Origin: Candidatus Bathyarchaeota archaeon
GTDB lineage: Archaea; Thermoproteota; Bathyarchaeia; 40CM-2-53-6
Direction of reading: 5' to 3'
Assembly: GCA_005888755.1 (NCBI GenBank)
Contig: VBBQ01000011.1
Coordinates: 1 to 56,680 of the forward strand
Length of the DNA: 56,680 bases
Shown one piece after another: positions 1 to 56,680 of this stretch. The notes under the pieces were generated by a model, which searched no databases, was not told where the DNA came from, and worked only from the letters and a program-made list of their open reading frames with translations. The translations under genes were made by a program, and so were the position numbers. Every line of letters starts with the position of its first letter. Positions within the stretch are counted from its first letter, which is position 1.

Positions 1-39
1 CTCGTCAGTCAGCGAAGACAGATTCCTGCCCGTCGTCAA

Positions 40-597
40 CTAATTGCTGGTTAGGCTTTCCAGTTCCAATTCAGGATATTTCTCTCGATCCAATTGATGA
101 TTGATCGCTGAGAGCATGATACGAACGAGCTCATCCGGGGAAATCCTTCTGACCCCTTTCAAATGGTGAAGCAGGAGTTCGACCCGGCCGGGTTGGAAGG
201 CTAGCCGTGCCAAGTACTGGTCCTGGTGGACCTTGTGTCTCTTACCATCATCGACTGAGTAGTGGAGATGAACGACTAGGTCTAAGATTCTGAACGGTCC
301 TTTCTCCTCTATCCGTTGAACTACCCTCTTCACCTCACTGTCGTTGAGAATGTCGAACCCGTCCTTGTTGCCAACTCCAAACTTGAACGCGACCCCTCCA
401 GACTGGTACCCAGGAATGTCTGCCACTGTGATGTCGAGAGATTTTTTCGCTTGAGAAAGTGATCGAAGGCCTGCGAAGATTGCCTTCTGCAAACTCTCAG
501 TATTGATGTCGTATAACCATGATGCCCGCGCGTGGTAAACTGTTGGGAAGCGTTCAAGTGTCCCAAGCCAAGGGTCCTCATCGAAATTCAAATTCAA
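40..597 (-). CDS. Conserved hypothetical protein, 185 aa
   Basis: An open frame with an ATG start encodes a soluble protein of 185 residues with no signal peptide or membrane segment. The N-terminal half is mixed alpha/beta in character. A basic stretch near residues 140-160 precedes a charged C-terminal helix rich in Glu and Leu. I do not recognise a family or a catalytic motif. It is transcribed away from the zinc-ribbon gene at 714, so the two share a short intergenic region. The upstream edge of the window is only 39 bases away, so downstream operon partners cannot be judged. Confidence 0.6.
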   Translation of the reverse strand: MNLNFDEDPWLGTLERFPTVYHARASWLYDINTESLQKAIFAGLRSLSQAKKSLDITVADIPGYQSGGVAFKFGVGNKDGFDILNDSEVKRVVQRIEEKGPFRILDLVVHLHYSVDDGKRHKVHQDQYLARLAFQPGRVELLLHHLKGVRRISPDELVRIMLSAINHQLDREKYPELELESLTSN

Positions 598-713
598 GGG
601 GTGAGTAGCCGCCGAATATGCTCTTGGAGGTAGCTTTCGTACGGGGTCGCAATTAACGATTCCAACCTTGGCATCATGAGATCAGAGGGGTCCTGGATGG
701 TAAACGTTCCACT

Positions 714-1043
714 GTGACCTCAACGTCTCCGATCGGCCTCAAAAACCAGATTAGTTATGGTCCGCCTATCAAAGATGGACCTGAAATGGAGTTCTTCAGA
801 TTCTGTCCAGGTTGTGGGCACCGATCTCACGTCAAACTTGAAGGCAAGAAACCTGTACATTTGGAAAGAGAGGAAGGCAGAGAACCACCGGGTATCCAGG
901 CGAGGGGCGGCCACGGTGTAGTATATGTGGGTCGAGGAGGTCCAGTAATTATCGACGTTGAAGAATTTCTGTATGATTACAAGTGCGCGCATTGTGAACA
1001 TGAATGGTCTGAGAAGCGCATCGAGGAGCACAAGGAAGGCTAG
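714..1043 (+). CDS. Small zinc-ribbon protein
   Basis: This 109-residue protein has two CXXC knuckles, CPGCG near residue 33 and CAHC near residue 92, which together could bind one zinc as a split ribbon. Between them is a Gly/Arg-rich segment followed by a beta-rich stretch. The start is GTG at 714. The gene is followed after 38 bases by the SUI1-like gene on the same strand, so the two may be cotranscribed. The zinc ribbon suggests nucleic-acid or protein binding; no specific function can be assigned. Confidence 0.65.
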   Translation: MTSTSPIGLKNQISYGPPIKDGPEMEFFRFCPGCGHRSHVKLEGKKPVHLEREEGREPPGIQARGGHGVVYVGRGGPVIIDVEEFLYDYKCAHCEHEWSEKRIEEHKEG

Positions 1044-1081
1044 GGGTAAGGTAGAAGAGACACGCCGACCATTCTATAACA

Positions 1082-1399
1082 GTGAGGTCGACCTTGTCAG
1101 GGGAAGTTGAAGATTTCGAGTTTCGCGACATACTAAGGCATCTTGATCGGGAATCCGCCCATTTTGTGATCCGGCTGGAGACACATCATACCGGAAGGCT
1201 CGTGACCGTTGTCCAGCCACACGATCTGATCCGAGATAGCATCGACTTGCCCGGACTTGCACACCGGTTGAAGCAGAGCTTGGGAACCAGCGGCGACGTA
1301 GAAAACGGACGTATTATCCTCCATGGGGACCATCGAGACCAGGCCAAGAACGAACTCTTGAAATTAGGCATCCTCGCTGACAACATCGAAGTAATCTAG
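1082..1399 (+). CDS. SUI1/eIF1-family translation factor homolog
   Basis: The 105-residue protein matches the SUI1/YciH fold. It has a central TGRLVTVV strand, a DLPGLAHRLKQSLGTSG helix region and a C-terminal segment (RIILHGDHRDQAKNELLKLG) typical of eIF1/SUI1 domains. In archaea aIF1 acts on the small ribosomal subunit to check start-codon selection. The N-terminal 40 residues are acidic and less typical, so this may be a divergent paralog rather than the main aIF1. The start is GTG. It lies just downstream of a zinc-ribbon gene on the same strand. The family assignment is firm; the exact role is inferred. Confidence 0.75.
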   Translation: MRSTLSGEVEDFEFRDILRHLDRESAHFVIRLETHHTGRLVTVVQPHDLIRDSIDLPGLAHRLKQSLGTSGDVENGRIILHGDHRDQAKNELLKLGILADNIEVI

Positions 1400-1417
1400 A
1401 TCAGAAAGAGCCAAGCC

Positions 1418-2032
1418 CTATCGTCTTCCCGGGTGGGCGATTGGAATCATCCAGCCCCTCCAAACGCTGATCACTCGAAGAGCGAATGTTGCCAGCGCAG
1501 CGATAATTTCGACTGCCGGCCCGAGAACTTGGGCTTGATTTGCCAGAGTGATTATGATTGCGCCCAATAGCGAAGCGACGGCGTAGATCTCGCTTCTCAA
1601 CACGAGTGGCACTTCCGCGGCCAATACGTCCCTGAGAGCTCCTCCACCTATGCCCGTGAGCATTCCTAGCAACGCTGCCGGCACTGGTCCGAGCCCGGCC
1701 GCGAGAGCTATGGTGGTGCCTGTGACTGTGAATATGGCTAGACCGGCTGCGTCGAACGCGGTAACGAAGCGGTTCCATCGGATAATCTGGCGGTAGTCCA
1801 CAAAGACCAATAGCCCCGCGACCCCGGCAGCGGCGAGATACCGCCAATCAACCAATGTTGTTGGAGGAGTGTGTCCGAGAATTAGGTCCCGCATTATTCC
1901 ACCGCCAAGCCCGGTCGCCACTGCTAGCACTAGGACCCCGAACAAGTCCATTTTCTTCCGGACTGCAAGTATTCCACCGCTCAAACCGAACGCGAAAGTT
2001 CCTACAAGATTGAGAATCAGCGTCTCATCCAT
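1418..2032 (-). CDS. TRIC/UPF0126-family channel protein
   Basis: The 204-residue protein has about six to seven hydrophobic segments and the internal duplication typical of the UPF0126/YicG family. Glycine-rich motifs appear in both halves, ATGLGGGIMRDLILG in the first and LTGIGGGALRDVLA in the second. Prokaryotic members are trimeric intracellular cation (TRIC) channels that conduct K+ or Na+ across the membrane. The length is normal for the family and the start is ATG. It is convergent with the SUI1-like gene and divergent from the membrane protein at 2129. Confidence 0.85.
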   Translation of the reverse strand: MDETLILNLVGTFAFGLSGGILAVRKKMDLFGVLVLAVATGLGGGIMRDLILGHTPPTTLVDWRYLAAAGVAGLLVFVDYRQIIRWNRFVTAFDAAGLAIFTVTGTTIALAAGLGPVPAALLGMLTGIGGGALRDVLAAEVPLVLRSEIYAVASLLGAIIITLANQAQVLGPAVEIIAALATFALRVISVWRGWMIPIAHPGRR

Positions 2033-2128
2033 TTCATTTCAATCCTCATGTGCTTCGAGTATTCCGCAAAATCCAGCACGTTGATAATCTCGAAACATGC
2101 GGGTATTACAAAGAGGTTAGATTAGAGA

Positions 2129-2764
2129 TTGGCGTTCTCCCAGAGACTATATGACCACTGGAGAATTGCCCTGATCTTCTATTTCGCGAGCAGCCTTCTC
2201 CAATCAGTCACTTCTGCTTTCTTTAGTCGTTCCACGACGTTCATTGGGAGCCTTACCCTCGATGTGTTACTGCTGCTGATGCTAATTCCCGGCGCCGTTT
2301 ACATTTTGGGTGAATATACAAGAATCTCTGGCGCGAACAGTTCTTCGCTGAAGAGACTCTCGAAGATGATGGAAATTGGGCTTGTTGCCTTCATCGGTTT
2401 TGGTTTGGCAATCTTCCGTGTGTACGACATTGCATACTATGCCTTCCAGATAGCTCTACCCTATCCGCCGATTCTCAACTATGTACAGAATGCAGGAGCC
2501 CTCGGTGGAGAGCTAGCAATGGGTATTGCAGCCGTTTTTGCGAGAGACGTCGGACCATCTTACGTAGAGGAGCCTGAGGTATCCCAATCAATGCGAATCT
2601 GGCTGATGGAAGTGTTGGAACCACTCGGCTTCATGCTTGTGATGTTAGGTTTGGCATTGGGGATCGGCGTCACCGCGCTCGCAGCCTTCTTTCTCATCAT
2701 TGCAGGAGCAATCCTTGTGCCCGTCGGATACCTAGTCCGGAAATTCTGGATTCCTCGGTCCTAG
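2129..2764 (+). CDS. Hypothetical multi-pass membrane protein, 211 aa
   Basis: This protein has about five or six predicted transmembrane segments, at roughly residues 12-32, 45-62, 85-110, 120-140 and 165-200. I see no recognisable motif. The start is TTG at 2129, after an in-frame stop. It is divergent from the TRIC channel with about 96 bases between them. No operon partner follows on the plus strand. The function is unknown. Confidence 0.6.
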   Translation: MAFSQRLYDHWRIALIFYFASSLLQSVTSAFFSRSTTFIGSLTLDVLLLLMLIPGAVYILGEYTRISGANSSSLKRLSKMMEIGLVAFIGFGLAIFRVYDIAYYAFQIALPYPPILNYVQNAGALGGELAMGIAAVFARDVGPSYVEEPEVSQSMRIWLMEVLEPLGFMLVMLGLALGIGVTALAAFFLIIAGAILVPVGYLVRKFWIPRS

Positions 2765-2918
2765 TCCCATTGGACTGTGTTGGTCGGACAAGAGTCCGAT
2801 TCATGTCTAGAATTAGCTCTGGGCTGTTCAAGAATTCATCGGACGAGGAAAAGATAATCTCAACATCCCTTTTTTCGAGAATCTATCAGGCTGCGTGTAC
2901 CCACAACTTCTCGCGCTA

Positions 2919-3314
2919 CTACAGGAGCTTGTGCACGACTCTGAGGCAGGCGTTCATCACATAAGGAATCTTATTGTCCGAGAGCATTTTCTTCGCTTCC
3001 TCGTTTTCGAGTCCGAGCTGGGCCCAGAACGCGAAAGGTCTACCATACTTCTTCCGCATCTCGATCACCTGCTGTGCAACCTGTGGAAGTTCTTCGCTTG
3101 GACGGAAGACGTCTACGATATCGATCTTTTTCGCCAAGTCTGAAGGCAGGTCCATGAGAGTCTTGTACGCTTTCTCGCCCAGAATCTGATCTGCCGTTGG
3201 ATTTACCGGGATGATTGTGTAGCCGTGTTCCTTCATATAGGCGGGAACCGTGTAGGCTTCCTTCTCTGGGCTCTTGGAAGCGCCTACGAAAGCAATTACA
3301 TCGTATTTTTTCAG
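2919..3314 (-). CDS. CoA-binding domain protein (YccU-like), apparent CTG start
   Basis: The protein has a Rossmann-type CoA_binding_2 domain. It reads DVIAFVGASKSPEKEAY near the N-terminus, HGYTIIPVNP in the middle, then a DIVDVFRPSEE segment and FWAQLG. The first ATG (3236) would remove the nucleotide-binding GASK loop, so translation must begin upstream. The frame is open back to a stop at 3423-3425 and contains no ATG, GTG or TTG. I place the start at CTG 3314, giving 131 aa. An alternative is ATT at 3365, which has a GAGG sequence five bases before it. It is the last gene of a minus-strand run after two MFS genes. The family is confident; the start is inferred. Confidence 0.75.
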   Translation of the reverse strand: MKKYDVIAFVGASKSPEKEAYTVPAYMKEHGYTIIPVNPTADQILGEKAYKTLMDLPSDLAKKIDIVDVFRPSEELPQVAQQVIEMRKKYGRPFAFWAQLGLENEEAKKMLSDNKIPYVMNACLRVVHKLL

Positions 3315-3426
3315 AATTTCTCTCGGGGATATGGTCGTGCTGGGAGCGTGGGTTTGGGACGTAATGCTTGCCTCTGATCCTACCTGTTGTCCGGTGGCTA
3401 AAAAGATGCTTCGCCGCGAAAATCAG

Positions 3427-4635
3427 CTAGCTCCGAGGCCGTATGTTCTTGAACTGGGTATAGAACAATGTGATTGAGATCGCGTAGAATATCGTGGCTA
3501 GATAGAAGGGAATGTCGAACCTTCCCGTTGCCAAGATCAAGCCCCCAATCACGGTGGTTATGCTGTTTGGGATTCTCCAGACGACAGTGTTGATGGAGCT
3601 TGCCAGTCCTCTCTCTTCCTGGGACATGATGCCCATAAGATAGGAGTCCTGCAGGGGAACCGACACGTTCATCAAAGCTGCTCGAACAATGTAGAGGCCT
3701 CCAGCCAGTCTGACGTCCGGGACGAATGCGAGGCTTAGCATAAAGACAGTCGAGAACCCTTGCGTAGCGACTATCGCCTTGAGCAAGCCGAACCTGCTTG
3801 AGAGCCTCGGACTCGTGACTGCCGCCAGCGCTATTGTCAAGTTAGAGAGCGAGAGTAGGGGTCCGCTGAATGTGTCAGGAGTTCCGAATTTGAGGAAGAG
3901 CCAGGTCGGAATTAGGGGAATGATGAACCCTGCACCAAGTCCGATGAGGCTGTTTATCCCGGAGAACTTGAGGAGGATCGGGAAGTTCTTGCCTCTGATC
4001 AGTTTCGTTGGGTTGGGAGTTTCCTTGTAGTCCTTGAGGACGCGAAACAGCCAAACAGGCGTGATAGCCGAGACTAGTCCTACAAGCACTAGGAGGTCTT
4101 CGTGAACTGGGATCGAGCCCAGCCCAGTCAGGGATTGGATTGCTGGGATGAATGCTGGCAGTAGAGACCCGAACGCTACCGCTCCATTGCCGAGGATGAA
4201 CGAGAGAGAGAACGAGGCATCCCGGTTCTCCAGACTTGTCTGGTCAGCGATTATCGCATTCCATGTCGAAAGGGCTGCTGACTCGGCTACTCCAAGAATG
4301 ATTGCTGCGAGAACCAAGACGGCTACGTTTAGTGTAAGGGCGATCATTATGATGGGAAGGGGAACTAGAGATGTTCCGATCAGGAGCAGCTTCTTCCTCC
4401 CCCTTCGATCAGAGAGTATTCCAAGGGGTATTGAGAGCAGAACCATTGCGCCCTCTAGACCAAGGAGAAGACCTACGACGCCGGCGCTGATGTTCAGTTG
4501 AGGGAAAAACGCTGTAAGGTAGACAAGGAGATATCCTATTGCCATATTGTTGAAGATGAGGGCAATGATGAGCCACTTCACTTTCCGAGGAATCTTGGAG
4601 AAGAATCGCCGTTTCTCCTTGGCTTCAGGCTCCAT
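3427..4635 (-). CDS. MFS transporter
   Basis: The 402-residue protein has twelve likely transmembrane helices. The loop between helices 2 and 3 carries the MFS signature GILSDRRGRKKLLLIG. The N-terminal cytoplasmic segment is basic (EKRRFFSKIPRKVKW). The substrate cannot be told from the sequence. It follows a second MFS gene by 36 bases and precedes the CoA-binding gene by 112 bases, all on the minus strand, so an operon is likely. The start is ATG. Confidence 0.85.
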   Translation of the reverse strand: MEPEAKEKRRFFSKIPRKVKWLIIALIFNNMAIGYLLVYLTAFFPQLNISAGVVGLLLGLEGAMVLLSIPLGILSDRRGRKKLLLIGTSLVPLPIIMIALTLNVAVLVLAAIILGVAESAALSTWNAIIADQTSLENRDASFSLSFILGNGAVAFGSLLPAFIPAIQSLTGLGSIPVHEDLLVLVGLVSAITPVWLFRVLKDYKETPNPTKLIRGKNFPILLKFSGINSLIGLGAGFIIPLIPTWLFLKFGTPDTFSGPLLSLSNLTIALAAVTSPRLSSRFGLLKAIVATQGFSTVFMLSLAFVPDVRLAGGLYIVRAALMNVSVPLQDSYLMGIMSQEERGLASSINTVVWRIPNSITTVIGGLILATGRFDIPFYLATIFYAISITLFYTQFKNIRPRS

Positions 4636-4671
4636 CTCGGGCTCGCCGGCGGGGGTTGAGATAGATCGGGG

Positions 4672-5883
4672 TTATTTAATCGGAGCCGGGTTGGCTGGTC
4701 GTGAATCAGCGGATCGTCGACGTTGAGTCTGTTCTCTCAGGAAGAATTGTGAGAGTACTGCTGAACCGAGAGCTGCCGCAAACGCGAAGAGAATGACGGA
4801 CTGGAGTTGTGTCGCGTCCGCTATCACTCCCCCGATCAATGGGCCGAGACCGCCACCGAGACTTATCGCCGACTCTAGGATACCCAGTCCTTTTCCTCTA
4901 TCAGCGATCGACGTGTAATCTGACATCAATGCTGCAGCTGAGGCTTGGATCAATGGATAGATCGGAAGCGTCCATAGAATCGTCACTACAACTGTGTTGG
5001 TGACGAAGTAGATCGTTGCAAAATAGGCCATGTACCCCACGGCTCCCAAGAGGAACATAGGTTTCCTGCCAAATCTATCGTCCAGAGGACCGACGATCCG
5101 AAAAGCAATCGCCCCAAAAACCGTTGTAGCCGTAGCTGCAAGACCAGCCATCAACCGGGATCCGCTAAGAGAATCCACCAAGTATATCGTGAAGAAGTTG
5201 TTGAAGGAAGAGGATGAGACGAGTGCGAGAATTGACACCCCGCAGAGAATCAGAACATTCCGTTGTCTGAGAAGACTCCAATATCCCTCCGGGCGGATCA
5301 CGGATTTCACGATAGTTAGCCCCTGCTTGGTTAGGAAGGAAACGACGAGTAGTCCGGAGTAGCCATAGAGAGCTCCCAGGATGTAGAGATAGATTGGATC
5401 GAGGAATTGGAACAGTACTCCGCCGATGAGGGTTGCCGACGCGTAACCTAGTGAGGCTGCCGTCCAGAATTCTCCGATAGCTCGCCCATACTGGGTGGAT
5501 GTCTCAGTCGCCAGTGCGGCAAAGATGGGAATGAAGCTGGAAGAGAACAAGCCCATCAGTGCGACCATGAACACGAACTGTGCAGGGTCCTTCAGAAAGG
5601 GGAAGAGGGAGAATCCAACCGCCTGGACAACGAATGAGAGAGCTAGAATTCTCGTTCCCTTTCCAGTGGAGTCCAGAATTCCTCCCCAGACTGGAGAGAG
5701 GACGATCGTCTCAATGGCTGGGATGAATGCTACTAGCGAGATGAGTGAGAAGGATGCTCCTAGTGAGCGTAGCTGGATTGGCAGAAATGCCCAGATTATT
5801 CCGGTCGGGCCGAAAGCGAGGGCGGTTGATAGCTTAACAGCGATTCGCTGGTCCGTAAAGACCCGTCCACATGCCTGGCGCAG
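4672..5883 (-). CDS. MFS transporter, apparent CTG start
   Basis: From the first conventional start (GTG 5574) the protein is 300 residues and lacks its first helices. The same frame is open upstream and encodes a clear TM1-TM3 region (for example TALAFGPTGIIWAFLPIQL and VWGGILDSTGKGTRILAL), ending at a TAG at 5899-5901. No ATG, GTG or TTG occurs in that stretch. Starting at CTG 5883 gives 403 aa, almost the same length as the neighbouring MFS protein (402 aa). The TAG is the stop codon of a 54-residue ORF in the same frame, 15 bases before the CTG. Non-AUG initiation, readthrough of the TAG, or a sequence error are all possible. Confidence 0.8.
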   Translation of the reverse strand: MRQACGRVFTDQRIAVKLSTALAFGPTGIIWAFLPIQLRSLGASFSLISLVAFIPAIETIVLSPVWGGILDSTGKGTRILALSFVVQAVGFSLFPFLKDPAQFVFMVALMGLFSSSFIPIFAALATETSTQYGRAIGEFWTAASLGYASATLIGGVLFQFLDPIYLYILGALYGYSGLLVVSFLTKQGLTIVKSVIRPEGYWSLLRQRNVLILCGVSILALVSSSSFNNFFTIYLVDSLSGSRLMAGLAATATTVFGAIAFRIVGPLDDRFGRKPMFLLGAVGYMAYFATIYFVTNTVVVTILWTLPIYPLIQASAAALMSDYTSIADRGKGLGILESAISLGGGLGPLIGGVIADATQLQSVILFAFAAALGSAVLSQFFLREQTQRRRSADSRPANPAPIK

Positions 5884-5898
5884 AAGCGATCTAGAGGG

Positions 5899-6063
5899 CT
5901 ATTTTGAAGGTGTCGTCTGGATAAGACGTCTAATCTCTTCGCTTATCTTCTGACGCTCGTTGTCATCCTTCGCCATCATCCACTGAAGCTTGAGCTTGAA
6001 AACGCGATCCTCTAGGCTAACGTTTTCTTTCTGCACTGTGTCTACCATGCTTGTCTGCGCCAT
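5899..6063 (-). CDS. Small helical protein, 54 aa
   Basis: This short ORF runs from ATG 6063 to a TAG at 5899. It encodes a hydrophilic, mostly helical peptide containing LEDRVFKLKLQWMMAKDD and ending in TTPSK. A TATA-like TTATATT lies about 40 bases upstream of the ATG, which supports expression. It is the first gene of the minus-strand run leading into the two MFS transporters and is in the same frame as the first of them. No family was recognised. Confidence 0.45.
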   Translation of the reverse strand: MAQTSMVDTVQKENVSLEDRVFKLKLQWMMAKDDNERQKISEEIRRLIQTTPSK

Positions 6064-6128
6064 CGTCCGGTATCGAGCTCATTCTCGATCGTTGGAATAT
6101 AACAAGATCTGAACCCGGGAATCACTCA

Positions 6129-7106
6129 CTATAGCCCAGCAAGTCCCCCTATCACGAACCCGACAATCGCCAAGAGACCAAAAGCGAGATGTAGAAATAT
6201 CGTGTTGGCGTTTGCAGGTATAATCGCATGCGGATCTTTGTAATTAGCCCGTAGTATCCTGACTGCCTTCAAAGCAAACGGTAGACTGAACAAAGCAATG
6301 AGCGTCGCAAAGCTTGTGATCGGGAAGGAGACAAAGACCTTCAGAACCGCATAGAGGAGCAGTAGAAAGTAAGAGGTCGCCAATAGTCCCACATAGACCG
6401 CGACAGACCTGAGGTAGCCCAGCCTCAAGACCAGAGTTTTCTTTCCGACCGCTTTGTCCGCGTCCATATCGGGAAACTCGTTGATCCACAAGACCGCTGC
6501 AATGAGCAGTCCCACTGGAATCGACGCGAGCAAGGGTACCGTCGCTGATGCAAGGGATCCGGTTTGAACGTAGTAAGCGCCGAGGGTCATTACGGGCCCG
6601 AAATTGAGTCCGACAAGAAATTCTCCGACCCCTCGGTAAGCCAGCTTGAAGGGAGGGCCGACGTAGAAGTAAGTAGAAATTACGCCGATCAATCCGAACC
6701 AGAACAATTGGTACAATCCCAATTGGAAGATGAGGTAGAATCCTATGAGGGATCCGAGGATCAGACAGGAGGTGGACACGATCAAATGGGTTGAGGGCTT
6801 AATCAGGCCAGCTGTCAGTATTCGCCCGCCGCCGGCGAACGGGTTCTGGTGTCGAACCTGAAGATCATTTCCGCTCTTGAAATCAAAATAATCATTGAAC
6901 ATGTTACTCGCAATCTGGATCAAACTCGCGCCGAGCAGCGTGAGCAGGAAAGTGCCCCAGTTGAAGGCGCGCAGTGTTTCCCAAGCGATCACCCCTCCAA
7001 GTATGATCGGCACGAAGGTCGCCTGCAGGAATGGGATCCGCATCGCCTTAAGCCACAATCCGATGAACGGCGGCTTTTTCGCGTCAATGCTTGGGTTGGA
7101 TGACAT
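6129..7106 (-). CDS. UbiA-family prenyltransferase, MenA-like
   Basis: The 325-residue protein has eight to nine transmembrane helices and both Asp-rich motifs of UbiA prenyltransferases, NMFNDYFDFKSGND near residue 67 and NEFPDMDADKAVGKKTL near residue 210. The first resembles the NDYFD motif of 1,4-dihydroxy-2-naphthoate prenyltransferase (MenA), which attaches a polyprenyl chain in menaquinone synthesis. The residues following, including GGGRILTAG, also fit MenA. It is divergent from a geranylgeranyl reductase 98 bases away, which suggests a shared role in isoprenoid quinone or lipid synthesis. Other UbiA substrates are possible. Confidence 0.85.
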   Translation of the reverse strand: MSSNPSIDAKKPPFIGLWLKAMRIPFLQATFVPIILGGVIAWETLRAFNWGTFLLTLLGASLIQIASNMFNDYFDFKSGNDLQVRHQNPFAGGGRILTAGLIKPSTHLIVSTSCLILGSLIGFYLIFQLGLYQLFWFGLIGVISTYFYVGPPFKLAYRGVGEFLVGLNFGPVMTLGAYYVQTGSLASATVPLLASIPVGLLIAAVLWINEFPDMDADKAVGKKTLVLRLGYLRSVAVYVGLLATSYFLLLLYAVLKVFVSFPITSFATLIALFSLPFALKAVRILRANYKDPHAIIPANANTIFLHLAFGLLAIVGFVIGGLAGL

Positions 7107-7204
7107 TACGTGGCTGTCTCCCGGTTCGAAAAAAGCGCCCTCGCCGGAGGTGATATAAGGCTAATTCCCGGAGTAGCTTGACTTACGAGGCAAAAGGCTA
7201 AAGC

Positions 7205-8653
7205 GTGTTCAAGAGTCCACGAAAGACTCCGAACGCTGTGGAGAATTTGGCCGAAAACTGGGACGTAGTAGTAGTTGGCGCCGGCATAGCGGGCTGTATG
7301 ACAGCTGGCACAATAGCCCTGAAGGGCAAAGGCAACGTAAGCGTTCTCCTCATGGACCGAAACCCGCCGACCGAAGCGGGTAAGAAAACTGTTCTAGGCT
7401 GGGTCTGTGGCGACGCGGTTGGCGAGCACCACATCAAGTACATTCACGATCATATCGGGACGAGCTACGGCAAGCCCGAGATGGAAAACCGAGTAACAGC
7501 AGTCTACGTCTACTCCCCGGACATGAAGGTCAGGGTCCCATTCGAAGGACCCGGATACGTTCTCGACAGGCCCAAGTTCGCCAAACGCCTCCTCGATGAT
7601 GCCTTGAAGGCAGGCGTTGAATTCCGTGGCAGCGTTCAAGCAACCGATCTAATCCAAGAGAACGGAACAATCGTTGGGCTACATGGTCAAACCGTTGGAC
7701 CCGGAGTAAACCAGCCGTTTGAGATCCGATCAAAACTCATCATCGATACCTCCGGAATGTCCACCAAGCTCCGCCGGAACCTTCCAATTCCCAGTCACAT
7801 AGAGAAAGAGATCAACAAGGACGATGTAGAACCAACAGCGCGTCTAAACGCGAAACTCAGGGACGGGATCGAAGTAGAACCCTTCCACTGCGACATCTAC
7901 CTCGACGCGGAGAAAGCACCCGGAGGCTACCTATGGCTCTTTCCAAAATCCGAAGACAAAGTCAACATCGGCCTAGGCATTCAACAAAAGAGAAGCTCGA
8001 AGCCGCTCAGCGCCCTCTTGAAAGATTGGTTGGCAGCAGACGACCGATTCAAAGACATTCAACCATTGAGCGATGACAGCAATCTGACGGGATCCTGGCA
8101 GGTCTCGGTTAGACACCAGAACGATTGCCTCGTCGCCAACGGCTACATGATCTGCGGAGATGCAGCATGGTTCCCCAACCCGATCAGCGCAGGCGGCATC
8201 GGCCCAGGCCTCATAGGCGGAGTCATGGCCGGAGAAGCAGCAGTGCGGGCAATCGAGGCGAACGACTTCAGCGAGAAACAGCTTTGGCAATACAATTTAG
8301 ACTTCGTCAATCACTACGGCAACAAAACGGCCGGCCTTGAAGTATTCCGAATGTACCTACAGACACTGAACAATGATCAGATCAATTATGGAATGAGACA
8401 CTTCCTCTCATCAGACGAAGCCACAGAAATCTCGCTGGGAGAAATGCCCCACGTTTCGGCCGCCAAGAAGATAGTCAAACTGTTCAGGGGCCTGGGATCA
8501 TACAAGGCATTCAGCGGACTTGTGTTCACGATGAGTAGAATGAGAGCGCTAAACGAGCTCTACCAGAACTATCCCAAGGACCCCGCCCAGTTCGATGCAT
8601 GGAAAGCTAACGTCGATTCGATCCTGGCTCAGGGCCGAGCCCGTTTCCACTAA
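7205..8653 (+). CDS. Geranylgeranyl reductase family FAD-dependent enzyme
   Basis: The 482-residue flavoprotein starts with a Rossmann FAD motif (VVVVGAGIAGCMTAG). It has a DRPKFAKRLLDDA segment, the family motif GGYLWLFPK near residue 240 and a second FAD-binding region GDAAWFPNPISAGGIGPG. Archaeal enzymes of this family saturate the geranylgeranyl chains of membrane lipids, and some act on menaquinone side chains. Divergence from the MenA-like gene makes a quinone or lipid role plausible. The start is GTG. A TnpB element lies immediately downstream in convergent orientation, and its ORF overlaps the last 105 bases of this gene on the opposite strand. Confidence 0.85.
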   Translation: MFKSPRKTPNAVENLAENWDVVVVGAGIAGCMTAGTIALKGKGNVSVLLMDRNPPTEAGKKTVLGWVCGDAVGEHHIKYIHDHIGTSYGKPEMENRVTAVYVYSPDMKVRVPFEGPGYVLDRPKFAKRLLDDALKAGVEFRGSVQATDLIQENGTIVGLHGQTVGPGVNQPFEIRSKLIIDTSGMSTKLRRNLPIPSHIEKEINKDDVEPTARLNAKLRDGIEVEPFHCDIYLDAEKAPGGYLWLFPKSEDKVNIGLGIQQKRSSKPLSALLKDWLAADDRFKDIQPLSDDSNLTGSWQVSVRHQNDCLVANGYMICGDAAWFPNPISAGGIGPGLIGGVMAGEAAVRAIEANDFSEKQLWQYNLDFVNHYGNKTAGLEVFRMYLQTLNNDQINYGMRHFLSSDEATEISLGEMPHVSAAKKIVKLFRGLGSYKAFSGLVFTMSRMRALNELYQNYPKDPAQFDAWKANVDSILAQGRARFH

Positions 8654-9883
8654 ACCACGAACAGTAACATCGTGGTTCTGCTGGTTTCGTCTATAGACCA
8701 GCTTCGGGGCATCGACTCCGGGGATTACCGTAGGCGTCGGGTTCCCTTTCACAGCTTCAACTGCTCCGCCTTGCGCCTCTAGAAGGATGGGAGGCCGGGA
8801 ACGTGCGAACCTCACCCGTCCCCGCCGAGACAGGTTAACAGCCGCGACCCTGTCCCGGTCCATCACCACTCGACACTTGCTGCACCAGAGCTTACGTCCC
8901 AGTCTCTTGTCCGATTGGAGTCTCTCCCCGCATCTCGGACAGGTCACACTGGAACCTCCGGTCTCACGCCTCGACAAACGAACAATCGGCAGGCCTATCC
9001 ATCGCGCCTTGTACTCGATCTGTCGTTGAGCCTTTCCGAAACTCCACCCGTTCATCCTGCCACGATACTTTCTACCCTGACCATTACCCTTACGATAGAG
9101 GGATCGGATGTCCTCGATGTTCTCAAGAACTATTGCTGTTCTCCCTTGGATTGCGAAGGCGACGATGGTCTTTGTTGCGTTATGGAGCAGATGGTCAGTC
9201 CTGGCGGTTCGGCGTCCCCCATACTTCGACGATATTCTCGTTCTTATCCGATCATCGTCTCGTCTGAACGAAGCTATGATGCGGGTCGTAGTGCTGGTTA
9301 TTCTCACCGACTCCGACAAATCATAGCGATAAGTCTGATTATCGTTTCCAAATGTTAGATTGCGGAGATTACGGTCCACACCAACGGTGGAGTTGCACTG
9401 TAATAGGGGAGCGTCCCGGGCGATGCAGAGACTCAATCTGCTCGTTGTGAGAGTGAAAGAGCGAACTTTGACTCCTGGTTGCAATATGATCTTTAACGTG
9501 TGCTTGGTCAAGGGTATGCTGAAACGTTTCCCTCTCGATACCGGAATATGCAAATATCCGTTCTCTATCTTGAAGCCGTAGCAGGAGACGAGCTGCTGTC
9601 TGAAGGAGTACGGGGTTCGGGTGGTGAAGCCTCTTCGGATAGACTTCTTCCTAGCCGCGAGTATTCCTGCGGCGCGTGATATTGCGCAGAGTTTGTAGTA
9701 GCTTGGAGAATCGTAATGGGCAAGCTGATTGTAGGAGAGCAGAGAAAGCTTCTTCAGCGAAGATACACTGTTGACTAGACCAATCCGTAATGAATCGTTG
9801 ACCATCCTCCTGAACACCTCCAGCAGCATTAGAACGTCGCTTGATGAAACGTAGTATTGCCAGACCGACTTGACAGCCAACAC
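8549..9883 (-). CDS. tnpB: TnpB-family RNA-guided nuclease (IS605/IS1341 OrfB), intact
   Basis: The 444-residue ORF has the full TnpB layout: an N-terminal helical region, a RuvC-like domain with D in VGVDRNLRN and E in AIVLENIED, a zinc knuckle pair CPRCG and CSKC, and the last catalytic D in MDRDRVAAVNL. It is the only uninterrupted copy of three in the window. No TnpA is nearby, so this is a solo (IS1341-like) element. The start is GTG. The frame does not stop inside the element: after GVDAPK the last 49 residues are encoded by DNA beyond the right end, some of it inside the geranylgeranyl reductase gene. Confidence 0.85.
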   Translation of the reverse strand: MLAVKSVWQYYVSSSDVLMLLEVFRRMVNDSLRIGLVNSVSSLKKLSLLSYNQLAHYDSPSYYKLCAISRAAGILAARKKSIRRGFTTRTPYSFRQQLVSCYGFKIENGYLHIPVSRGKRFSIPLTKHTLKIILQPGVKVRSFTLTTSRLSLCIARDAPLLQCNSTVGVDRNLRNLTFGNDNQTYRYDLSESVRITSTTTRIIASFRRDDDRIRTRISSKYGGRRTARTDHLLHNATKTIVAFAIQGRTAIVLENIEDIRSLYRKGNGQGRKYRGRMNGWSFGKAQRQIEYKARWIGLPIVRLSRRETGGSSVTCPRCGERLQSDKRLGRKLWCSKCRVVMDRDRVAAVNLSRRGRVRFARSRPPILLEAQGGAVEAVKGNPTPTVIPGVDAPKLVYRRNQQNHDVTVRGLVETGSALSQDRIDVSFPCIELGGVLGIVLVELV

Positions 9884-9900
9884 AATAAAAGGCAGGAACC
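8701..9900 (-). mobile_element. Solo TnpB element, copy 1; right end near 8701
   Basis: Comparison with the copy at 29.3-30.5 kb shows sequence identity running to GATGCCCCGAAGC and then stopping abruptly, which defines the right end at 8701. The left end is not resolved and is taken as close to the tnpB start. By analogy with characterised TnpB systems, the RNA guide would be the flanking sequence just outside the right end, here reading TGGTCTATAGACGAAACC on the minus strand. The insertion sits 48 bases past the stop of the geranylgeranyl reductase. Confidence 0.6.
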
Positions 9901-10166
9901 AAGGTCCAAGGTATAAGCGGGAGAGGCATCCGACGATAAGCTAACTGAGCTCATCACTGGAAAGGGCTACCGCAATGCAAGAATTCGTAATTGCTCCGAA
10001 TGTCTGTATGGGGCAAAGGATGTTTGGTGGGCGTGCAGTTCTGCTTGACGACCTTGATTGCAAGCACACATGCCATCTGATTGCGATGACTAGATAACCA
10101 AGAGACGTCCCTGAACCAAATCGCTCGAGAAACAGTCAATATATATGCCGATTCGCTCGCTTCGCT

Positions 10167-10736
10167 TTGAAGACGTACTTGCCTTCTCCAGAAATTGGTG
10201 CATCCTTTGACTCGAGACCGCCAGATGATCAAGCACTTGTAATGCACATGCTATCTTCCGAATCTGATGCGACCTACAGTTTCCAGGGAATGAAGAGAAG
10301 GCTCGGCCTACACCAAGAGAAACTCACACGAATTCTCAAACGCCTCGAAGATGACAACCTTGTCTTGAAAACGGACGAGGGATACAAGGTCCTACATCAC
10401 TCTAGGAAGACCACACGCCATGCTGACGACGGAGAGCCCGTTATCCGAGGCCAACTACCCCCAGGAATCGACCCCAACTTCCTCACTTCCAAACTAAAGG
10501 GCCGATGGTTCAAGAATTTCCGCTGGCTAGGCTACTCCTCCACCGAAGCAGGCCAATCGCTTTACTGGATAACGGAAGACGGACGGTTCCAACTAGTAGT
10601 ACGGCTTGCTCACGCGGAGATTCTGGTCTGGAGCCAACCTACAAACGAGGTTGAGACGCACTCTTCGATAGCGGCGGGTTACGAGCTCTTTGACAGAATC
10701 AGCCGTATCCTTCCCCAAACCGAAGACTACAGCTAG
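10167..10736 (+). CDS. Winged-helix DNA-binding protein, 189 aa
   Basis: Residues 20-75 resemble a MarR/ArsR-type winged helix: QALVMHMLSSESDATYSF followed by MKRRLGLHQEKLTRILKRLEDDNLVLKTDEGYKV, the usual recognition helix and wing. The C-terminal 110 residues contain WFKNFRWLGY and a probable ligand or dimer domain that I do not recognise. The start is TTG, close to the AT-rich TATATATGC at 10140. It stands alone on the plus strand. Its targets are unknown. Confidence 0.65.
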   Translation: MKTYLPSPEIGASFDSRPPDDQALVMHMLSSESDATYSFQGMKRRLGLHQEKLTRILKRLEDDNLVLKTDEGYKVLHHSRKTTRHADDGEPVIRGQLPPGIDPNFLTSKLKGRWFKNFRWLGYSSTEAGQSLYWITEDGRFQLVVRLAHAEILVWSQPTNEVETHSSIAAGYELFDRISRILPQTEDYS

Positions 10737-11152
10737 CTCCCCGACTGTTCTCGTTGACTGGATAACCTTCTCCCCAGTCAATATCCCACACCCCTCAGAA
10801 GGGTATAGGTGAGCAAACATGAAACGAACCTCCATTGCAGTACGATTCAGCACAGGAATCTTTCGACAGGACTGGCAACCGATGGAGCGACATCCCAGAC
10901 CCTTGAAGCGCAGAAATCCCAACGAGATGGGCCAGGCTCCAGACAGGGTGCTTAACGCACCTTCCGGCCTTGACTAGTCGATACAGATTCCGTGACTGAC
11001 ATCCTTCGTCGAGCCAGTCTCCAGTCTATCTGTCGTTCTCTTTTGGAGAAGCTGAATGGACTAATTCGAGCGGACACTAACCGCATCGTGTTCTTGGGAA
11101 AGAAAGATTACAAGGCGAACGGCCCTAGTATCTTGAAGAGAATCTGATTCAG
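10737..11152. other. Intergenic region with one weak small ORF (10819-10977)
   Basis: This 416-base gap separates the winged-helix gene from the DCC gene. The only coding candidate is a plus-strand ORF of 52 codons from ATG 10819 to TAG 10975. It is preceded by GGTGAG seven bases upstream, a possible ribosome binding site. Its product is basic and rich in Arg and Pro, with no recognised family. I consider it weak. No RNA gene or repeat was seen. Confidence 0.3.
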
Positions 11153-11431
11153 TTGGCGGTCCACACGTCTATTGATCGTCCGGTTCTTCTCTATGACAAT
11201 GATTGCGGGATCTGCACCAGATTCGCGCACGTCGCGAGTTCTCTCTCGAAGGGCTGGGTGGACACGGTCGGCTTATTCACTGACAGGGGAGAACGGATAA
11301 AGTCCGAGTTCTTTCGCCCCAGTGATAGACCGGATGAGATGTTCTGGCTTCTATTTGGCGATACGGGTTACGGTGGTCGGAGCGGGCTGTTGCCATTGGC
11401 CCGGGAAGTGATCAGGGGAAGAGTGCTTTGA
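11153..11431 (+). CDS. DCC-family thiol-disulfide oxidoreductase-like protein (DUF393)
   Basis: The 92-residue protein opens with VLLYDNDCGICTRF, the DxxCxxC motif that names the DCC family, followed by SGLLPLAREV near the C-terminus. The family is predicted to carry out thiol-disulfide chemistry. At 92 residues it is shorter than typical members (about 120). The start is TTG at 11153. A TTG inside its own stop (TTGA at 11428) could begin a 38-codon ORF ending at 11544, but evidence for that is slight. Confidence 0.75.
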   Translation: MAVHTSIDRPVLLYDNDCGICTRFAHVASSLSKGWVDTVGLFTDRGERIKSEFFRPSDRPDEMFWLLFGDTGYGGRSGLLPLAREVIRGRVL

Positions 11432-11540
11432 GCGAACAATCGGGGGAAAGCTGCCCCAGGCCTAGGAACGCGGTCCAGCGGGTCCTTGGGACCCTTCGAA
11501 AGGGAAGAATCGTCAAGAAAAAGAGAACCGAAGGATCGTA

Positions 11541-13091
11541 CTAGTTCAGCCGCAGACTCTTGTCAGCGTCATATCCCAACGATCGTCCCCAGGCTTTGAT
11601 GCTGTCCAGGATCTTCTTTGAACCGAACCAGCATAGAGTCGTGAAAATGGCTTTGAAGGCTGGGTTCAGTCTCATGAGCGTCGGTGGCATTGAGTGTAGC
11701 TCTAACACTGTATGTCTCCAGCTTCTGTAGATGACCCAGAACCTCGCCTCGTCTATTGCTTCGTCGATGTTGAAGAAGCCCTTGTTCTTCAGAACACCTA
11801 GTGGGACAAAGCTGAGAGGAGTGACTGTGAAGTGGGCTCTGTTTCCGATCTCTTTTCGAAGCCCGTGCTCCATCTTGTCGATCAATCGCACTGTCTCAAT
11901 TGCATCGTCTGTAGTCTCTCCGGGCAATCCGACGATAAGTGTGTAGGCTGGGAACCAGTAGTTTTCGTTGAAGATTCTTGTGCCGTTGTAGATGACTTCC
12001 TGCCATTCGCTCGGGCTGAAGGGTTTCACCTTCAAAGGCATGTATTTGCGAATGAGCTCCGTGGAGCCTGTTTCGAGCCCTGATTGGATGCCGATGTACT
12101 TGTCGTCCTTCGCACGGACTGTTTCGGATATTTCCTTGATGAGCTCTGGATCGGCTGCCGCAGGCGCAGTCGTACCATGGGTCGGGTTAGCGTACGTTAT
12201 GCCACCCTGTGTCATTACTGTCTTGAAGAGGTCGACCACTGCCTCATGGTTGGGCATGAATCCGTTCTTGTCCTCGAGCTTGTAGAGGAAAATGTCCTCG
12301 CTGTGAATCCAGACGTTTGGGTTTCCGATCTTCCTGTTGACCGCGATCTCTCTCTCGATCTTGACGGCGGGGTAGTATTTTGCCGTGCGCAGGTTTGGTT
12401 CGCAGAATTGGCAGTTTCGGCCGCAGCCTCTCATGACCTCGACAAGGCCGTGCGTCGACGCTCCGACGATGTCCGGGATCTGCTCTAGCTTCGGTCCACG
12501 CGGAACGTGAATGAACTCTGGTGCTCCGTTGAATTCTATGTCGTTGTAGATGTCTTGTATGACATGGTCGCACTCTCCAATCACCGTGTGGTTGACTCCG
12601 AGCGCCCTCGTCTGTTCATCCTTGGTTTCCATTTGCCAAGCTCCTGATCCACCTAGGACCAGTTTTGCCTTGGGAAACCGTTTCCTCGCTTTGTTCACCT
12701 CGTAGACCAGCTCAAGGAATTTCTTCTTTGTATAGGCGGTCAGCTGGCCTCCGTCGGTGAACATCATGCTGACGGGTCCGAGTCCCAAGGGATCCATTGT
12801 GGATATTCCAATGATCCGCGTGTCTTCGTTGACGAACTTGGAAACGTGGTCAGGATGGGCGACCACTACTTCCTCGGGCTTGTACGTCCTGAGGATCGAG
12901 GCTTCCAGTTTTCTAAGCCCGTATGGCGCCATCTGCGCGACGCCGTTGTTGTGTTTGACTTGGGGAGAGAGGAAGTCGAATACGATTCGTGGAACCTTCT
13001 CAGCGGGTGCGCAGCTGAAGAAGGGGAGGAGGGGTATGCCCCAGTATTCGCTCATCTGGGTTGCGTCTGCTGTGAGTACGATTCTAGCCAT
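11541..13091 (-). CDS. B12-binding-type radical SAM protein, possibly a GDGT ring synthase (Grs) relative
   Basis: The 516-residue protein has the radical SAM cluster motif CGRNCQFC (CX3CX2C) near residue 226. Ahead of it is an N-terminal region that resembles the cobalamin-binding domain of COG1032 enzymes (IIGISTMDPLGLGPVSMMF, LVLGGSGAWQ). After the cluster come GIQSGLETGS and LIVGLPGETTDDA, both standard in the family. Opening with ARIVLTAD resembles archaeal proteins related to GrsA/GrsB, which form cyclopentane rings in tetraether lipids; I recall this from memory and cannot align it here. A TATA-like TTTAAAATA lies about 100 bases upstream of the ATG. Confidence 0.75.
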   Translation of the reverse strand: MARIVLTADATQMSEYWGIPLLPFFSCAPAEKVPRIVFDFLSPQVKHNNGVAQMAPYGLRKLEASILRTYKPEEVVVAHPDHVSKFVNEDTRIIGISTMDPLGLGPVSMMFTDGGQLTAYTKKKFLELVYEVNKARKRFPKAKLVLGGSGAWQMETKDEQTRALGVNHTVIGECDHVIQDIYNDIEFNGAPEFIHVPRGPKLEQIPDIVGASTHGLVEVMRGCGRNCQFCEPNLRTAKYYPAVKIEREIAVNRKIGNPNVWIHSEDIFLYKLEDKNGFMPNHEAVVDLFKTVMTQGGITYANPTHGTTAPAAADPELIKEISETVRAKDDKYIGIQSGLETGSTELIRKYMPLKVKPFSPSEWQEVIYNGTRIFNENYWFPAYTLIVGLPGETTDDAIETVRLIDKMEHGLRKEIGNRAHFTVTPLSFVPLGVLKNKGFFNIDEAIDEARFWVIYRSWRHTVLELHSMPPTLMRLNPAFKAIFTTLCWFGSKKILDSIKAWGRSLGYDADKSLRLN

Positions 13092-13546
13092 TCATCTATT
13101 CCTCAAACACGCTTTGCTTTAGTTAGGATTAGGTCTCTCTTCCGACCGGTCTTCCCTAAAACAACCTGTTTTCGAGGCGCTATGTATTTTAAACTAGTGT
13201 TTGGTGTCAACCGGAAAATCATCAATTGCGCTTGCTTCGATACCCTTCAGAGTAGAAAGCCATCCTTCTCTCCGATGAGTCGCAACAGACGCCGTGTGGC
13301 AATTTCCCCAAGACTCTACAGAAAAAGTGGGTAGTCCGCGAATAATTGTTGGAGTTCAACAGATTCTTCGCAGAATTCCTTGAATCAGGATCCAGTGCCT
13401 ATCGCGTTCACTGATCGGGTCTCTTCGACACATGTAACCCGTAAGGGCCGAGCAAGCAGAAGGCTTGGAGAGCAGGGAGAATCAGACAGTTTCCTTCTCT
13501 TACTCAGCGATGCCCATAAAAGAGACCATGCCTCTTTGACAAAATC
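13092..13546. other. Intergenic region holding two divergent promoters
   Basis: This 455-base gap lies between the divergent radical SAM and bcp genes. On the minus strand TTTAAAATA near 13186-13195 is a candidate TATA box for the radical SAM gene. On the plus strand CATAAAAGA near 13511-13519 sits about 30 bases before the bcp ATG, a spacing that would give a leaderless or near-leaderless transcript. No convincing ORF or RNA gene was found. Confidence 0.4.
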
Positions 13547-14002
13547 ATGCAAGCGACCACGAGTATCCAAGAAGGAACCCGCGCTCCTGAATTCACATCT
13601 CTATTGACAACAGGCGATGTGGTAAAGCTCAATGATTACAAGGGAAAGAAGGTTGTCCTCTACTTCTACCCGAAAGACGACACCCCTGGCTGTACAATCG
13701 AGGCCTGCGGTCTCCGTGATCAATATGAGAAAATTCGTGAGCTAGGAGCTGAAGTCTTAGGCGTGAGCGTTGACAACGTCGTGTCCCATCAACACTTCAC
13801 ACAAAAGTTCAACCTCCCATTCCAGCTGATCGCGGATTCGGACAAAAGCATCACTAAGGCATACGGTGTGCTGAGCGAGAAATCCAACATGGCCAGGAGA
13901 GTCACCTTCATAATCGATGAAAAGGGGATCGTCGAGAAAGTATTCGACCCAGTCAAGGCAGACGCGCACACCCAACAGGTAATCGATGCCCTGTCACAAT
14001 AA
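13547..14002 (+). CDS. bcp: Peroxiredoxin, Bcp/PrxQ type
   Basis: The 151-residue protein carries the peroxidatic motif DDTPGCTIEACGLRD, with the second Cys five residues after the first as in Bcp-type enzymes. It also has the conserved KKVVLYFYPKD strand and VTFIIDEKGIV. It reduces hydrogen and organic peroxides using thioredoxin-like donors in the cytosol. The length is normal. A TATA-like box about 30 bases upstream of the ATG suggests a short or absent leader. It is a single gene on the plus strand. Confidence 0.9.
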   Translation: MQATTSIQEGTRAPEFTSLLTTGDVVKLNDYKGKKVVLYFYPKDDTPGCTIEACGLRDQYEKIRELGAEVLGVSVDNVVSHQHFTQKFNLPFQLIADSDKSITKAYGVLSEKSNMARRVTFIIDEKGIVEKVFDPVKADAHTQQVIDALSQ

Positions 14003-14109
14003 TCCTCCGACCCCATCTATCAAGCTAGATTGGCGGATCAGGCAGAATTCACGGGATTAACGTAGGAAATTGGAAAAATCTCAATAGGTAACTCGCCGCA
14101 GCTTCCCAC

Positions 14110-14637
14110 TCAAATTCTCTGGGCGGACCTTAGCCATTCTCCCATTCTGGAGATTTTCGCTTCTTGCCTCCTGACGATCTGGTCATCGAAGATGCTGGGA
14201 TTTGATCGACGGAACGTTTCGCTCAGTGCCGCTGAAAGAGACACTATCGCCTCGACCCACTCGTCAACGGACATAGTTCCGACGTGTACGGTCTGAGGCC
14301 ATCTAACTCCTTGAGTCGGACCGATCTTATCGACCTCAAGAAAGACTCGGAGATTGCGACCGTTCCGTTCTAGCCGAAAGCCAAATCCGGTGCCAACCAG
14401 CCAGTATTTGTACTCGTCATTCTCCTCATCTAGTCCATCAATCATTTTGATTGTTACTTTGATAGCATTCTCCCTGAAGTGCATGATGACTGTATTCTTC
14501 GCGCCATTTATTCCAAGAACATGAAAGACATTCTTTCCGTCAATCTCCAAAGCCACCGTCGGTTCAAAATTGGAATAACCGTCCTCGTTACCGATTTCGT
14601 CTTCCACTAAGTCAGAAAGGACGAACTTACAGGTCAA
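14110..14637 (-). CDS. Hypothetical protein, 175 aa
   Basis: A soluble, acidic protein beginning at TTG 14637. The middle is beta-rich (VALEIDGKNVFHVLGINGAK, YKYWLVGTGFGFRLERNG, LRVFLEVDKIG) and the C-terminal 50 residues are helical (SVDEWVEAIVSLSAALSETF). I recognise no family. It is convergent with bcp and upstream of the YjeF-like gene on the opposite side of a 191-base gap. Codon use looks like that of neighbouring genes. Confidence 0.6.
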   Translation of the reverse strand: MTCKFVLSDLVEDEIGNEDGYSNFEPTVALEIDGKNVFHVLGINGAKNTVIMHFRENAIKVTIKMIDGLDEENDEYKYWLVGTGFGFRLERNGRNLRVFLEVDKIGPTQGVRWPQTVHVGTMSVDEWVEAIVSLSAALSETFRRSNPSIFDDQIVRRQEAKISRMGEWLRSAQRI

Positions 14638-14828
14638 TCTTGGCAGCCAGGATCATTGCTGAACATCATTTAGGTAAGACGTACTTGGATACCGGTTGGA
14701 AGGGTAATCTGAGCTGCCTGGGCACAAGTCTAGAATGATGAGGGACCGGGCAGGGCTTCACGCCTGTTTGGTATTCGACTGAGAACACTTGGAGATGAAA
14801 CTCAAGACATCGTCTGTGAATAGATTGC

Positions 14829-15539
14829 TCAGATCTTCACGATGGTGTCCGCCTGGAACAGGGTCTTCTGCAGTCGAAAACTCTGATAAACCTTCTGGGG
14901 TATCGAGATGTCGGCGAGGTACAGGCTGCCGATATACGGCGAGGCACCTGGTTTAAGGAATCCGGTCTTCGGCAATGCCAGGGTAATGGTTGCTGTCGCT
15001 CTGATACACGGGTCGTAGGCCTCACCGGTCGTCGCGTTCATTCCTGAGGGAAGGTCTAAAGCCAAAATCGGACGACCGCTCGCATTGGCATCTCTGATCA
15101 TCACTGCTACTTTGTCCCGAGGATTGCCCTCAAGTCCATATCCAATCAGACCATCAATCAGCAGATCGTAGTCTCTCAAATTGTAAGATCCTAAAAGGAT
15201 CGGGATTCCCATTTTTTCGAGGACATAGAGTTGTCCAAGTGGCACATCCTTCATTCTATCCTTCGTTGCTCCAACAATCACGTTGACCTCAGCACCCCAG
15301 TTAGCTAAGTGCCTCGCCGCGACCATTCCATCGCCGCCGTTATTGCCCCCTCCAACGAGGCAAGCAACACGTTTTCCGAAAGTTGTCTCCCGCAACATCT
15401 GTTTCGCTAGAGTCGCCGTGGCTCTGCCCGCGTTTTCCATCAGCACAAGGACATCCACATGGAACTCATGTATCGTGACATCGTCCATCCTGCGCATCTC
15501 CACGGCAGTAACGTAGACAACTCCGGCTCTCTCTTCCAT
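14829..15539 (-). CDS. nnrE: NAD(P)H-hydrate epimerase (YjeF N-terminal domain), stand-alone
   Basis: The 236-residue protein matches the YjeF_N fold. VLMENAGRA near residue 31 is followed by the GGGNNGGDGMVAARHL nucleotide loop and ALDLPSGMNATTGE with the catalytic Asp. The enzyme interconverts R and S forms of damaged, hydrated NAD(P)H so that a dehydratase can repair it. Many archaea and bacteria fuse this domain to the ADP-dependent dehydratase (NnrD); here the protein ends after the epimerase domain and no dehydratase is seen in the window. It is divergent from the amidohydrolase gene. Confidence 0.85.
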   Translation of the reverse strand: MEERAGVVYVTAVEMRRMDDVTIHEFHVDVLVLMENAGRATATLAKQMLRETTFGKRVACLVGGGNNGGDGMVAARHLANWGAEVNVIVGATKDRMKDVPLGQLYVLEKMGIPILLGSYNLRDYDLLIDGLIGYGLEGNPRDKVAVMIRDANASGRPILALDLPSGMNATTGEAYDPCIRATATITLALPKTGFLKPGASPYIGSLYLADISIPQKVYQSFRLQKTLFQADTIVKI

Positions 15540-15634
15540 GCGTTCCCATCCTCCTGCTCGAAGCAGATATACTGAGGCTCACACTCGAGGAATATTCAAA
15601 ACTTGAACAAGTAGAGCAATAACGAGGTTGAAAC

Positions 15635-16816
15635 TTGCACCTTCTCATTGACGACGTTCAGCTCTGGGATGGGACCGGTTCGCCCGCCCAGCCCAAAATG
15701 TCCGTAGAAGTTCGCGATGGACGGATCCATTGGATCGGGTCCGCGTCCCAATGGCAGGGTAACCGGGCCGCTGTTCGAGTGGTTGACGGGAGGGCTCGCA
15801 CGTTGATTCCTGGGCTCATGGATTGTCATGTCCACTACAGTAGCCCAGGCGGGCCCGAATGGATCGCGCGATTTACCGATCCCCTACCCGAAATCTCAAT
15901 GCGAGCAATCGAACTCGCCGAGGCAAGCCTGCGAAGTGGCGTCACGACGGCGCGCGATGTTGGTGCACCTGAAGGCATCAGCATAAGGCTCGCACGTGCA
16001 GCCCGGGCCGGCGAGATAAATGCTCCGAATATTCGTGCCGCGGGGACATGGATTGCTCATCGAGGCACCTACGTTTCCTTCGCAAGACAATTCGTGGAAG
16101 CTGACGAGCTACGAAATGCCATCAAGACGGAGATTGAATCAGGCGCTGACCTGATCAAGGTTGCACTAGGAGGCTGGAACGAAGGCGCACGCCCCAAGGA
16201 CGCGCCGGATATTCCGTTTGACAAAAAACTGCTCGCGGTAGCAGTCGAAGAGTCACACAAAGCAGGCTTCAAGATTGCATGCCACGCAAACGACCCGACC
16301 AGCTGTCGAATCGCCGCGCACGCGGGCGTTGATTCGCTCGAACACGGGATGTTTCTCGAAGCCAGCGATCTTGAAGCCATGAAGCAGAACAAGACGTACC
16401 TTGTCCCCACCATGTCAGTCTGGGACGCTATGCTCTACTATTCTCGCGCGGTTGATTGGCCTGAGGCCCGTAGGAAGCGAGCCGAGGACCTACGTCAGGG
16501 CTCGCGTGCGGCGGTCACTGCCGCCATCAAGGCGGGTGTGAAGATAGCACTAGGGACGGATGCTGGAGGCGGAGCTGCGCGTCACGGTCGAATCGCGAGG
16601 GAGGCTGAGTTGATGGTCGAATGCGGAATGGAGCAACGGGACGCGCTCATAGCCGCGACCTCAAACGCGGCAAAACTGATTGGCGAAGATGAACGTGGGA
16701 CGATAGAGGAGGGGAAAATCGCGGACATGGTCATGCTCGACGCGAATCCCCTAGAGAATATGGGCGCGTTGAGAATGATCGCAGACGTCTTTCAAGAAGG
16801 ACGACGCGTATCGTAG
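15635..16816 (+). CDS. Amidohydrolase family metal-dependent hydrolase
   Basis: The 393-residue protein has the amidohydrolase metal ligands in order: DCHVH near residue 64, a Lys in DLIKVALGG, His in CHAND, EHG and Asp in LGTDAGGG. The N-terminal strand DVQLWDGTG and C-terminal GKIADMVMLDANPLEN belong to the usual beta-sandwich. It resembles imidazolonepropionase-like or prolidase-type members that cleave cyclic amides or dipeptides. The substrate is not defined by sequence. The start is TTG at 15635. Confidence 0.85.
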   Translation: MHLLIDDVQLWDGTGSPAQPKMSVEVRDGRIHWIGSASQWQGNRAAVRVVDGRARTLIPGLMDCHVHYSSPGGPEWIARFTDPLPEISMRAIELAEASLRSGVTTARDVGAPEGISIRLARAARAGEINAPNIRAAGTWIAHRGTYVSFARQFVEADELRNAIKTEIESGADLIKVALGGWNEGARPKDAPDIPFDKKLLAVAVEESHKAGFKIACHANDPTSCRIAAHAGVDSLEHGMFLEASDLEAMKQNKTYLVPTMSVWDAMLYYSRAVDWPEARRKRAEDLRQGSRAAVTAAIKAGVKIALGTDAGGGAARHGRIAREAELMVECGMEQRDALIAATSNAAKLIGEDERGTIEEGKIADMVMLDANPLENMGALRMIADVFQEGRRVS

Positions 16817-16910
16817 ATCGCTTCTGACAAAGACTGCACCATGGCCACTACATTTCGCCTCTTCTCCTCCACAGCCCCAAAGAGGATCCTAGCGAACACT
16901 CAGGAGTTTA

Positions 16911-17032
16911 TGGTGGACCGGGCGGGATTTGAACCCGCGACCTTCCGGTCTTTGGACCATTTGCTGGTTTGCAAACCGGACGTTCTTCGGCCTGACCACT
17001 TTCGTCAGCGTACCAGGCTGAACTACCGGCCC
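16911..17032 (-). tRNA. tRNA-Ala(TGC) with two introns
   Basis: On the minus strand the gene begins GGGCCGG and ends CCGGTCC, A73 and an encoded CCA, with the G3:T70 pair that marks alanine. Removing 25 bases at 16986-17010 restores a GTTC/GAAC D-stem, and removing 20 bases at 16950-16969 restores a TCCGG/CCGGA anticodon stem around loop TTTGCAA (anticodon TGC). The second intron is at the canonical 37/38 site; the first is non-canonical, at the 3' side of the D-loop. The mature product is 77 bases including CCA. Exact splice sites may shift by a base or two. Both would need the archaeal splicing endonuclease. Confidence 0.9.
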
Positions 17033-17378
17033 ACTCGGTCCGAACCCGATATTCTACTCGGTTAAAGCCTTTGATGAAGCGACCTGCCTCAGCGAAGCTT
17101 GAGACGATCGCGGATCAAAAAATAAACATGCTTTCTTGATCCCCGGGGGTAGTCGATTTCCCCGCGCCCCGCCCTTCATGGAAACACTCGATAACGCTAC
17201 CACTTTTCCTTCAACCAACATGAAACCGTTTGATTTCCGAGAGTGTGGGACCGCCAATTCGGGATTTCTCACTGGAAGCGTGTTTCTAACGATGCCGTGC
17301 AAAGCTTTCGCCTTTCCAAAGCAAAAACACTTTCAGCCCCGTCTGTGAGCCTTGAAAGGGCAATGACAATCAGATTCT
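17033..17378. other. Intergenic region containing a GC-rich repeated element
   Basis: This 346-base gap follows the 5' end of tRNA-Ala and precedes the LAGLIDADG ORF. It contains copy A of the dispersed non-coding repeat (17130-17195), preceded by an A-rich stretch AAAAAATAAAC. I see no ORF of coding quality. The tRNA promoter on the minus strand probably lies near 17045-17060, where GAATATCGG is present. Confidence 0.4.
17130..17195 (+). repeat. Dispersed GC-rich intergenic repeat, copy A
   Basis: The sequence matches 52720-52794 on the opposite strand. Both have an AT-rich GCWTTCTT lead, a run of C then G, GTCGATTTTCCC-like, then CGCCCCGCCCTTC and a GAAA-containing tail ending near CTCG. 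Identity by eye is about 75-80 percent over 60 bases, all outside genes. It could be a small RNA with its promoter or a non-autonomous repeat. Confidence 0.6.
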
Positions 17379-18305
17379 ATGATGTCCCTACCATCAACGT
17401 TCCATCTATCTCCCGACGTGGCAGCCGAAACAGGAATCCATATCGGAGATGGCGGACTCTCCATCAAGAGAGGAGGACCCCACGGCTCTTATCAATATGA
17501 AGTAACTGGACACGCACTCGAAGATCAGCTCTATCTGATCGGCACGGTAATGCCCACAATCTCCGCCGCCTACCACCTTCAAAGACCTGGGCTCTACATC
17601 AACCCTGAACAGACCTGGATCTCCCTGAGATATCAAAGCAAAGCCGTCGCACTCTTCAAGCATGAAACACTGGGACTTCCTAATGGACGGAAAACAAACC
17701 TCTCAATACCCACAGTGATTCGCAAAGATTCCGGTTTGATGAAGCATCTTGGAAGGGAACTGCTTGCCACCGATGGCCTCCTCGGATATTACAACGCTTT
17801 TCGGAATGGCCTTCACAAATACCCTAGGATTCAACTTAGAATGGCAGCTGGCCAAGTAATTGGAGAATTCGCGACGTTCTTGAGAGAGGAGCTCGGCATT
17901 TCGTCTTTGCTAAGAACTGAGGTAGTGACTCACGACGGATGGGGCATCCGTCACCAACACATCCTGCAGATTAGCCGGTCTGAGGACATCGATATCTGGA
18001 GCCGAGAAATCGGTTTCTCGAACCCCTCACATATTTCACGCATGATGGTCTTCGAATCTCTCGGAGAATGCACACCTCGAACAAGCATTGTGGATCGCTT
18101 GTCCTTCCTTTGTGGTCGCTCGTCGAGGCTCATAAGGTCCGGGCCGATTGCCCGTTTTGATCTGGTTTCGCTTGTTGAGAAGATGAGACAAAGATTTGGC
18201 TTCCCGCAGGCAAGAGGGGAAGACATCCTTCAGGGGGTCGATGACGTGAACCAACGTCTGAAGTTGGCTCTGGGTCGTATGCTTCCAAGGCTAGTTGATC
18301 CTTGA
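17379..18305 (+). CDS. Free-standing LAGLIDADG-type homing endonuclease-like protein
   Basis: The 308-residue protein shows the two-part layout of LAGLIDADG endonucleases. The first motif is AAETGIHIGDGGL near residue 15. The second is LLATDGLLGYYN near residue 130, followed by YPRIQLRMAAGQVIGEF and FLREELGI, as is usual after the second motif. Both catalytic acidic positions (GDG, TDG) are kept. It is not inside an intein or a visible intron. It stands 346 bases from the tRNA-Ala gene and is followed by a strong hairpin. It could be an active nuclease, a maturase or a domesticated regulator. Confidence 0.65.
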   Translation: MMSLPSTFHLSPDVAAETGIHIGDGGLSIKRGGPHGSYQYEVTGHALEDQLYLIGTVMPTISAAYHLQRPGLYINPEQTWISLRYQSKAVALFKHETLGLPNGRKTNLSIPTVIRKDSGLMKHLGRELLATDGLLGYYNAFRNGLHKYPRIQLRMAAGQVIGEFATFLREELGISSLLRTEVVTHDGWGIRHQHILQISRSEDIDIWSREIGFSNPSHISRMMVFESLGECTPRTSIVDRLSFLCGRSSRLIRSGPIARFDLVSLVEKMRQRFGFPQARGEDILQGVDDVNQRLKLALGRMLPRLVDP

Positions 18306-18723
18306 GGGGCCGCCGGCGGGATATTCGCGCCTATTCGAGGCGCTTCGAACCCGCCCCGCAGGCTCCATTTGCCAGGGTCCCTTCCGGGGACTCTTCAGGC
18401 CTGTACGCTACCAAGCTACGCTACGGCGGCCACGCGGGAGACCGGGTGGTAGTGAGGAATATGTAAGTTTGCAAGCTCATCTCGAGAGAATCTTGCACTG
18501 GTCCCGGCAACCCTTACCTGCGCGCCGTCCGCTTTGCGCGCCAAATGTTACATTAATACATTCATTTTTTCGAGGGAGGTTATGGGTTATTTCAATGAAC
18601 ATGACATTCCTCGGGTTCAAAACGCTCCGAGCCTGAGGGAGTGCATCGAGGGACGAGGCTTAGAATTCTGCAAAACCGCTATGAAATCCCTGACCGTCTA
18701 ACAGAGACTCTTAGATGTAGAAA
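18306..18723. other. Intergenic region with a strong hairpin, possible ncRNA
   Basis: This 418-base gap is GC-rich in its first half. It opens with the nested inverted repeat at 18315-18355 and contains further short complementary stretches up to about 18470. I tested for tRNA, SRP RNA and RNase P RNA landmarks and found none. The second half carries a possible TATA-like tract near 18550-18570. No ORF looks real. Confidence 0.35.
18315..18355 (+). repeat. Nested perfect hairpin after the LAGLIDADG gene
   Basis: An outer stem GGCGGG/CCCGCC (18315-18320 with 18350-18355) encloses an inner stem GCGCCT/AGGCGC closed by ATTCG. It begins nine bases after the stop at 18305. It lacks a T-run, so it is not a standard intrinsic terminator, but it may stabilise or end the transcript. 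Confidence 0.6.
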
Positions 18724-18981
18724 ATGGCAACCGCGAAAAATGAGCTTCTCCTGCTGAAGACCTTCAGGCTCGCCCTCCCTGCAGCCTTATTGGGGACCCT
18801 CCTTTGGACACTCGAATTCAGCGACTCCACGAGACAATGGGTCTACAATGGACTTGGCGCAAACGCCAACAACATTGTGTTCATAATTGGGCTGGTGCTC
18901 GTCGTGGGACTTTACTGGTTTATGGGCGTGTACGAGCGCAAGATCCTCTACGAGAACCGGCACACCAGACCGGCGTTCTAA
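18724..18981 (+). CDS. Small membrane protein, 85 aa
   Basis: The 85-residue protein has two hydrophobic helices, at about residues 13-30 and 48-68, and a basic C-terminal tail (YERKILYENRHTRPAF). No family was recognised. It starts at ATG 18724 and precedes the endonuclease IV gene by 131 bases on the same strand. The function is unknown. Confidence 0.6.
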   Translation: MATAKNELLLLKTFRLALPAALLGTLLWTLEFSDSTRQWVYNGLGANANNIVFIIGLVLVVGLYWFMGVYERKILYENRHTRPAF

Positions 18982-19112
18982 AACCAGCGGCAGAAACAGC
19001 CAACGCTTCCCCACCTACCTTATTTCAGTATCTAGATTCCCGGAACAGTTTTCACGGAGCCAAAGCTATCTACTACGAGACCCGCCAGCAAGCCAGCTGG
19101 TAAGACCCAGGC

Positions 19113-21083
19113 TTGAAGGTGGGAGTTCACGTATCCATTTCGGGATCAATCGATCAGGCCGTCGACCGGGCGAAAGAAGAGGGCTGCGACACATTCCAAG
19201 TGTTCACACGAAACCCTCGTGGTTGGAAATTTTCCGAGCTAGACCCCGTAGAGGTCAAGAGCTTCAAGGATAAACTAGCACAGTTCAACCTAGGGCCAGT
19301 CGTCGACCACATGCCCTATCTTCCCAACCTTTCCTGTCCGGAAGATGAGCTATACGAAAAATCCACAGCCACACTCTTAGCCGAAGTGGATCGTTGCGGG
19401 ACCCTGGGAATACCCTACCTCGTCATCCACTTGGGCAGCCACCTCGGGATGGGAAGAGATGTTGGATTGCAAAGAATCACCGATGCGCTGAACCTGGCTG
19501 TCAAGCGAGTCAAGAAGGATCCCTGGATACTCTTGGAGAACATGGCTGGACAGAGAAACAGTATGGGATCCAATTTCCCCGATGTCCGAGAGATCCTCGA
19601 CGGAGTGAAAAAGAAAGAACGACTAGGGATCTGCCTTGACACGTGCCTACCTCCTGGTTCGTTGGTATTCAGCAACGACGTGCCGACGCCAATTGAGCAA
19701 GTAAACCCACTCGACACTGTGCTAGGTTCAGACGGACGACCTGACCGAGTCGTTACTGTGTTGCGGCGACAATATTCCGGGAACCTTGTCTCAATCAAGC
19801 CGGAAGGATTGCCCTGGACACGGGTGACGTCTGAGCATCCCGTCCTATGTCTCAGACCAAATGGGTGGCGACACCTTGACTCGAAACCATGGAGGGTCAG
19901 ACTTGTCAGCCAGTCAACATGGGTCTACGCCCAAGAGGTCAAGCCAGGGTATTTTGTAGTCATGCCGAAGCTCGCATCCTCTGACACGACGCACGTAGAC
20001 TTTCGTCGATACATTGGGGCACTAACTCGACGGTTCCCCTTTCCCTCGGTCCTGCCACTCACATGTGCTTTTGCCGAGCTATTGGGACTCTACTTGGCTG
20101 AGGGCTTCACTTTCATGGGGCACAATGGTAGGGGAGACATTGGAAAAGTATACTTTGCATTTGGTCGGCACGAAACCACTCTCATAGATCGCGTCGAAAA
20201 CCTCGTTGAAGAGCTATTTTCCCTGAAAACTTGGATAGACGACAGCGGTACCGCAACGAAAGTATGCGTCGCCTCAAACATCTTGACCCGTTTTTTCAGG
20301 GACACCTTCGGGACCAAGGCCGTGACTAAGAAAATCCCACGCTTTATCCTGAGAGCACCTCCAGACTGCATCAAAGCATTCCTTCACGGATATCTACTGG
20401 GCGATGGGTGTATGGACCGACGAGGAATACGGTACGTTACCAGCTCAAAGACAGTTGCATACCAGTTGATACATCTCTTGGCTAAAATTGACATCCGCGG
20501 AACCATCTCCAACCATAAGCCTACTCAGGGCCTGATCGGAAGTAGGACTCTAATATCTCTCGGGTGGTATACAGTCCACGTGGGGCGCCATGAAGCGCTG
20601 AAACTGGGATTTGTCCATGAATTTCCCACAGCCTCCCCACGTCGAATCATAAGGGACACGTGGAACTTTTACGTGCCTGTGAGAGAAGTAAGAGTAGAAA
20701 CGTACAAAGGGATAGTCCACAATCTAACAACCGAGAATGGAACATTCACGGCTCCGTTCGTTGTCACGCACAACTGTCATGCCTACGCTGCGGGAATGGA
20801 TCTTCACACCGAAAAGGGCGTGAACCAGACTCTGGCAAGTTTCGACAAGGATATCGGGTTTGACAAGTTGAAAGTTGTCCATCTGAACGATTCCCGCGGT
20901 GGGCAAGGGTCAGGACTGGATCGCCACGAGCACATTGGCATGGGCTACATCGGGACGAAAGGGTTCAGGGCCATTCTGCACCACGAGACCATCAAGGATC
21001 TGCCCTGGATCTTGGAGACGCCGGAAGACGAACGGCGCGATGACAAGGGCAACTTGGAGACGGTTAGAAAGCTGGCCAAATGA
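19113..21083 (+). CDS. nfo: Endonuclease IV with an in-frame intein
   Basis: The 656-residue ORF is an endonuclease IV split by an intein. Residues 1-177 and 555-656 join to a 279-residue enzyme, the normal length, with VGVHVSISGS, VIHLGSH, LLENMAGQ and, after joining, GICLDTCHAYAAG, then VVHLNDS and RHEHIGMGYIG. Endonuclease IV cuts DNA 5' of abasic sites using three zinc ions; several of these motifs hold metal ligands. The start is TTG, chosen because MKVGVHVS is the usual N-terminus. The 3' end overlaps nth by 4 bases (ATGA), coupling abasic-site nuclease and glycosylase in one base-excision repair operon. Confidence 0.93.
   Translation: MKVGVHVSISGSIDQAVDRAKEEGCDTFQVFTRNPRGWKFSELDPVEVKSFKDKLAQFNLGPVVDHMPYLPNLSCPEDELYEKSTATLLAEVDRCGTLGIPYLVIHLGSHLGMGRDVGLQRITDALNLAVKRVKKDPWILLENMAGQRNSMGSNFPDVREILDGVKKKERLGICLDTCLPPGSLVFSNDVPTPIEQVNPLDTVLGSDGRPDRVVTVLRRQYSGNLVSIKPEGLPWTRVTSEHPVLCLRPNGWRHLDSKPWRVRLVSQSTWVYAQEVKPGYFVVMPKLASSDTTHVDFRRYIGALTRRFPFPSVLPLTCAFAELLGLYLAEGFTFMGHNGRGDIGKVYFAFGRHETTLIDRVENLVEELFSLKTWIDDSGTATKVCVASNILTRFFRDTFGTKAVTKKIPRFILRAPPDCIKAFLHGYLLGDGCMDRRGIRYVTSSKTVAYQLIHLLAKIDIRGTISNHKPTQGLIGSRTLISLGWYTVHVGRHEALKLGFVHEFPTASPRRIIRDTWNFYVPVREVRVETYKGIVHNLTTENGTFTAPFVVTHNCHAYAAGMDLHTEKGVNQTLASFDKDIGFDKLKVVHLNDSRGGQGSGLDRHEHIGMGYIGTKGFRAILHHETIKDLPWILETPEDERRDDKGNLETVRKLAK
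19644..20774 (+). mobile_element. Intein with LAGLIDADG endonuclease inside nfo (377 aa)
   Basis: The insert starts at Cys178 (CLPPGSLVFSND) and ends in VVTHN before a native Cys, the standard Cys1...His-Asn/Cys+1 chemistry. Block B is present as TSEHPV about 70 residues in. The middle holds two DOD endonuclease motifs, LLGLYLAEGF and LHGYLLGDGCM, with acidic residues intact. It splits the metal-site motif LDT/CHA, so splicing is needed for an active enzyme. The endonuclease appears intact and possibly mobile. Confidence 0.92.
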
Positions 21084-21820
21084 AACCACCGACTAATCTA
21101 CAATCAGCTGCTACGATTCGCAGAATCATCCAGGATGCGGCTGGAGCGGTCGAAAGGGCTAGGAAAGATGATCCAACAGCATTGCAGGAGATTAGCGATT
21201 CGACTGATGGTGACCCATTCAGAGTCTTGATCTCGACCGTACTGTCCCACCGAACGAGGGACCCCATGACAGCCCTAGCTTCATCCAGGCTCTTCGCCAG
21301 GTTCCCCAACGTCAAGAGCCTGGCCGCGGCAAATACCAGGACCGTCGCGCGACTCATCAAACCAGTAGGCTTCTACAATACAAAAGCGCGGACAGTCAAG
21401 AAGATCTCGAAGATTTTGCTCGCCAAGTATGGTGGCAAGGTACCTGAGAACATGGATCAGTTGCTCGAGCTCCCTTCAGTTGGACGGAAGACCGCTAACT
21501 GCGTCTTCGTCTACGGGTTCAAGACCCCCGCGATTCCAGTCGATACTCATGTTCATCGGATTTTCAATAGAATTGGGGTCGTCAAGACGAAGACGCCAGA
21601 GGAGACTGAGAAGGAACTTACCCGCCTCGCCGACCGGAAAGATTGGCTACCCCTAAACGAGGTCTTCGTAAAATTCGGCCAGCTAGTCTGCCGGCCTATC
21701 GGACCTCACTGTTCAGACTGTCCCCTCAACCATAAGTGCAACTATTACCGAACCGAGTATCTACCCTGCGTGAGGAAGCGTCCTCTAAGAAGGGCCGAGA
21801 AGGCAATATCTATCCAGTAA
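21080..21820 (+). CDS. nth: Endonuclease III (DNA glycosylase/AP lyase)
   Basis: The 246-residue protein has the HhH-GPD core LPSVGRKTAN with the catalytic Lys, followed by the catalytic Asp in VDTHVHRIFNR. The [4Fe-4S] cluster ligands are in CRPIGPHCSDCPLNHKC (CX6CX2CX5C). It removes oxidised pyrimidines and nicks the abasic site. The start ATG overlaps the nfo stop, and about 15 residues precede the usual domain. Its iron-sulfur cluster ties it to the SUF genes that follow, though no cotranscription is implied. The C-terminal tail after the cluster is basic. Confidence 0.92.
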   Translation: MKPPTNLQSAATIRRIIQDAAGAVERARKDDPTALQEISDSTDGDPFRVLISTVLSHRTRDPMTALASSRLFARFPNVKSLAAANTRTVARLIKPVGFYNTKARTVKKISKILLAKYGGKVPENMDQLLELPSVGRKTANCVFVYGFKTPAIPVDTHVHRIFNRIGVVKTKTPEETEKELTRLADRKDWLPLNEVFVKFGQLVCRPIGPHCSDCPLNHKCNYYRTEYLPCVRKRPLRRAEKAISIQ

Positions 21821-21895
21821 TCTTCCACAAGACTCAATCGGGAGAACGAAAGCCTTTAGGATTAACCTCCCCTTGCGGTCTTCCGCAGGGCGCTC

Positions 21896-21926
21896 ACGGG
21901 TTCACGAGCGCTGAGACGGAACCCGT
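21896..21926 (+). repeat. Inverted repeat upstream of sufB
   Basis: Eight-base arms ACGGGTTC (21896-21903) and GAACCCGT (21919-21926) are separated by 15 bases. A smaller hairpin TGCGG/CCGCA lies just before, near 21874-21887. Both are upstream of the sufB TATA box, so they more likely belong to the end of the nth transcript than to a sufB leader. Confidence 0.45.
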
Positions 21927-21944
21927 AAATAGCGAGCGGTCCAG

Positions 21945-21960
21945 TATAACATACGTCATA
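21945..21960 (+). promoter_or_regulatory. sufB promoter with TACGTCATA motif
   Basis: TATAACAT at 21945-21952 is the candidate TATA box, 25-32 bases before the sufB ATG, implying a very short leader. It runs straight into TACGTCATA (21952-21960). The same nine bases occur beside the TATA box of sufC, 9.4 kb away, where they are part of a 14-base palindrome. Confidence 0.5.
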
Positions 21961-21976
21961 AAGAGAGAAAGAAACG

Positions 21977-23377
21977 ATGGCTAACAAGAGTTACCTAGAC
22001 CTAGACTACGCAAAATATGATTTCAAGGATACTCAGAAGCCCATCTTCAAGTCCGAGAGAGGACTCTCTCGTGAGACCGTCGAGCAAATTTCTGATATGA
22101 AAAAGGAGCCTGAATGGATGAAGAAGTTCAGGCTACGAGCCTACGAACATTTCATCCAGAGGCCCATGCCCACCTGGGGCGGCAACCTTTCCCATATTGA
22201 CTTCAACGACATCTACTACTACCTAAAACCCACTGACAAGGTGGAGAAGAGCTGGGACGACGTTCCCGAGAAGATCAAGAAGACTTTCGACAGGCTAGGC
22301 ATACCTGAGGCCGAGAAGAAGTTCCTTGCAGGAGTAGGGGCCCAATACGAATCAGAGGTTGTCTATCACAGCCTCCTGAAACACTTGGAGGACAAGGGTG
22401 TAATCTTCTGCGACACCGATACCGCGCTCAAGCTTCACCCGGAGATTGTCAAGAAATATTTCGGAACAATAATTCCGCCTGAAGATAACAAGATGGCCGC
22501 GCTCAACAGCGCTGTCTGGAGCGGCGGCAGCTTCATCTACATCCCCCCAGGCGTCAAAGTCGAACTCCCACTACAGGCATACTTCAGAATCAACGCCGCA
22601 AACATGGGACAGTTCGAGAGAACCCTGATCATCGCAGACGACTACGCAGAGGTACAATACATCGAAGGCTGCACAGCCCCTGTATATTCCACCGATTCCC
22701 TCCACTCCGCAGTCGTCGAGATAATCGCAAAGAAGGGAGCCAAGGTCCGCTATACAACCCTACAGAACTGGTCATCTGATGTCTACAACCTCGTTACCAA
22801 GCGAGCCTATGCCTACGAGGACGCCAGCGTCGAATGGATCGATGCAAACGTCGGTAGCAAACTTACGATGAAGTATCCATCCGTCTACCTCGTCGGACCA
22901 AGAGCGAAAGCCGAGATAGTATCAGTAGCATTCGCCGGCAAAGACCGTCACCAAGACACCGGAGCCAAAGCAGTCCACCTCGCTCCGTACACCAGCTCGA
23001 GAATCACAGCAAAATCCGTTAGCAAAGACGGAGGACTAACCACCTACCGAGGACTAGTCCACGTAGCTAAGGGCGCAGTCGGAGTAAAATCGAGCGTTCG
23101 ATGCGACGCCCTACTAATGGACGCGCAATCAAAAACATCAACGTACCCCTACATGGAAGTAAACGAGGACGACGCGACAATAACCCACGAGGCAACAGTT
23201 GGACGGATCAACGAGGATCAACTGTTCTATCTAATGACTAGAGGTTTGACAGAGACACAAGCTCTCAGCATGATCGTCACTGGATTCATGGAACCCTTCA
23301 CTAGAGTACTCCCGATGGAGTACGCGGTTGAGTTCAACAGGCTTATCGAGATGGAAATGGAAGGCGCCGTCGGCTAG
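21977..23377 (+). CDS. sufB: SufB, Fe-S cluster scaffold protein
   Basis: The 466-residue protein is a full-length SufB. It contains [61 protein letters not shown] and the C-terminal [20 protein letters not shown] block, including the conserved Glu-His region. With SufC and SufD it forms the SufBC2D scaffold that assembles Fe-S clusters in the cytosol. The start is ATG. It leads a plus-strand group sufB-sufD-Rieske with gaps of 48 and 10 bases. Confidence 0.95.
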
Positions 23378-23425
23378 ACCCCGAAGAGACCCAAACCTTC
23401 TAACAGGCCCAGCAATCTATACGGC

Positions 23426-24856
23426 ATGCTAGCCATGGGCAAATCCCTCGCCAGCCCCACAGAAAGCATGATCAAAGAAGTCTCCGCGTCCTTCTCCGAA
23501 CCACAAGAACTTAGTAAAGAGAGATTCGTCGCACTCGACTACTTCAACAAACTACCCCTCGAAAAATCCGTGCTCTACACAAAATATGTAGACATCCTAT
23601 CCGGGCTGACGCTCGATTCGTTCGAACCTGGCGTTCCCGCACACCTAAGATCGACACCTCACGAGATCGCTCACCTCGTCAAAGAGAAAGACGAACCGAC
23701 TCTATCTCTGCAAGTCGACTCTCAGATGGTCCGCACTGAGGTCCACGGGACCCTAGAGAAAGAGGGAATCATATTCTCAAACATACACTCAGCCCTCGCC
23801 AACAACCCAGAACTAGCCCGAAGCCACTTCACCAAAGCGATCCCCCCAGACGACGACAAGTTTGCAGCCCTAAACAACGCCTTCTTCACAGCCGGCACAT
23901 TCCTGTACGTTCCGAAAGGGCTCAACATCAAAATCCCCTTCCGAAACATCGTCCTACTCAAAACACGCCACCAAGCAGCCTTCACCCACAACATCATCAT
24001 AGCAGAAGAAAACAGCAAACTCAGCTTTCTGCAAGAAGCCTACTCAAAACTCGACCCCGGCCAACAGGGTCCCGCCATGTACAGCGAAGTCACCGAAGTC
24101 TATCTCGGCGAAGATGCCGAGGTCAACTTCGCCAGCCTACAAAACTTCGAAGCCGACGTACATTCCACCCTAAACAGGCGATGCGTCGGCCAGAAAGACT
24201 CTCGCATGAACTGGACTATAGGCCATATTGGTGGAGGGGTTACGCGCTCCAGAGTAGAGAGCGTAATGAACGGACCCGGTGCCACTGCGGAGGACGTCGA
24301 AATCGTGTTCGGTTCTGAAGCTTCGCGAGTTGACGCAGTTACTGATCTTACCCATAGATCCACGAACACGACCGGACATGTGCTAGCTCGTGGAGTGTTG
24401 AGAGATTCGGCCCGCACCATCTTCAAGGGCATGATACGAATCGAAGAAGGCGCCAAGAATTCGAACTCATACCTCGCAGAACACGCAATGATCTTCAGCA
24501 AAAAGGCAAGAGCCGACGCGATACCAGGTCTCGAGATTATGACCAACGAGGTAAAAGCCACTCACTCGGGATCAGTTAGCCAGGTGGATGAGGAGCAGAT
24601 TTTCTATCTGATGTCTCGAGGTTTGACTCAGAGCGAAGCCCAGAGGATGATCATCATCGGATTCCTGCATCCCGCCGTCCAACGCATACCCCTCAGAACA
24701 GTGAGAGCGGCGATACAGTACCTCATTGAAGAGAAGTGGCTGGGTAGGGGAGGACAAATCCCTCCAAGCCCGGAACAATTACCGGAATTCGAAGAAGAAC
24801 CGGAGAAAGAAAGCGTCTCGTCTGATCTCTTCGAGAGACACTACAAGTATCGGTAG
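23426..24856 (+). CDS. sufD: SufD-like Fe-S assembly protein
   Basis: The 476-residue SufB paralog has GTFLYVPKGLNIKIPFRNIV, the beta-helix core, and ATHSGSVSQVDEEQIFYLMS near the C-terminus. It lacks the SufB Cys motif (IEGC), which supports SufD. SufD pairs with SufB and helps hold iron. The N-terminal 100 residues are helical and end in the LSLQVDSQ region. The C-terminal tail is acidic (EFEEEPEKESVSSD). It is the second gene of the sufB group; the Rieske gene follows after 10 bases. Confidence 0.92.
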   Translation: MLAMGKSLASPTESMIKEVSASFSEPQELSKERFVALDYFNKLPLEKSVLYTKYVDILSGLTLDSFEPGVPAHLRSTPHEIAHLVKEKDEPTLSLQVDSQMVRTEVHGTLEKEGIIFSNIHSALANNPELARSHFTKAIPPDDDKFAALNNAFFTAGTFLYVPKGLNIKIPFRNIVLLKTRHQAAFTHNIIIAEENSKLSFLQEAYSKLDPGQQGPAMYSEVTEVYLGEDAEVNFASLQNFEADVHSTLNRRCVGQKDSRMNWTIGHIGGGVTRSRVESVMNGPGATAEDVEIVFGSEASRVDAVTDLTHRSTNTTGHVLARGVLRDSARTIFKGMIRIEEGAKNSNSYLAEHAMIFSKKARADAIPGLEIMTNEVKATHSGSVSQVDEEQIFYLMSRGLTQSEAQRMIIIGFLHPAVQRIPLRTVRAAIQYLIEEKWLGRGGQIPPSPEQLPEFEEEPEKESVSSDLFERHYKYR

Positions 24857-24866
24857 AGATTCTCTC

Positions 24867-25178
24867 TTGTCGACTTTCATCAAAGTATGCCCCGTTTCCG
24901 AGCTTCCCCCGGGGTCGATGAAAGGAATAGAGCACGATGGTAAACGGATCCTCGTCGTGAACTTGGACGGTACACTCTACGCTTGGGATGGAACCTGTAC
25001 TCATGAAGAGTACGACCTGTCCATGGGCTTTCTGACGGGAGACAGCGTTACTTGCGCGCTTCACCTGTCCCGGTTCAACCTGTTGACTGGAGAAGCCGTT
25101 AATCCACCCGCCGAAAAACCGCTGGGCAAGCATCAGGTGAAGATAGCTAATGGAGATATCTTAGTAGAAGTAGCATAA
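24867..25178 (+). CDS. Rieske-type [2Fe-2S] ferredoxin
   Basis: The 103-residue protein has the Rieske cluster motifs CTH at about residue 43 and CALH about 20 residues later, supplying two Cys and two His ligands. Its length fits small Rieske ferredoxins of the dioxygenase type or those encoded next to suf genes. A longer open frame reaches back inside sufD, but the start is taken as TTG 24867, just after the sufD stop, because the domain begins there (TFIKVCPVSELPPG). It probably serves in electron supply to cluster assembly or to an unlinked oxygenase. Confidence 0.85.
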   Translation: MSTFIKVCPVSELPPGSMKGIEHDGKRILVVNLDGTLYAWDGTCTHEEYDLSMGFLTGDSVTCALHLSRFNLLTGEAVNPPAEKPLGKHQVKIANGDILVEVA

Positions 25179-25318
25179 CGCTGGCAGCCTACGGTCTAAC
25201 CTTCTCACCAAAGGATTCTCTCTCACCTTCGATTCTTACCCTCCTACCGTGTTTCAGGTTACAGGGCCCTTTAGTCAACTCAGCCCGATTCCCACGTCAA
25301 TTACCGAACAGTTTCGAT

Positions 25319-26950
25319 GTGGACAGCCCAGAACGAGGCGAAAAAACGAGAGGGGCAGTATTTTTGATACAATTGAGACGATACGTCCTACTTCCATTCC
25401 TAGCGGCACTTCTGTTCGTTACAATGTTTGATTTTCCGGTACACGCGTTGAACGAGACGTACAGTTTGACGGCGTCAGTTGCGCGGTTGCAGGAGAGTAA
25501 CACGGCAAGGGATCTGCTAACACTAAACGTGTCTAATGCAAACACGTTCTCAAACTACGCTTTTACTTGGAATGTAAAGGATCCTAGTGGGACTGTCCAT
25601 CAGGCTACCAACGCAACTAATGCGCCTCACGCAGCGTCGTTTGTAGAGAGCGTCGCCTACCCTGGCAAATTCGGTTCGGGCACAAGCTTAGCATACGTCG
25701 GGGTTTACGCCGTGTGGGTTAATCAAACCCAACCTCTAATTGTAGGTTCAACGGGAGTAGCAAATGGCCAATTTCAGGTCGGTCTCACCGACAGTCTCAG
25801 CTACCAGCGGCTTCTTCCCGTCTCCATCAAGGCAGTCAATTATCAATCGAATGGGAACGTCACAATCAAAATCTCTGGCCTGAGCGGACTGGTAACTGGC
25901 TTTCCACTCAACAAGACTACCGATAATACCGGACTTCTCTCGTATAATTGGCCAATACCCGTCTCACTTCCGGTTGGTGACTACACTCTAACCCTGACCG
26001 GAATTCCAGTAAAAAGCCCGCCAGACATCCAGTCGTTCAGCGTCACAGCGACCAATGTGACAATTTCCTCACTGGTCATTAGTCGAAGCTTATTGCAGAC
26101 ATCTCAGACCGAAGATTTCCGTTTCTCGGCCTCATATCCGGGTGGTTCGCAGGTTAGGACAGGTTCTGTGAATCTGCGTCTAGTTGAAGCTGACGGCCAG
26201 ACATCGCACTATGTGACAATGGCTTACAGTTCTGGTCTGAACGCGTTTCATGGAACATTCCAGATCCCTTTGAGCAGCGAGGTCGGTCCTTGGGTCGCCA
26301 CTGTGGAGGTTAACAGCTTTGATGATGGCTATGGGAACAAAGGACCAATCTCAAGCGTTCTCAAGCCATTTACAGTATCGCCAGCGATTCTCGCTGTCTC
26401 CGCAATCACCAACGACAACAACTACACAATAGGAAACATTGTGGTGATCTATGCATCGGTGGTTACTCCTGGAGGGTACAATTTCACCAGCGGGACTGTC
26501 ACCGCCATCACATATCATTTGTCGAGCCAAATTGGTAGCCCACTACTATTGTTCTACGACCAAAGCCGGGGCAAGTGGGTTGGGAGCTATATTGTCAACT
26601 CAACCAACCCAGCGGGAATCTGGCAGATACAGGTCAACGCTTCCGACATCTACGGAAATATGGGGCAGGGATCCACCTCGACCCTGGTGACTGCGGCAGC
26701 ATCCCCGCCGCAAAGCTCTACTTTCAACTATCTTCTCATTGCGGCATTAGTTCTGATCGCCGCCCTCGCAATCATTGTTTCGTGGATTATCTATGGGCGG
26801 AAGAGAGTCTTGAGGAAGGTCTTGAAGGTGGATATCGAAGCGATACACGCGGAGGCAAAGAAGGTCGAGAACCAGGATTTCTTCAAGAAAGTACAGGAGC
26901 AATTGAAACAACAGAAAAGAGAGGCTGTGGACAGAAACAGCAGTGGGTAG
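25319..26950 (+). CDS. Secreted, membrane-anchored protein with Ig-like beta domains
   Basis: The 543-residue protein has an N-terminal signal or anchor helix (YVLLPFLAALLFVTMFDF), an extracellular part of about 430 residues, a C-terminal transmembrane helix (YLLIAALVLIAALAIIVSWI) and a basic cytosolic helix of about 50 residues. The outer part reads as several beta-sandwich domains with many N-glycosylation sequons (NVSN, NATNA). PVGDYTLTLTGIPV is typical of archaeal surface Ig-like domains. The start is GTG. It lies between the two suf blocks and is convergent with sufU, but nothing links it to Fe-S assembly. Confidence 0.7.
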   Translation: MDSPERGEKTRGAVFLIQLRRYVLLPFLAALLFVTMFDFPVHALNETYSLTASVARLQESNTARDLLTLNVSNANTFSNYAFTWNVKDPSGTVHQATNATNAPHAASFVESVAYPGKFGSGTSLAYVGVYAVWVNQTQPLIVGSTGVANGQFQVGLTDSLSYQRLLPVSIKAVNYQSNGNVTIKISGLSGLVTGFPLNKTTDNTGLLSYNWPIPVSLPVGDYTLTLTGIPVKSPPDIQSFSVTATNVTISSLVISRSLLQTSQTEDFRFSASYPGGSQVRTGSVNLRLVEADGQTSHYVTMAYSSGLNAFHGTFQIPLSSEVGPWVATVEVNSFDDGYGNKGPISSVLKPFTVSPAILAVSAITNDNNYTIGNIVVIYASVVTPGGYNFTSGTVTAITYHLSSQIGSPLLLFYDQSRGKWVGSYIVNSTNPAGIWQIQVNASDIYGNMGQGSTSTLVTAAASPPQSSTFNYLLIAALVLIAALAIIVSWIIYGRKRVLRKVLKVDIEAIHAEAKKVENQDFFKKVQEQLKQQKREAVDRNSSG

Positions 26951-26978
26951 ACGGATCGCGGGTCACTACTTTTCGTGA

Positions 26979-27389
26979 TTAGAGGCCTGACAGTTCTTCC
27001 TTGGTAGCATCGGTTGAACCGATATAGTTGTAGACTCCTGTCTTCAGAACTTTTAGAGACAGTAGCGCGCATTTCAGCCTTACCGCGGTAAGCTGTCCGC
27101 CTATCAGTGAGAGAACGTCCTCCTTGGAGATCTTGCGCACATTATCGACGGTCTTCCCCTTTACGAGCTCGGTCAGCATGGAGGCTGATGCTTGGCTGAT
27201 CGCGCAACCTTGCCCGTTGAACTTCACATCTTTCACGGTGTTCTTTTCATCCACTTCAAGCTGCATTTCGATCACGTCCCCGCAAAGAGGATTCGTGTCT
27301 CGTGCGTGGATCTGAGCATGGGGCAGGGTTCCCTTGTTTCGAGGGTAGCGGTAGTAGTCGAGAATTATTTCGGAATAGATGGAACTCAT
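26979..27389 (-). CDS. sufU: SufU/IscU-type scaffold or sulfur-transfer protein
   Basis: The 136-residue protein has the three Cys of the U-type fold: NPLCGD at about residue 36, GQGCAIS at 62 and LKCALL near 107. The region between the second and third resembles SufU (ISKEDVLSLIGG), which accepts sulfur from SufS. The final residues include a tail ATKEELSGL. Its ATG overlaps the sufS stop by four bases, indicating translational coupling with the desulfurase. It is the last gene of the minus-strand suf block. Confidence 0.9.
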   Translation of the reverse strand: MSSIYSEIILDYYRYPRNKGTLPHAQIHARDTNPLCGDVIEMQLEVDEKNTVKDVKFNGQGCAISQASASMLTELVKGKTVDNVRKISKEDVLSLIGGQLTAVRLKCALLSLKVLKTGVYNYIGSTDATKEELSGL

Positions 27390-28888
27390 ACCTTGAACAC
27401 CCTTCCCGCTCTCTCCACGGACTCTACCAGTCGATCAATTTCGTCTTCAGTATTGTAAATGTATACACTCGCCCGGGTAGTGGAGGAGACACCTAGCCGG
27501 TCCATTAGAGGCTGTGCGCAGTGATGGCCTGACCGCACAGCGATTCCGTCTTCGTCCAAGAGACTTGCCATGTCGTGAGCGTGAACGTCTCCCAAATTGA
27601 AACTTATCACTCCTGCTTTCGTCCTCGGATTCGCCGGACCATAGATCTTGACGCCCCTGACCTTTCCCAGCATGTCATGCATATACTCCGCTAACTCCTG
27701 ATCATGCAGTTGGATGTTCCGTAGTCCTAGCTCCGACAAGTAGTCTATGGCCTTTCCCAATCCAATAGCCCCCGCTATGTTGGTGGTCCCAGCTTCAAAC
27801 CTGTATGGAGGATCTCTCCACGTAGATTCGTAAAGATGGACTTCACGGATCATTTCACCACCTCCATGATAAGGAGGCATCTCTTCGAGAATCGCCTTCT
27901 TCGCATATAGCACTCCGATCCCTGTCGGTCCGCACATCTTGTGGCCTGAAAAAGCGAGAAAATCACAATCCATGTCCTGGACATCCACAGGCATGTGAGG
28001 GACAGATTGGGCAGCATCCACAAACACTCGACAGCCCTGCTTGTGGGCTTCGCGGATATACTCACGAACTGGATTAATTGTCCCCAGAACGTTCGATACG
28101 TGAGTCATGGTGACGAGCTTGCTTCCGCCTAACTCTAGGTGTTGGCGAAAATCTTCATGGACCAGATGGCCATCATCGGTGAGTCCTACATACTTCAGAT
28201 GAGCGCCCTTCTGCTTGGCGAGTAGCTGCCATGGGACAATATTGCTATGGTGCTCCATCTCAGTCAGAATGATACCCTCTCCCAGGCCGACGTTCATGCG
28301 ACCCCATGATTGGGCAACTAGGTTAATCGCCTCTGTCGTCCCGCGAACGAAAATTATCTCGGTCGGACTGTTTGCGTTTATCAGTCGAGCGATCTTTGCT
28401 CGTGCCTCTTCGTAGGCGGCAGTCGCCTCCTCGCTGATCTTGTAGACGCCACGGTGAACGTTCGCGTTGTACTCGGTGTAAAAACGGGTCAGTTCATCGA
28501 TTACTTCTACAGGCTTCTGGGCGGTGGCCGCGCTGTCAAGGTATGCTAGCGGCTTTCCATTGATCAAGCGGCTTAGAATCGGAAAATCATGCCTGACCTT
28601 GTTGACATCGTAGGATTTCTTTCCGTGAATGTATGCTGTCGTCTGTTTTTGCGTGGCGTATCCCCTGACATTGCTCTGGGCAAGCTGTCCGGGAAAAGTT
28701 AGGGGAGGCTTAGTAGTGGGCGTGGTGCTCTTCGGGACTGCGAGCCCCGGTAGCTTGTTCCTTGCCTTTCGGTACGAAGCTGTGTCCGCAGCCGCAGGTG
28801 AGGTAGCTTTCAGGGAAGTTGAACTTGAAGCCGCCGCCCATCTCTGTTTCGACGTAGTCAATCTCGGCGTCTCCGAGAAGGTCTGCAC
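27386..28888 (-). CDS. sufS: SufS cysteine desulfurase, start unresolved
   Basis: The core is a full class II cysteine desulfurase: LAYLDSAATAQKP near the start, AAQSVPHMPVDV, the PLP lysine in FSGHKMCGPTG and the catalytic Cys in RSGHHCAQPL. It removes sulfur from cysteine for cluster assembly. Homology begins near residue 92 of the open frame (about 28615), giving roughly 409 aa, the normal size. The only conventional starts in frame (ATG 28888, TTG 28861) lie inside sufA, and the 60 residues they add are just sufA read in another frame. Between the sufA stop and the core there is no ATG, GTG or TTG; ATT 28630 is one possibility. Confidence 0.88.
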   Translation of the reverse strand: MQTFSETPRLTTSKQRWAAASSSTSLKATSPAAADTASYRKARNKLPGLAVPKSTTPTTKPPLTFPGQLAQSNVRGYATQKQTTAYIHGKKSYDVNKVRHDFPILSRLINGKPLAYLDSAATAQKPVEVIDELTRFYTEYNANVHRGVYKISEEATAAYEEARAKIARLINANSPTEIIFVRGTTEAINLVAQSWGRMNVGLGEGIILTEMEHHSNIVPWQLLAKQKGAHLKYVGLTDDGHLVHEDFRQHLELGGSKLVTMTHVSNVLGTINPVREYIREAHKQGCRVFVDAAQSVPHMPVDVQDMDCDFLAFSGHKMCGPTGIGVLYAKKAILEEMPPYHGGGEMIREVHLYESTWRDPPYRFEAGTTNIAGAIGLGKAIDYLSELGLRNIQLHDQELAEYMHDMLGKVRGVKIYGPANPRTKAGVISFNLGDVHAHDMASLLDEDGIAVRSGHHCAQPLMDRLGVSSTTRASVYIYNTEDEIDRLVESVERAGRVFKV

Positions 28889-29090
28889 TCTTTGGGTCGG
28901 CTACAATGTTGACTCCGTTCTTGTGCTCTATGACGTCGCTGTCGCTCGTCTTGTCCAGCTTCAGACCGAACTGGTAACCGGCGCATCCTCCCGCTTTGAC
29001 GAATATGCGTAGGGCGAGGGACTGGTCGCTGACCTGTTTCAGATAGTCTTGGACCTTGACCGCTGCCTTTTCCGTTATACTAATTGCCAT
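28710..29090 (-). CDS. sufA: A-type Fe-S carrier (SufA/ErpA family)
   Basis: The 126-residue protein has the A-type pattern: Cys in KAGGCAGYQFGL near residue 35 and CGCG near residue 102, which together bind the cluster. A-type proteins carry Fe-S clusters from the scaffold to target enzymes. The ATG start is preceded by GGTTAAAAAGG about 40 bases upstream, a reasonable promoter. The C-terminal tail is extended by about 20 residues rich in His (EEHHAHY), which is unusual and might bind metal. sufS and sufU follow on the same strand. Confidence 0.9.
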   Translation of the reverse strand: MAISITEKAAVKVQDYLKQVSDQSLALRIFVKAGGCAGYQFGLKLDKTSDSDVIEHKNGVNIVADPKSADLLGDAEIDYVETEMGGGFKFNFPESYLTCGCGHSFVPKGKEQATGARSPEEHHAHY

Positions 29091-29339
29091 ATTCTCAACC
29101 TAGACCTAGCTCAGAGCTTCCTTTTTAACCTAGGCGTAACCCTCTCAAGTTCTTGGACCTCTAGGGCGATATTGCACCGAGGAAGCTCGGTTCGTGGCTC
29201 AGAAACATATTGGACCTCTGGCTTTAGAGTGGCCTCTTCAATTCAGCCCTCAGTCCCTCGTGGCGCCTCAAGAACGTTTCTTAACGAGGCTTGATCATAG
29301 TCGGGTACCTCTCATCCTCAAGTTGTCAGGAGATGTCTT

Positions 29340-30496
29340 TCTCCCGTGCAGCCTCTGAAGTCTATTTGGCAGTACTACGTCCCAACACGAGACGTTCTGG
29401 GGTTGTTGGAGACGTTTAAGAAAATGGTTAACGACTCGATAAGAGTTGGTCTAGCCAACAACGCGACATCGCTGAGAAGGCTCTCACTCCTCTCCTACAA
29501 CCAGCTCGCTCATTACGATTCTCCCAGCTATTACAAGCTCTGCGCCATATCTCGAGCAGCAGGAATGCTGGCAGCTAGGAAAAAGTCTCTAAAGAGAGGC
29601 TTCGCGGCAAGAGAACCCTACGCGGTCAAACCTCAACTCGTGAGGGTTAGAGATTCCCATCACATGAGGGAGACGGTTAAGCATACCCTTGACCAAGCAC
29701 ACTCAAGAAGCTATTTCCCAAGCAATCGCAACTGTCCGCTCATTCACTCTCACACGGACCAGACTGATCCTGTGCATCGCTCATGATGCTCCCAAAATAG
29801 AATGCGTGTCGATGGTGGGAGTGGACTGTAATCTTCGTAACCTCACTGTTGGAAACGACGATCAAACCCGTTACTACGACACTTCCGAGACGATGAGAAT
29901 AGCCAAAGTCACAACTCGGATCGTCAGCTCCCTCAAGAGGAATGATGTTCGGATAAGGGAGTCGGTAGCGTCAAAATATGGACGAAGGAGATCCGCCAAG
30001 ACCCGACATGTCCTTCATAATGCGACGAAGGAGATTGTTACTGTCGCGGTTCAAAAGAGAACAGCGATCGTCCTAGAGAACATTGAGGGCATCCGACGCC
30101 TCTACCAGAAGGGTAACGGTCAGGGTAGAAAGTATCGGGGTAGAATGAACGGCTGGAGTTTCGGAGAGGCTCAACGACAGATCGAATACAAAGCCCGATG
30201 GGCTGGACTACCGATAATCCGTTTGTCTAGGCGTGAGACCAGAGGTTCCAGTGTGACTTGTCCGAGATGCGGGGAGAGACTCCAATCGGACAAACGACTA
30301 GAACGCAAGCTCTGGTGCGGTAAATGTAGAATAGTAATGGACCGAGACATGGTAGCAGCGATCAACCTGTCTCGGCGGGGACGGGTGAGGTTCGCACGTT
30401 CCCGGCCTCCCATAGCTGAGGCGCAAGGCAGGGCAGTTGAAGCAATGAAAGGGAACCCGACGCCTACGGTAATCCCCGGAGTCGATGCCCCGAAGC
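29340..30496 (+). mobile_element. Solo TnpB element, copy 2, between sufA and sufC
   Basis: Identity with copy 1 ends at GATGCCCCGAAGC, giving a right end at 30496. The left end is uncertain and set near the tnpB start. The flanking sequence that would serve as guide reads CAACTTCGCACACTGCGA. It sits 39 bases past the expected sufC stop, convergent with sufC, just as copy 1 sits past its neighbour's stop. It separates sufC from the rest of the suf block. Confidence 0.6.
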
Positions 30497-30615
30497 CAAC
30501 TTCGCACACTGCGAGTTCGTCGAACCACCATAGGCTCAAGTTAGTGCTTCTTTCTTTATCCAGTCGTAGCCTCTCGCCTCCAGAACGTCGGCGAGCTCAG
30601 GTCCGCCAGATTTGA
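29346..30615 (+). pseudogene. tnpB: TnpB-family gene, frameshifted and internally deleted
   Basis: Two frames together cover a TnpB closely related to the copy at 8.5-9.9 kb. The N-terminal part (29346-29786) matches up to KPQLVR; the CYGFKIENGYLHIP region is missing or scrambled, and the rest (from about 29720) continues in another frame with VGVDCNLRN, AIVLENIEG, the CPRCG and CGKC pairs and MDRDMVAAINL. The catalytic residues survive but the product would be split. As in the intact copy, the frame runs past the right end (30496) without a stop, adding 39 residues from flanking DNA. Confidence 0.8.
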
Positions 30616-31298
30616 CCATTCTGCCGTCGAGGAGGATTGGGTTTGATGTATCGGAGGATTCTCTGGTAGTGGGTGATGATCATGACGCCCATTTCAGGGC
30701 CCACCAGCTTGTTCACGCCTTCGGCGACGATTTTCACCGAATCTATGTCCAGGCCAGAGTCTGTTTCGTCAAGAACAGCTATTTTGGGCTGTAAAACAGC
30801 TAGTTGGAGTATTTCGCAGCGTTTCTTCTCTCCCCCGGAGAATCCTTCGTTCAGGTAGCGAGTTGCGAAGGAGTCATCCATGTCCAGCAGCTTGAGCTTT
30901 TCCTTCAGGAGCTTGCGGAACTCGAGGACCGAAACCATCTCTTGGCCCAAATCCCCTCTCTTGCCTCCTTGCCGAACCGAGTTGTAGGCGGTTCGGAGGA
31001 ATGTTGAGAGTGATACTCCTGGAACTTCGTAGGGATATTGGAATGCGAGAAAGACCCCTTTCCTGGCCCTTGCGTCCGGTGCGAGGTTGAGCAGTGTTTG
31101 CCCGTCGAAGCTGATGTCGCCTTTCGTGACTTTGTATTTGGGATGCCCCATTATCGTGGAGGCGAGGGTGCTCTTTCCGGAGCCGTTTGGTCCCATGATG
31201 GCGTGTATCTCGCCTTGTTTGACTTGGAAGTCGACTCCTTTCAGTATCTCTTTTCCTTCGATAGAAGCATGCAGGTCCTTGATTTCTAGCTGGCTCAA
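30535..31298 (-). CDS. sufC: SufC ATPase with a frameshift near its C-terminus
   Basis: SufC is the ABC-type ATPase of SufBC2D. Walker A is GPNGSGKS, the signature [11 protein letters not shown], and Walker [12 protein letters not shown], followed by [14 protein letters not shown]. The uninterrupted frame ends at 30597 with an odd tail ([12 protein letters not shown]). Shifting by one base near 30635 restores [20 protein letters not shown] and a natural end at 30535, so one extra base is present. Because the gene is normally essential, this is more likely a sequence error than decay, although recoding is possible. Expected product about 254 aa. Confidence 0.9.
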
Positions 31299-31650
31299 TT
31301 CCGGGTCCCTCTTACTTTCTCTCCTTCGTTCTGTTCACGGTTGATCTCGTTTTTGGAGGCTTCGACAAGAGCGGCATGACGTACGTCATATTTAAGGGCG
31401 CCAAAACTAGTAGCGATTCGCATCTGAGTCTGTTCCCGGCCGAGCCCCGATACGACCGTCCATACTTGACAGATTCGAATAATTTTTCGATAATCGTAGG
31501 CAATCGAACAAGAGTTGGCTTCACAGGTCCGCGTCGTTTTCCCCGTAGTTTTGGAGTCAGGAGATCTGTGACTGCGAAGGTTACCTCACAGTTACGCCCT
31601 GATTATCGCTAGGCGTAAGCTAAGTTGTAACCAACCCTGGTTGGTAGAAG
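31299..31650. other. Divergent promoter region between sufC and the AbrB-like gene
   Basis: This 352-base gap holds the sufC promoter with the 14-base palindrome described separately. The part nearer the AbrB-like gene contains a tandem-like AACCAACCCTGGTTGG symmetry at 31630-31645, which includes the inverted repeat CCAACC/GGTTGG immediately before the ATG. No ORF was judged real. Confidence 0.45.
31376..31396 (-). promoter_or_regulatory. sufC promoter: TATA box plus 14-base palindrome
   Basis: Read on the minus strand, TTAAATA (TATA box) is followed at once by the perfect palindrome ATGACGTACGTCAT (31376-31389), about 78-91 bases upstream of the sufC ATG. Its half-site recurs in the sufB promoter. 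The placement over the initiation region fits a repressor operator. Confidence 0.5.
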
Positions 31651-31836
31651 ATGGCGATTCAACTAACACCCACAAGAATCAAGGGAAGCAAGTACCTTCT
31701 GATTCCAAAGGACCTTGCACGGCTGCTAGAAATCGAGGACAAGAGCATACTCAATCTGACCATCGAAGAATCAGAAACGGGCCAGAGACTCGTCTACTCG
31801 ATCCGCGAACGAACACCCCAAGACGCGAAAAACTAG
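31651..31836 (+). CDS. AbrB-like (swapped-hairpin) small DNA-binding protein
   Basis: The 61-residue protein has the pattern of SpoVT/AbrB domains: TRIKGSKYLLIPKDLARLLEI followed by a short beta strand region ending in RLVYSIRE. It is a paralog of the protein at 42578-42796, which shares SAYLRVPKDVAELLDI and ALVYTF. Such proteins bind DNA as dimers. A longer frame upstream in another phase is a shadow. It is followed after 23 bases by the first of two membrane proteins. Confidence 0.65.
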   Translation: MAIQLTPTRIKGSKYLLIPKDLARLLEIEDKSILNLTIEESETGQRLVYSIRERTPQDAKN

Positions 31837-31859
31837 AACCGGAAAGAGCTATTGAACAA

Positions 31860-32468
31860 ATGGGACTGCTCCCCGAGTTCTTCACGTTGCTGGGAATAGA
31901 GATATTTGCAGCGATGAGTCTCGTGAGCGTACTTCTCGACCGAGATATTCCATCGTCCGCACAATGGCTCTTTCAGGGTGCGGCTGGGCTGGGGCTTGGG
32001 CAACTTGTTGTGACTGAAGGATTTGGGACGAGTAGCGTAATAGATGCGTCGCGCTTTTGGATCAGCATCTTCTATCTCGCCCTGTCAGTTTGCAGTGTTG
32101 CGGGCCTAAACGTCTACCTCGCCGCTGTTCGTAGAAAAACGGCGATAGCCTCGGTCTTTTCAGGGACAATTACGACGCCAACGGTGACTGTCTCCGTTCT
32201 CTCCGTTTCTTCTTATCTTGGCGGTGTTGATGTTAGTTTCACTCCTCTCACAATTGTGATACTTATCGTCCCGGCCCTCCTCGTTGGTGTAGGCGCATAT
32301 GGGTTCTTGCATAAGACATTCAAGCGGATTGGGAAATCTACTGGACGGGAGTTATCGCCAGCTTCAGTTTCCGCTCCGGTGGAGGCGCCGAAGGTATACG
32401 AGTTGTTGGATCTGAAGGATATTCTCGGAGAGTGGGAGGAGTCCCAGAAGAAGGATCGAGTGGCATAG
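31860..32468 (+). CDS. Membrane protein, 202 aa, with a WEE-type C-terminal tail
   Basis: I place the start at ATG 31860; the longer open frame overlaps the AbrB-like gene. The protein has about five hydrophobic segments, the last near residues 142-162 (LTIVILIVPALLVGVGAYGF). The cytosolic tail of about 40 residues ends LGEWEESQKKDRVA, similar to the tail of the next protein and to motifs in the giant repeat protein. No family was recognised. The next gene starts three bases after its stop. Confidence 0.6.
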   Translation: MGLLPEFFTLLGIEIFAAMSLVSVLLDRDIPSSAQWLFQGAAGLGLGQLVVTEGFGTSSVIDASRFWISIFYLALSVCSVAGLNVYLAAVRRKTAIASVFSGTITTPTVTVSVLSVSSYLGGVDVSFTPLTIVILIVPALLVGVGAYGFLHKTFKRIGKSTGRELSPASVSAPVEAPKVYELLDLKDILGEWEESQKKDRVA

Positions 32469-32471
32469 ACG

Positions 32472-32894
32472 ATGAAAGGGATGAAGGTGCTCTTCGATCT
32501 TGGCGGCAAGAATGTTCTCAGACTTGGGCTTCTAGTGTTATCGACACTATTGATAGTGGGCGGAAGTGTATTCTTCTATGACAGGTTGGTCTACGAAAGA
32601 GCTCTCAGTGTGGGCGGGGTGATCACAGGCTCGGGCTCGACGACCCAGACAGGACTGAATCCAGCACCTGGGACAATTCTCATACTTGCAGTCTCTGCGG
32701 TGCTCATCAGTCTCAGTGTGTTCGGGTTTCTACGTGAAGTGTTCCGTGGTAAGCGCAACAGAGAAGCTCTGGCCAAAGAGTCATCACTAACAACCTCGGT
32801 GGTGTTGCCTTTGGAAATTGGTCCACCATTACAGGTGCCGTCACTGCAGAGAGACTGGGAGGAATCTCCCAAGAAAGAAGAAAGCAAGCACTAG
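32472..32894 (+). CDS. Two-helix membrane protein, 140 aa, with a WEE-type tail
   Basis: Two transmembrane helices (about residues 16-37 and 68-88) flank an external loop with GSGSTTQTGLNPAPG. The cytosolic tail ends QRDWEESPKKEESKH, echoing the preceding protein. The ATG lies three bases beyond the preceding stop, so the two are probably cotranscribed. The function is unknown; the layout suggests an envelope role together with the neighbours. Confidence 0.6.
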   Translation: MKGMKVLFDLGGKNVLRLGLLVLSTLLIVGGSVFFYDRLVYERALSVGGVITGSGSTTQTGLNPAPGTILILAVSAVLISLSVFGFLREVFRGKRNREALAKESSLTTSVVLPLEIGPPLQVPSLQRDWEESPKKEESKH

Positions 32895-33078
32895 GGGCAC
32901 TGGTCCGTCTTTGGGTTTTTGATAGATCAGGAATGAATCGTGGAAGAATATGCACATGGGAGTTGCCTCTGATGATTGCACGTGGTCAACATAGTACCCG
33001 TTCAGGTTTCATAGGGTAACACAGACTAGAAGTCGCGCTACTCGCGTGGTCCGTCGTTACTAGAGGAAAAAGGATTGG

Positions 33079-33086
33079 GGAGGTGA
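33079..33086 (+). promoter_or_regulatory. Strong Shine-Dalgarno site GGAGGTGA
   Basis: A full match to the archaeal anti-Shine-Dalgarno sequence lies nine bases before the ATG at 33096. Most genes in the window show no such site, so this gene is set up for strong leadered translation, consistent with an abundant surface protein. Confidence 0.7.
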
Positions 33087-33095
33087 GAGAGTAGA

Positions 33096-33773
33096 ATGAA
33101 GTTTTTCAAAGTAGAATGGACAAAGAAGAAGGGCACCATTGCTCTCCTGGCGACGGCCCTTGCCGTCTCGAGCTTCGTGTTGGGAGGTTATGTGGCGACA
33201 GGTAATTTGAATCCCTGGGGCAACAGACACTACTACCAAGTCTTGAACGCTAATTTCCAAGCATGCTACACCCCCGCCGGCAGTAGCACCCCACAGTGCC
33301 AGACAGCCCACAACACGCTCTTCAACGTCGGCGCACAATACGTCGAGAAGTCGACGCTTGACGGATCCACAGGGTTCTGCGCCGTATCGGCGACCTGTAG
33401 TTTCCAATTCATCGCTATGAGCGGCAGCGCAGTCACGTTCGCCGCTGCTGATGCGGTCACGGGAGCAAGCAACGGTAACTGTGCCGCAGCAGAAGGTGGC
33501 AGTGAACTAACCACCAACGGATTCGCACGAGCCGCTGCAGTCATCACGGACATCTCTGGAAACTCAGGAACCGCAACTGCCTCATCAAAGGATGTGATAA
33601 CATTCACTGACAACACCGCAGCCACTACGGTTCAAGACAGCTGTCTCGTCAACCAGTCAACAGCATCCAACGCCAACAACGTGATTCTTGCGGCCTCTTC
33701 GTTCACAGCGATAACGCTACAGCCTGGAGACACAATCCAGATAACGTGGACCATAGGCTGGACCTGGAGCTAG
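33096..33773 (+). CDS. Secreted or surface protein, 225 aa
   Basis: The N-terminus has a basic start and one hydrophobic helix (KKKGTIALLATALAVSSFVLGG), acting as signal peptide or anchor. The rest is extracellular in style: Ala/Ser/Thr-rich, with six to seven Cys that could form disulfides (ACYTP, QCQTAH, FCAVSATC, NGNCAA, DSCLVN) and a beta-strand end GDTIQITWTIGWTWS. No enzymatic motif is visible. A perfect ribosome binding site precedes it. Candidates are a pilin-like or surface-layer component; this is inference from composition and from the giant surface protein downstream. Confidence 0.6.
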   Translation: MKFFKVEWTKKKGTIALLATALAVSSFVLGGYVATGNLNPWGNRHYYQVLNANFQACYTPAGSSTPQCQTAHNTLFNVGAQYVEKSTLDGSTGFCAVSATCSFQFIAMSGSAVTFAAADAVTGASNGNCAAAEGGSELTTNGFARAAAVITDISGNSGTATASSKDVITFTDNTAATTVQDSCLVNQSTASNANNVILAASSFTAITLQPGDTIQITWTIGWTWS

Positions 33774-34095
33774 ACGCGCAAAGCACCGAAGAAGACAAAA
33801 CCCAACACTCGGATGTTTCCAGTCTCCGAGCAACCCCAATTCTAAGAATTACTCTGTTCCAACCGCTGCAACTTTGCTCTTTGTGGAGTTTCAATAGCTT
33901 AGCCGCTGCTATGCCTCATAGGCTCCAAGAACCAAGTCACCTGTTACAACACGCGTATTCGCTGCCAGTTGCCTTAGCTCTCGAAACAAAGGGCCTCTAG
34001 ATGAGACTCCGCATGGGTCCTGCAGCTCAATTGCTAATTCGAACTGAGCTGAAGCGCCGCCCAGCTCAGAGGCAAACTATCGAGTGTGAAGCGTC
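33774..34095. other. Intergenic region before the repeat protein
   Basis: This 322-base gap separates the secreted protein from the giant repeat protein. It contains no convincing ORF. The stretch near 34020-34080 has an AGCT-rich imperfect symmetry (CAGCTCAATTGC, GAGCTGAAGC, CAGCTCAGAG) but I could not define an element. Confidence 0.3.
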
Positions 34096-37000
34096 GTGAC
34101 CATCAATCTGTTTTCCATGGCGCGTGGTCGGGTCCGGATGAGAAATCACCGCAAGCGGCTAGTATTCAGTTTCCTGATCTCGCTTTTTCTTCTTGTCGGT
34201 TTCGTTAGGCCTGCTTTTGCTGCTGGAATAACTTTTGTAACATCTTCCACAAACGCGGGAACCAATTTCGTAGCGACAACAACGGCGGTAAGTGTCAATG
34301 CCGGGGATACTGTTGTTGCCATTGGCGGTGCCCAAAGTGGAACCGTTGTGTTCGCCGATAGTGAATCTGATACCCCGACTCTAGTAAACACCGAGGTTGA
34401 CAGTGGTGCAACTATCTTTGAACAAATGTCGTACTTCACCGTCGCCACGACAAGTGCGACCTATGTTGTAACCGCGACATTCTCAGGCGGAACGTCTGGT
34501 AGAAATTCATTGATCGTTCTAGTATACGGCGGGGTAACTAGTGTAGGAAGTAATGCTATCAGTACTGGCTCGAGTACGAGTCCGAGCGTTGTTTTAACAA
34601 CCGCAACGACCAGCGATTATGCGGTTGTGGGATTCAGCTGGCGCGGGAATAGTGGTGACTGCACTACAGGTCTCGTGGGCAACGATAGGGCTCTCGTAGC
34701 CTCGGGAGGTGCAGCCCCACGAGTCACCGGCTCCGGATTTGATAATACTGGTAGTACCTCCGTTACAAACACTGAGTGCCTAGGAACAAGTTCAGCGTGG
34801 GTAGCGATAGCAGTTGACCTCAAAGGCAGTGTCGCGTACACCCAGTCCCTCTCCGCTTCAGTTGGTTCGTCAGCGAGCCTTTCTGAGAAGAACTCTCTCT
34901 TCCGCCCCCTGAGCGGGTCTTTGAATTTAGCATCAAGTCTCACCCAGAAGAACTCGCTCTTTAGATCCTTGAGCAGTTCTCTGAATCTGGCTTCGAGCCT
35001 CGCTGAGAAGAACTCTCTCTTCCGAACCATAAGCGGTTCTTTCAATCTGGCCTCAAGTCTCGTTGAGAAGAATTCTATCTTCAGAACGCTCAGCGGATCC
35101 CTAGCACTTACGACGAAAATGATGTTTACCTCAATTCAAGCATCCAAGACCACAGCTGTCTCCTGCACTCTGCAACCCGGGGCCGTAACTACGTGTACAC
35201 TGAACCCAACTTCCTTCATTTCCGCCGCCTCAAGTCAGGCAGCGAAAAACTCTCTGTTGAGAGCGGTCATCGGATCATTAGGCCTTAGCGGAAGCTCTGC
35301 AGTGAAGAACTCCCTCTTCAAAACACTCACCAGCTCGCTGACCTTGGCCTCAAGTTTTGCGGAGCATACTGCGTTGTCTAGAAGCCTCACCGGGTCTCTG
35401 ACTCTAGCCTCAAGCTTCTCCAAACAATCCTCAGTGTCAAGATCGCTCTCCAGTTCACTCGGTCTTGCAAGTTCCGGGACGAAGGGCCTTGCCAGGACTT
35501 TGACAGGGTCCCTCGGCTTCGCTACTAGTTTCGCTGAGCATGCTGCATCGTTCAGGTCATTGTCAAATTCATTGTCTACAGCCTCAACTTTTGCTAAGCA
35601 AAGTTCACTATTCAGAACCCTTACAGGTTCGTTTTCCCTGGCATCCGGTCTTGCCGAAAGATCCTCACTATTCAGATCTATGACTTCTACCTTGGGCCTA
35701 GCATCGAGTCTTGCCAAGCAAACTTCACTGTTCAGATCTCTTTCCAGTTCACTGACCCTGGCTGGTTCTCAGATCAAAGGCTTGGCTAAGGCCTTGACTG
35801 GTTCGCTAGGCCTTCTCTCGAGCTTCTCTGAACACACGTCATTGTCTAAGTCCCTGACTGGCTCCCTCGGGTCCACCTCAAGCTTTTTCGAGCACACTTC
35901 ATTGCTCAGGTCACTGACCGGAGCAATTGGTGCAGCTTCGAGTTTTGCGGAACATACTTCGTTGTTCAGGTCGTTGTCGGGCTCGCTCACATTAGCCAGC
36001 TCTGAGACTAAAGGTCTGGCTAAGACATTGACCGGCTCACTAGGATCGGCCTCTAGTCTCATCGAACACACTTCTCTGTTTAGATCCCTGTCAAGTTCGT
36101 TGTCTCTGGCCTCTACCTTTACAGAGAAAACATCTCTCTTCAGAACTCTCACCAGTTCGTTGTCCTTAACTTCAGGTTTATCCGAACATTCCTCGCTGTT
36201 CAGAGCTCTTTCTAGCTCACTGACCTCGGCTAGTTCTGAGACAAAGGGTCTAGCCAAGACGTTTACAGCCTCGCTAAGCTTAGCTTCGAGTCTTGGCGAG
36301 CATACCTCGCTGTTCAGATCACTGACCAGTACGCTTGGCTCGTCTGCGAGCTTTGTCGAGCACGCTTCACTGTTCAGATCATTCTCTAGTTCGCTGGGAT
36401 TCACAGCTTCAGTGCTCAAAAGCCGTATCGTAGCCCTCAGCGCCTCCTTTGGAACAGCGTCAGCCCTTACCCTTCACAATTCGCTGTTCAGGACACTTTC
36501 CAGTTCGTTGTCCCTAACATCCAACTCTGCCGCGAGGTCATCGGTGTTCAGGTTATTCACTGCTTCGCTTGGTTTAGCCTCAAGCATCGCCGAAAAATCT
36601 TCGTTCTTCCGGGCACTGGCCAGCTCGCTAGGTCCTGCCTCAAACTTTGTTGAGCACGCTTCATTGTTCAGGTCCTTGAGTGGGGCATTTGGCTCCGCTT
36701 CGAGCTTTGCTGAACATACTTCATTCTTCAGACTCTTTTCCGGATCCCTAGGTTCAGCCTCTAGTTTTGCCGAGAAGTCCTCGCTCTTCCGATCCCTTGC
36801 CAGTTTCCTAGGACTTCCTAGCTCTGAGACCAAAGGTCTAGCTAAGACCCTGAGCGCCTCTCTGGGTTCAGCTGCGGGTTTAGTGGATCATGTTTCGCTG
36901 TTCAGATCTCTCTCCGGTTCCATAGGTCTCGCAACTTCCTTTTTCAGAGGCCGGACTGTAAACCTGAGTGCTTCTCTCGGTGCGGCCTCAAGCCTTGTTG

Positions 37001-39222
37001 ATCATCTTTCACTGTTCAGATCCCTCTCCAGTTCGATAGGTCTCTCGAGCTCCTTCTTTAGAGGCCGGACTGTAAACCTGAGTGCTTCACTCGGTTCAGC
37101 ATCCAGCTTCCTAGAACACCTCTCACTGTTCAGGTCCCTGTCCGCCTCACTGGGTGAGACAGCTTCCTTCTTCAGAGGTCGAACCGTGAATCTTGGCGCA
37201 TCAATAGGCCCGGCTTCAAGTCTTACTGAACATCTCTCCCTGTTGAGGTCCCTAACCGGCACTCTTGGCTCTTCTTCAGGTCTTCTAGACCACATATCAC
37301 TGTTCAGGTCGCTGAGCGGCGCGCTCAACACGGCCTCTGGCCTTGCTAGTCATAATTCGCTGTTCAGATCACTGACCAGCTTGTTCTCCTTGCCTTCCGG
37401 TTTTGCCGAAAAAGCTTCGTTGTTTAGGTCGCTTTCTGGAACACTTGGAGCCAGCTCAAGTCTTGTTGATCATAATTCGTTCGCTCGGTCTATTAGTGGA
37501 TCGCTTGGTTCAGCCTCGAGCTTAGCAGAGCGTATTTCGGTATTCAGGAATCTGACCGGTTCACTGACTCTTGCTAGTGCTCAGACCAAAGGAGTTGCAA
37601 AGAGTTTGAGTGCTTCACTCGGCTTTAGCGGAGGGTTCCTAGAGCATGTTTCGTTGTTTAGGTCTTTGAGCGGTTCGTTGGGTCTAGGGAGTTCGCTGTT
37701 CAGAGGCCGCACCGTGAACCTGAGCGCGTCGTTGGGTTCGGCCTCTAGTCTTGCAAAGAGGTACTCCTTCTTCAGATCTCTGACTGGGGCGCTGGGTCTT
37801 GCCAGCGCTTTCTTCAACGGTCAAACTGTCAACCTAAGCGCTTCGTTTGGTTCAGCCTCAAGCGTCTCTGAGAAGAGTTCGTTCTTCAGGTCTGCGAGCG
37901 CGACTCTGGGTCTAGTTGCTTCCGAGACCAAAGGACTTGCGAGGATCTTGACTGGCTCTCTGGGTTCGGCCTCGAGTCTTTCTGAGAAGAACTCGATCTT
38001 CCGGTCCGTGTCCATGGCCCTGGGTCTTTCGTCTTCTCAAATCAGGGGTCTCGCCAAGACCCTGAGTAGTTCGCTAGGGGCCTCTTCGATTTTCGCGGAG
38101 AAGACTTCCGCGTTCAGATCTTTGACTGGTTCTATGGGTTTTGTGAGCTCTCAGTTCAAGGGTCTTGCGAAATCCTTGGGAGCTTCGCTCGGTCTAACAT
38201 CAAGCGTTGCGGAGAAAACCTCGTTGTTCAGATCACTCAGCAGTTCAATAGGCCTCTCAGCGTCTTTCTTCAGAGGCCGCACCGTCAACTTGGGCGCTTC
38301 GATTGGTTCGGCTTCGGGCATTACAGAGCGGACCTCCTTCTTCAGGTCTCTCTCAGGGTCCCTGACGCTAGCCGGTTCACAGGCAAAGGGTCTCGCGAAG
38401 GCCCTAAGCGCCTCACTAGGTTCAGCATCGGGCTTCCTGGAGCATCTCTCGCTTTTCAGATCTCTCGCAGATTCACTTGGTCTTTCAAGCTCTCAGCAAA
38501 GGGGTCCAAGCATAACACTGAGTGCTTCATTGGGAATGGCCTCGAGTTTCGCTGAAAAGTCATCTCTCTTCAGGTCTTTCAGCAACTCCATTGGTGTCGC
38601 TACTTCTCAGAGCAAGGGTTTCAGTGAGCCTCTCAGCGCCTCGCTGGGTGGCGCTTCCATGTTGTCTGAGCACACTTCGTTGTTCAGATCATTTTCTGGC
38701 TCGATCGGTCTAGGCGCTTCCTACTTCAGAGGTCGCACCATTGACCTGGGCGCTTCAATCGGTTCAGCATCGAGCTTCTTCGAACACGTGTCGCTTGTGA
38801 GATCTCTCTCCGGATCCCTATCTTCGGGTTCGAATGGTGGAGAGAGTTCTTCGTTCTTCAGATCTCTGAGTGGTTCATGGAGCATGAAAGCAGTTTATGC
38901 GCGGGGAACAAAGTTTGTGCCTGTGGCTCTGGGGACAAACTTTGGTAGTGGAGAAGTTCTAATCGGTCGCTATGGTTGTTTCAATTGCAGCAGTAATACA
39001 GGGGACTTCGCCTTCCTGGTGATCGCTCTCGGGGTAGCAGCTTTCGGCGTTTACGCTGCTAAACAACGACATCAATCTTCAGGCCCTCCAACAAAGCCTG
39101 GGGAGGAGAAGGTTTCCGTTGATGAAGAAGGCTGGGAGACAAAAGGATCTAGCAACGCCGAAGGGAGAGCTGTCAATCCACCCAAAGATAAAGAAGGTTG
39201 GGAGACGAGGCCTGAAGGCTAA
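34096..39222 (+). CDS. Giant repeat surface protein, 1708 aa
   Basis: A signal peptide (VFSFLISLFLLVGF then AFAA) leads into a beta-rich domain of about 210 residues. Residues 253-1594 are about 67 tandem units of 20 residues (type SLGSASSFAEHTSLFRSLSG) mixed with 18-residue variants ending FFRGRTVNLSA or ETKGLAKTLTA. One early unit is interrupted by about 40 residues with two Cys. After the repeats come a CFNC pair, a transmembrane helix near 1634-1655 and a cytosolic tail with EEGWETK and KEGWETR. The start is GTG. It is probably a long stalk or adhesin on the cell surface. The DNA copies differ at many synonymous positions, so the array is old and kept by selection on protein. Confidence 0.85.
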   Translation: MTINLFSMARGRVRMRNHRKRLVFSFLISLFLLVGFVRPAFAAGITFVTSSTNAGTNFVATTTAVSVNAGDTVVAIGGAQSGTVVFADSESDTPTLVNTEVDSGATIFEQMSYFTVATTSATYVVTATFSGGTSGRNSLIVLVYGGVTSVGSNAISTGSSTSPSVVLTTATTSDYAVVGFSWRGNSGDCTTGLVGNDRALVASGGAAPRVTGSGFDNTGSTSVTNTECLGTSSAWVAIAVDLKGSVAYTQSLSASVGSSASLSEKNSLFRPLSGSLNLASSLTQKNSLFRSLSSSLNLASSLAEKNSLFRTISGSFNLASSLVEKNSIFRTLSGSLALTTKMMFTSIQASKTTAVSCTLQPGAVTTCTLNPTSFISAASSQAAKNSLLRAVIGSLGLSGSSAVKNSLFKTLTSSLTLASSFAEHTALSRSLTGSLTLASSFSKQSSVSRSLSSSLGLASSGTKGLARTLTGSLGFATSFAEHAASFRSLSNSLSTASTFAKQSSLFRTLTGSFSLASGLAERSSLFRSMTSTLGLASSLAKQTSLFRSLSSSLTLAGSQIKGLAKALTGSLGLLSSFSEHTSLSKSLTGSLGSTSSFFEHTSLLRSLTGAIGAASSFAEHTSLFRSLSGSLTLASSETKGLAKTLTGSLGSASSLIEHTSLFRSLSSSLSLASTFTEKTSLFRTLTSSLSLTSGLSEHSSLFRALSSSLTSASSETKGLAKTFTASLSLASSLGEHTSLFRSLTSTLGSSASFVEHASLFRSFSSSLGFTASVLKSRIVALSASFGTASALTLHNSLFRTLSSSLSLTSNSAARSSVFRLFTASLGLASSIAEKSSFFRALASSLGPASNFVEHASLFRSLSGAFGSASSFAEHTSFFRLFSGSLGSASSFAEKSSLFRSLASFLGLPSSETKGLAKTLSASLGSAAGLVDHVSLFRSLSGSIGLATSFFRGRTVNLSASLGAASSLVDHLSLFRSLSSSIGLSSSFFRGRTVNLSASLGSASSFLEHLSLFRSLSASLGETASFFRGRTVNLGASIGPASSLTEHLSLLRSLTGTLGSSSGLLDHISLFRSLSGALNTASGLASHNSLFRSLTSLFSLPSGFAEKASLFRSLSGTLGASSSLVDHNSFARSISGSLGSASSLAERISVFRNLTGSLTLASAQTKGVAKSLSASLGFSGGFLEHVSLFRSLSGSLGLGSSLFRGRTVNLSASLGSASSLAKRYSFFRSLTGALGLASAFFNGQTVNLSASFGSASSVSEKSSFFRSASATLGLVASETKGLARILTGSLGSASSLSEKNSIFRSVSMALGLSSSQIRGLAKTLSSSLGASSIFAEKTSAFRSLTGSMGFVSSQFKGLAKSLGASLGLTSSVAEKTSLFRSLSSSIGLSASFFRGRTVNLGASIGSASGITERTSFFRSLSGSLTLAGSQAKGLAKALSASLGSASGFLEHLSLFRSLADSLGLSSSQQRGPSITLSASLGMASSFAEKSSLFRSFSNSIGVATSQSKGFSEPLSASLGGASMLSEHTSLFRSFSGSIGLGASYFRGRTIDLGASIGSASSFFEHVSLVRSLSGSLSSGSNGGESSSFFRSLSGSWSMKAVYARGTKFVPVALGTNFGSGEVLIGRYGCFNCSSNTGDFAFLVIALGVAAFGVYAAKQRHQSSGPPTKPGEEKVSVDEEGWETKGSSNAEGRAVNPPKDKEGWETRPEG

Positions 39223-39277
39223 AGATGTCGGTCATTCGTAGCTGTTATATGCGCTAAGGGCTCCGAACAATTTTCTC

Positions 39278-39631
39278 ATGGATAAGATAGAAAAAGCGAC
39301 GGAGAAGAAGAAAGGATTCGTCGGAGAATTCACCGACTTCCTTCAGACCTTTGGTGTGATCGGTCTCGCAATTGGTTTCGTAATAGGTGTCGCCTCGTCC
39401 GCCGTGGTAAACTCTCTTGTCAAAGATCTGATCAATCCCATAGTAGGACTTGTCTTGCCTACGGGAAATCTAGCTTCGCTAAACGCGACTGTTACATCTC
39501 CGGTTTCGGGGAAACCGTCAGTATTCCTTTATGGAGACTTCATTTCGCAAGTCATCTACTTCATCGTTATCGCTCTAGTGGTCTTCCTAATGTACAAGCA
39601 GCTAAAGCGCATGGGTCTCGCCAAACTCTAG
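39278..39631 (+). CDS. mscL: Large-conductance mechanosensitive channel MscL
   Basis: The 117-residue protein matches MscL: GFVGEFTDFLQTFGVIGLAIGFVIG gives the N-terminal helix and TM1 (written here as adjoining parts), then VVNSLVKDLINPIVGLVL, a short periplasmic loop, and TM2 (FISQVIYFIVIALVVF) with a Lys-rich end. MscL opens under membrane tension to release solutes in osmotic downshock. The length is slightly below the bacterial norm (about 130). The start is ATG. It is convergent with marC. Confidence 0.9.
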   Translation: MDKIEKATEKKKGFVGEFTDFLQTFGVIGLAIGFVIGVASSAVVNSLVKDLINPIVGLVLPTGNLASLNATVTSPVSGKPSVFLYGDFISQVIYFIVIALVVFLMYKQLKRMGLAKL

Positions 39632-39654
39632 CCAGCGAAACTTTCCCGAACACA

Positions 39655-40251
39655 TCATCGCGGAGGATAGTAGAACTGTATTCCAGCAAGGACGTATTGC
39701 ACCGCAATGGCAGCTATGAAAAGGGACATTATTCTCGCAATTACCGCAGCTCCAGTCTTACCCAGTAGGCGGTAGATTCTGTCGGTTTGTCTTAGGACAA
39801 CCCAGCTTACGAACATGACGATTACAATGGCGCTAAGGGCAACTATGATTCCGGACGATTGAATCGAGATTAGGGTCAGGGTTATCGCTCCAGGGCCAAC
39901 AAGTAGCGGGAATGCTATTGGGAAAACGGCTGTCTCCTCAGCAGAAACAAGAGTTAGCTTATCCATGCGTTCACCGCGGAAAATGATCTCAATCGATAAC
40001 AAGAGTAGAACCAGTCCTCCTGCGATCTGGAAGCTCTCTAGAGATATTCCGAATAGTAGCAAGACTTCTTGACCGATCAAGGCAAAAGCAGCTAAGAGTA
40101 TGGCCCCGACAACCGCAGCGGTTCTGAAAACTTTCCGCTTCTCATCAAGGTTCATCGTCTTGGTCAGCCCTGCAAAAATGGGAACAGGACCCAGCGGGTC
40201 CACGATTACAAACAGGGCAACTGTTGCTTTCAGAAGGTCGAGAAGAAACAT
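39655..40251 (-). CDS. MarC-family integral membrane protein
   Basis: Six transmembrane helices and the family motifs VIVDPLGPVPIFAGLT near the N-terminus and FPLLVGPGAITLTL in the middle identify a MarC/UPF0056 protein of unknown transport function. The start is ATG 40251 (198 aa); GTG 40266 is possible. A longer frame to 40368 only arises because it reads through the tRNA-Val gene. It lies 51 bases downstream of that tRNA on the same strand. Confidence 0.88.
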   Translation of the reverse strand: MFLLDLLKATVALFVIVDPLGPVPIFAGLTKTMNLDEKRKVFRTAAVVGAILLAAFALIGQEVLLLFGISLESFQIAGGLVLLLLSIEIIFRGERMDKLTLVSAEETAVFPIAFPLLVGPGAITLTLISIQSSGIIVALSAIVIVMFVSWVVLRQTDRIYRLLGKTGAAVIARIMSLFIAAIAVQYVLAGIQFYYPPR

Positions 40252-40302
40252 GTCTAATGAGGCCACTCTATCATCCTTTCCTCGCTGGTTTGGAGCTCTT
40301 TG

Positions 40303-40400
40303 TGGTGGGCCGGGAGGGATTTGAACCCACGACCTTCGCCGTGTGAGGGCGACGTCCGTTCTGCGCAATCATCTTGCTTACCAGGCTGGACTACCGGCCC
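40303..40400 (-). tRNA. tRNA-Val(CAC) with a D-arm intron
   Basis: On the minus strand the gene starts GGGCCGG and ends CCGGCCC, A and an encoded CCA. The anticodon arm TCGCC/GGCGA holds loop CTCACAC, anticodon CAC. Removing 21 bases at 40358-40378 restores the GTCC/GGAC D-stem and a 77-base tRNA. The intron falls after the D-loop GGTA, the same place as in tRNA-Ala. It contains a GCAA/TTGC hairpin. The T-stem has one T-T mismatch. There is no intron in the anticodon loop. Confidence 0.9.
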
Positions 40401-40466
40401 AACGAGTGGAGAATCGGAAGGAGACTATATTTCATCTTTCGAATCGGGGAAATTCTACGGTTGTTT

Positions 40467-40877
40467 CTAGCGGAGAAGCCTAACATTCGTGCCTTGAGGA
40501 TTCTCTTCGATAAGTCGAAACAAGGGGATGCACCTTCCCCCGGCCTTCTCAATCTTCACAAGAGCTCTCGGGGAAAACTTGAACGCTGCAATTGTCAGCT
40601 TCTCTTTCGGGATTCCCGACCCGAGAACCTTTCCTGGTACTACGATCACGTCTCCTGCCTTGGCTAGTCTCGATACTTGTCCTAGGTTGAGGACGATTCT
40701 GGTTCTTCGTGATTTGCCCAAGAAGCTTGCGACTGTTAGCCAGAGGGGCGCTTGGTGTTGCCTGCCAGCGCGTTTGAGATAACTTATCGTATTGAGCATC
40801 TCAGGGTTTGTAGGTCGATGGTCTCGCAATGAAGGGTCCTCTTGGCAGGGAAGCGTTTCATCTTGAATCGGTACCAA
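40467..40877 (-). CDS. Ribosomal protein L18e
   Basis: The protein matches archaeal L18e (eL18): NPEMLNTISYLKRAGRQH, RRTRIVLNLGQVSRLAKAG, VIVVPGKVLGSG, and AGGRCIPLFRLIEENPQG. It is a structural component of the 50S subunit. The open frame begins at TTG 40877 (136 aa), but the conserved region starts near RPTNPEM, so TTG 40829 (120 aa) may be the true start. In many archaea this gene sits with L13 and S9; here it lies alone between tRNA-Val and pyruvate kinase. Confidence 0.88.
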   Translation of the reverse strand: MVPIQDETLPCQEDPSLRDHRPTNPEMLNTISYLKRAGRQHQAPLWLTVASFLGKSRRTRIVLNLGQVSRLAKAGDVIVVPGKVLGSGIPKEKLTIAAFKFSPRALVKIEKAGGRCIPLFRLIEENPQGTNVRLLR

Positions 40878-40932
40878 TAAAGCCTTTGGAGATCAGATTT
40901 GTGTTTTGGACCGAATCGGCATTGACGGAAGA

Positions 40933-42360
40933 CTAGCTTATCGTCTGGACCTTGAGAATCTCCGTCTTGCCAGACGGGCCCTTAGGATCTCCAGCAATTA
41001 TGACGATTCTATCCCCTTTTTTCGCCAGTTTCAATCGAACCACCGATCTTTCAGCCTCATGGAAAATCTCCTCGCTAGTACTGAACTCTCTAGTGAGTAG
41101 AGTTTGAACTCTCCAGGAGAGGAGCAGTTGCCGCTGCACTTCTGGATGAGACGTTAGGGCAACAATCGGGAGCGGAGGCCGATACTTGGACACAAGACGC
41201 GCGGTCCTACCTGTTCGGGTAGGTGCGACGATCGCCGAAGCTGAGACTTGCAAGGCGGTCTCGCAAGCTCCCAGTGCTAACGCGTCGGCTTGACCGTGTT
41301 CGTACCATGCTCGACGTTGAGGCGAGATCTCCTTTGGAAGGAATCGCTCCGTCTCCTCAGCTACGCGTCCTAGAATCCGAACCGCTTCCACGGGATATTT
41401 GCCGATCGCCGTTTCCTCAGAGAGCATTACCGCGTCCGTGCCGTCGATGATAGCGTTCGCGACATCTGTAACTTCGGCCCTGGTCGGCGTCGGTGAAGAG
41501 ACCATAGATTCCAACATCTGGGTTGCGGTGATCACCGGTTTTCCGAACCTGTTGCTCTCGTGAATGATTCTCTTCTGTATTATCGGGACAAGTTCGAGTT
41601 TGAGCTCTACCCCGAGGTCGCCTCGTGCAACCATGACCCCATCCGCTTCCTGAACGATCTCTTCGAGGTTATCAACAGCCTCTCGCTTCTCTATCTTCGC
41701 AACGACAAATATCTCATGGCCGTTGGCCTCGGCAACCTTTCGCGCCGTCTTTATGTCGTCGATTTTCTGGACAAAGGACACCGCGATGATGTCAACCTTG
41801 TTTTCCACGCCGAACTTGATGTGCTCCTTATCATCACTCGTTATGGCCGGGACACGGATTCTGAGTCTCGGGAGATTGACTCCCTTTCCCGACGTCAGAT
41901 CGCCACCGTTGATCACGCGTCCTTCGACCTCGTCTCTCTTGGCTCGTAGGACCTCGATCCTGATGGTCCCATCTGCGAGGAATATTGTATCGCCTTTCTT
42001 GACTGCTTTGGGAAGGTCAGGATAGGCGATTGGTATCTTCGATTTGGCGTTGGTTGGCTTGGTTGTCAGGCTGATCCTGTCGAGTCTTTGAAGGCGAAGA
42101 GGTTCGCTTGCGAGTTTGCCTACTCTCAGTTTTGGTCCAGGTAGGTCTTGGAGTATCGCTACAGGGCGGTGTAGACGTTCGCTGACCTGTCGAATCGTTC
42201 TGATGACGCGAACGTGTTGGTCGTAGGTTCCATGCGAGAAGTTGATGCGTGCAACATCCATCCCCGATTCGGTCAGTTTAGTTAGCACTCTGGAGGAATC
42301 TGATGCAGGGCCGATGGTGCAGACTATCTTGGTAGCTATGGTGCTCGCTCTAGTTGTCAG
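40933..42360 (-). CDS. pyk: Pyruvate kinase, apparent CTG start
   Basis: The enzyme converts phosphoenolpyruvate and ADP to pyruvate and ATP. Visible motifs include ARINFSHGTYDQH, ILQDLPGPKLRVG, the active-site FVVAKIEKREAVDN and MVARGDLGVEL. The first conventional start (GTG 42288) would remove the universal TKIVCTIGPAS strand, which is encoded just upstream in frame. That stretch is open to a TAG and contains no ATG, GTG or TTG. CTG 42360 gives a natural N-terminus and a 475-residue protein of normal size. With apgM at 50.4 kb it represents lower glycolysis, though the genes are unlinked. Confidence 0.93.
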   Translation of the reverse strand: MTTRASTIATKIVCTIGPASDSSRVLTKLTESGMDVARINFSHGTYDQHVRVIRTIRQVSERLHRPVAILQDLPGPKLRVGKLASEPLRLQRLDRISLTTKPTNAKSKIPIAYPDLPKAVKKGDTIFLADGTIRIEVLRAKRDEVEGRVINGGDLTSGKGVNLPRLRIRVPAITSDDKEHIKFGVENKVDIIAVSFVQKIDDIKTARKVAEANGHEIFVVAKIEKREAVDNLEEIVQEADGVMVARGDLGVELKLELVPIIQKRIIHESNRFGKPVITATQMLESMVSSPTPTRAEVTDVANAIIDGTDAVMLSEETAIGKYPVEAVRILGRVAEETERFLPKEISPQRRAWYEHGQADALALGACETALQVSASAIVAPTRTGRTARLVSKYRPPLPIVALTSHPEVQRQLLLSWRVQTLLTREFSTSEEIFHEAERSVVRLKLAKKGDRIVIIAGDPKGPSGKTEILKVQTIS

Positions 42361-42577
42361 CGTGCTCGCGACCCGTTGCTAATCCGATCCCATTATTCAT
42401 AACACATTCCTTGCGGGCTAGGGTCGTCTTCTTCAAGTCTCCCACGCCCCCTAGTTCGCTGGAATCAAGAAAGGGGGGATCGAGGTGTCTCTGAAACCGA
42501 TATCCTTGGCTGCTTAGAGAATGCGAGGAAAAAATCGTTACGTTTTCGGGAGGTAGCAGTGTCTTCCTGAGGATTGC

Positions 42578-42796
42578 TTATTGGGCCGCGACTAGAACTT
42601 CGACTGGTTCGGGCTCTTCAGTGATGGCTCGTGTTGGTTTAGCGAAGGTGTAGACTAGGGCGCAGCCTTTTTCGTCAATTCGGAGCTCGACAGCACCTGT
42701 CGGCGCGCCCATTATGTCTAGAAGTTCTGCGACGTCTTTGGGAACTCGGAGGTACGCTGATTGTTTGATGATTAATGGTTTTACGCTCTGGGTCAA
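42578..42796 (-). CDS. AbrB-like small DNA-binding protein
   Basis: The 72-residue protein resembles the 61-residue one at 31651: KQSAYLRVPKDVAELLDI then strands VELRIDEKGCALVYTF. The C-terminal tail is longer and acidic (EEPEPVEVLVAAQ). AbrB-type swapped-hairpin proteins bind DNA as dimers and often act as transition regulators or antitoxins, but no toxin gene is adjacent. The start is ATG. The region upstream is a 640-base gap. Confidence 0.6.
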   Translation of the reverse strand: MTQSVKPLIIKQSAYLRVPKDVAELLDIMGAPTGAVELRIDEKGCALVYTFAKPTRAITEEPEPVEVLVAAQ

Positions 42797-43438
42797 GTTA
42801 CATCTTCCAAACGAGTAATGGTCGGAGGGTCGAGTTTGGGGTTTCGGAACCCTACCCTATGCTCAACCGGAGGCTTGGTTTGAAGAGTGTGCGTGTTCGT
42901 GTCTGTCTCAGGGACATTTCAGAATATTGTGGCTGGCCTCGGCGCTTTGTCCCGAGCAGGGTGCCTACGATTGAAATTCGCCCATTATCAGCCCTGATTC
43001 CGAATCTAAGCTTCCCGATTTCTAGAACATGATTTTCCACGCTTGTCCCTAGGGGAATCTACGGGAGTCGTAAAAGGCCAGACAAGCCGAAAACACGCCC
43101 ATCTCGCGGAAACAAGCCCGGGTTCATCCTGAGACAGAAAGAGGTCCTGGAAAAAAATGACCGAGATCGTGTTCGAAGTCCCGCGACGCAAGAGCGGTAG
43201 AGGCGGGAAGGGTTGAGATGGAAGCCGGTCATTGTTTACCGCGACCACGATTCTCAGTCAGCAGTCATGGAATCCAGCTGCTTTTCGCGCTCATCAGGAA
43301 TGAATCATTCACTACTCGTTTGATGCAACTGGAAGCTACTGTTCCCCCTCTTGCCCGGTAACGTGTAGCTTTAGTTGAGTGAATCGCTCTCGTCGCACAC
43401 TCGAACTGATTCCGAGAATGTGCATGCTGGACTGGTGA
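42797..43438. other. Long intergenic region with weak small ORFs
   Basis: This 642-base gap is the longest in the window. A minus-strand ORF from ATG 43040 to 42852 (62 codons, MENHVLEIGKLRFGI...) is the best coding candidate, but it overlaps no known family and has no clear promoter. A 19-codon plus-strand ORF at about 43157 follows an A-run. I saw no tRNA, CRISPR or hairpin of note. It may hold an unrecognised RNA. Confidence 0.3.
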
Positions 43439-44269
43439 CTGGGCTTAGCGAAGATACTTGCGGTTCAATCTTTCAAAGGTGGAACCGGGAAGAGCACGGT
43501 TAGTGCCAATCTAGCGGTCACACTCGCTCGACTAGGCAAGAGGGTTGCCGTTGTCGATCTTGACCTGGAAGGACCAGGACTGCATGTTATATTCGGAATA
43601 TCAGATGGAGAGATTAGGGCGACAATAAACGATGTTCTGCAGAGTTCCATCCTTATCAGCGATGCTGTCCTCGATCTAACCCCTCGACTGGGCATAGAAT
43701 CTGGCTGTCTTCTCTTCTGTCCGGCAGGGCACAGGCTCGAAGAGATTCTCAAAATGGTCGACACTGGCTTCAACCTCAGTCGCTTCAAAGCCGTTCTCGC
43801 TGCTCTAGCTACTGAATACCAGCTTGACTATATCCTAATCGACAGCCACCCCGGAATTGAAAAGGACACAATCGTATCGATGGCGGTCTGCGACGTGGTC
43901 GTCCTCCTGTCCAGGGTCGATCACCAGGACATGTTCGGCAGCGGCGTCATGAACGAAGTCGCGAGCCAGCTTAGGAAACCCGTGGTTTTGATACTCAACA
44001 TGATACCCAGTAGCGTGGGAGACAAGGAGTCCAAGAAGATCGGAGAGAAAATAGCAAGCCTCTTCAACCTCGAAGTCCTAACGGCTCTACCCTTCAATTC
44101 GGACGTGTTCGAAGATCTCAGCAGAGGAGTATTCGTTCTAGAACACCAGAAAGATCCACTCACCAAGAGATTCACAGAACTCGCTGAGAACATGATAAGC
44201 GTCATCGACCGAGCTTTGCAAGGTATCGAAAACTACGATAGAGGAACCACCCCTCAGCCTGTCAGCTAG
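43439..44269 (+). CDS. MinD/ParA-family ATPase, apparent CTG start
   Basis: The protein has the deviant Walker A motif FKGGTGKSTVSANLA, DLDLEGPGLHV as switch region and DYILIDSHPGIEKDT as the Walker B/switch II segment, followed by NMIPSSVGDKESKKIG. These ATPases dimerise on membranes or DNA to position other proteins. The first conventional start (ATG 43754) would lose the whole P-loop. The frame is open back to a TGA at 43436-43438, and CTG directly follows it, giving MGLAKILAVQSFKGGTG and 276 aa. There is no ATG, GTG or TTG before the P-loop. No partner gene is adjacent. Confidence 0.88.
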   Translation: MGLAKILAVQSFKGGTGKSTVSANLAVTLARLGKRVAVVDLDLEGPGLHVIFGISDGEIRATINDVLQSSILISDAVLDLTPRLGIESGCLLFCPAGHRLEEILKMVDTGFNLSRFKAVLAALATEYQLDYILIDSHPGIEKDTIVSMAVCDVVVLLSRVDHQDMFGSGVMNEVASQLRKPVVLILNMIPSSVGDKESKKIGEKIASLFNLEVLTALPFNSDVFEDLSRGVFVLEHQKDPLTKRFTELAENMISVIDRALQGIENYDRGTTPQPVS

Positions 44270-44473
44270 ATCAATTTAGCAACCGCCCAAATCCTTTCAG
44301 GCATATCATAGAATCCCAGGCGCTCTTCAAATCAGGAAAGAGGCTCGCGGACCACAGCACCGAGTGGAATTATTTTTGGCGTCGATAGGCTTTTGCATTC
44401 TTTACAATCGTTGTCCCAACTTCACTAGACCAAGCTAAACTTCAATCTGGCCCTAGCAAAATCGCGACACTCT

Positions 44474-44509
44474 CCAAAGTTTCTATAACCCCCAAAGTTC
44501 CCGTAACCC
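44474..44509 (+). promoter_or_regulatory. Tandem 18-base direct repeat over the regulator's promoter
   Basis: CCAAAGTTTCTATAACCC (44474-44491) is followed directly by CCAAAGTTCCCGTAACCC (44492-44509), 15 of 18 bases identical. The first copy contains the likely TATA box (TCTATAA), and the second ends ten bases before the TTG start. The arrangement suggests binding by the regulator itself. Confidence 0.55.
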
Positions 44510-44518
44510 GGCCTCACC

Positions 44519-45721
44519 TTGAGCTACCATTTGGCAGACGAGTATTTCCAGCGGATACATCAGATAATGTCTCTACTAGACGATGAGAATGTCGAGATCA
44601 TTGGCGCGATGAAAAAGTTCGGACCTCGAAACCTTCAGTCAATTGCCCGAAAATCCGGCGTTCCATACCCAACTGTCTATACTCGCGTCAACAAGCTCGG
44701 AACCCAGGGACTGCTCGACACTTGGACGTATCCCAACCTTGCCAAGATCGGACTAGCCCGATCAATGGTTCTACTAACCCCGACCCCGGGCCGAGAGTTG
44801 ATCGCCAGCGAAGCTCTGAAGATTCCTGGATACTGGCTCTGGATCGCAAGATGCACAGGCGAATGCAACGGATACTACTCACAGCACGCCGTCCCTGTCG
44901 AAAACAGGCAGGACTTTGTCCAGTATCTCGATCAGATAGTATCATCGGGCCTCGCCACGAGCTATAGGATCTTCTGGCTCGGCGATTACCACTCTCACAT
45001 ACCCAATTTCGAATACTACGATTTCAAGAAGAGAGCCTGGAGATTCGACTGGCCAGCATGGCTCAACATGTTTACGAAGGGCAAGACGCAGAATGTCCCT
45101 GAGGAGAAGGAGTCGTCGAAAGACGACTTTGACAAGAACGACCTATTGATTCTCAAAGAGCTGATGAAGGATGCTCGAAAGAAGCTCTCCGAGCTCTCGC
45201 AGATGATCGGAATGACCCTTCCAGCAGCCAAGTATAGATTCGACAACCTCGCCCGCCGAGGATTCCTACAAGACTACGTCATTCAAGTCCTTCCCTACCC
45301 ACCGGAGATATCAGACCTCTATGAAGTTCGATTGGACTTCGGCGAACACAAGGCTATGATGGCAAAAGAGAACTTGTTCAAACGGCTACCATTCGTCTTG
45401 AACTACTCACGAATCAATGGGACCAACTCGATAACAATCAGAGTCTACCTCCCTCGAACAGAAGTTAACAATCTCTTGACCTTGCTCTCAGCTCTCGTCA
45501 GAGGAGGCGCAATAGATCGTTTCTCCTACATGCTTCTAGATCCCATGACCATACAAGCACAGACCTTCCACTACAAGGCCTTCGAGGACAAGTCGGGATG
45601 GCGCTATGACAACCATGAATACCTTAGCGCTCTTCGCAAGCTTGCATCGTCACTCGACAAGGCGGAACCCCCTCCTGTAACCTTCCAACCTTCGAAGAGC
45701 CTTAGTGTTACGATGATGTAG
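44519..45721 (+). CDS. Tandem-HTH (Lrp/AsnC-like) transcription regulator, paralog 1
   Basis: The 400-residue protein has two winged-helix domains. The first, near residues 18-70, includes NLQSIARKSGVPYPTVYTRVNKL. The second, near 205-260, includes KLSELSQMIGMTLPAAKYRFDNL. Each is followed by a region that may bind ligand. It lacks the DNA-distal RAM domain of true Lrp proteins as far as I can tell. It is about 60 percent identical by eye to the convergent neighbour at 45778. The start is TTG. A tandem repeat overlaps its promoter. Confidence 0.7.
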   Translation: MSYHLADEYFQRIHQIMSLLDDENVEIIGAMKKFGPRNLQSIARKSGVPYPTVYTRVNKLGTQGLLDTWTYPNLAKIGLARSMVLLTPTPGRELIASEALKIPGYWLWIARCTGECNGYYSQHAVPVENRQDFVQYLDQIVSSGLATSYRIFWLGDYHSHIPNFEYYDFKKRAWRFDWPAWLNMFTKGKTQNVPEEKESSKDDFDKNDLLILKELMKDARKKLSELSQMIGMTLPAAKYRFDNLARRGFLQDYVIQVLPYPPEISDLYEVRLDFGEHKAMMAKENLFKRLPFVLNYSRINGTNSITIRVYLPRTEVNNLLTLLSALVRGGAIDRFSYMLLDPMTIQAQTFHYKAFEDKSGWRYDNHEYLSALRKLASSLDKAEPPPVTFQPSKSLSVTMM

Positions 45722-45777
45722 CAGCGTTTTTTCGTCAGAAGCCATCTGGTCTTGGGACCGGTTCGGCTAGAATCGAG

Positions 45778-46971
45778 CTATTGGAAGCCCAGGACGGGAG
45801 CACTTTGGAAGTTTGCCTGAATGCCTTCTTCTTTGTCGAAAGCGGATGACACTTTCCTCAGCTTTTCAAAGTATTCCAGATTGTCGTACTGCCAACCCGT
45901 GTTGTTCTCGTAGTACTCGTAGGAGAAGGTTTGTGTCCTGATGGTCATAGGGTCGAGCAAGACGTAGGTGAATCCTGTAAGCACTCCGATTCGGGAAAGT
46001 GCTGAGAGCATGGTGAGTAGGTTGTTCATCTGGGTCCTAGGTAGATACACTCTCACCGCAATGGAATTGGTTCCTTCGACCCGGGAAAGGGTCATAACCA
46101 TTGGAAGGCTACTCAATGTCTTCTCCCCGTGACATAAGCCCTCGTTCGACTTGAAATCCAACACCATTTCGTAGAGGTCTGAGATTTCAGGAGGGAATGG
46201 CAGCATGTCGATTACGTATTCTTGTATGAACCCAGATCGAGCGAGATTGTCGAAACGATACTTGACAGCTGGGACCGTCATGTCCAGCAGCCCCGCTAGG
46301 TGAGTCAGTTTAGTTCGCCCGTCCTTGACCAGCTCTTTCAGTATGATCAAGTCTTTCTTGTCAAACATACCCGGAATTGAGGGGTTCTTGCGTTGGGTCT
46401 GACCGGGTTTTGCGGCGAGGGCTTCGAGCCATCCCGGCCAATCGAATGTCCACGATTTCTTCTTGGAGTCATAGTAACGAAAATCCGGGAGTGGTGACCT
46501 AGCCTCTCCTAACCATAGGAGACGGTATTCGGAAGCAATTCCCGACGCGACAACCTTCTCAAGGTACTGCTCAAAATCCCAGCGTTTCTCAAGAGGGATC
46601 GCATGAGTCGAGTAGTAGCCGTTGCACTCACCCATGCAACGAATGAGTCTCAACCAGTAGCCGGGAACTCGCAGGGCCTCAGGAGCAAGTAGTTCTCTGC
46701 CCGGTTTCGTGGTGAGCAATGCCATCCCTCTCACCAGCCCCAGTTTTGCGTAGTTAGGGTGGATCCAAGTTCGGAGGAGCCCTTCCTTTTCTAGTTTAGA
46801 GACTCTCGCGTGGACTGTTGGTCGAGGAATGTTGGTCTTGTCGGATATGATCTGGAGGTTTCGGAGACCATATCTCCTCATCGCTGTGACAATCTTGACG
46901 TTCGCCGGGTCTAAGAAGGAGACAAAGCGATTGATTTTCTCCAGGTATTCTTCTGGTGCGATATGGCTCAA
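45778..46971 (-). CDS. Tandem-HTH (Lrp/AsnC-like) transcription regulator, paralog 2
   Basis: The 397-residue protein matches paralog 1 throughout: NLQIISDKTNIPRPTVHARV in the first helix-turn-helix, KLTHLAGLLDMTVPAVKYRF in the second, and a shared SYVLLDPMTI-type region near the C-terminus. The two genes converge with 56 bases between their stops. The start is TTG 46971 (TTGAGCCAT), similar to TTGAGCTAC in paralog 1. Convergent orientation suggests an inverted duplication. Targets are unknown. Confidence 0.7.
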   Translation of the reverse strand: MSHIAPEEYLEKINRFVSFLDPANVKIVTAMRRYGLRNLQIISDKTNIPRPTVHARVSKLEKEGLLRTWIHPNYAKLGLVRGMALLTTKPGRELLAPEALRVPGYWLRLIRCMGECNGYYSTHAIPLEKRWDFEQYLEKVVASGIASEYRLLWLGEARSPLPDFRYYDSKKKSWTFDWPGWLEALAAKPGQTQRKNPSIPGMFDKKDLIILKELVKDGRTKLTHLAGLLDMTVPAVKYRFDNLARSGFIQEYVIDMLPFPPEISDLYEMVLDFKSNEGLCHGEKTLSSLPMVMTLSRVEGTNSIAVRVYLPRTQMNNLLTMLSALSRIGVLTGFTYVLLDPMTIRTQTFSYEYYENNTGWQYDNLEYFEKLRKVSSAFDKEEGIQANFQSAPVLGFQ

Positions 46972-47226
46972 ATATGGTCTGAAGAAAATAGGGGGCGGTC
47001 GGAACTTTTCAATGTTTTCCTTACATAGGGATGGTTTTGGGAGTTGGAGGAGTGTCGTCGCCTCGACAGGGCAGGAGATTCACCTCGCATAGTAAAAGGA
47101 TAAGTCTTTAACTTATGTTATTCTGAGGAGGATTTGTCGAGCGGAATCTTAACAAGGTAGCGAGGTAGGTTTATCTCCGCTCATATGTTGTCCAGATGTG
47201 GGGTAAGGGCGTGATTGGAGAGTAAG

Positions 47227-47508
47227 ATGGATGAGGAAAGAGCGGCCTCCCCGGACAAAGTCAAGCTGTTTCTCGGGCGGTATCCTGAGTACGAAAAGAC
47301 CCTGCGGTTGGCGGTTGCTCATGAGGAATCAACAGGTTCCTCGGACGGTCAAGGGTGGCAGTGGCACGACGTCGATACGCACCCAACCAAGCTAATTCGG
47401 CTTGTAACTGAGGGAATTGCTAGGATAAGTCTCAGATCAAGGCAGGCGACTTACTATCTTCTAAGGGAAAGAGCGACGGTGAAGAAGAGCCTCAAAGAGG
47501 TTTCTTGA
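47227..47508 (+). CDS. Hypothetical protein, 93 aa
   Basis: A small acidic-to-basic helical protein. The start is taken as ATG 47227; TTG 47215 in frame would add four residues. It contains VKLFLGRYPEYEKTLRLAVA and a basic C-terminal helix (RQATYYLLRERATVKKSL), a pattern that could be a winged helix or a small adaptor. The sequence TAACTTATGTTAT about 110 bases upstream resembles part of the ZIP promoter palindrome. No family was recognised. Confidence 0.5.
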   Translation: MDEERAASPDKVKLFLGRYPEYEKTLRLAVAHEESTGSSDGQGWQWHDVDTHPTKLIRLVTEGIARISLRSRQATYYLLRERATVKKSLKEVS

Positions 47509-47675
47509 TCGCACAACCCCTTGAGAATGCAATCCTCAATGGGAGGCACTTGACTGGTTCAGGCGCTTTGAGCAGGTCTGTTCTGACACTCAAGACTCCT
47601 AAGAACCCGATAGTGGCTCGTTTTCGGGTGTTGGCCGAGAGAGCAGAGACCTTTGCCTAGACTTGCAAGCACGCG

Positions 47676-49001
47676 TTAAGGGCTTAGCCGATTTCTGTCT
47701 CTGGGAAACATCGTGGTTTCCCTGATATTTTCCCGACCAGTCATTTTCATGGTCAACCTCTCCAGTCCAATGGACCAGCCCGCGTGTGGCGGGGCACCAT
47801 ATCTGAATGAGTCGATGTAGAACTTGAAGTTCTCAGGATTGAGTCCCTTGGACTTGAGTTGCTGAATGAGCAGAGCTGGGATGTGGATACGTTGGGTTCC
47901 AGACGCGATCTCCAATCCTCTATAGATGAGGTCGAATGCTCTGGAGGTCCTACCATCTTGGTTAGGCATAGCGTAGAATGCTTTCTGTTCTGACGGCCAG
48001 CCGACGATGAAGAATGCTTCCTCCTTCACAAGTTGGGAGAGTCTCTTCTCCTGCGTCTTAGAAAAGTCGTTTCCAATCTGAATGTCCTCACCGTTTTCCC
48101 GGAGTAGCTCGATTGCGTCTCGGTATTGCACGCGCTTTAGAGGCAGGTGCAATGGTTCGAGTTTCTGACCGATTTTTTCCAGCTCGTCGTTGCTGGATTC
48201 GGTGATCTTCTTGATGCATTCGGCGAGAAACTCCTCGAGAACTTTCATGACATCCTCGTCTGTCGAGAATGCTTGTTCGATGTCCATCTGCCGGACCTCG
48301 TTGAGATGCGTGGGTTGTTCAAACTTTTCCGCCCTGAAAACTGGTAGAATGGTGAACACTTTCTCGAAGGATATGGCGCACATTTGCTTGTAGAGCTGGG
48401 GTGACTGGGCGAGATAGGCGTCTTTCTCGAAATATTTGAGAGAGAACAGCTCGGCCCCGCCTTCGCTTGCCGAGGCAATGATTACAGGCGGTTGTATCTC
48501 CACATAGCTTCGTGCGGTGAAGAATTCTCGGAAGGTTTGAAGGATCCTTGATTGGATTTTGAAGATGGCGTTGGATTCCTCGCTGCGGAAATCTAGGAAT
48601 CTCCAGTTCAGCCTGGTTTCCAGCAGTGTGTTCTGGACACCCCTTGGGTCAAGGGGTAACGGCGTCTCGGCTCGGTTCACCACTTCGAGCTGTTCGGGGA
48701 TGACTTCGATACCTTTCTTAGCAATCTTGCTCGAAACAACTTTGCCTTTGACTAAGATGACGTCTTCTTGGTGGAGAGTGCTGATTTCCTTGACGATGTC
48801 CAGGCTCACTTTTGCCTTAGGAGCCGTTACCTGGACCATTCCGGCCATGTCTCGGAGAAGGATGAACGAGATTCCTCCTAAGACTCTAACGTCGTGAACC
48901 CAGCCGGCCAGGACTACATCCTTGTCCATGTACTCTTTGAGTTGGGAAGTGAGGGCTGTCCGCCGAAGATGGGACGTGTGGCTGGATGGGCTGCTAGACA
49001 G
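47676..49001 (-). CDS. aspS: Aspartyl-tRNA synthetase, apparent CTG start
   Basis: This class II synthetase charges tRNA-Asp, and possibly tRNA-Asn in archaea. The OB-fold anticodon domain (VVLAGWVHDVRVLGG) is followed by motif 2-like PVFRAEKFEQPTHLNE and motif 3 GWSIGLERLTM. The first ATG (48929) removes the conserved N-terminal RRTALTSQL segment, which corresponds to RTHYxxQI of other archaeal AspRS. The frame upstream has no ATG, GTG or TTG before a TGA at 49008-49010; CTG 49001 gives 441 aa, the normal length. The same TGA ends the tnpB-derived frame upstream. Confidence 0.93.
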   Translation of the reverse strand: MSSSPSSHTSHLRRTALTSQLKEYMDKDVVLAGWVHDVRVLGGISFILLRDMAGMVQVTAPKAKVSLDIVKEISTLHQEDVILVKGKVVSSKIAKKGIEVIPEQLEVVNRAETPLPLDPRGVQNTLLETRLNWRFLDFRSEESNAIFKIQSRILQTFREFFTARSYVEIQPPVIIASASEGGAELFSLKYFEKDAYLAQSPQLYKQMCAISFEKVFTILPVFRAEKFEQPTHLNEVRQMDIEQAFSTDEDVMKVLEEFLAECIKKITESSNDELEKIGQKLEPLHLPLKRVQYRDAIELLRENGEDIQIGNDFSKTQEKRLSQLVKEEAFFIVGWPSEQKAFYAMPNQDGRTSRAFDLIYRGLEIASGTQRIHIPALLIQQLKSKGLNPENFKFYIDSFRYGAPPHAGWSIGLERLTMKMTGRENIRETTMFPRDRNRLSP

Positions 49002-49007
49002 GGCTGT

Positions 49008-50344
49008 TCAGCTTGAAACCGAGTAAACAAGATGCTTGTTCTTTGGTTCTGTTAAGTCTTCTTCATCTGGCCTTGTTGTAGTTGTGGGTTGTTGACTTAA
49101 CTTGCCTCCATCGACTTTGAGGATTAGGGTTGCGTTCTCCGGTTCCCGTTCCTCTACCATTGCTTCACCTGGAGGCCCGTCAGGGCTGAACCTCAGCCCT
49201 CCCGAAGCTATATTTCTAGCTGCGTTCTCGTCCCTGTCTAGGACGGTGCCGCACTTGGGACACCATAGTTTTCGCTGGGTGCTCTCTAGGGTCTTGTACC
49301 CGCATATTGAGCACTGTTTAGACGTGTTCCTAGCTGGAACGTAGATTACCTTCAATCCTTCCCATCGCGCCTTGTACTCTATCTGTCGCTGCAGCTCTCC
49401 ATAGCTCCAATTGTTCATCCGTGCCCGATAATTTCTGCTTCGAAAGCTGCCTCTGCGATACAACCTTCTCAATCCAGTCAGTTTCTCCATGACTGTCCCA
49501 TACCGTTTTGTCCTCGCATCGTCAACTATTCTCCTGGACACGTTGTGGAGTATTGGTTGTACGCGGTTCCGCTGCTTCTCTCCATACTTGGAGAAGACCC
49601 GCGCCATTGTTCGGGAGTCGTTTCTCTTGAACCGGCTCTTGACGTAGCGATAATCAGCCTTGATCTTGTTTGCTTTGGACAAATCGAATGTTCGAACTCT
49701 CCCGTCCGTTGATGCGACTGTCACATTGTCCAAATTCCTGTCAACACCGACGTATCCTTTCGGTTCGATCTCAACTGTTTCTTTCGAGTATGTGATGCTT
49801 AGCGAGTCTGAGGTTAGAGTGACTGATCGAGCGTCGTGCCCTGAGAGAACCTGGAGCGTACGACTGTTCAGTTTGACATAAACGTACCGTCGCGGTCTGA
49901 CTGGTAGCCTGAGAAGACCATTCTGGATCTTAAACCCGTAACACGTAGTCAGCATCAGGTTCTTAGCGCATGGAATGTTTGCCCGGGGTTCTTCTTCTCG
50001 GCCTTTCGATGGTTGTGAAGTATACCAGTGGCTGTGCTGATCGCGCAGAGCCTATAATAGCTAAGCATGTTACGGTTGAGACGATGATACGATTTCAACG
50101 ATAGAGTCTTGAAACTAGAAACGTTCTCTTCTATTCCAACAGCTATGCAGACGTTCACCATACGTCTAAACTCGTGCAGGAGATGCAGGAGATTGGGTGA
50201 AGCATGATATTTCTGTACGACCGTCTTCCAAGCCAGAGCGACCCACGTCCAAAGAACCGATTGCGTTTCTCTGCCTAAATAGGTCAGAGAGAATGACGAA
50301 TAACGAATACACGGATTCAGTTTTATCACGACGAGACTCACCAA
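49008..50344 (-). pseudogene. tnpB: TnpB-family gene, frameshifted (copy 3, divergent type)
   Basis: Two overlapping frames, 50344-49955 and 49955-49008, meet at TGATG. The upstream frame encodes the helical N-terminus (LHLLHEFRRMVNVC) and the downstream one the RuvC core with D in VGVDRNLDN, E in TVMEKLTGL, CSICG and CPKCG knuckles and D in LDRDENAARNI. In the intact copy these parts are continuous, so one base is probably lost; translational coupling through TGATG is an alternative. It is only distantly similar to copies 1 and 2, hence a separate element. The N-terminal start is uncertain. Confidence 0.75.
49101..50260 (-). mobile_element. Solo TnpB element, copy 3; right end near 49101
   Basis: The 3' part aligns to the right ends of copies 1 and 2: GGGAACC-like, TAATCC, then AGTCGATG and an AAG at the edge. 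This puts the right end near 49101 and about 100 bases upstream of aspS. The frame continues past it for 30 residues before TGA. The left boundary is not resolved. No TnpA is present. Confidence 0.5.
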
Positions 50345-50410
50345 TCCCTCGATCCGACGAAGAGTTGACAGACTCCTTTTTCTACCAATTCCCTACATCG
50401 AGCCCAAGGG

Positions 50411-51679
50411 TTGCCGATAATGCTCCCGATTGTCATGGTCGTGCTGGACGGTGCTAGTGGTAGGATTGGTGCCAATATGTCGCCTCTAGAGGCGGCTTCT
50501 ACACCGAACCTAGATGCTTTGGCCGGGAGAGGTAGTATGGGACAAATGTACACCGTCGGCGAAGGTATTGCCCCTGAGAGTGATGCTGGCGTTTTCTCTC
50601 TACTAGGATATGATCCGCTTGAGACTCACCTGTCGCGGGGCGTAGTCGAAGCGCGCGGTGCTGGCGTGGAATTTGACGATGGTGACCTTGCACTGCGGGC
50701 AGGCTTTGCGACTGTCAAAGGTGACAAGCTTGTGGACAGGAGAGCTGGAAGGAACCTTTCGACACCGGAGGCTCAGAAGCTCGGCGCTGTTATGAACAAG
50801 GAACTCCGTCTCAAATCTAATGTACGGTTTGTTTTCAAGCCGACTGTGGGTCACAGGGCGGTGGTCGTCTTCCGATCTGATGGAAGACGGTTTTCTTCGA
50901 ACATATCCAACTTTGATCCTGCCTATGTCAGAAAGGGCAACATCAGTTTGGCTCAGCCAGGCATGAAAGAGTATGACATTCCAAGGTGCGAGCCGCTGGA
51001 CAAGTCTGATGAGGCCATTGTGAGTGCGGCACTAGTCAACGAATTCGGTTTCAAAGCGAGATCGATTCTAGATAATCATCCCGTAAACGTGACAAGGAGA
51101 AGACGCGGTATGGTGCCTGCGAATTTTGTGTTGGCGCGGGACGCGGGAACCTCCAAGCCGCACGTCCAGGGATTTCAGACGAAATGGGGGGTGGCCCCTT
51201 TGATGATCGCAGATCTTCCAGCTGAGCTCGGAATTGGACGATTGCTTGGGATGGGTGTCATACAGCTAGAGCCGGGTACAGGACCCGGTGATTATCGTAA
51301 GCGGGCTGAACTTGTCCTCGATTCCGTTAGCAGATTCGGTTTTGTGTATGTTCACTTGAAGGGTCCTGATGAACCAGGCCATGATGGACTGTTCGATCTG
51401 AAGAAGGAGAGGATAGAGGAGATTGACAAGGGGTTCTTTTCTGTCTTGGTAAGATCAGCCCGATTGAGCGGTCTGGTTGTGGCCGTTACATGTGATCACT
51501 CAACGCCTGTGGAGGATAAGGGGCACAGCGATGACCCGGTCCCTGTGCTTGTCATAGGTGGGAAGACTAAGCCAGACGGGTCCCTCAGGTTCACAGAGAG
51601 AGATGCGGTGAAAGGGTTATTCGGGACTTTGAAAAAGGGAAGAATGCTTCTAGAGCGTCTGAGGCAGGTTGCCTCGTAA
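50411..51679 (+). CDS. apgM: 2,3-bisphosphoglycerate-independent phosphoglycerate mutase, archaeal type
   Basis: The 422-residue enzyme interconverts 3- and 2-phosphoglycerate using two metal ions. Motifs include VMVVLDGASGR at the N-terminus, the phosphorylated-Ser region APESDAGVFSLLGYDP, HLKGPDEPGHDG and CDHSTPVEDKGHSDDPVPVL. These are diagnostic of ApgM. The ORF may begin at TTG 50411 or ATG 50420; the latter gives MLPIVMVVLDG. It is divergent from the tnpB relic. Confidence 0.92.
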   Translation: MPIMLPIVMVVLDGASGRIGANMSPLEAASTPNLDALAGRGSMGQMYTVGEGIAPESDAGVFSLLGYDPLETHLSRGVVEARGAGVEFDDGDLALRAGFATVKGDKLVDRRAGRNLSTPEAQKLGAVMNKELRLKSNVRFVFKPTVGHRAVVVFRSDGRRFSSNISNFDPAYVRKGNISLAQPGMKEYDIPRCEPLDKSDEAIVSAALVNEFGFKARSILDNHPVNVTRRRRGMVPANFVLARDAGTSKPHVQGFQTKWGVAPLMIADLPAELGIGRLLGMGVIQLEPGTGPGDYRKRAELVLDSVSRFGFVYVHLKGPDEPGHDGLFDLKKERIEEIDKGFFSVLVRSARLSGLVVAVTCDHSTPVEDKGHSDDPVPVLVIGGKTKPDGSLRFTERDAVKGLFGTLKKGRMLLERLRQVAS

Positions 51680-51689
51680 ACCTGTTCGA

Positions 51690-52538
51690 TCAGATCGAGA
51701 TTCCCAGAAATTGTCTGATTAGGATTCCCGCTATGTAGAGGGCGAGGGAGGCGGCTAGTATGATTCCTGCGATTTCAGCGAATTGTCTCTTGAATTTTCT
51801 CGCTGATATGACGGTGTCGTAGTAGGTCATCATGGCGACTAGGGCTACTCCGACTATTAGTGAGATTCCGAGCGCGGTGAGCATTGAGCTTGTGAGGAAG
51901 TATGGTAAGGCGAGGAATATCGCTGTGAACATGTATGATACTCCGGTGTAGATTGCGCTCCATTTGGCTGATCCTTCGAAGCCTTGTTTGGCTTGGGCGT
52001 AGGCGGCGGATGCCATAGCTATGGATGCAGCCATTCCCGCGACAACGCCTGCTATGCCCGCGAGTTCCGTCCGGTTGTAAATTCCTAGGGAGCCGGCGTG
52101 GATTCCGGATATCTCGACGACGGCGTCTGCGAGGCCTAGGACGATGAAGCTCATGTGGTGCTCCTCCTCTTCCATCATGGCTTCAAACCGAGCCTTATCG
52201 GCGGGCGGGATGCTCTTCACCATCTCACGGTAGCGTTCGTGCAAGGCGTCTTCGTGTCTCTCTAGGAACTTCATGGTGAAGGTCAGGCCAAGGGTGAGTC
52301 GGAGAAGGAGAGTGAAGTAGACCTTGAGCTGATTCACATGAACAACGGTATCGGGTGTGTATGCTTTCCAGAATTCGTAGTGGGATTGCTCGCCGCGGGC
52401 GAGATCTTCTAGCGCCTTCTTGAAAGACTGGTTTTTTTCATGTCGGCTGAGCATCTGGTAGACCGCACCATCCGTGTACTCGTCCCTAGCGGACTTGGCC
52501 GCGAGCTTGACTAGGTCTAGGCTGAGGGTCTCTTGCAA
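51690..52538 (-). CDS. Ferritin-like/VIT1-CCC1 family iron transporter (MbfA-like)
   Basis: Residues 1-130 form a ferritin-like helical domain with Glu/His metal ligands (ARGEQSHYEFW and MMEEEEHHMSF). Residues 140-282 have four to five transmembrane helices with VVAGMAASIAMASAAYAQA, typical of VIT1/CCC1 transporters. This fusion matches membrane-bound ferritin A (MbfA), which exports iron. The start is TTG 52538; a TATA-like CTAACTAAATAC is about 35-40 bases upstream. It is divergent from the ZIP transporter, so one intergenic region may control metal export and uptake. Confidence 0.85.
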   Translation of the reverse strand: MQETLSLDLVKLAAKSARDEYTDGAVYQMLSRHEKNQSFKKALEDLARGEQSHYEFWKAYTPDTVVHVNQLKVYFTLLLRLTLGLTFTMKFLERHEDALHERYREMVKSIPPADKARFEAMMEEEEHHMSFIVLGLADAVVEISGIHAGSLGIYNRTELAGIAGVVAGMAASIAMASAAYAQAKQGFEGSAKWSAIYTGVSYMFTAIFLALPYFLTSSMLTALGISLIVGVALVAMMTYYDTVISARKFKRQFAEIAGIILAASLALYIAGILIRQFLGISI

Positions 52539-52719
52539 GGCTATGCGCTTCTTACGGGAGGTGTCTCTTGTATTTAGTTAGCCCCATGAGAGAAAACCTC
52601 GGCCATGGAGGCCTCCAGAAAGGACGCCCTTCAGCGAACGAGCAGTCTCCAAGGGTCAGGTTGAGGATCTATATTCAGGCACGAAGGAAGAAGGGATAGG
52701 CAGGGGCTATTGAACGTGG

Positions 52720-52794
52720 GTTCCGAGCATTTTCACGAAGGGCGGGGCGTGGGAAAATCGACCACCCCGGGGGGGGTCACCAGATAAAGAATGC
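52720..52794 (-). repeat. Dispersed GC-rich intergenic repeat, copy B
   Basis: Read on the minus strand this matches 17130-17195: an AT-rich GCATTCTTTAT lead, a C-run and G-run, GTGGTCGATTTTCCC, then CGCCCCGCCCTTC and a GTGAAAATGCTCGG tail. A preceding TTTTTTTAAGC could be its promoter. It has no coding capacity. Confidence 0.6.
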
Positions 52795-52908
52795 TTAAAA
52801 AAAGTCGGTGAAAAAAAATAGTTATGGAAAAAAGAGACGGTCGCGGGAGACGACTAGTTCGGAACCCCGCTCGTTTCTTGAATATGCCTTAGTCCATCAC
52901 GACCAATT

Positions 52909-52927
52909 ATGACATAAGTTATAACAT
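52909..52927 (+). promoter_or_regulatory. 19-base palindromic operator before the ZIP gene
   Basis: ATGACATAAGTTATAACAT reads ATG-2-ATAA-1-TTAT-2-CAT, a palindrome interrupted only at positions that differ. It ends 33 bases before the ZIP start and covers the likely TATA box (TTATAACAT). It suits a metal-sensing repressor controlling uptake. Confidence 0.55.
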
Positions 52928-52960
52928 GGGCGTCAATCGTCCCGTACCTCGTGCCATGGA

Positions 52961-53872
52961 TTGATTGACTATGCACAGCTACTATTGCTAGGTGCCATAG
53001 CAGGCTTCACGATCTTCCTCGGCCTCCCCCTGGCAATTCTCCAAAATGTGAGCCCGCGCAAGAAAGGCTTCCTCAACGCCCTATCAATCGGCATCCTACT
53101 GTTCCTCGTCATCGACGTATTCAGCCACGCCTGGAACACCGCAACATGTGTTGCATCGAGCGCTTTTTCAGGAAACGCTGCGGCATGCGTCGCGTCAAGC
53201 ACGGTAGCGGTAAACTGGTCTGTTGCCGACGCTGCGATCGATCTAATTGCTGTCTTCGGCGGACTTGCCTTAGGACTCTTGGGGCTTGTCGCCTATGAAG
53301 CGAGGTACATGGCGAAGGCCCCTCCTATTGTCAAGGCGCGTTTGGAGAATGGACCCGGAACATCTCAGCTAAGCTCGACCGAACAGGCTCAACAGTTCCG
53401 GATTCTCCAGGAGCATCATCCTTACAGGCTCGCGATGATGATCGCGATTGGCATAGGCGCTCATAATTTTAGCGAAGGACTCGCAGTCGGCCAATCTTAC
53501 GCCTCAGGATCAGTTGGGCTAGCATTACTCCTCATAGTCGGTTTTGGCGCCCACAACACTACGGAGGGGTTCGGGATAGCGGGCCCACTTGCAGGTCTCA
53601 TCAAGAGACCTACAGCACGCTTTCTAGCTGTTGCAGGACTTGTGGGCGGAGGTCCCACGTTTGTAGGGACCGTGGTAGGAAGTCTATGGACTTCTGTGTT
53701 CACTTACGTGCTTTTCCTGAGCCTCGCAGGAGGGGCCATCCTCTACGTTTCAATGCTCATGTACAACTCTGGAAGAAAACAGACAACAAACCAGATACTC
53801 ATGACGGGCATCTTCGTCGGGTTATGCGCGGGATTTCTCACCGACCTGATAGTAACACTAGGCGGAGCATAA
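52961..53872 (+). CDS. ZIP-family metal transporter
   Basis: The 303-residue protein has about eight transmembrane helices with the ZIP signatures AHNFSEGLAVGQSY in helix 4 and AHNTTEGFGIAGPL in helix 5, whose His, Asn and Glu coordinate divalent metal. It imports zinc, iron or manganese. A loop of about 45 residues after helix 3 is not His-rich. The start is TTG 52961. A palindromic operator lies over its promoter. It converges with the gene at 54012, with a hairpin terminator between. Confidence 0.9.
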   Translation: MIDYAQLLLLGAIAGFTIFLGLPLAILQNVSPRKKGFLNALSIGILLFLVIDVFSHAWNTATCVASSAFSGNAAACVASSTVAVNWSVADAAIDLIAVFGGLALGLLGLVAYEARYMAKAPPIVKARLENGPGTSQLSSTEQAQQFRILQEHHPYRLAMMIAIGIGAHNFSEGLAVGQSYASGSVGLALLLIVGFGAHNTTEGFGIAGPLAGLIKRPTARFLAVAGLVGGGPTFVGTVVGSLWTSVFTYVLFLSLAGGAILYVSMLMYNSGRKQTTNQILMTGIFVGLCAGFLTDLIVTLGGA

Positions 53873-53963
53873 GGAAGGAGAGTGGTCAGAAGGGTTGGCC
53901 TGACAAGAGCCAGAATCCAGAATAAGCATTCCATCTGTCCTGTAGTGAATTCCTAATATGACT

Positions 53964-53993
53964 AGAAAAAAAGGGGGACCACGATAGGTCCCC
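53964..53993 (-). terminator. Intrinsic-type terminator (hairpin plus T-run) for the 54012 gene
   Basis: On the minus strand a seven-base stem GGGGACC/GGTCCCC with a six-base loop (53974-53993) is followed by TTTTTTT. It lies 19 bases past the stop of the gene ending at 54012 and would end the minus-strand transcript that also includes the cupredoxin. Confidence 0.7.
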
Positions 53994-54011
53994 GAATGGA
54001 AATCGACGATC

Positions 54012-54377
54012 TTATCGGAGAAGGCTTGGGCCGCGGGAGCTGCGGATGAGTAGAGCCATGTTTACTGCTAGCAAGGCTTCGATTGCTTTGTCCAAGTAGG
54101 CTATGGTGTCGAGACCAACGCCTGTTGCAAAAGCAGTGGTCGCCCATAGCACGAAGAGGAAGATGGCATAGCCGAAAACGGCCGGTTGGGCAAATCTTGG
54201 CTCAAAGTTTGCTGCTACGACTGCCGCTGTGAAGATGTAGATAGTCCCCATTGCGTACCAGAGGTTCTCGTAGAAGCCTGCGTAGAAGTTACCATAGTAT
54301 ACGTCGAGGAACCCTGTGATAAAGAGCAGAAGGACCGCGCTCCAGCGAAACATTGCTGATCCTTTTGGCATTTGCAT
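54012..54377 (-). CDS. Four-helix membrane protein, 121 aa
   Basis: The protein has four hydrophobic helices (about residues 10-28, 42-60, 66-86 and 95-112) linked by short loops, with an aromatic-rich first loop (YYGNFYAGFYENLWYA). The start is ATG 54377; a second ATG eight codons in is possible. It follows the cupredoxin gene by 18 bases on the minus strand, so they are likely cotranscribed. It may help anchor or assemble the copper protein, but this is inference. Confidence 0.6.
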   Translation of the reverse strand: MQMPKGSAMFRWSAVLLLFITGFLDVYYGNFYAGFYENLWYAMGTIYIFTAAVVAANFEPRFAQPAVFGYAIFLFVLWATTAFATGVGLDTIAYLDKAIEALLAVNMALLIRSSRGPSLLR

Positions 54378-54395
54378 TTTTTTCTTCTCCTGCTC

Positions 54396-54899
54396 CTAAC
54401 CCAGCACCGCTAGATATCCGGTCATTGTAGGCTGATGGTACGCACAGTAGTAGCGGAAGACGCCTGCCCAGTTGGCCGTGAATGTTATCGTAGCGGTCTG
54501 ATTCACCTGTACGACAACGTCGGAGGCGCCCTTCACACTGGTGGCTACTGGGAAGGTCTCATTTTGCCCAGCGTGGACGACTGCATCGAAAGTGTAAGGT
54601 GTGTCCATGGAGAAAGTATGAGGTTCAGTTGTGTCCTCTATGTTACGATAGTAGATGACGACCTTGTCGCCTTTGTTGACTGTTATGCGATCAGGAGCGA
54701 AGGTGTCGTGGGGAATACCCCACGTGTGCTCGTCAAAGGGTAGGGAACTGTTGAAGAGGTAGAATGCCCTGGTCGTTGGTGCAGAGTAGTGGACCGCATA
54801 GCCGACGCTTGTTCCAACGGCAACGCCTGCGACAATGGCTACTACGCTAACGACAAGCAATAGCTTTTCTGCGGACCATTGCCTTGTCAGTTGTGTCAT
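54396..54899 (-). CDS. Membrane-anchored cupredoxin
   Basis: A single N-terminal helix (LLLVVSVVAIVAGVAVGTSV) anchors a cupredoxin domain outside the cell. Copper ligands fit a type 1 site: His in EPHTFSM near residue 94, then Cys, His and Met in YYCAYHQPTM near the C-terminus. Only one Cys is present in that loop, so a CuA site as in cytochrome oxidase subunit II is unlikely. It would carry electrons or act in copper handling. The start is ATG, and the four-helix protein follows. Confidence 0.82.
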   Translation of the reverse strand: MTQLTRQWSAEKLLLVVSVVAIVAGVAVGTSVGYAVHYSAPTTRAFYLFNSSLPFDEHTWGIPHDTFAPDRITVNKGDKVVIYYRNIEDTTEPHTFSMDTPYTFDAVVHAGQNETFPVATSVKGASDVVVQVNQTATITFTANWAGVFRYYCAYHQPTMTGYLAVLG

Positions 54900-55099
54900 G
54901 GTAGCTCGCTCCAGTTTCTCGATTCAAAGAGCTTCGTGCAGATTTTCTTTCTTTGCATAGTTGCTTGACATAGTGGAGTTGGCAGATATAGGGGCCGTGC
55001 ACATTGAGTACAGATCCAGCGAATTGTAATGCACCTAGCATAGGAGAAAATGATGTCTTGGCAATAGTGACGTGAGTCCCTGGTGATCCTAGTGTGCGA

Positions 55100-55771
55100 T
55101 TAGTCTTCACGAATGGGGACGCTAATTATCCTTGAGGGTGCACCGTCTCCATTTTGAAGCTTGATGGGCATGCAAATCATCAGGGTCCTCTTTCCCACAA
55201 ACTGCTTGGTCGCCTGGCTGAGCGATTCTATGATGAAGATCCCGTTGCCGAGAAGGGTTTTATGTGTTATAGGGTCAGGTGCTCGAAATCTCTCTACGCT
55301 CAGAAAATCGATGCCCACGGCCCGGACCTTTTTGGAGACCAGATACTCGGCCGCGTCTCCTGTAAGGTAGGTATAGTTCGATCTTACTGGTTCCTCTTCC
55401 CAGTGTTCGCTGCACCCGGTGTAGCAGACTACGATATCGTCCTCTGCTACATGTCCTTCGAGATTGTCACGAAGGTCTTGGCCCGTAATTGCGCTGCCGA
55501 TCGGCTTGCTGGACATGTCAGTTACGTATGCCTCTCCGATCAGTTTGTTCGGGGAAATCTGGTCAATTCCAATTCCGTCTGGAATGAAGTGTCGGGGAGC
55601 GTCAATATGGGTGCCGGTGTGTGAGCCGAGGGTCAGTTTTGTCAGGTTTACTCCATTCTTCTCTAGTGTAGCGTATCTCACGAAGCTCGGGGATGGATCT
55701 CCGGGATAGATCGGCATACCATTGCGAAGCTCGTGCGTCAGGTCAACTGCCTTTTCAAAGATGTAGCGCAT
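55100..55771 (-). CDS. Cyclase-family metal-dependent hydrolase (kynurenine formamidase-like)
   Basis: The 223-residue protein has the cyclase signature HTGTHIDAPRHF near residue 51, whose His and Asp bind the metal, preceded by DLTHELRNGMPIYPGDP. The family includes arylformamidases and other amide hydrolases; the substrate here is unknown. The C-terminal part has GIDFLSVERF and GNGIFIIESL, typical of the fold. The start is ATG 55771. About 200 bases separate it from the cupredoxin, so a separate promoter is likely. Confidence 0.85.
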   Translation of the reverse strand: MRYIFEKAVDLTHELRNGMPIYPGDPSPSFVRYATLEKNGVNLTKLTLGSHTGTHIDAPRHFIPDGIGIDQISPNKLIGEAYVTDMSSKPIGSAITGQDLRDNLEGHVAEDDIVVCYTGCSEHWEEEPVRSNYTYLTGDAAEYLVSKKVRAVGIDFLSVERFRAPDPITHKTLLGNGIFIIESLSQATKQFVGKRTLMICMPIKLQNGDGAPSRIISVPIRED

Positions 55772-55916
55772 ACCGAGCCCTCACTTTGGAACTCCTAATA
55801 TGTCGAGGGTACACGTCAGTGTTTGAAATCTCTCGCTAGCCCCGTCCATTCGCGTGGAGAGCGAGGCGTAGAATGGTCTGGTAGATTAGGAAAAAAAGGG
55901 AGAAGTTTGAGAATGC

Positions 55917-56114
55917 TTAGACTTTGTTGAGGAGGGCCTTTACGACGTCTTCTGGGCCCTTGTAGTTACTCTCGGGGAGAGACTTGGCGACAAAGTCCTT
56001 GTCGATCGACGGGACGTCCGACATGTTGTTGCATGCTGCCATGACTTGTGTCTTGTTCGCTGGGTACTTGATGTGGTGCTTGATGTGTTCCAGTTCTGTT
56101 TTCAGATTACTCAT
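55917..56114 (-). CDS. DUF2795-like small protein
   Basis: The 65-residue protein has the compact helical layout of DUF2795 proteins: IKYPANKTQVMAACNN, then SLPESNYKGPEDVVKALLNKV. Their function is unknown. It begins at ATG 56114. On the minus strand a TTTTTTT run lies about 20 bases past the stop, a possible terminator. It is a single gene. Confidence 0.7.
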   Translation of the reverse strand: MSNLKTELEHIKHHIKYPANKTQVMAACNNMSDVPSIDKDFVAKSLPESNYKGPEDVVKALLNKV

Positions 56115-56680
56115 GAACTCACAGCGACTATGCGCTCGATAAGAACCTTCGGCGAGACGCTCTATCCTTAATTTGCCGGGCTTATTTGATGAGGATTATG
56201 CTGTGAAGCTTGTAAATTCTAGAGTGTTATTTTATAGCGTTCCCGTGCATCAACGCTTCGATTTGTCAAAGATGAGCGCGCAATCCAAGACTCGACTTTG
56301 TCAAGCTAATTGATCTCGATCCGAAACTTAGGGACAAAGGAGTGATCGAGATCCGCGGACCATACTACACCTCTTTTAGCCACGGGTTCCTGAAAAATCT
56401 CCATTTGGATTAGAGGAATAAGAAGGACTGGAGCGGGGGCAGAGCTTAGATGCCTAGAGCAGTGGAAGCAGACAGATGATGACCGACCCGAAGCCGAAAC
56501 TCTCTAGCGAGAAAATTAGGTCGCATGCCTAACGCCACCAGGTGACTGCTTGAAAACCGATCTCCCAAACACCGTACGCCGTTGTTCCTGGGCAGAGGGT
56601 GATCCTCTCCTCCAGGTCTATCATGACGAGGAATGGGGAGTGCCAGAACACGACAGCCGCAAGCTTTGGGAGACGCTTAT
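56115..56680. other. Terminal region without a confident gene
   Basis: This 566-base end of the window has no good ORF. Between about 56265 and 56413 the plus strand encodes a protein-like fragment without a start (LIDLDPKLRDKGVIEIRG then PYYTSFSHGF), which may be a decayed gene or one starting with a rare codon. Near 56475 GATGATGA resembles a C box, but I could not pair it with a D box to call a C/D RNA. Confidence 0.3.

Follow-up and report, generated by a model that had tools for sequence, protein, structure and literature searches.

The analysed window is a stretch of 56,680 nucleotides from Candidatus Bathyarchaeota archaeon in which five protein-coding genes lack a conventional start codon ahead of the conserved N-terminus. 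These genes encode a CoA-binding protein (PF13380; 2919–3362, minus strand), an MFS transporter (4672–5856, minus strand), a pyruvate kinase (PK; 40933–42360, minus strand), a MinD-like ATPase (43439–44269, plus strand) and a non-discriminating aspartate--tRNA ligase (AspRS; 47676–49001, minus strand). A third paralogue of the initiation factor aIF1/SUI1, matching PF01253, is encoded at 1094–1399 on the plus strand and starts with TTG at 1094. As the earlier note had reported, none of the five frames contains an ATG, GTG or TTG between the conserved N-terminus and the in-frame stop, or break of the frame, that precedes it. Taking the first canonical codon as the start would remove about 24 residues each from PK and AspRS, approximately 42 from the CoA-binding protein and about 94 from the MFS transporter, and in the MinD-like ATPase this codon is found only past the P-loop.

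The same note had proposed CTG starts for all five genes, of which alignment with relatives upheld two. The AspRS CTG (49001–48999) is invariant in nine of nine congeneric (clade-A) species and pairs with ATG in all five sister-clade (clade-B) species if a one-codon gap is allowed; the protein scores 535 bits against NCBIfam PRK05159, with model position 3 at residue 13. The PK CTG (42360–42358) is invariant in eight of eight clade-A species. Directly upstream of it the clade-A frame breaks up and the sequence diverges, the codons that follow it vary, and the clade-B starts are ATG, GTG or TTG about three codons further in. Position 8 of NCBIfam PRK06354 corresponds to residue 8 of PK. ATA 42339 would also give PK a plausible N-terminal length, but this codon varies among relatives (ATA, ATT, ATC, GTT). 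Judged by these alignments, CTG 42360 and CTG 49001 are very probably genuine start codons.

CTG was not upheld in the other three genes, and for two of them the comparison identifies ACG, not CTG, as the conserved start. The MFS transporter very probably starts at ACG 5856–5854, which is invariant in all ten clade-A species and matches ATG exactly in six of six clade-B species; CTG 5883 was ruled out by upstream indels and frame changes in relatives. The CoA-binding protein very probably starts at ACG 3362–3360. All nine clade-A species share this codon, its clade-B counterpart is ATG or TTG, and a Shine-Dalgarno-like GAGG precedes it by 8 bases. CTG 3314 is an internal leucine codon 16 codons downstream of this ACG (CTG, CTA, CTT, TTA or TTG in clade B), and ATA 3332, although plausible by N-terminal length, is ATA or ACA in clade A. 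The MinD-like ATPase has two candidate starts, CTG 43439 and TTA 43445. The former is not conserved among close orthologues (ATG in G015, CTA in G017, CCG in G006); the latter lies two codons downstream, preceded at six bases by GGTGA, and reads TTA or TTG in every clade-A species, whereas in clade B three species have ATA there and one has TTG.

The four start codons assigned to PK, AspRS (both CTG), MFS and CoA (both ACG) are invariant in 4/4 cases over 8–9 species. Among internal codons of the same genes in the same species only 1 of 28 ACG and 2 of 32 CTG are invariant, and the conservation of the starts thus exceeds chance. The third base of the start ACG is fixed: all six ACG starts inferred in the window and in C13 are retained in G005 as well as in G017, as compared with 73 of 569 internal ACG codons (12.8%). 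These data also bear on assembly or sequencing errors that hide ordinary starts, which had been put forward as the main alternative. The genome is a draft metagenome-assembled genome of 48 contigs, and frameshifts in sufC and tnpB were noted at first reading. Against this, the same non-canonical codon, aligned with sister-clade ATG, is conserved in 8–10 separately assembled species, which excludes such errors, and the substitutions downstream of it are mainly in third positions, as in true coding sequence. We consider the chance that errors account for the pattern to be practically negligible, and for PK, AspRS, MFS, CoA and PheT the cross-species sequence conservation refutes it.

Non-canonical starts recur in core genes outside the window as well. 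Overlapping genes and spurious open reading frames made an automatic change-point scan noisy, and cases were therefore curated. In about 410 kb of the window's genome, approximately 12 of 234 ortholog groups have an ACG or CTG start, including PheT, GlyA, TatC and ScpA; candidates were picked by eye, and for some it was the invariance itself that drew notice. Convincing cases number 0 of 65 in control genus g7 (12/234 vs 0/65, a small control with P of about 0.05 by hand estimate) and 1 of 26, again PheT, in control genus g8. ACG and CTG starts would be a family-wide trait of roughly 5–8% of genes, or about one in fifteen core genes. Several of the affected genes encode tRNA or amino-acid enzymes (AspRS, PheT, GlyA, possibly GatE and TrpE), as might be expected if weak ACG and CTG starts held selected enzymes at low or self-regulated levels. 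The AUU start of Escherichia coli infC has such a regulatory role. We nevertheless find a regulatory function unlikely to be the general explanation; TatC, ScpA, ScpB, an acylphosphatase, the MFS transporter and EthD-domain genes are affected too, and close species switch to TTG or ATG in a drift-like manner.

Such switches occur within clade A. Same-site exchanges involve ACG (ATG/TTG/ACG, ATG/ATG/ACG, TTG/ACG/TTA/TTG), CTG (CTG/TTG/TTG, CTG/TTG/TTG/TTG, CTG/ATG/TTG) and, once, ATA (ATG/ATG/ATA). A near-start ATG of one species corresponds to ACG in another in 15 ordered comparisons and to GTG in 17, both counts including one gene compared several times as well as some sites that are shifted. 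The alignments thereby show, at the predicted start sites of many genes, a non-canonical codon that is conserved and interchangeable with ATG, GTG or TTG across species. The earlier suggestion of relaxed initiation is supported by the exchange of ACG and CTG with ATG and TTG, but its restriction to CTG and to the first base does not hold: ACG, a second-base mismatch, is at least as frequent as CTG, and ATA and TTA also occupy start positions. The ATA, TTA and TCG cases (TrpE, MinD, GatE and one or two G017 genes) are few, and those with TTA and TCG depart from the single-mismatch rule, which speaks against it as a complete account.

In plant plastids, start codons are created by C-to-U RNA editing. 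An equivalent process here would turn ACG into AUG and CUG into UUG, so that the ribosome meets ordinary starts. The two commonest codons are indeed each a single C-to-U step from a canonical start, as is the GatE start TCG (one step from UUG), which is kept in three species eight bases after GGAGG. Yet ATA and TTA at aligned starts have no possible C-to-U origin, a convincing GCG start was not found, and we know of no start-codon editing in archaea; editing is, in our assessment, highly improbable. The many TTG starts that had been seen as a sign of relaxed initiation (44% of resolved starts) are shared across the order, and TTG abundance is rejected as the cause of ACG and CTG starts, since it is nearly as high in two further genera from that order (34% and 36%) that have almost no ACG or CTG starts. 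Leaderless initiation was likewise rejected as a cause: canonical starts lack a TATA-like A/T peak some 26 bases ahead of them and instead carry, between -13 and -8, a weak G-rich signal of the Shine-Dalgarno type.

Across most of the family, PheT has an ACG start. It begins with ACG in clade A, in five of six clade-B species, in G018 from a different genus and in G026 from a different family, and with CTG in G024 and G029. In 45 records of other groups the start is ATG (n = 42), TTG (n = 1) or GTG (n = 1), with one record misaligned. Position 2 of TIGR00471 corresponds to residue 2 of PheT. Together with GatE, C13:47701 and C13:103634, PheT begins directly at, or shortly behind, an upstream stop that is in frame or overlapping, and translational coupling could make codon identity less important through reinitiation beside that stop. 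The MFS start lies 42 bases past the upstream stop, however, what appears to be a transposase remnant precedes AspRS, and ATG is used by other Bathyarchaeia in which PheT directly follows a stop. Coupling therefore appears very unlikely to explain the starts as a whole.

The explanation that we favour, and regard as very probable, is relaxed near-cognate initiation in one family of the Bathyarchaeia, here an uncultured lineage of soil archaea, with ACG and CTG used besides AUG, GUG and UUG. The initiating 30S subunit would tolerate codons that differ from AUG at one base, regularly ACG and CUG and occasionally AUA, and the start codons of core genes would drift among AUG, GUG, UUG, ACG, CUG and AUA. 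These near-cognate codons are presumably decoded as methionine by the ordinary initiator tRNA-Met (CAU). The anticodon arm of this tRNA (GGGCTCATAACCC) is intact and present in single copy in 18 of 21 family genomes; the arm alone could be placed, the remainder of the tRNA being seemingly interrupted by introns.

Relaxed initiation might, more speculatively, be tied to a lineage-specific duplication of aIF1. Most genomes of the genus carry three SUI1 genes, as does G018, and G020 carries two; none of the 40 genomes from elsewhere in the order and class has more than one. The family also has a standard aIF1, whose best match is M. jannaschii aIF1 (PDB 4MO0). The window paralogue scores 35.1 bits against PF01253, above the curated cut-off of 25.5, and in nine clade-A species it has an invariant TTG start and substitutions mainly in third positions. 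In all nine it reads HHTGR, HHSGR or similar where the basic loop has RRWGK, and it has no loop-1 residues matching R31, Y32 and K34 of P. abyssi aIF1, whose basic loop 1 binds the 30S subunit and mRNA (PMC6237735). Incorrect initiation complexes are more readily proofread with aIF1 (PMC6237735), and a paralogue without the basic 30S-binding residues could act as a competitor or modulator of the standard copy. The gene at 1094–1399 is thus a possible, though unproven, part of the mechanism. The fuller proposal, that the duplication widened the start-codon set to ACG and CTG in about 5–8% of genes, with the diverged window paralogue lowering or regulating stringency, is tentative and in our view rather doubtful. 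Duplication and relaxation probably each had one origin, so that their coincidence is weak evidence, and the suggested link is one of correlation only. G026 and G029 have a PheT with ACG or CTG and yet a single SUI1 gene each, and the duplication is thus not required.

In eukaryotes, near-cognate initiation likewise uses codons with a single mismatch, CUG and ACG prominently. There it provides an inefficient alternative start, whereas in the Bathyarchaeia family the near-cognate codon would be the sole start of conserved housekeeping genes; we know of no long-range scanning in archaea. The initiation core of e/aIF1, e/aIF1A and e/aIF2 is common to eukaryotes and archaea (PMC6412873). As in the known aIF1 proofreading system, the family has a standard aIF1, but with three paralogues instead of one; the duplication, if it is indeed the cause, would be a heritable state found in nature that parallels the sui1 mutants of yeast. 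Genetic code table 11 lists CTG among start codons. The rare CTG and ATT starts of bacteria and archaea are also non-AUG starts of normal genes, but the family would use such starts in several per cent of genes, with ACG as common as CTG. Among 61,358 AUG starts in 36 prokaryote groups, two changed to CUG and one to AUU, as far as annotation allows, and ACG is not mentioned (PMC5622118). Ribosome profiling of Methanosarcina mazei found CTG starts at 5% of unannotated small ORFs (PMC11456600); this is CTG initiation in an archaeon too, but outside conserved core enzymes, and ACG starts are not known to have been reported there. A review of archaeal initiation gives AUG, GUG and UUG as starts and mentions neither CUG nor ACG (PMC7531240), and according to a 2021 review non-canonical translation in archaea has been demonstrated for elongation and termination only (PMC8211752). 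The literature searched, which covered few subscription journals, held no precedent, in Bathyarchaeia or archaea at large, for initiation at ACG, near-cognate or non-AUG codons. If relaxed initiation is confirmed, a prokaryote can evolve a choice of start codons well removed from AUG, and the role of aIF1 in stringency becomes testable through natural variants. Gene finders limited to ATG, GTG and TTG would truncate or mis-start proteins with ACG or CTG starts, depriving the MFS transporter of its first transmembrane segments and PheT of about 18–36 residues.

The source genome (G000) is a 2.01 Mb draft in 48 contigs, of which the window is contig C3; no 16S rRNA match was found in these contigs, and its named relatives, identified via PheT, are the soil 'Candidatus Bathyarchaeota' BA_23, BA_24, and BA_3. 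It was compared with 17 further species of its genus; in alignments, G000 and these congeners split into clade A (G000, G001, G004–G007, G010, G013–G015, and G017) and clade B (G002, G003, G008, G009, G011, G012, and G016). An earlier note had proposed CTG starts for five window genes, and inspection of the five frames bore out that none has an in-frame ATG, GTG, or TTG (canonical codons) ahead of its conserved part. In pyruvate kinase, CTG 42360 is the sole start-like codon common to all eight clade A species; the reading frame breaks up ahead of it, and clade B starts about three codons further in with ATG, GTG, or TTG. The AspRS codon, CTG 49001, is kept in 9/9 clade A species and aligned with ATG in 5/5 of clade B. 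The CTG proposed for the MFS transporter is not conserved among congeners and that of the CoA-binding protein is an internal leucine codon; these genes have ACG 5856 (10/10 clade A, opposite ATG in 6/6 clade B) and ACG 3362 (9/9 clade A, aligned with clade B ATG or TTG), respectively. In the MinD-like ATPase, position 43439 reads CTG, ATG, CTA, or CCG among species and position 43445 TTA or TTG (ATA or TTG in clade B). As judged from the alignments, the window firmly holds four non-canonical starts, two CTG and two ACG, and the proposal of recurrent CTG starts was correct in essence, but was cast too narrowly and misplaced the start of two genes.

The four start codons are all invariant over the 8–9 species compared, as against 1 of 28 internal ACG and 2 of 32 internal CTG codons of the same genes in G000, at which the amino acid is retained in 25 and 28 cases, respectively. 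This comparison argues that start-codon conservation in the four genes is not due to chance. In a three-way gene set, 73 of 569 internal ACG codons are also ACG in G005 and G017 alike, compared with 6/6 inferred ACG starts, some of the six having been picked partly for invariance; the MFS transporter, CoA-binding protein, and AspRS are unbiased cases because the clade B start fixes their site.

In approximately 410 kb of G000, together with syntenic regions of G005, G017, and G014, orthologous stop-to-stop frames showing coding substitution patterns were identified, and groups without a canonical codon near the onset of coding conservation were flagged. Thirty-two of 234 groups were flagged and inspected codon by codon, yielding 12 clear ACG or CTG starts in G000 (~5% of all groups; ~8% against 138 resolved canonical starts, which comprise 61 TTG, 57 ATG, and 20 GTG). 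Clear ACG starts belong to the MFS transporter, the CoA-binding protein, PheT, GlyA, a peptidase of M48/M56 type (C13:154237), and an unknown protein (C13:140634; its start may alternatively be a conserved CTG eight codons downstream), and clear CTG starts to AspRS, pyruvate kinase, ScpA (C13:104205), acylphosphatase (C13:162707), a winged-helix protein (C13:46400), and TatC (C13:45181). Starts vary among species at C13:47701 (ATG/TTG/ACG), ScpB (C13:103634, ATG/ATG/ACG), C3:62339 (ATG/ATG/ACG), C13:147108 (TTG/ACG/TTA/TTG), and C13:85320 (ATG/ATG/ATA). Of two control genera of the same order, g7 gave two unconvincing flags in 65 groups, which alone is a weak control (hand-estimated P ~0.05), and g8 one case, PheT, in 26 groups. 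TTG is about as common as ATG in G000, G005, G028, and G029 (34–44% of resolved starts); being common in control genera too, it is a separate, wider trait, which on these counts spans the order of Bathyarchaeia.

PheT offers the cleanest start site because archaeal PheT begins 'MP(T/S)(V/I)', and position 2 of the NCBIfam model TIGR00471 corresponds to residue 2. Its start is ACG in clade A, five of six clade B species (ATG in G003), G018 from a different genus, and G026 from a different family. CTG takes its place in G024 and G029, and ATG or TTG in the remaining alignable genomes of the order and class. Only 3 of 23 named Bathyarchaeota PheT records have ACG, all from the source genus, and 45 records from other groups comprise 42 ATG, one TTG, one GTG, and one misaligned sequence. 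Clade B shows the trait in further genes, with ACG in a ParA protein of G003 where G005 has ATG, and CTG in the C20:7356 protein of G003 versus TTG in G005. We infer that regular ACG and CTG starts in conserved archaeal genes are real and lineage-wide; they are undescribed in the literature searched. Among 61,358 AUG starts in 36 prokaryote groups, two switches to CUG and one to AUU were counted, from annotation that largely leaves out such codons (PMC5622118).

GatE (C13:72886–74790, − strand) has no ATG, GTG, TTG, CTG, or ACG near its start; a conserved TCG directly follows an in-frame TAG, with GGAGG eight bases upstream. TrpE (C13:66564–67982, + strand) lacks a canonical codon before residue 50 or later in three species, and a conserved ATA lies ahead of a coding-like N-terminus. 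The GatE TCG, TrpE ATA, and MinD TTA may be further near-cognate starts or reflect coupled reinitiation, and GatE may alternatively involve readthrough. C-to-U RNA editing, which would yield ordinary starts, would account for ACG, CTG, and TCG but not for ATA or TTA.

At the level of aligned genomes, the position, conservation, and interchangeability of the ACG and CTG start codons are established. They would be decoded by the ordinary initiator tRNA-Met, whose anticodon arm, GGGCTCATAACCC, is present as a single copy in 18 of the 21 family genomes. Canonical starts are preceded by only a weak G-rich signal and by no TATA-like peak at leaderless-gene distance.

Three SUI1-domain (aIF1) genes occur in most genomes of the genus and in G018, with one or two in a few incomplete ones; G020 has two and G019 none, and none of 40 genomes elsewhere in the order and class has more than one. 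Those of G000 lie at window 1094–1399 (+ strand), C37:71057, and C32:20997. Copy 1 is standard (nearest match 4MO0), copy 2 retains RRWGK in the basic loop, and copy 3 (window 1094–1399) has HHTGR there and misses the basic residues. Mainly third-position substitutions and an invariant TTG start in nine species indicate that copy 3 is under purifying selection. aIF1 promotes the rejection of incorrect initiation complexes, and in the Pyrococcus abyssi protein R31, Y32, and K34 of the loop contribute to binding of the 30S or 30S:mRNA (PMC6237735). The duplication is our best lead to the cause of ACG and CTG starts, put forward as a hypothesis only because the correlation has a single origin and genomes with a single aIF1 also include some whose PheT starts with ACG or CTG.

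Only 17 tRNA matches were obtained in G000 despite 95% completeness, most longer than 83 bases (intron-bearing; one locus at window 40306–40400, − strand), and ARAGORN found two tRNAs in ~1 Mb of clade A DNA; tRNA genes appear to carry many introns, in unusual positions. The 5S rRNA match (locus L113:18311–18488, C13 ~138,311–138,488) spans 178 bases versus a 120-position model, suggesting a ~58-base insertion. A 1708-aa ORF with long open antisense frames (window 34096–39222, + strand) probably encodes a repetitive surface protein.

What the first reader, a model, noticed from the sequence alone, without database searches (positions are those of the whole stretch)
49008..50344. All three tnpB ORFs run open through the right end of their elements
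Copies 1 and 2 share sequence to GATGCCCCGAAGC and then diverge, yet the tnpB frame has no stop before that point and continues 49 and 39 residues into flanking DNA. Copy 3, a distant relative, keeps a similar right end (TAATCC, AGTCGATG, AAG) and also reads on for 30 residues. The C-terminal codons therefore overlap the RNA scaffold, and the first residues after it are encoded by the guide. Each insertion would make a TnpB with a different tail.
Basis: partly seen in the sequence, partly recalled or inferred. Interest (0 to 1): 0.65.

Follow-up and report, generated by a model that had tools for sequence, protein, structure and literature searches.

The report
TnpB hitchhikes in an inverted-repeat transposon
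The three nuclease genes do run past the end of their mobile elements, but this is mostly decay: most relatives stop inside the end, and the real surprise is that this RNA-guided nuclease (TnpB) rides in a classical inverted-repeat transposon that duplicates 8 bases of its target, an arrangement I did not find described for bacteria or archaea.

Summary
The open frames are real, but the right end was placed roughly 30-60 nt too early. Homology among copies continues past GATGCCCCGAAGC through a covarying hairpin to a conserved ...ACAGAACC. Uninterrupted sites in relatives resume exactly after it (8673 and 49044). True right ends: 8674, 30526, 49045; flank-encoded tails are 40, 28 and 11 residues. 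In 52 of 68 copies the frame stops inside the element, 42 at one codon in the hairpin's 3' arm. Copies 2 and 3 are frameshifted pseudogenes. Read-through tails are no longer than chance, and that region is dispensable in ISDra2 TnpB.

The more interesting result: these tnpB elements are not IS200/IS605. They have GGTTCTGTTAA... terminal inverted repeats and 8-bp target duplications (14 of 41 within one mismatch; 0 of 1640 mispaired). IS6-type DDE elements in the class share the tips and duplication length. A TAM-like motif (YTTR-like) lies directly 5' of the duplication on the left side only (T-R: 24/27 versus 1/27 on the right). I infer a trans-mobilised transposon carrying TnpB, whose guide begins with the duplicated target and which cuts empty sites. 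Guide activity and trans-mobilisation are inferred, not shown.

The parts
8674..9951 (-). Copy 1 element, left end (AGCTCAGTTAGC...) to right end (...CAGAACC)
   Evidence: Right end: flank homology resumes at 8673 in 7 relatives. Left end by alignment to other copies; its TIR is degenerate and no 8-bp duplication is recognisable.
8549..9883 (-). Copy 1 tnpB, uninterrupted 444-aa frame: residues 1-403 element, 405-444 flank
   Evidence: Pfam PF07282 E=1.6e-14.
8674..8702 (-). Copy 1 right-end hairpin GCTGGT/ACCAGC and terminal AGAACC; the usual in-frame TAA is lost by compensatory stem changes
8549..8673 (-). Copy 1 read-through into flank, antisense to the 3' end of the neighbouring oxidoreductase-like gene (7205-8653, +)
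29280..30526 (+). Copy 2 element (left end approximate), right end GTCGAACC
   Evidence: flanks nearly contiguous without the element in L181 of a relative.
29346..29786 (+). Copy 2 tnpB N-terminal fragment (frameshifted)
29689..30615 (+). Copy 2 tnpB C-terminal fragment; last 28 residues in flank
30495..30526 (+). Copy 2 right-end hairpin (AACT-CGCA/TGCG-AGTT) and terminal GAACC
49045..50375 (-). Copy 3 element (family B), left end GAGTCTGTCAACTCTTCGTCGGAT, right end ...GACTTAACAGAACC
   Evidence: Empty sites in four relatives; TIR matches at 49045-49062 and 50358-50375.
49955..50344 (-). Copy 3 tnpB N-terminal fragment (frameshifted)
49008..49955 (-). Copy 3 tnpB C-terminal fragment; last 11 residues in flank
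   Evidence: PF07282 E=5.9e-24.

Best explanation
The three tnpB genes belong to a multi-copy family of non-autonomous transposons of soil Bathyarchaeota-type archaea. SHOWN: each intact element runs from a left terminal inverted repeat (GGYTCTGTTAACT..TCGTCGGAT), through tnpB, to a right end that overlaps the 3' part of tnpB and finishes with a covarying hairpin and ACAGAACC; insertion duplicates 8 bp; the tnpB stop normally lies in the hairpin. Sixteen of 68 copies, among them the three in this window, lost that stop by changes in the hairpin and run on for a chance distance. INFERRED: an IS6-type DDE transposase with the same repeat tips, encoded elsewhere, moves the elements in trans. TnpB binds an RNA made from the right end whose guide starts with the duplicated 8 bp and the flank, and cuts the empty allele (motif YTTR + target), so that repair copies the element back. 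This would favour the one insertion orientation in which the motif lies on the left. Whether TnpB has a tail of 0 or 40 foreign residues probably does not matter.
For: Right ends: alignments and empty sites. Stops: 52/68 inside, 42 at the same position. TIR and 8-bp duplication: exact left/right identity only at length 8 (10 copies; 1 at length 9; none at 5-7 or 10-12); at most one mismatch in 14/41 versus 0/1640 mispaired controls; also in tnpB-less MITE-like copies. No Y1 TnpA in the genome. IS6-type DDE elements with the same tips and 8-bp duplications in the same genus (L202) and class (L197, L199, L201, L207). Oriented motif: T at -2 in 26/27, T-R 24/27 left versus 1/27 right. Hairpin covariation: 23 double-change cells, 0/500 shuffles, slid controls far lower. 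TnpB identity: PF07282, NCBIfam guided_TnpB, alignment to ISDra2 TnpB. Dispensable C-tail in ISDra2. Organism: relatives are Bathyarchaeota MAGs.
Against: No transcript or protein data. No transposase of this type was found in the window's own genome, and a full-length one in only one relative of the genus; the assembly is fragmented, so absence is weak. Transposase-bearing and tnpB-bearing elements share the tip and spacing of the TIR, not its whole sequence. Three elements without a guide-RNA end (L197, L201, L207) also show a T-rich motif on one side, so part of the motif may be a target preference of the transposase; the fixed orientation argues for a TnpB effect, but the left and right TIRs differ slightly and the transposase could tell them apart. 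NCBIfam's TnpB model (NF040570) scores copy 1 below its cut-off (83.6 versus 100).
Confidence: 0.8

Rival explanations
1. One reading: the element lacks a tnpB stop by design, so every insertion encodes TnpB with a different, guide-encoded tail.
For: All three window copies read past the true right end; so do 13 other copies, one of them (L141) with an intact frame and a near-intact 8-bp duplication.
Against: 52/68 copies stop inside the element, 42 at the identical codon; family A copies at contig edges carry the stop; tail lengths do not exceed chance; two of three window copies are frameshifted; the tail is dispensable in ISDra2 TnpB.
Confidence: 0.04
2. Ordinary IS200/IS605 or IS1341-type tnpB elements; the duplications and inverted repeats are incidental.
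For: tnpB-only organisation as in IS1341; right-end hairpin next to the guide as in IS605; T-rich motif 5' of the insertion.
Against: IS605 insertion makes no target duplication and has no TIR; here 8-bp duplications are found at 14/41 against 0/1640; LE and RE tips are inverted repeats shared with DDE elements; no Y1 transposase in the genome.
Confidence: 0.05
3. TIR transposon carrying tnpB as inert cargo: the motif and its orientation come from the transposase alone, and TnpB has no role in target choice or retention.
For: Three of the guide-less DDE elements show a similar motif on one side; a motif next to the duplication could be a DDE target preference.
Against: Strict orientation (24/27 versus 1/27) relative to the guide-RNA end, also in tnpB-less copies that keep that end; the covarying hairpin and intact frames in many copies suggest that the RNA and protein are maintained.
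Confidence: 0.3

Closest known systems
IS200/IS605 and IS1341 tnpB elements (ISDra2 and relatives)
   Same: TnpB nuclease; right end overlapping the 3' end of tnpB with a hairpin before the presumed guide; motif 5' of the insertion; tnpB-only organisation as in IS1341.
   Different: TIRs and an 8-bp target duplication; no Y1 TnpA; mobilised, by inference, by an IS6-type DDE transposase.
IS6 (IS26) family
   Same: GG tip with CTGT motif in the TIR, 8-bp duplication, DDE_Tnp_IS240 domain in the transposase of matching elements (NCBIfam IS6 129.5 bits, cut-off 125, for L197; 102.8, below the cut-off, for L202).
   Different: The tnpB elements carry no transposase; the matching transposases have an extra N-terminal SWIM/zinc region; the 2021 IS6 review (PMC7986276) names a single passenger-gene member, a hypothetical protein, and never mentions TnpB.
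Eukaryotic Fanzor1 and Fanzor2* in cut-and-paste DNA transposons (PMC10711439)
   Same: RNA-guided TnpB homologue inside a TIR/TSD transposon, some non-autonomous; TIR forms part of the guide-RNA scaffold.
   Different: Archaeal TnpB. In Fanzors the duplication is reported to belong to the scaffold; here the motif lies directly before the duplication, which predicts that it is part of the guide.
PATEs / MITEs
   Same: Short element ends without a gene.
   Different: Here the short copies (147-400 bp) keep the guide-RNA-like right end with TIR and 8-bp duplication.

Membership tests
TnpB RNA-guided nucleases | RuvC D-E-D with TNB/zinc-finger region | tested here: met
   PF07282 above cut-off in all three; GVDRN...VLENI...DRDRVAAVN and two CxxC in copy 1; aligns to ISDra2 TnpB 8h1j/8bf8. 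NF040570 above cut-off for copy 3, below for copy 1.
TnpB RNA-guided nucleases | Guide RNA from the right end, extending into flank | not testable with these tools
   Conserved scaffold-like sequence and covarying hairpin; no RNA data.
IS200/IS605 | Y1 (HUH) TnpA | tested here: not met
   No PF01797 in the own genome; the control genomes ring.
IS200/IS605 | No target-site duplication, no TIR | tested here: not met
   8-bp duplications and TIRs.
IS607 | Serine recombinase TnpA, insertion between matching dinucleotides, no TSD | tested here: not met
   8-bp duplication present; the serine recombinase itself was not searched for.
IS1341 group | tnpB alone between element ends | tested here: met
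   No other gene in the elements of about 1.28 kb; but the ends are not IS605-like, so I do not file it there.
IS6 family (as mobile end type) | TIR with GG tip and CTGT, 8-bp duplication | tested here: met
   compare PMC7986276.
IS6 family (as mobile end type) | Own IS6 DDE transposase | tested here: not met
   None in these elements or in the genome; present in look-alike elements of relatives.

The most novel reading that the evidence does not exclude
A prokaryotic TnpB system that has moved from Y1/serine elements to DDE, IS6-type inverted-repeat transposons with 8-bp target duplication: the guide starts with the duplicated target, the TAM-like motif is read from the left flank, and TnpB-dependent retention fixes the orientation of surviving insertions, including short copies that carry only the guide-RNA end.
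Probability: 0.55. Interest if true: 0.75.

Novelty: new variant of a known kind. Interest (0 to 1): 0.55.

Why it matters
TnpB is described as belonging to IS200/IS605 and IS607 elements, with its homing role tied to their excision mechanisms; the status of tnpB-only (IS1341) elements is called unclear in PMC9956272. A TnpB family amplified in a DDE-type transposon with target duplication would show that the nuclease can serve a mechanistically different transposon in prokaryotes, as Fanzor does in eukaryotes, and gives a testable case: the duplicated 8 bp should be the first guide bases and the left-flank motif the TAM. The original point, open frames through the right end, is ordinary drift.

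Tried and rejected
(1) Right end at GAAGC: rejected by alignments and empty sites. (2) IS605 ends with TnpA: no Y1 transposase, TSD present. (3) Rfam: no guide-RNA family hit in the window, only a tRNA. (4) An IS6-type transposase in the own genome: none. (5) Blind search for TIR plus exact TSD around PF13610 hits without the consensus gave no convincing element; the consensus-guided search then found five. (6) A functional reading of the long tail of copy 1: not longer than chance, antisense to the neighbouring gene, and the tnpB copy in a similar position in a relative (L164, 57% identical to the query, N-terminally truncated) has only a 4-residue tail. (8) Literature: 8 searches found no prokaryotic TnpB with TIR and TSD; only openly licensed papers are held, so a report elsewhere may exist.

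Full report
CHECK OF THE OBSERVATION. The three tnpB frames are as described: copy 1 is one uninterrupted frame of 444 codons (8549-9883, -), copy 2 is split by a frameshift (29346-29786 and 29689-30615, +) and so is copy 3 (49955-50344 and 49008-49955, -). All three read beyond the element. Copies 1 and 2 do stop matching each other at GATGCCCCGAAGC.

WHERE THE RIGHT END REALLY IS. The own genome (48 contigs, 2.0 Mb) holds about a dozen copies and fragments of the family. Aligned in register, they continue past GAAGC with a stem of varying sequence (CTAACTC..GAGTTAG, CTGGT..ACCAG, CCAAGTC..GACTTG) and a constant ACAGAACC; flanks differ directly after it. The same holds for about 60 loci from related genomes. 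For copy 3, four relatives have the site without the element: flank homology stops at the left end and resumes at window 49044 (49042 in one), directly after ...AACAGAACC. For copy 1, seven relatives resume at window 8673 (two more at 8672 and 8658), directly after ...CAGAACC. For copy 2 one relative (L181) has the two flanks nearly contiguous. Right ends are therefore 8674, 30526 and 49045.

THE STOP CODON. In 68 copies with a resolved frame, 52 stop inside the element and 42 of them at the same codon, 7 nt before the end (AGT TAA CAG AAC C). Family A copies cut off at contig edges of this genome, which look like the youngest because they broke the assembly, have this stop. In the other 16 the stop is out of frame because the hairpin loop changed length, or gone because the stem changed. 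Their tails in flank are 0 to 40 codons (median 4.5) against a median of 11 over all flank frames. The hairpin itself is maintained: 7 pairs, 87% of cells paired, 23 cells with changes on both sides, 0 of 500 shuffles as high, slid controls 9-40% paired. Copy 1 illustrates this: stem positions changed on both sides kept the stem and removed the TAA.

DOES THE TAIL MATTER? Probably not. Residues 376-408 of ISDra2 TnpB are disordered and dispensable for cleavage (PMC10097598), and stop codons after 376 are tolerated in a mutational scan (PMC11844463). Copy 1 aligns with ISDra2 TnpB only to about that region.

WHAT THE ELEMENT IS. The left ends begin GGYTCTGTTAACT..TCGTCGGAT, the inverted repeat of the right tip. 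Comparing the bases before the left end with those after the right end in 41 copies, exact identity appears at length 8 (10 copies; 1 at 9; none at 5-7 or 10-12); at most one mismatch is seen in 14 of 41, against 0 of 1640 mispaired combinations. These are 8-bp target-site duplications. Y1 transposase is absent from the genome. Elements of 2.9-4.0 kb in the same class, one of them in the same genus (L202), carry a DDE transposase of IS6 type with a SWIM-like zinc region, between repeats GGTTCTGTTA.. or GGTACTGT.. with 8-bp duplications. NCBIfam's IS6 model reaches its cut-off for L197 and not for L202. IS6 elements are described with GG tips, a CTGT motif and 8-bp duplications (PMC7986276). 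I infer that the tnpB elements are non-autonomous and moved in trans by such a transposase.

THE ORIENTED MOTIF. In 27 guide-end-bearing insertions with a recognisable duplication, the base two before the duplication on the left is T in 26 and the last two bases are T-R in 24; the same count on the right side is 1 of 27 for T-R. The consensus is close to YTTR. In an empty site this motif directly precedes the 8 bp that follow the right end, as a TAM precedes the guide-matched target. Short copies without tnpB (147-400 bp) that keep the guide-RNA end obey the rule too. Caveat: three of the guide-less DDE elements also show a T-rich motif on one side, so the transposase may contribute; orientation is the part that points to TnpB. 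In Fanzor transposons the duplication is reported to be in the scaffold (PMC10711439); here the motif position predicts it is in the guide.

MECHANISM (inferred). Transposase from another element inserts the tnpB element and duplicates 8 bp. TnpB with its right-end RNA (guide = duplication + flank) recognises motif + target in the unoccupied allele but not the occupied one, where element sequence follows the first 8 bases on the left and no motif precedes them on the right. Cutting lets repair copy the element in, as proposed for ISDra2 (PMC8612924). Insertions in the other orientation lack the motif and would be lost more easily.

NOVELTY. The overlap of tnpB with its RNA is known; open frames through the end are drift. 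A prokaryotic TnpB in a TIR/TSD transposon was not found in the papers searched; the eukaryotic counterpart is Fanzor. I file it as a new variant of a known kind.

Noticed in passing
window 49045-50375 and the same site in relatives G005, G013, G015, G017 (L305, L278, L264, L296): The same intergenic site holds a family B element in two species (own, G005) and family A elements in three others, and is empty in four (L306, L311-L313); G017 keeps the duplication GTAGAAAA/GTAGAGAA. Repeated use or exchange of elements at one site, in a distribution that does not follow flank similarity.
   Followed up: partly
own genome C5:32278, C8:25500, C13:55388; relatives L240, L274, L255, L261: Copies of 147-400 bp without tnpB keep both TIRs, the 8-bp duplication and the guide-RNA-like right end; candidates for guide RNAs used by TnpB in trans.
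   Followed up: partly
L202:4417-7501, L197:2136-6131, L199:6552-10174: DDE elements whose duplication directly abuts the end of another element (...ACAGAGCC-AGCGAAGA-GGTTCTG...), i.e. insertion exactly 8 bp from a neighbouring element's tip.
   Followed up: no
window 34096-39222: A 1708-codon frame built of degenerate repeats with 114-bp and 60-bp spacing.
   Followed up: no
window 9952-10179 and L164 (G004:C52): About 225 bases left of copy 1 are absent from the uninterrupted sites of most relatives but shared with G004, where an N-terminally truncated tnpB of another subfamily sits at the same left junction.
   Followed up: partly
insertion sites of the family: A longer context resembling TTAARNCTTR often precedes the duplication, and the centre of the duplication is A-rich; may reflect promoter-proximal insertion or a transposase preference.
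   Followed up: no
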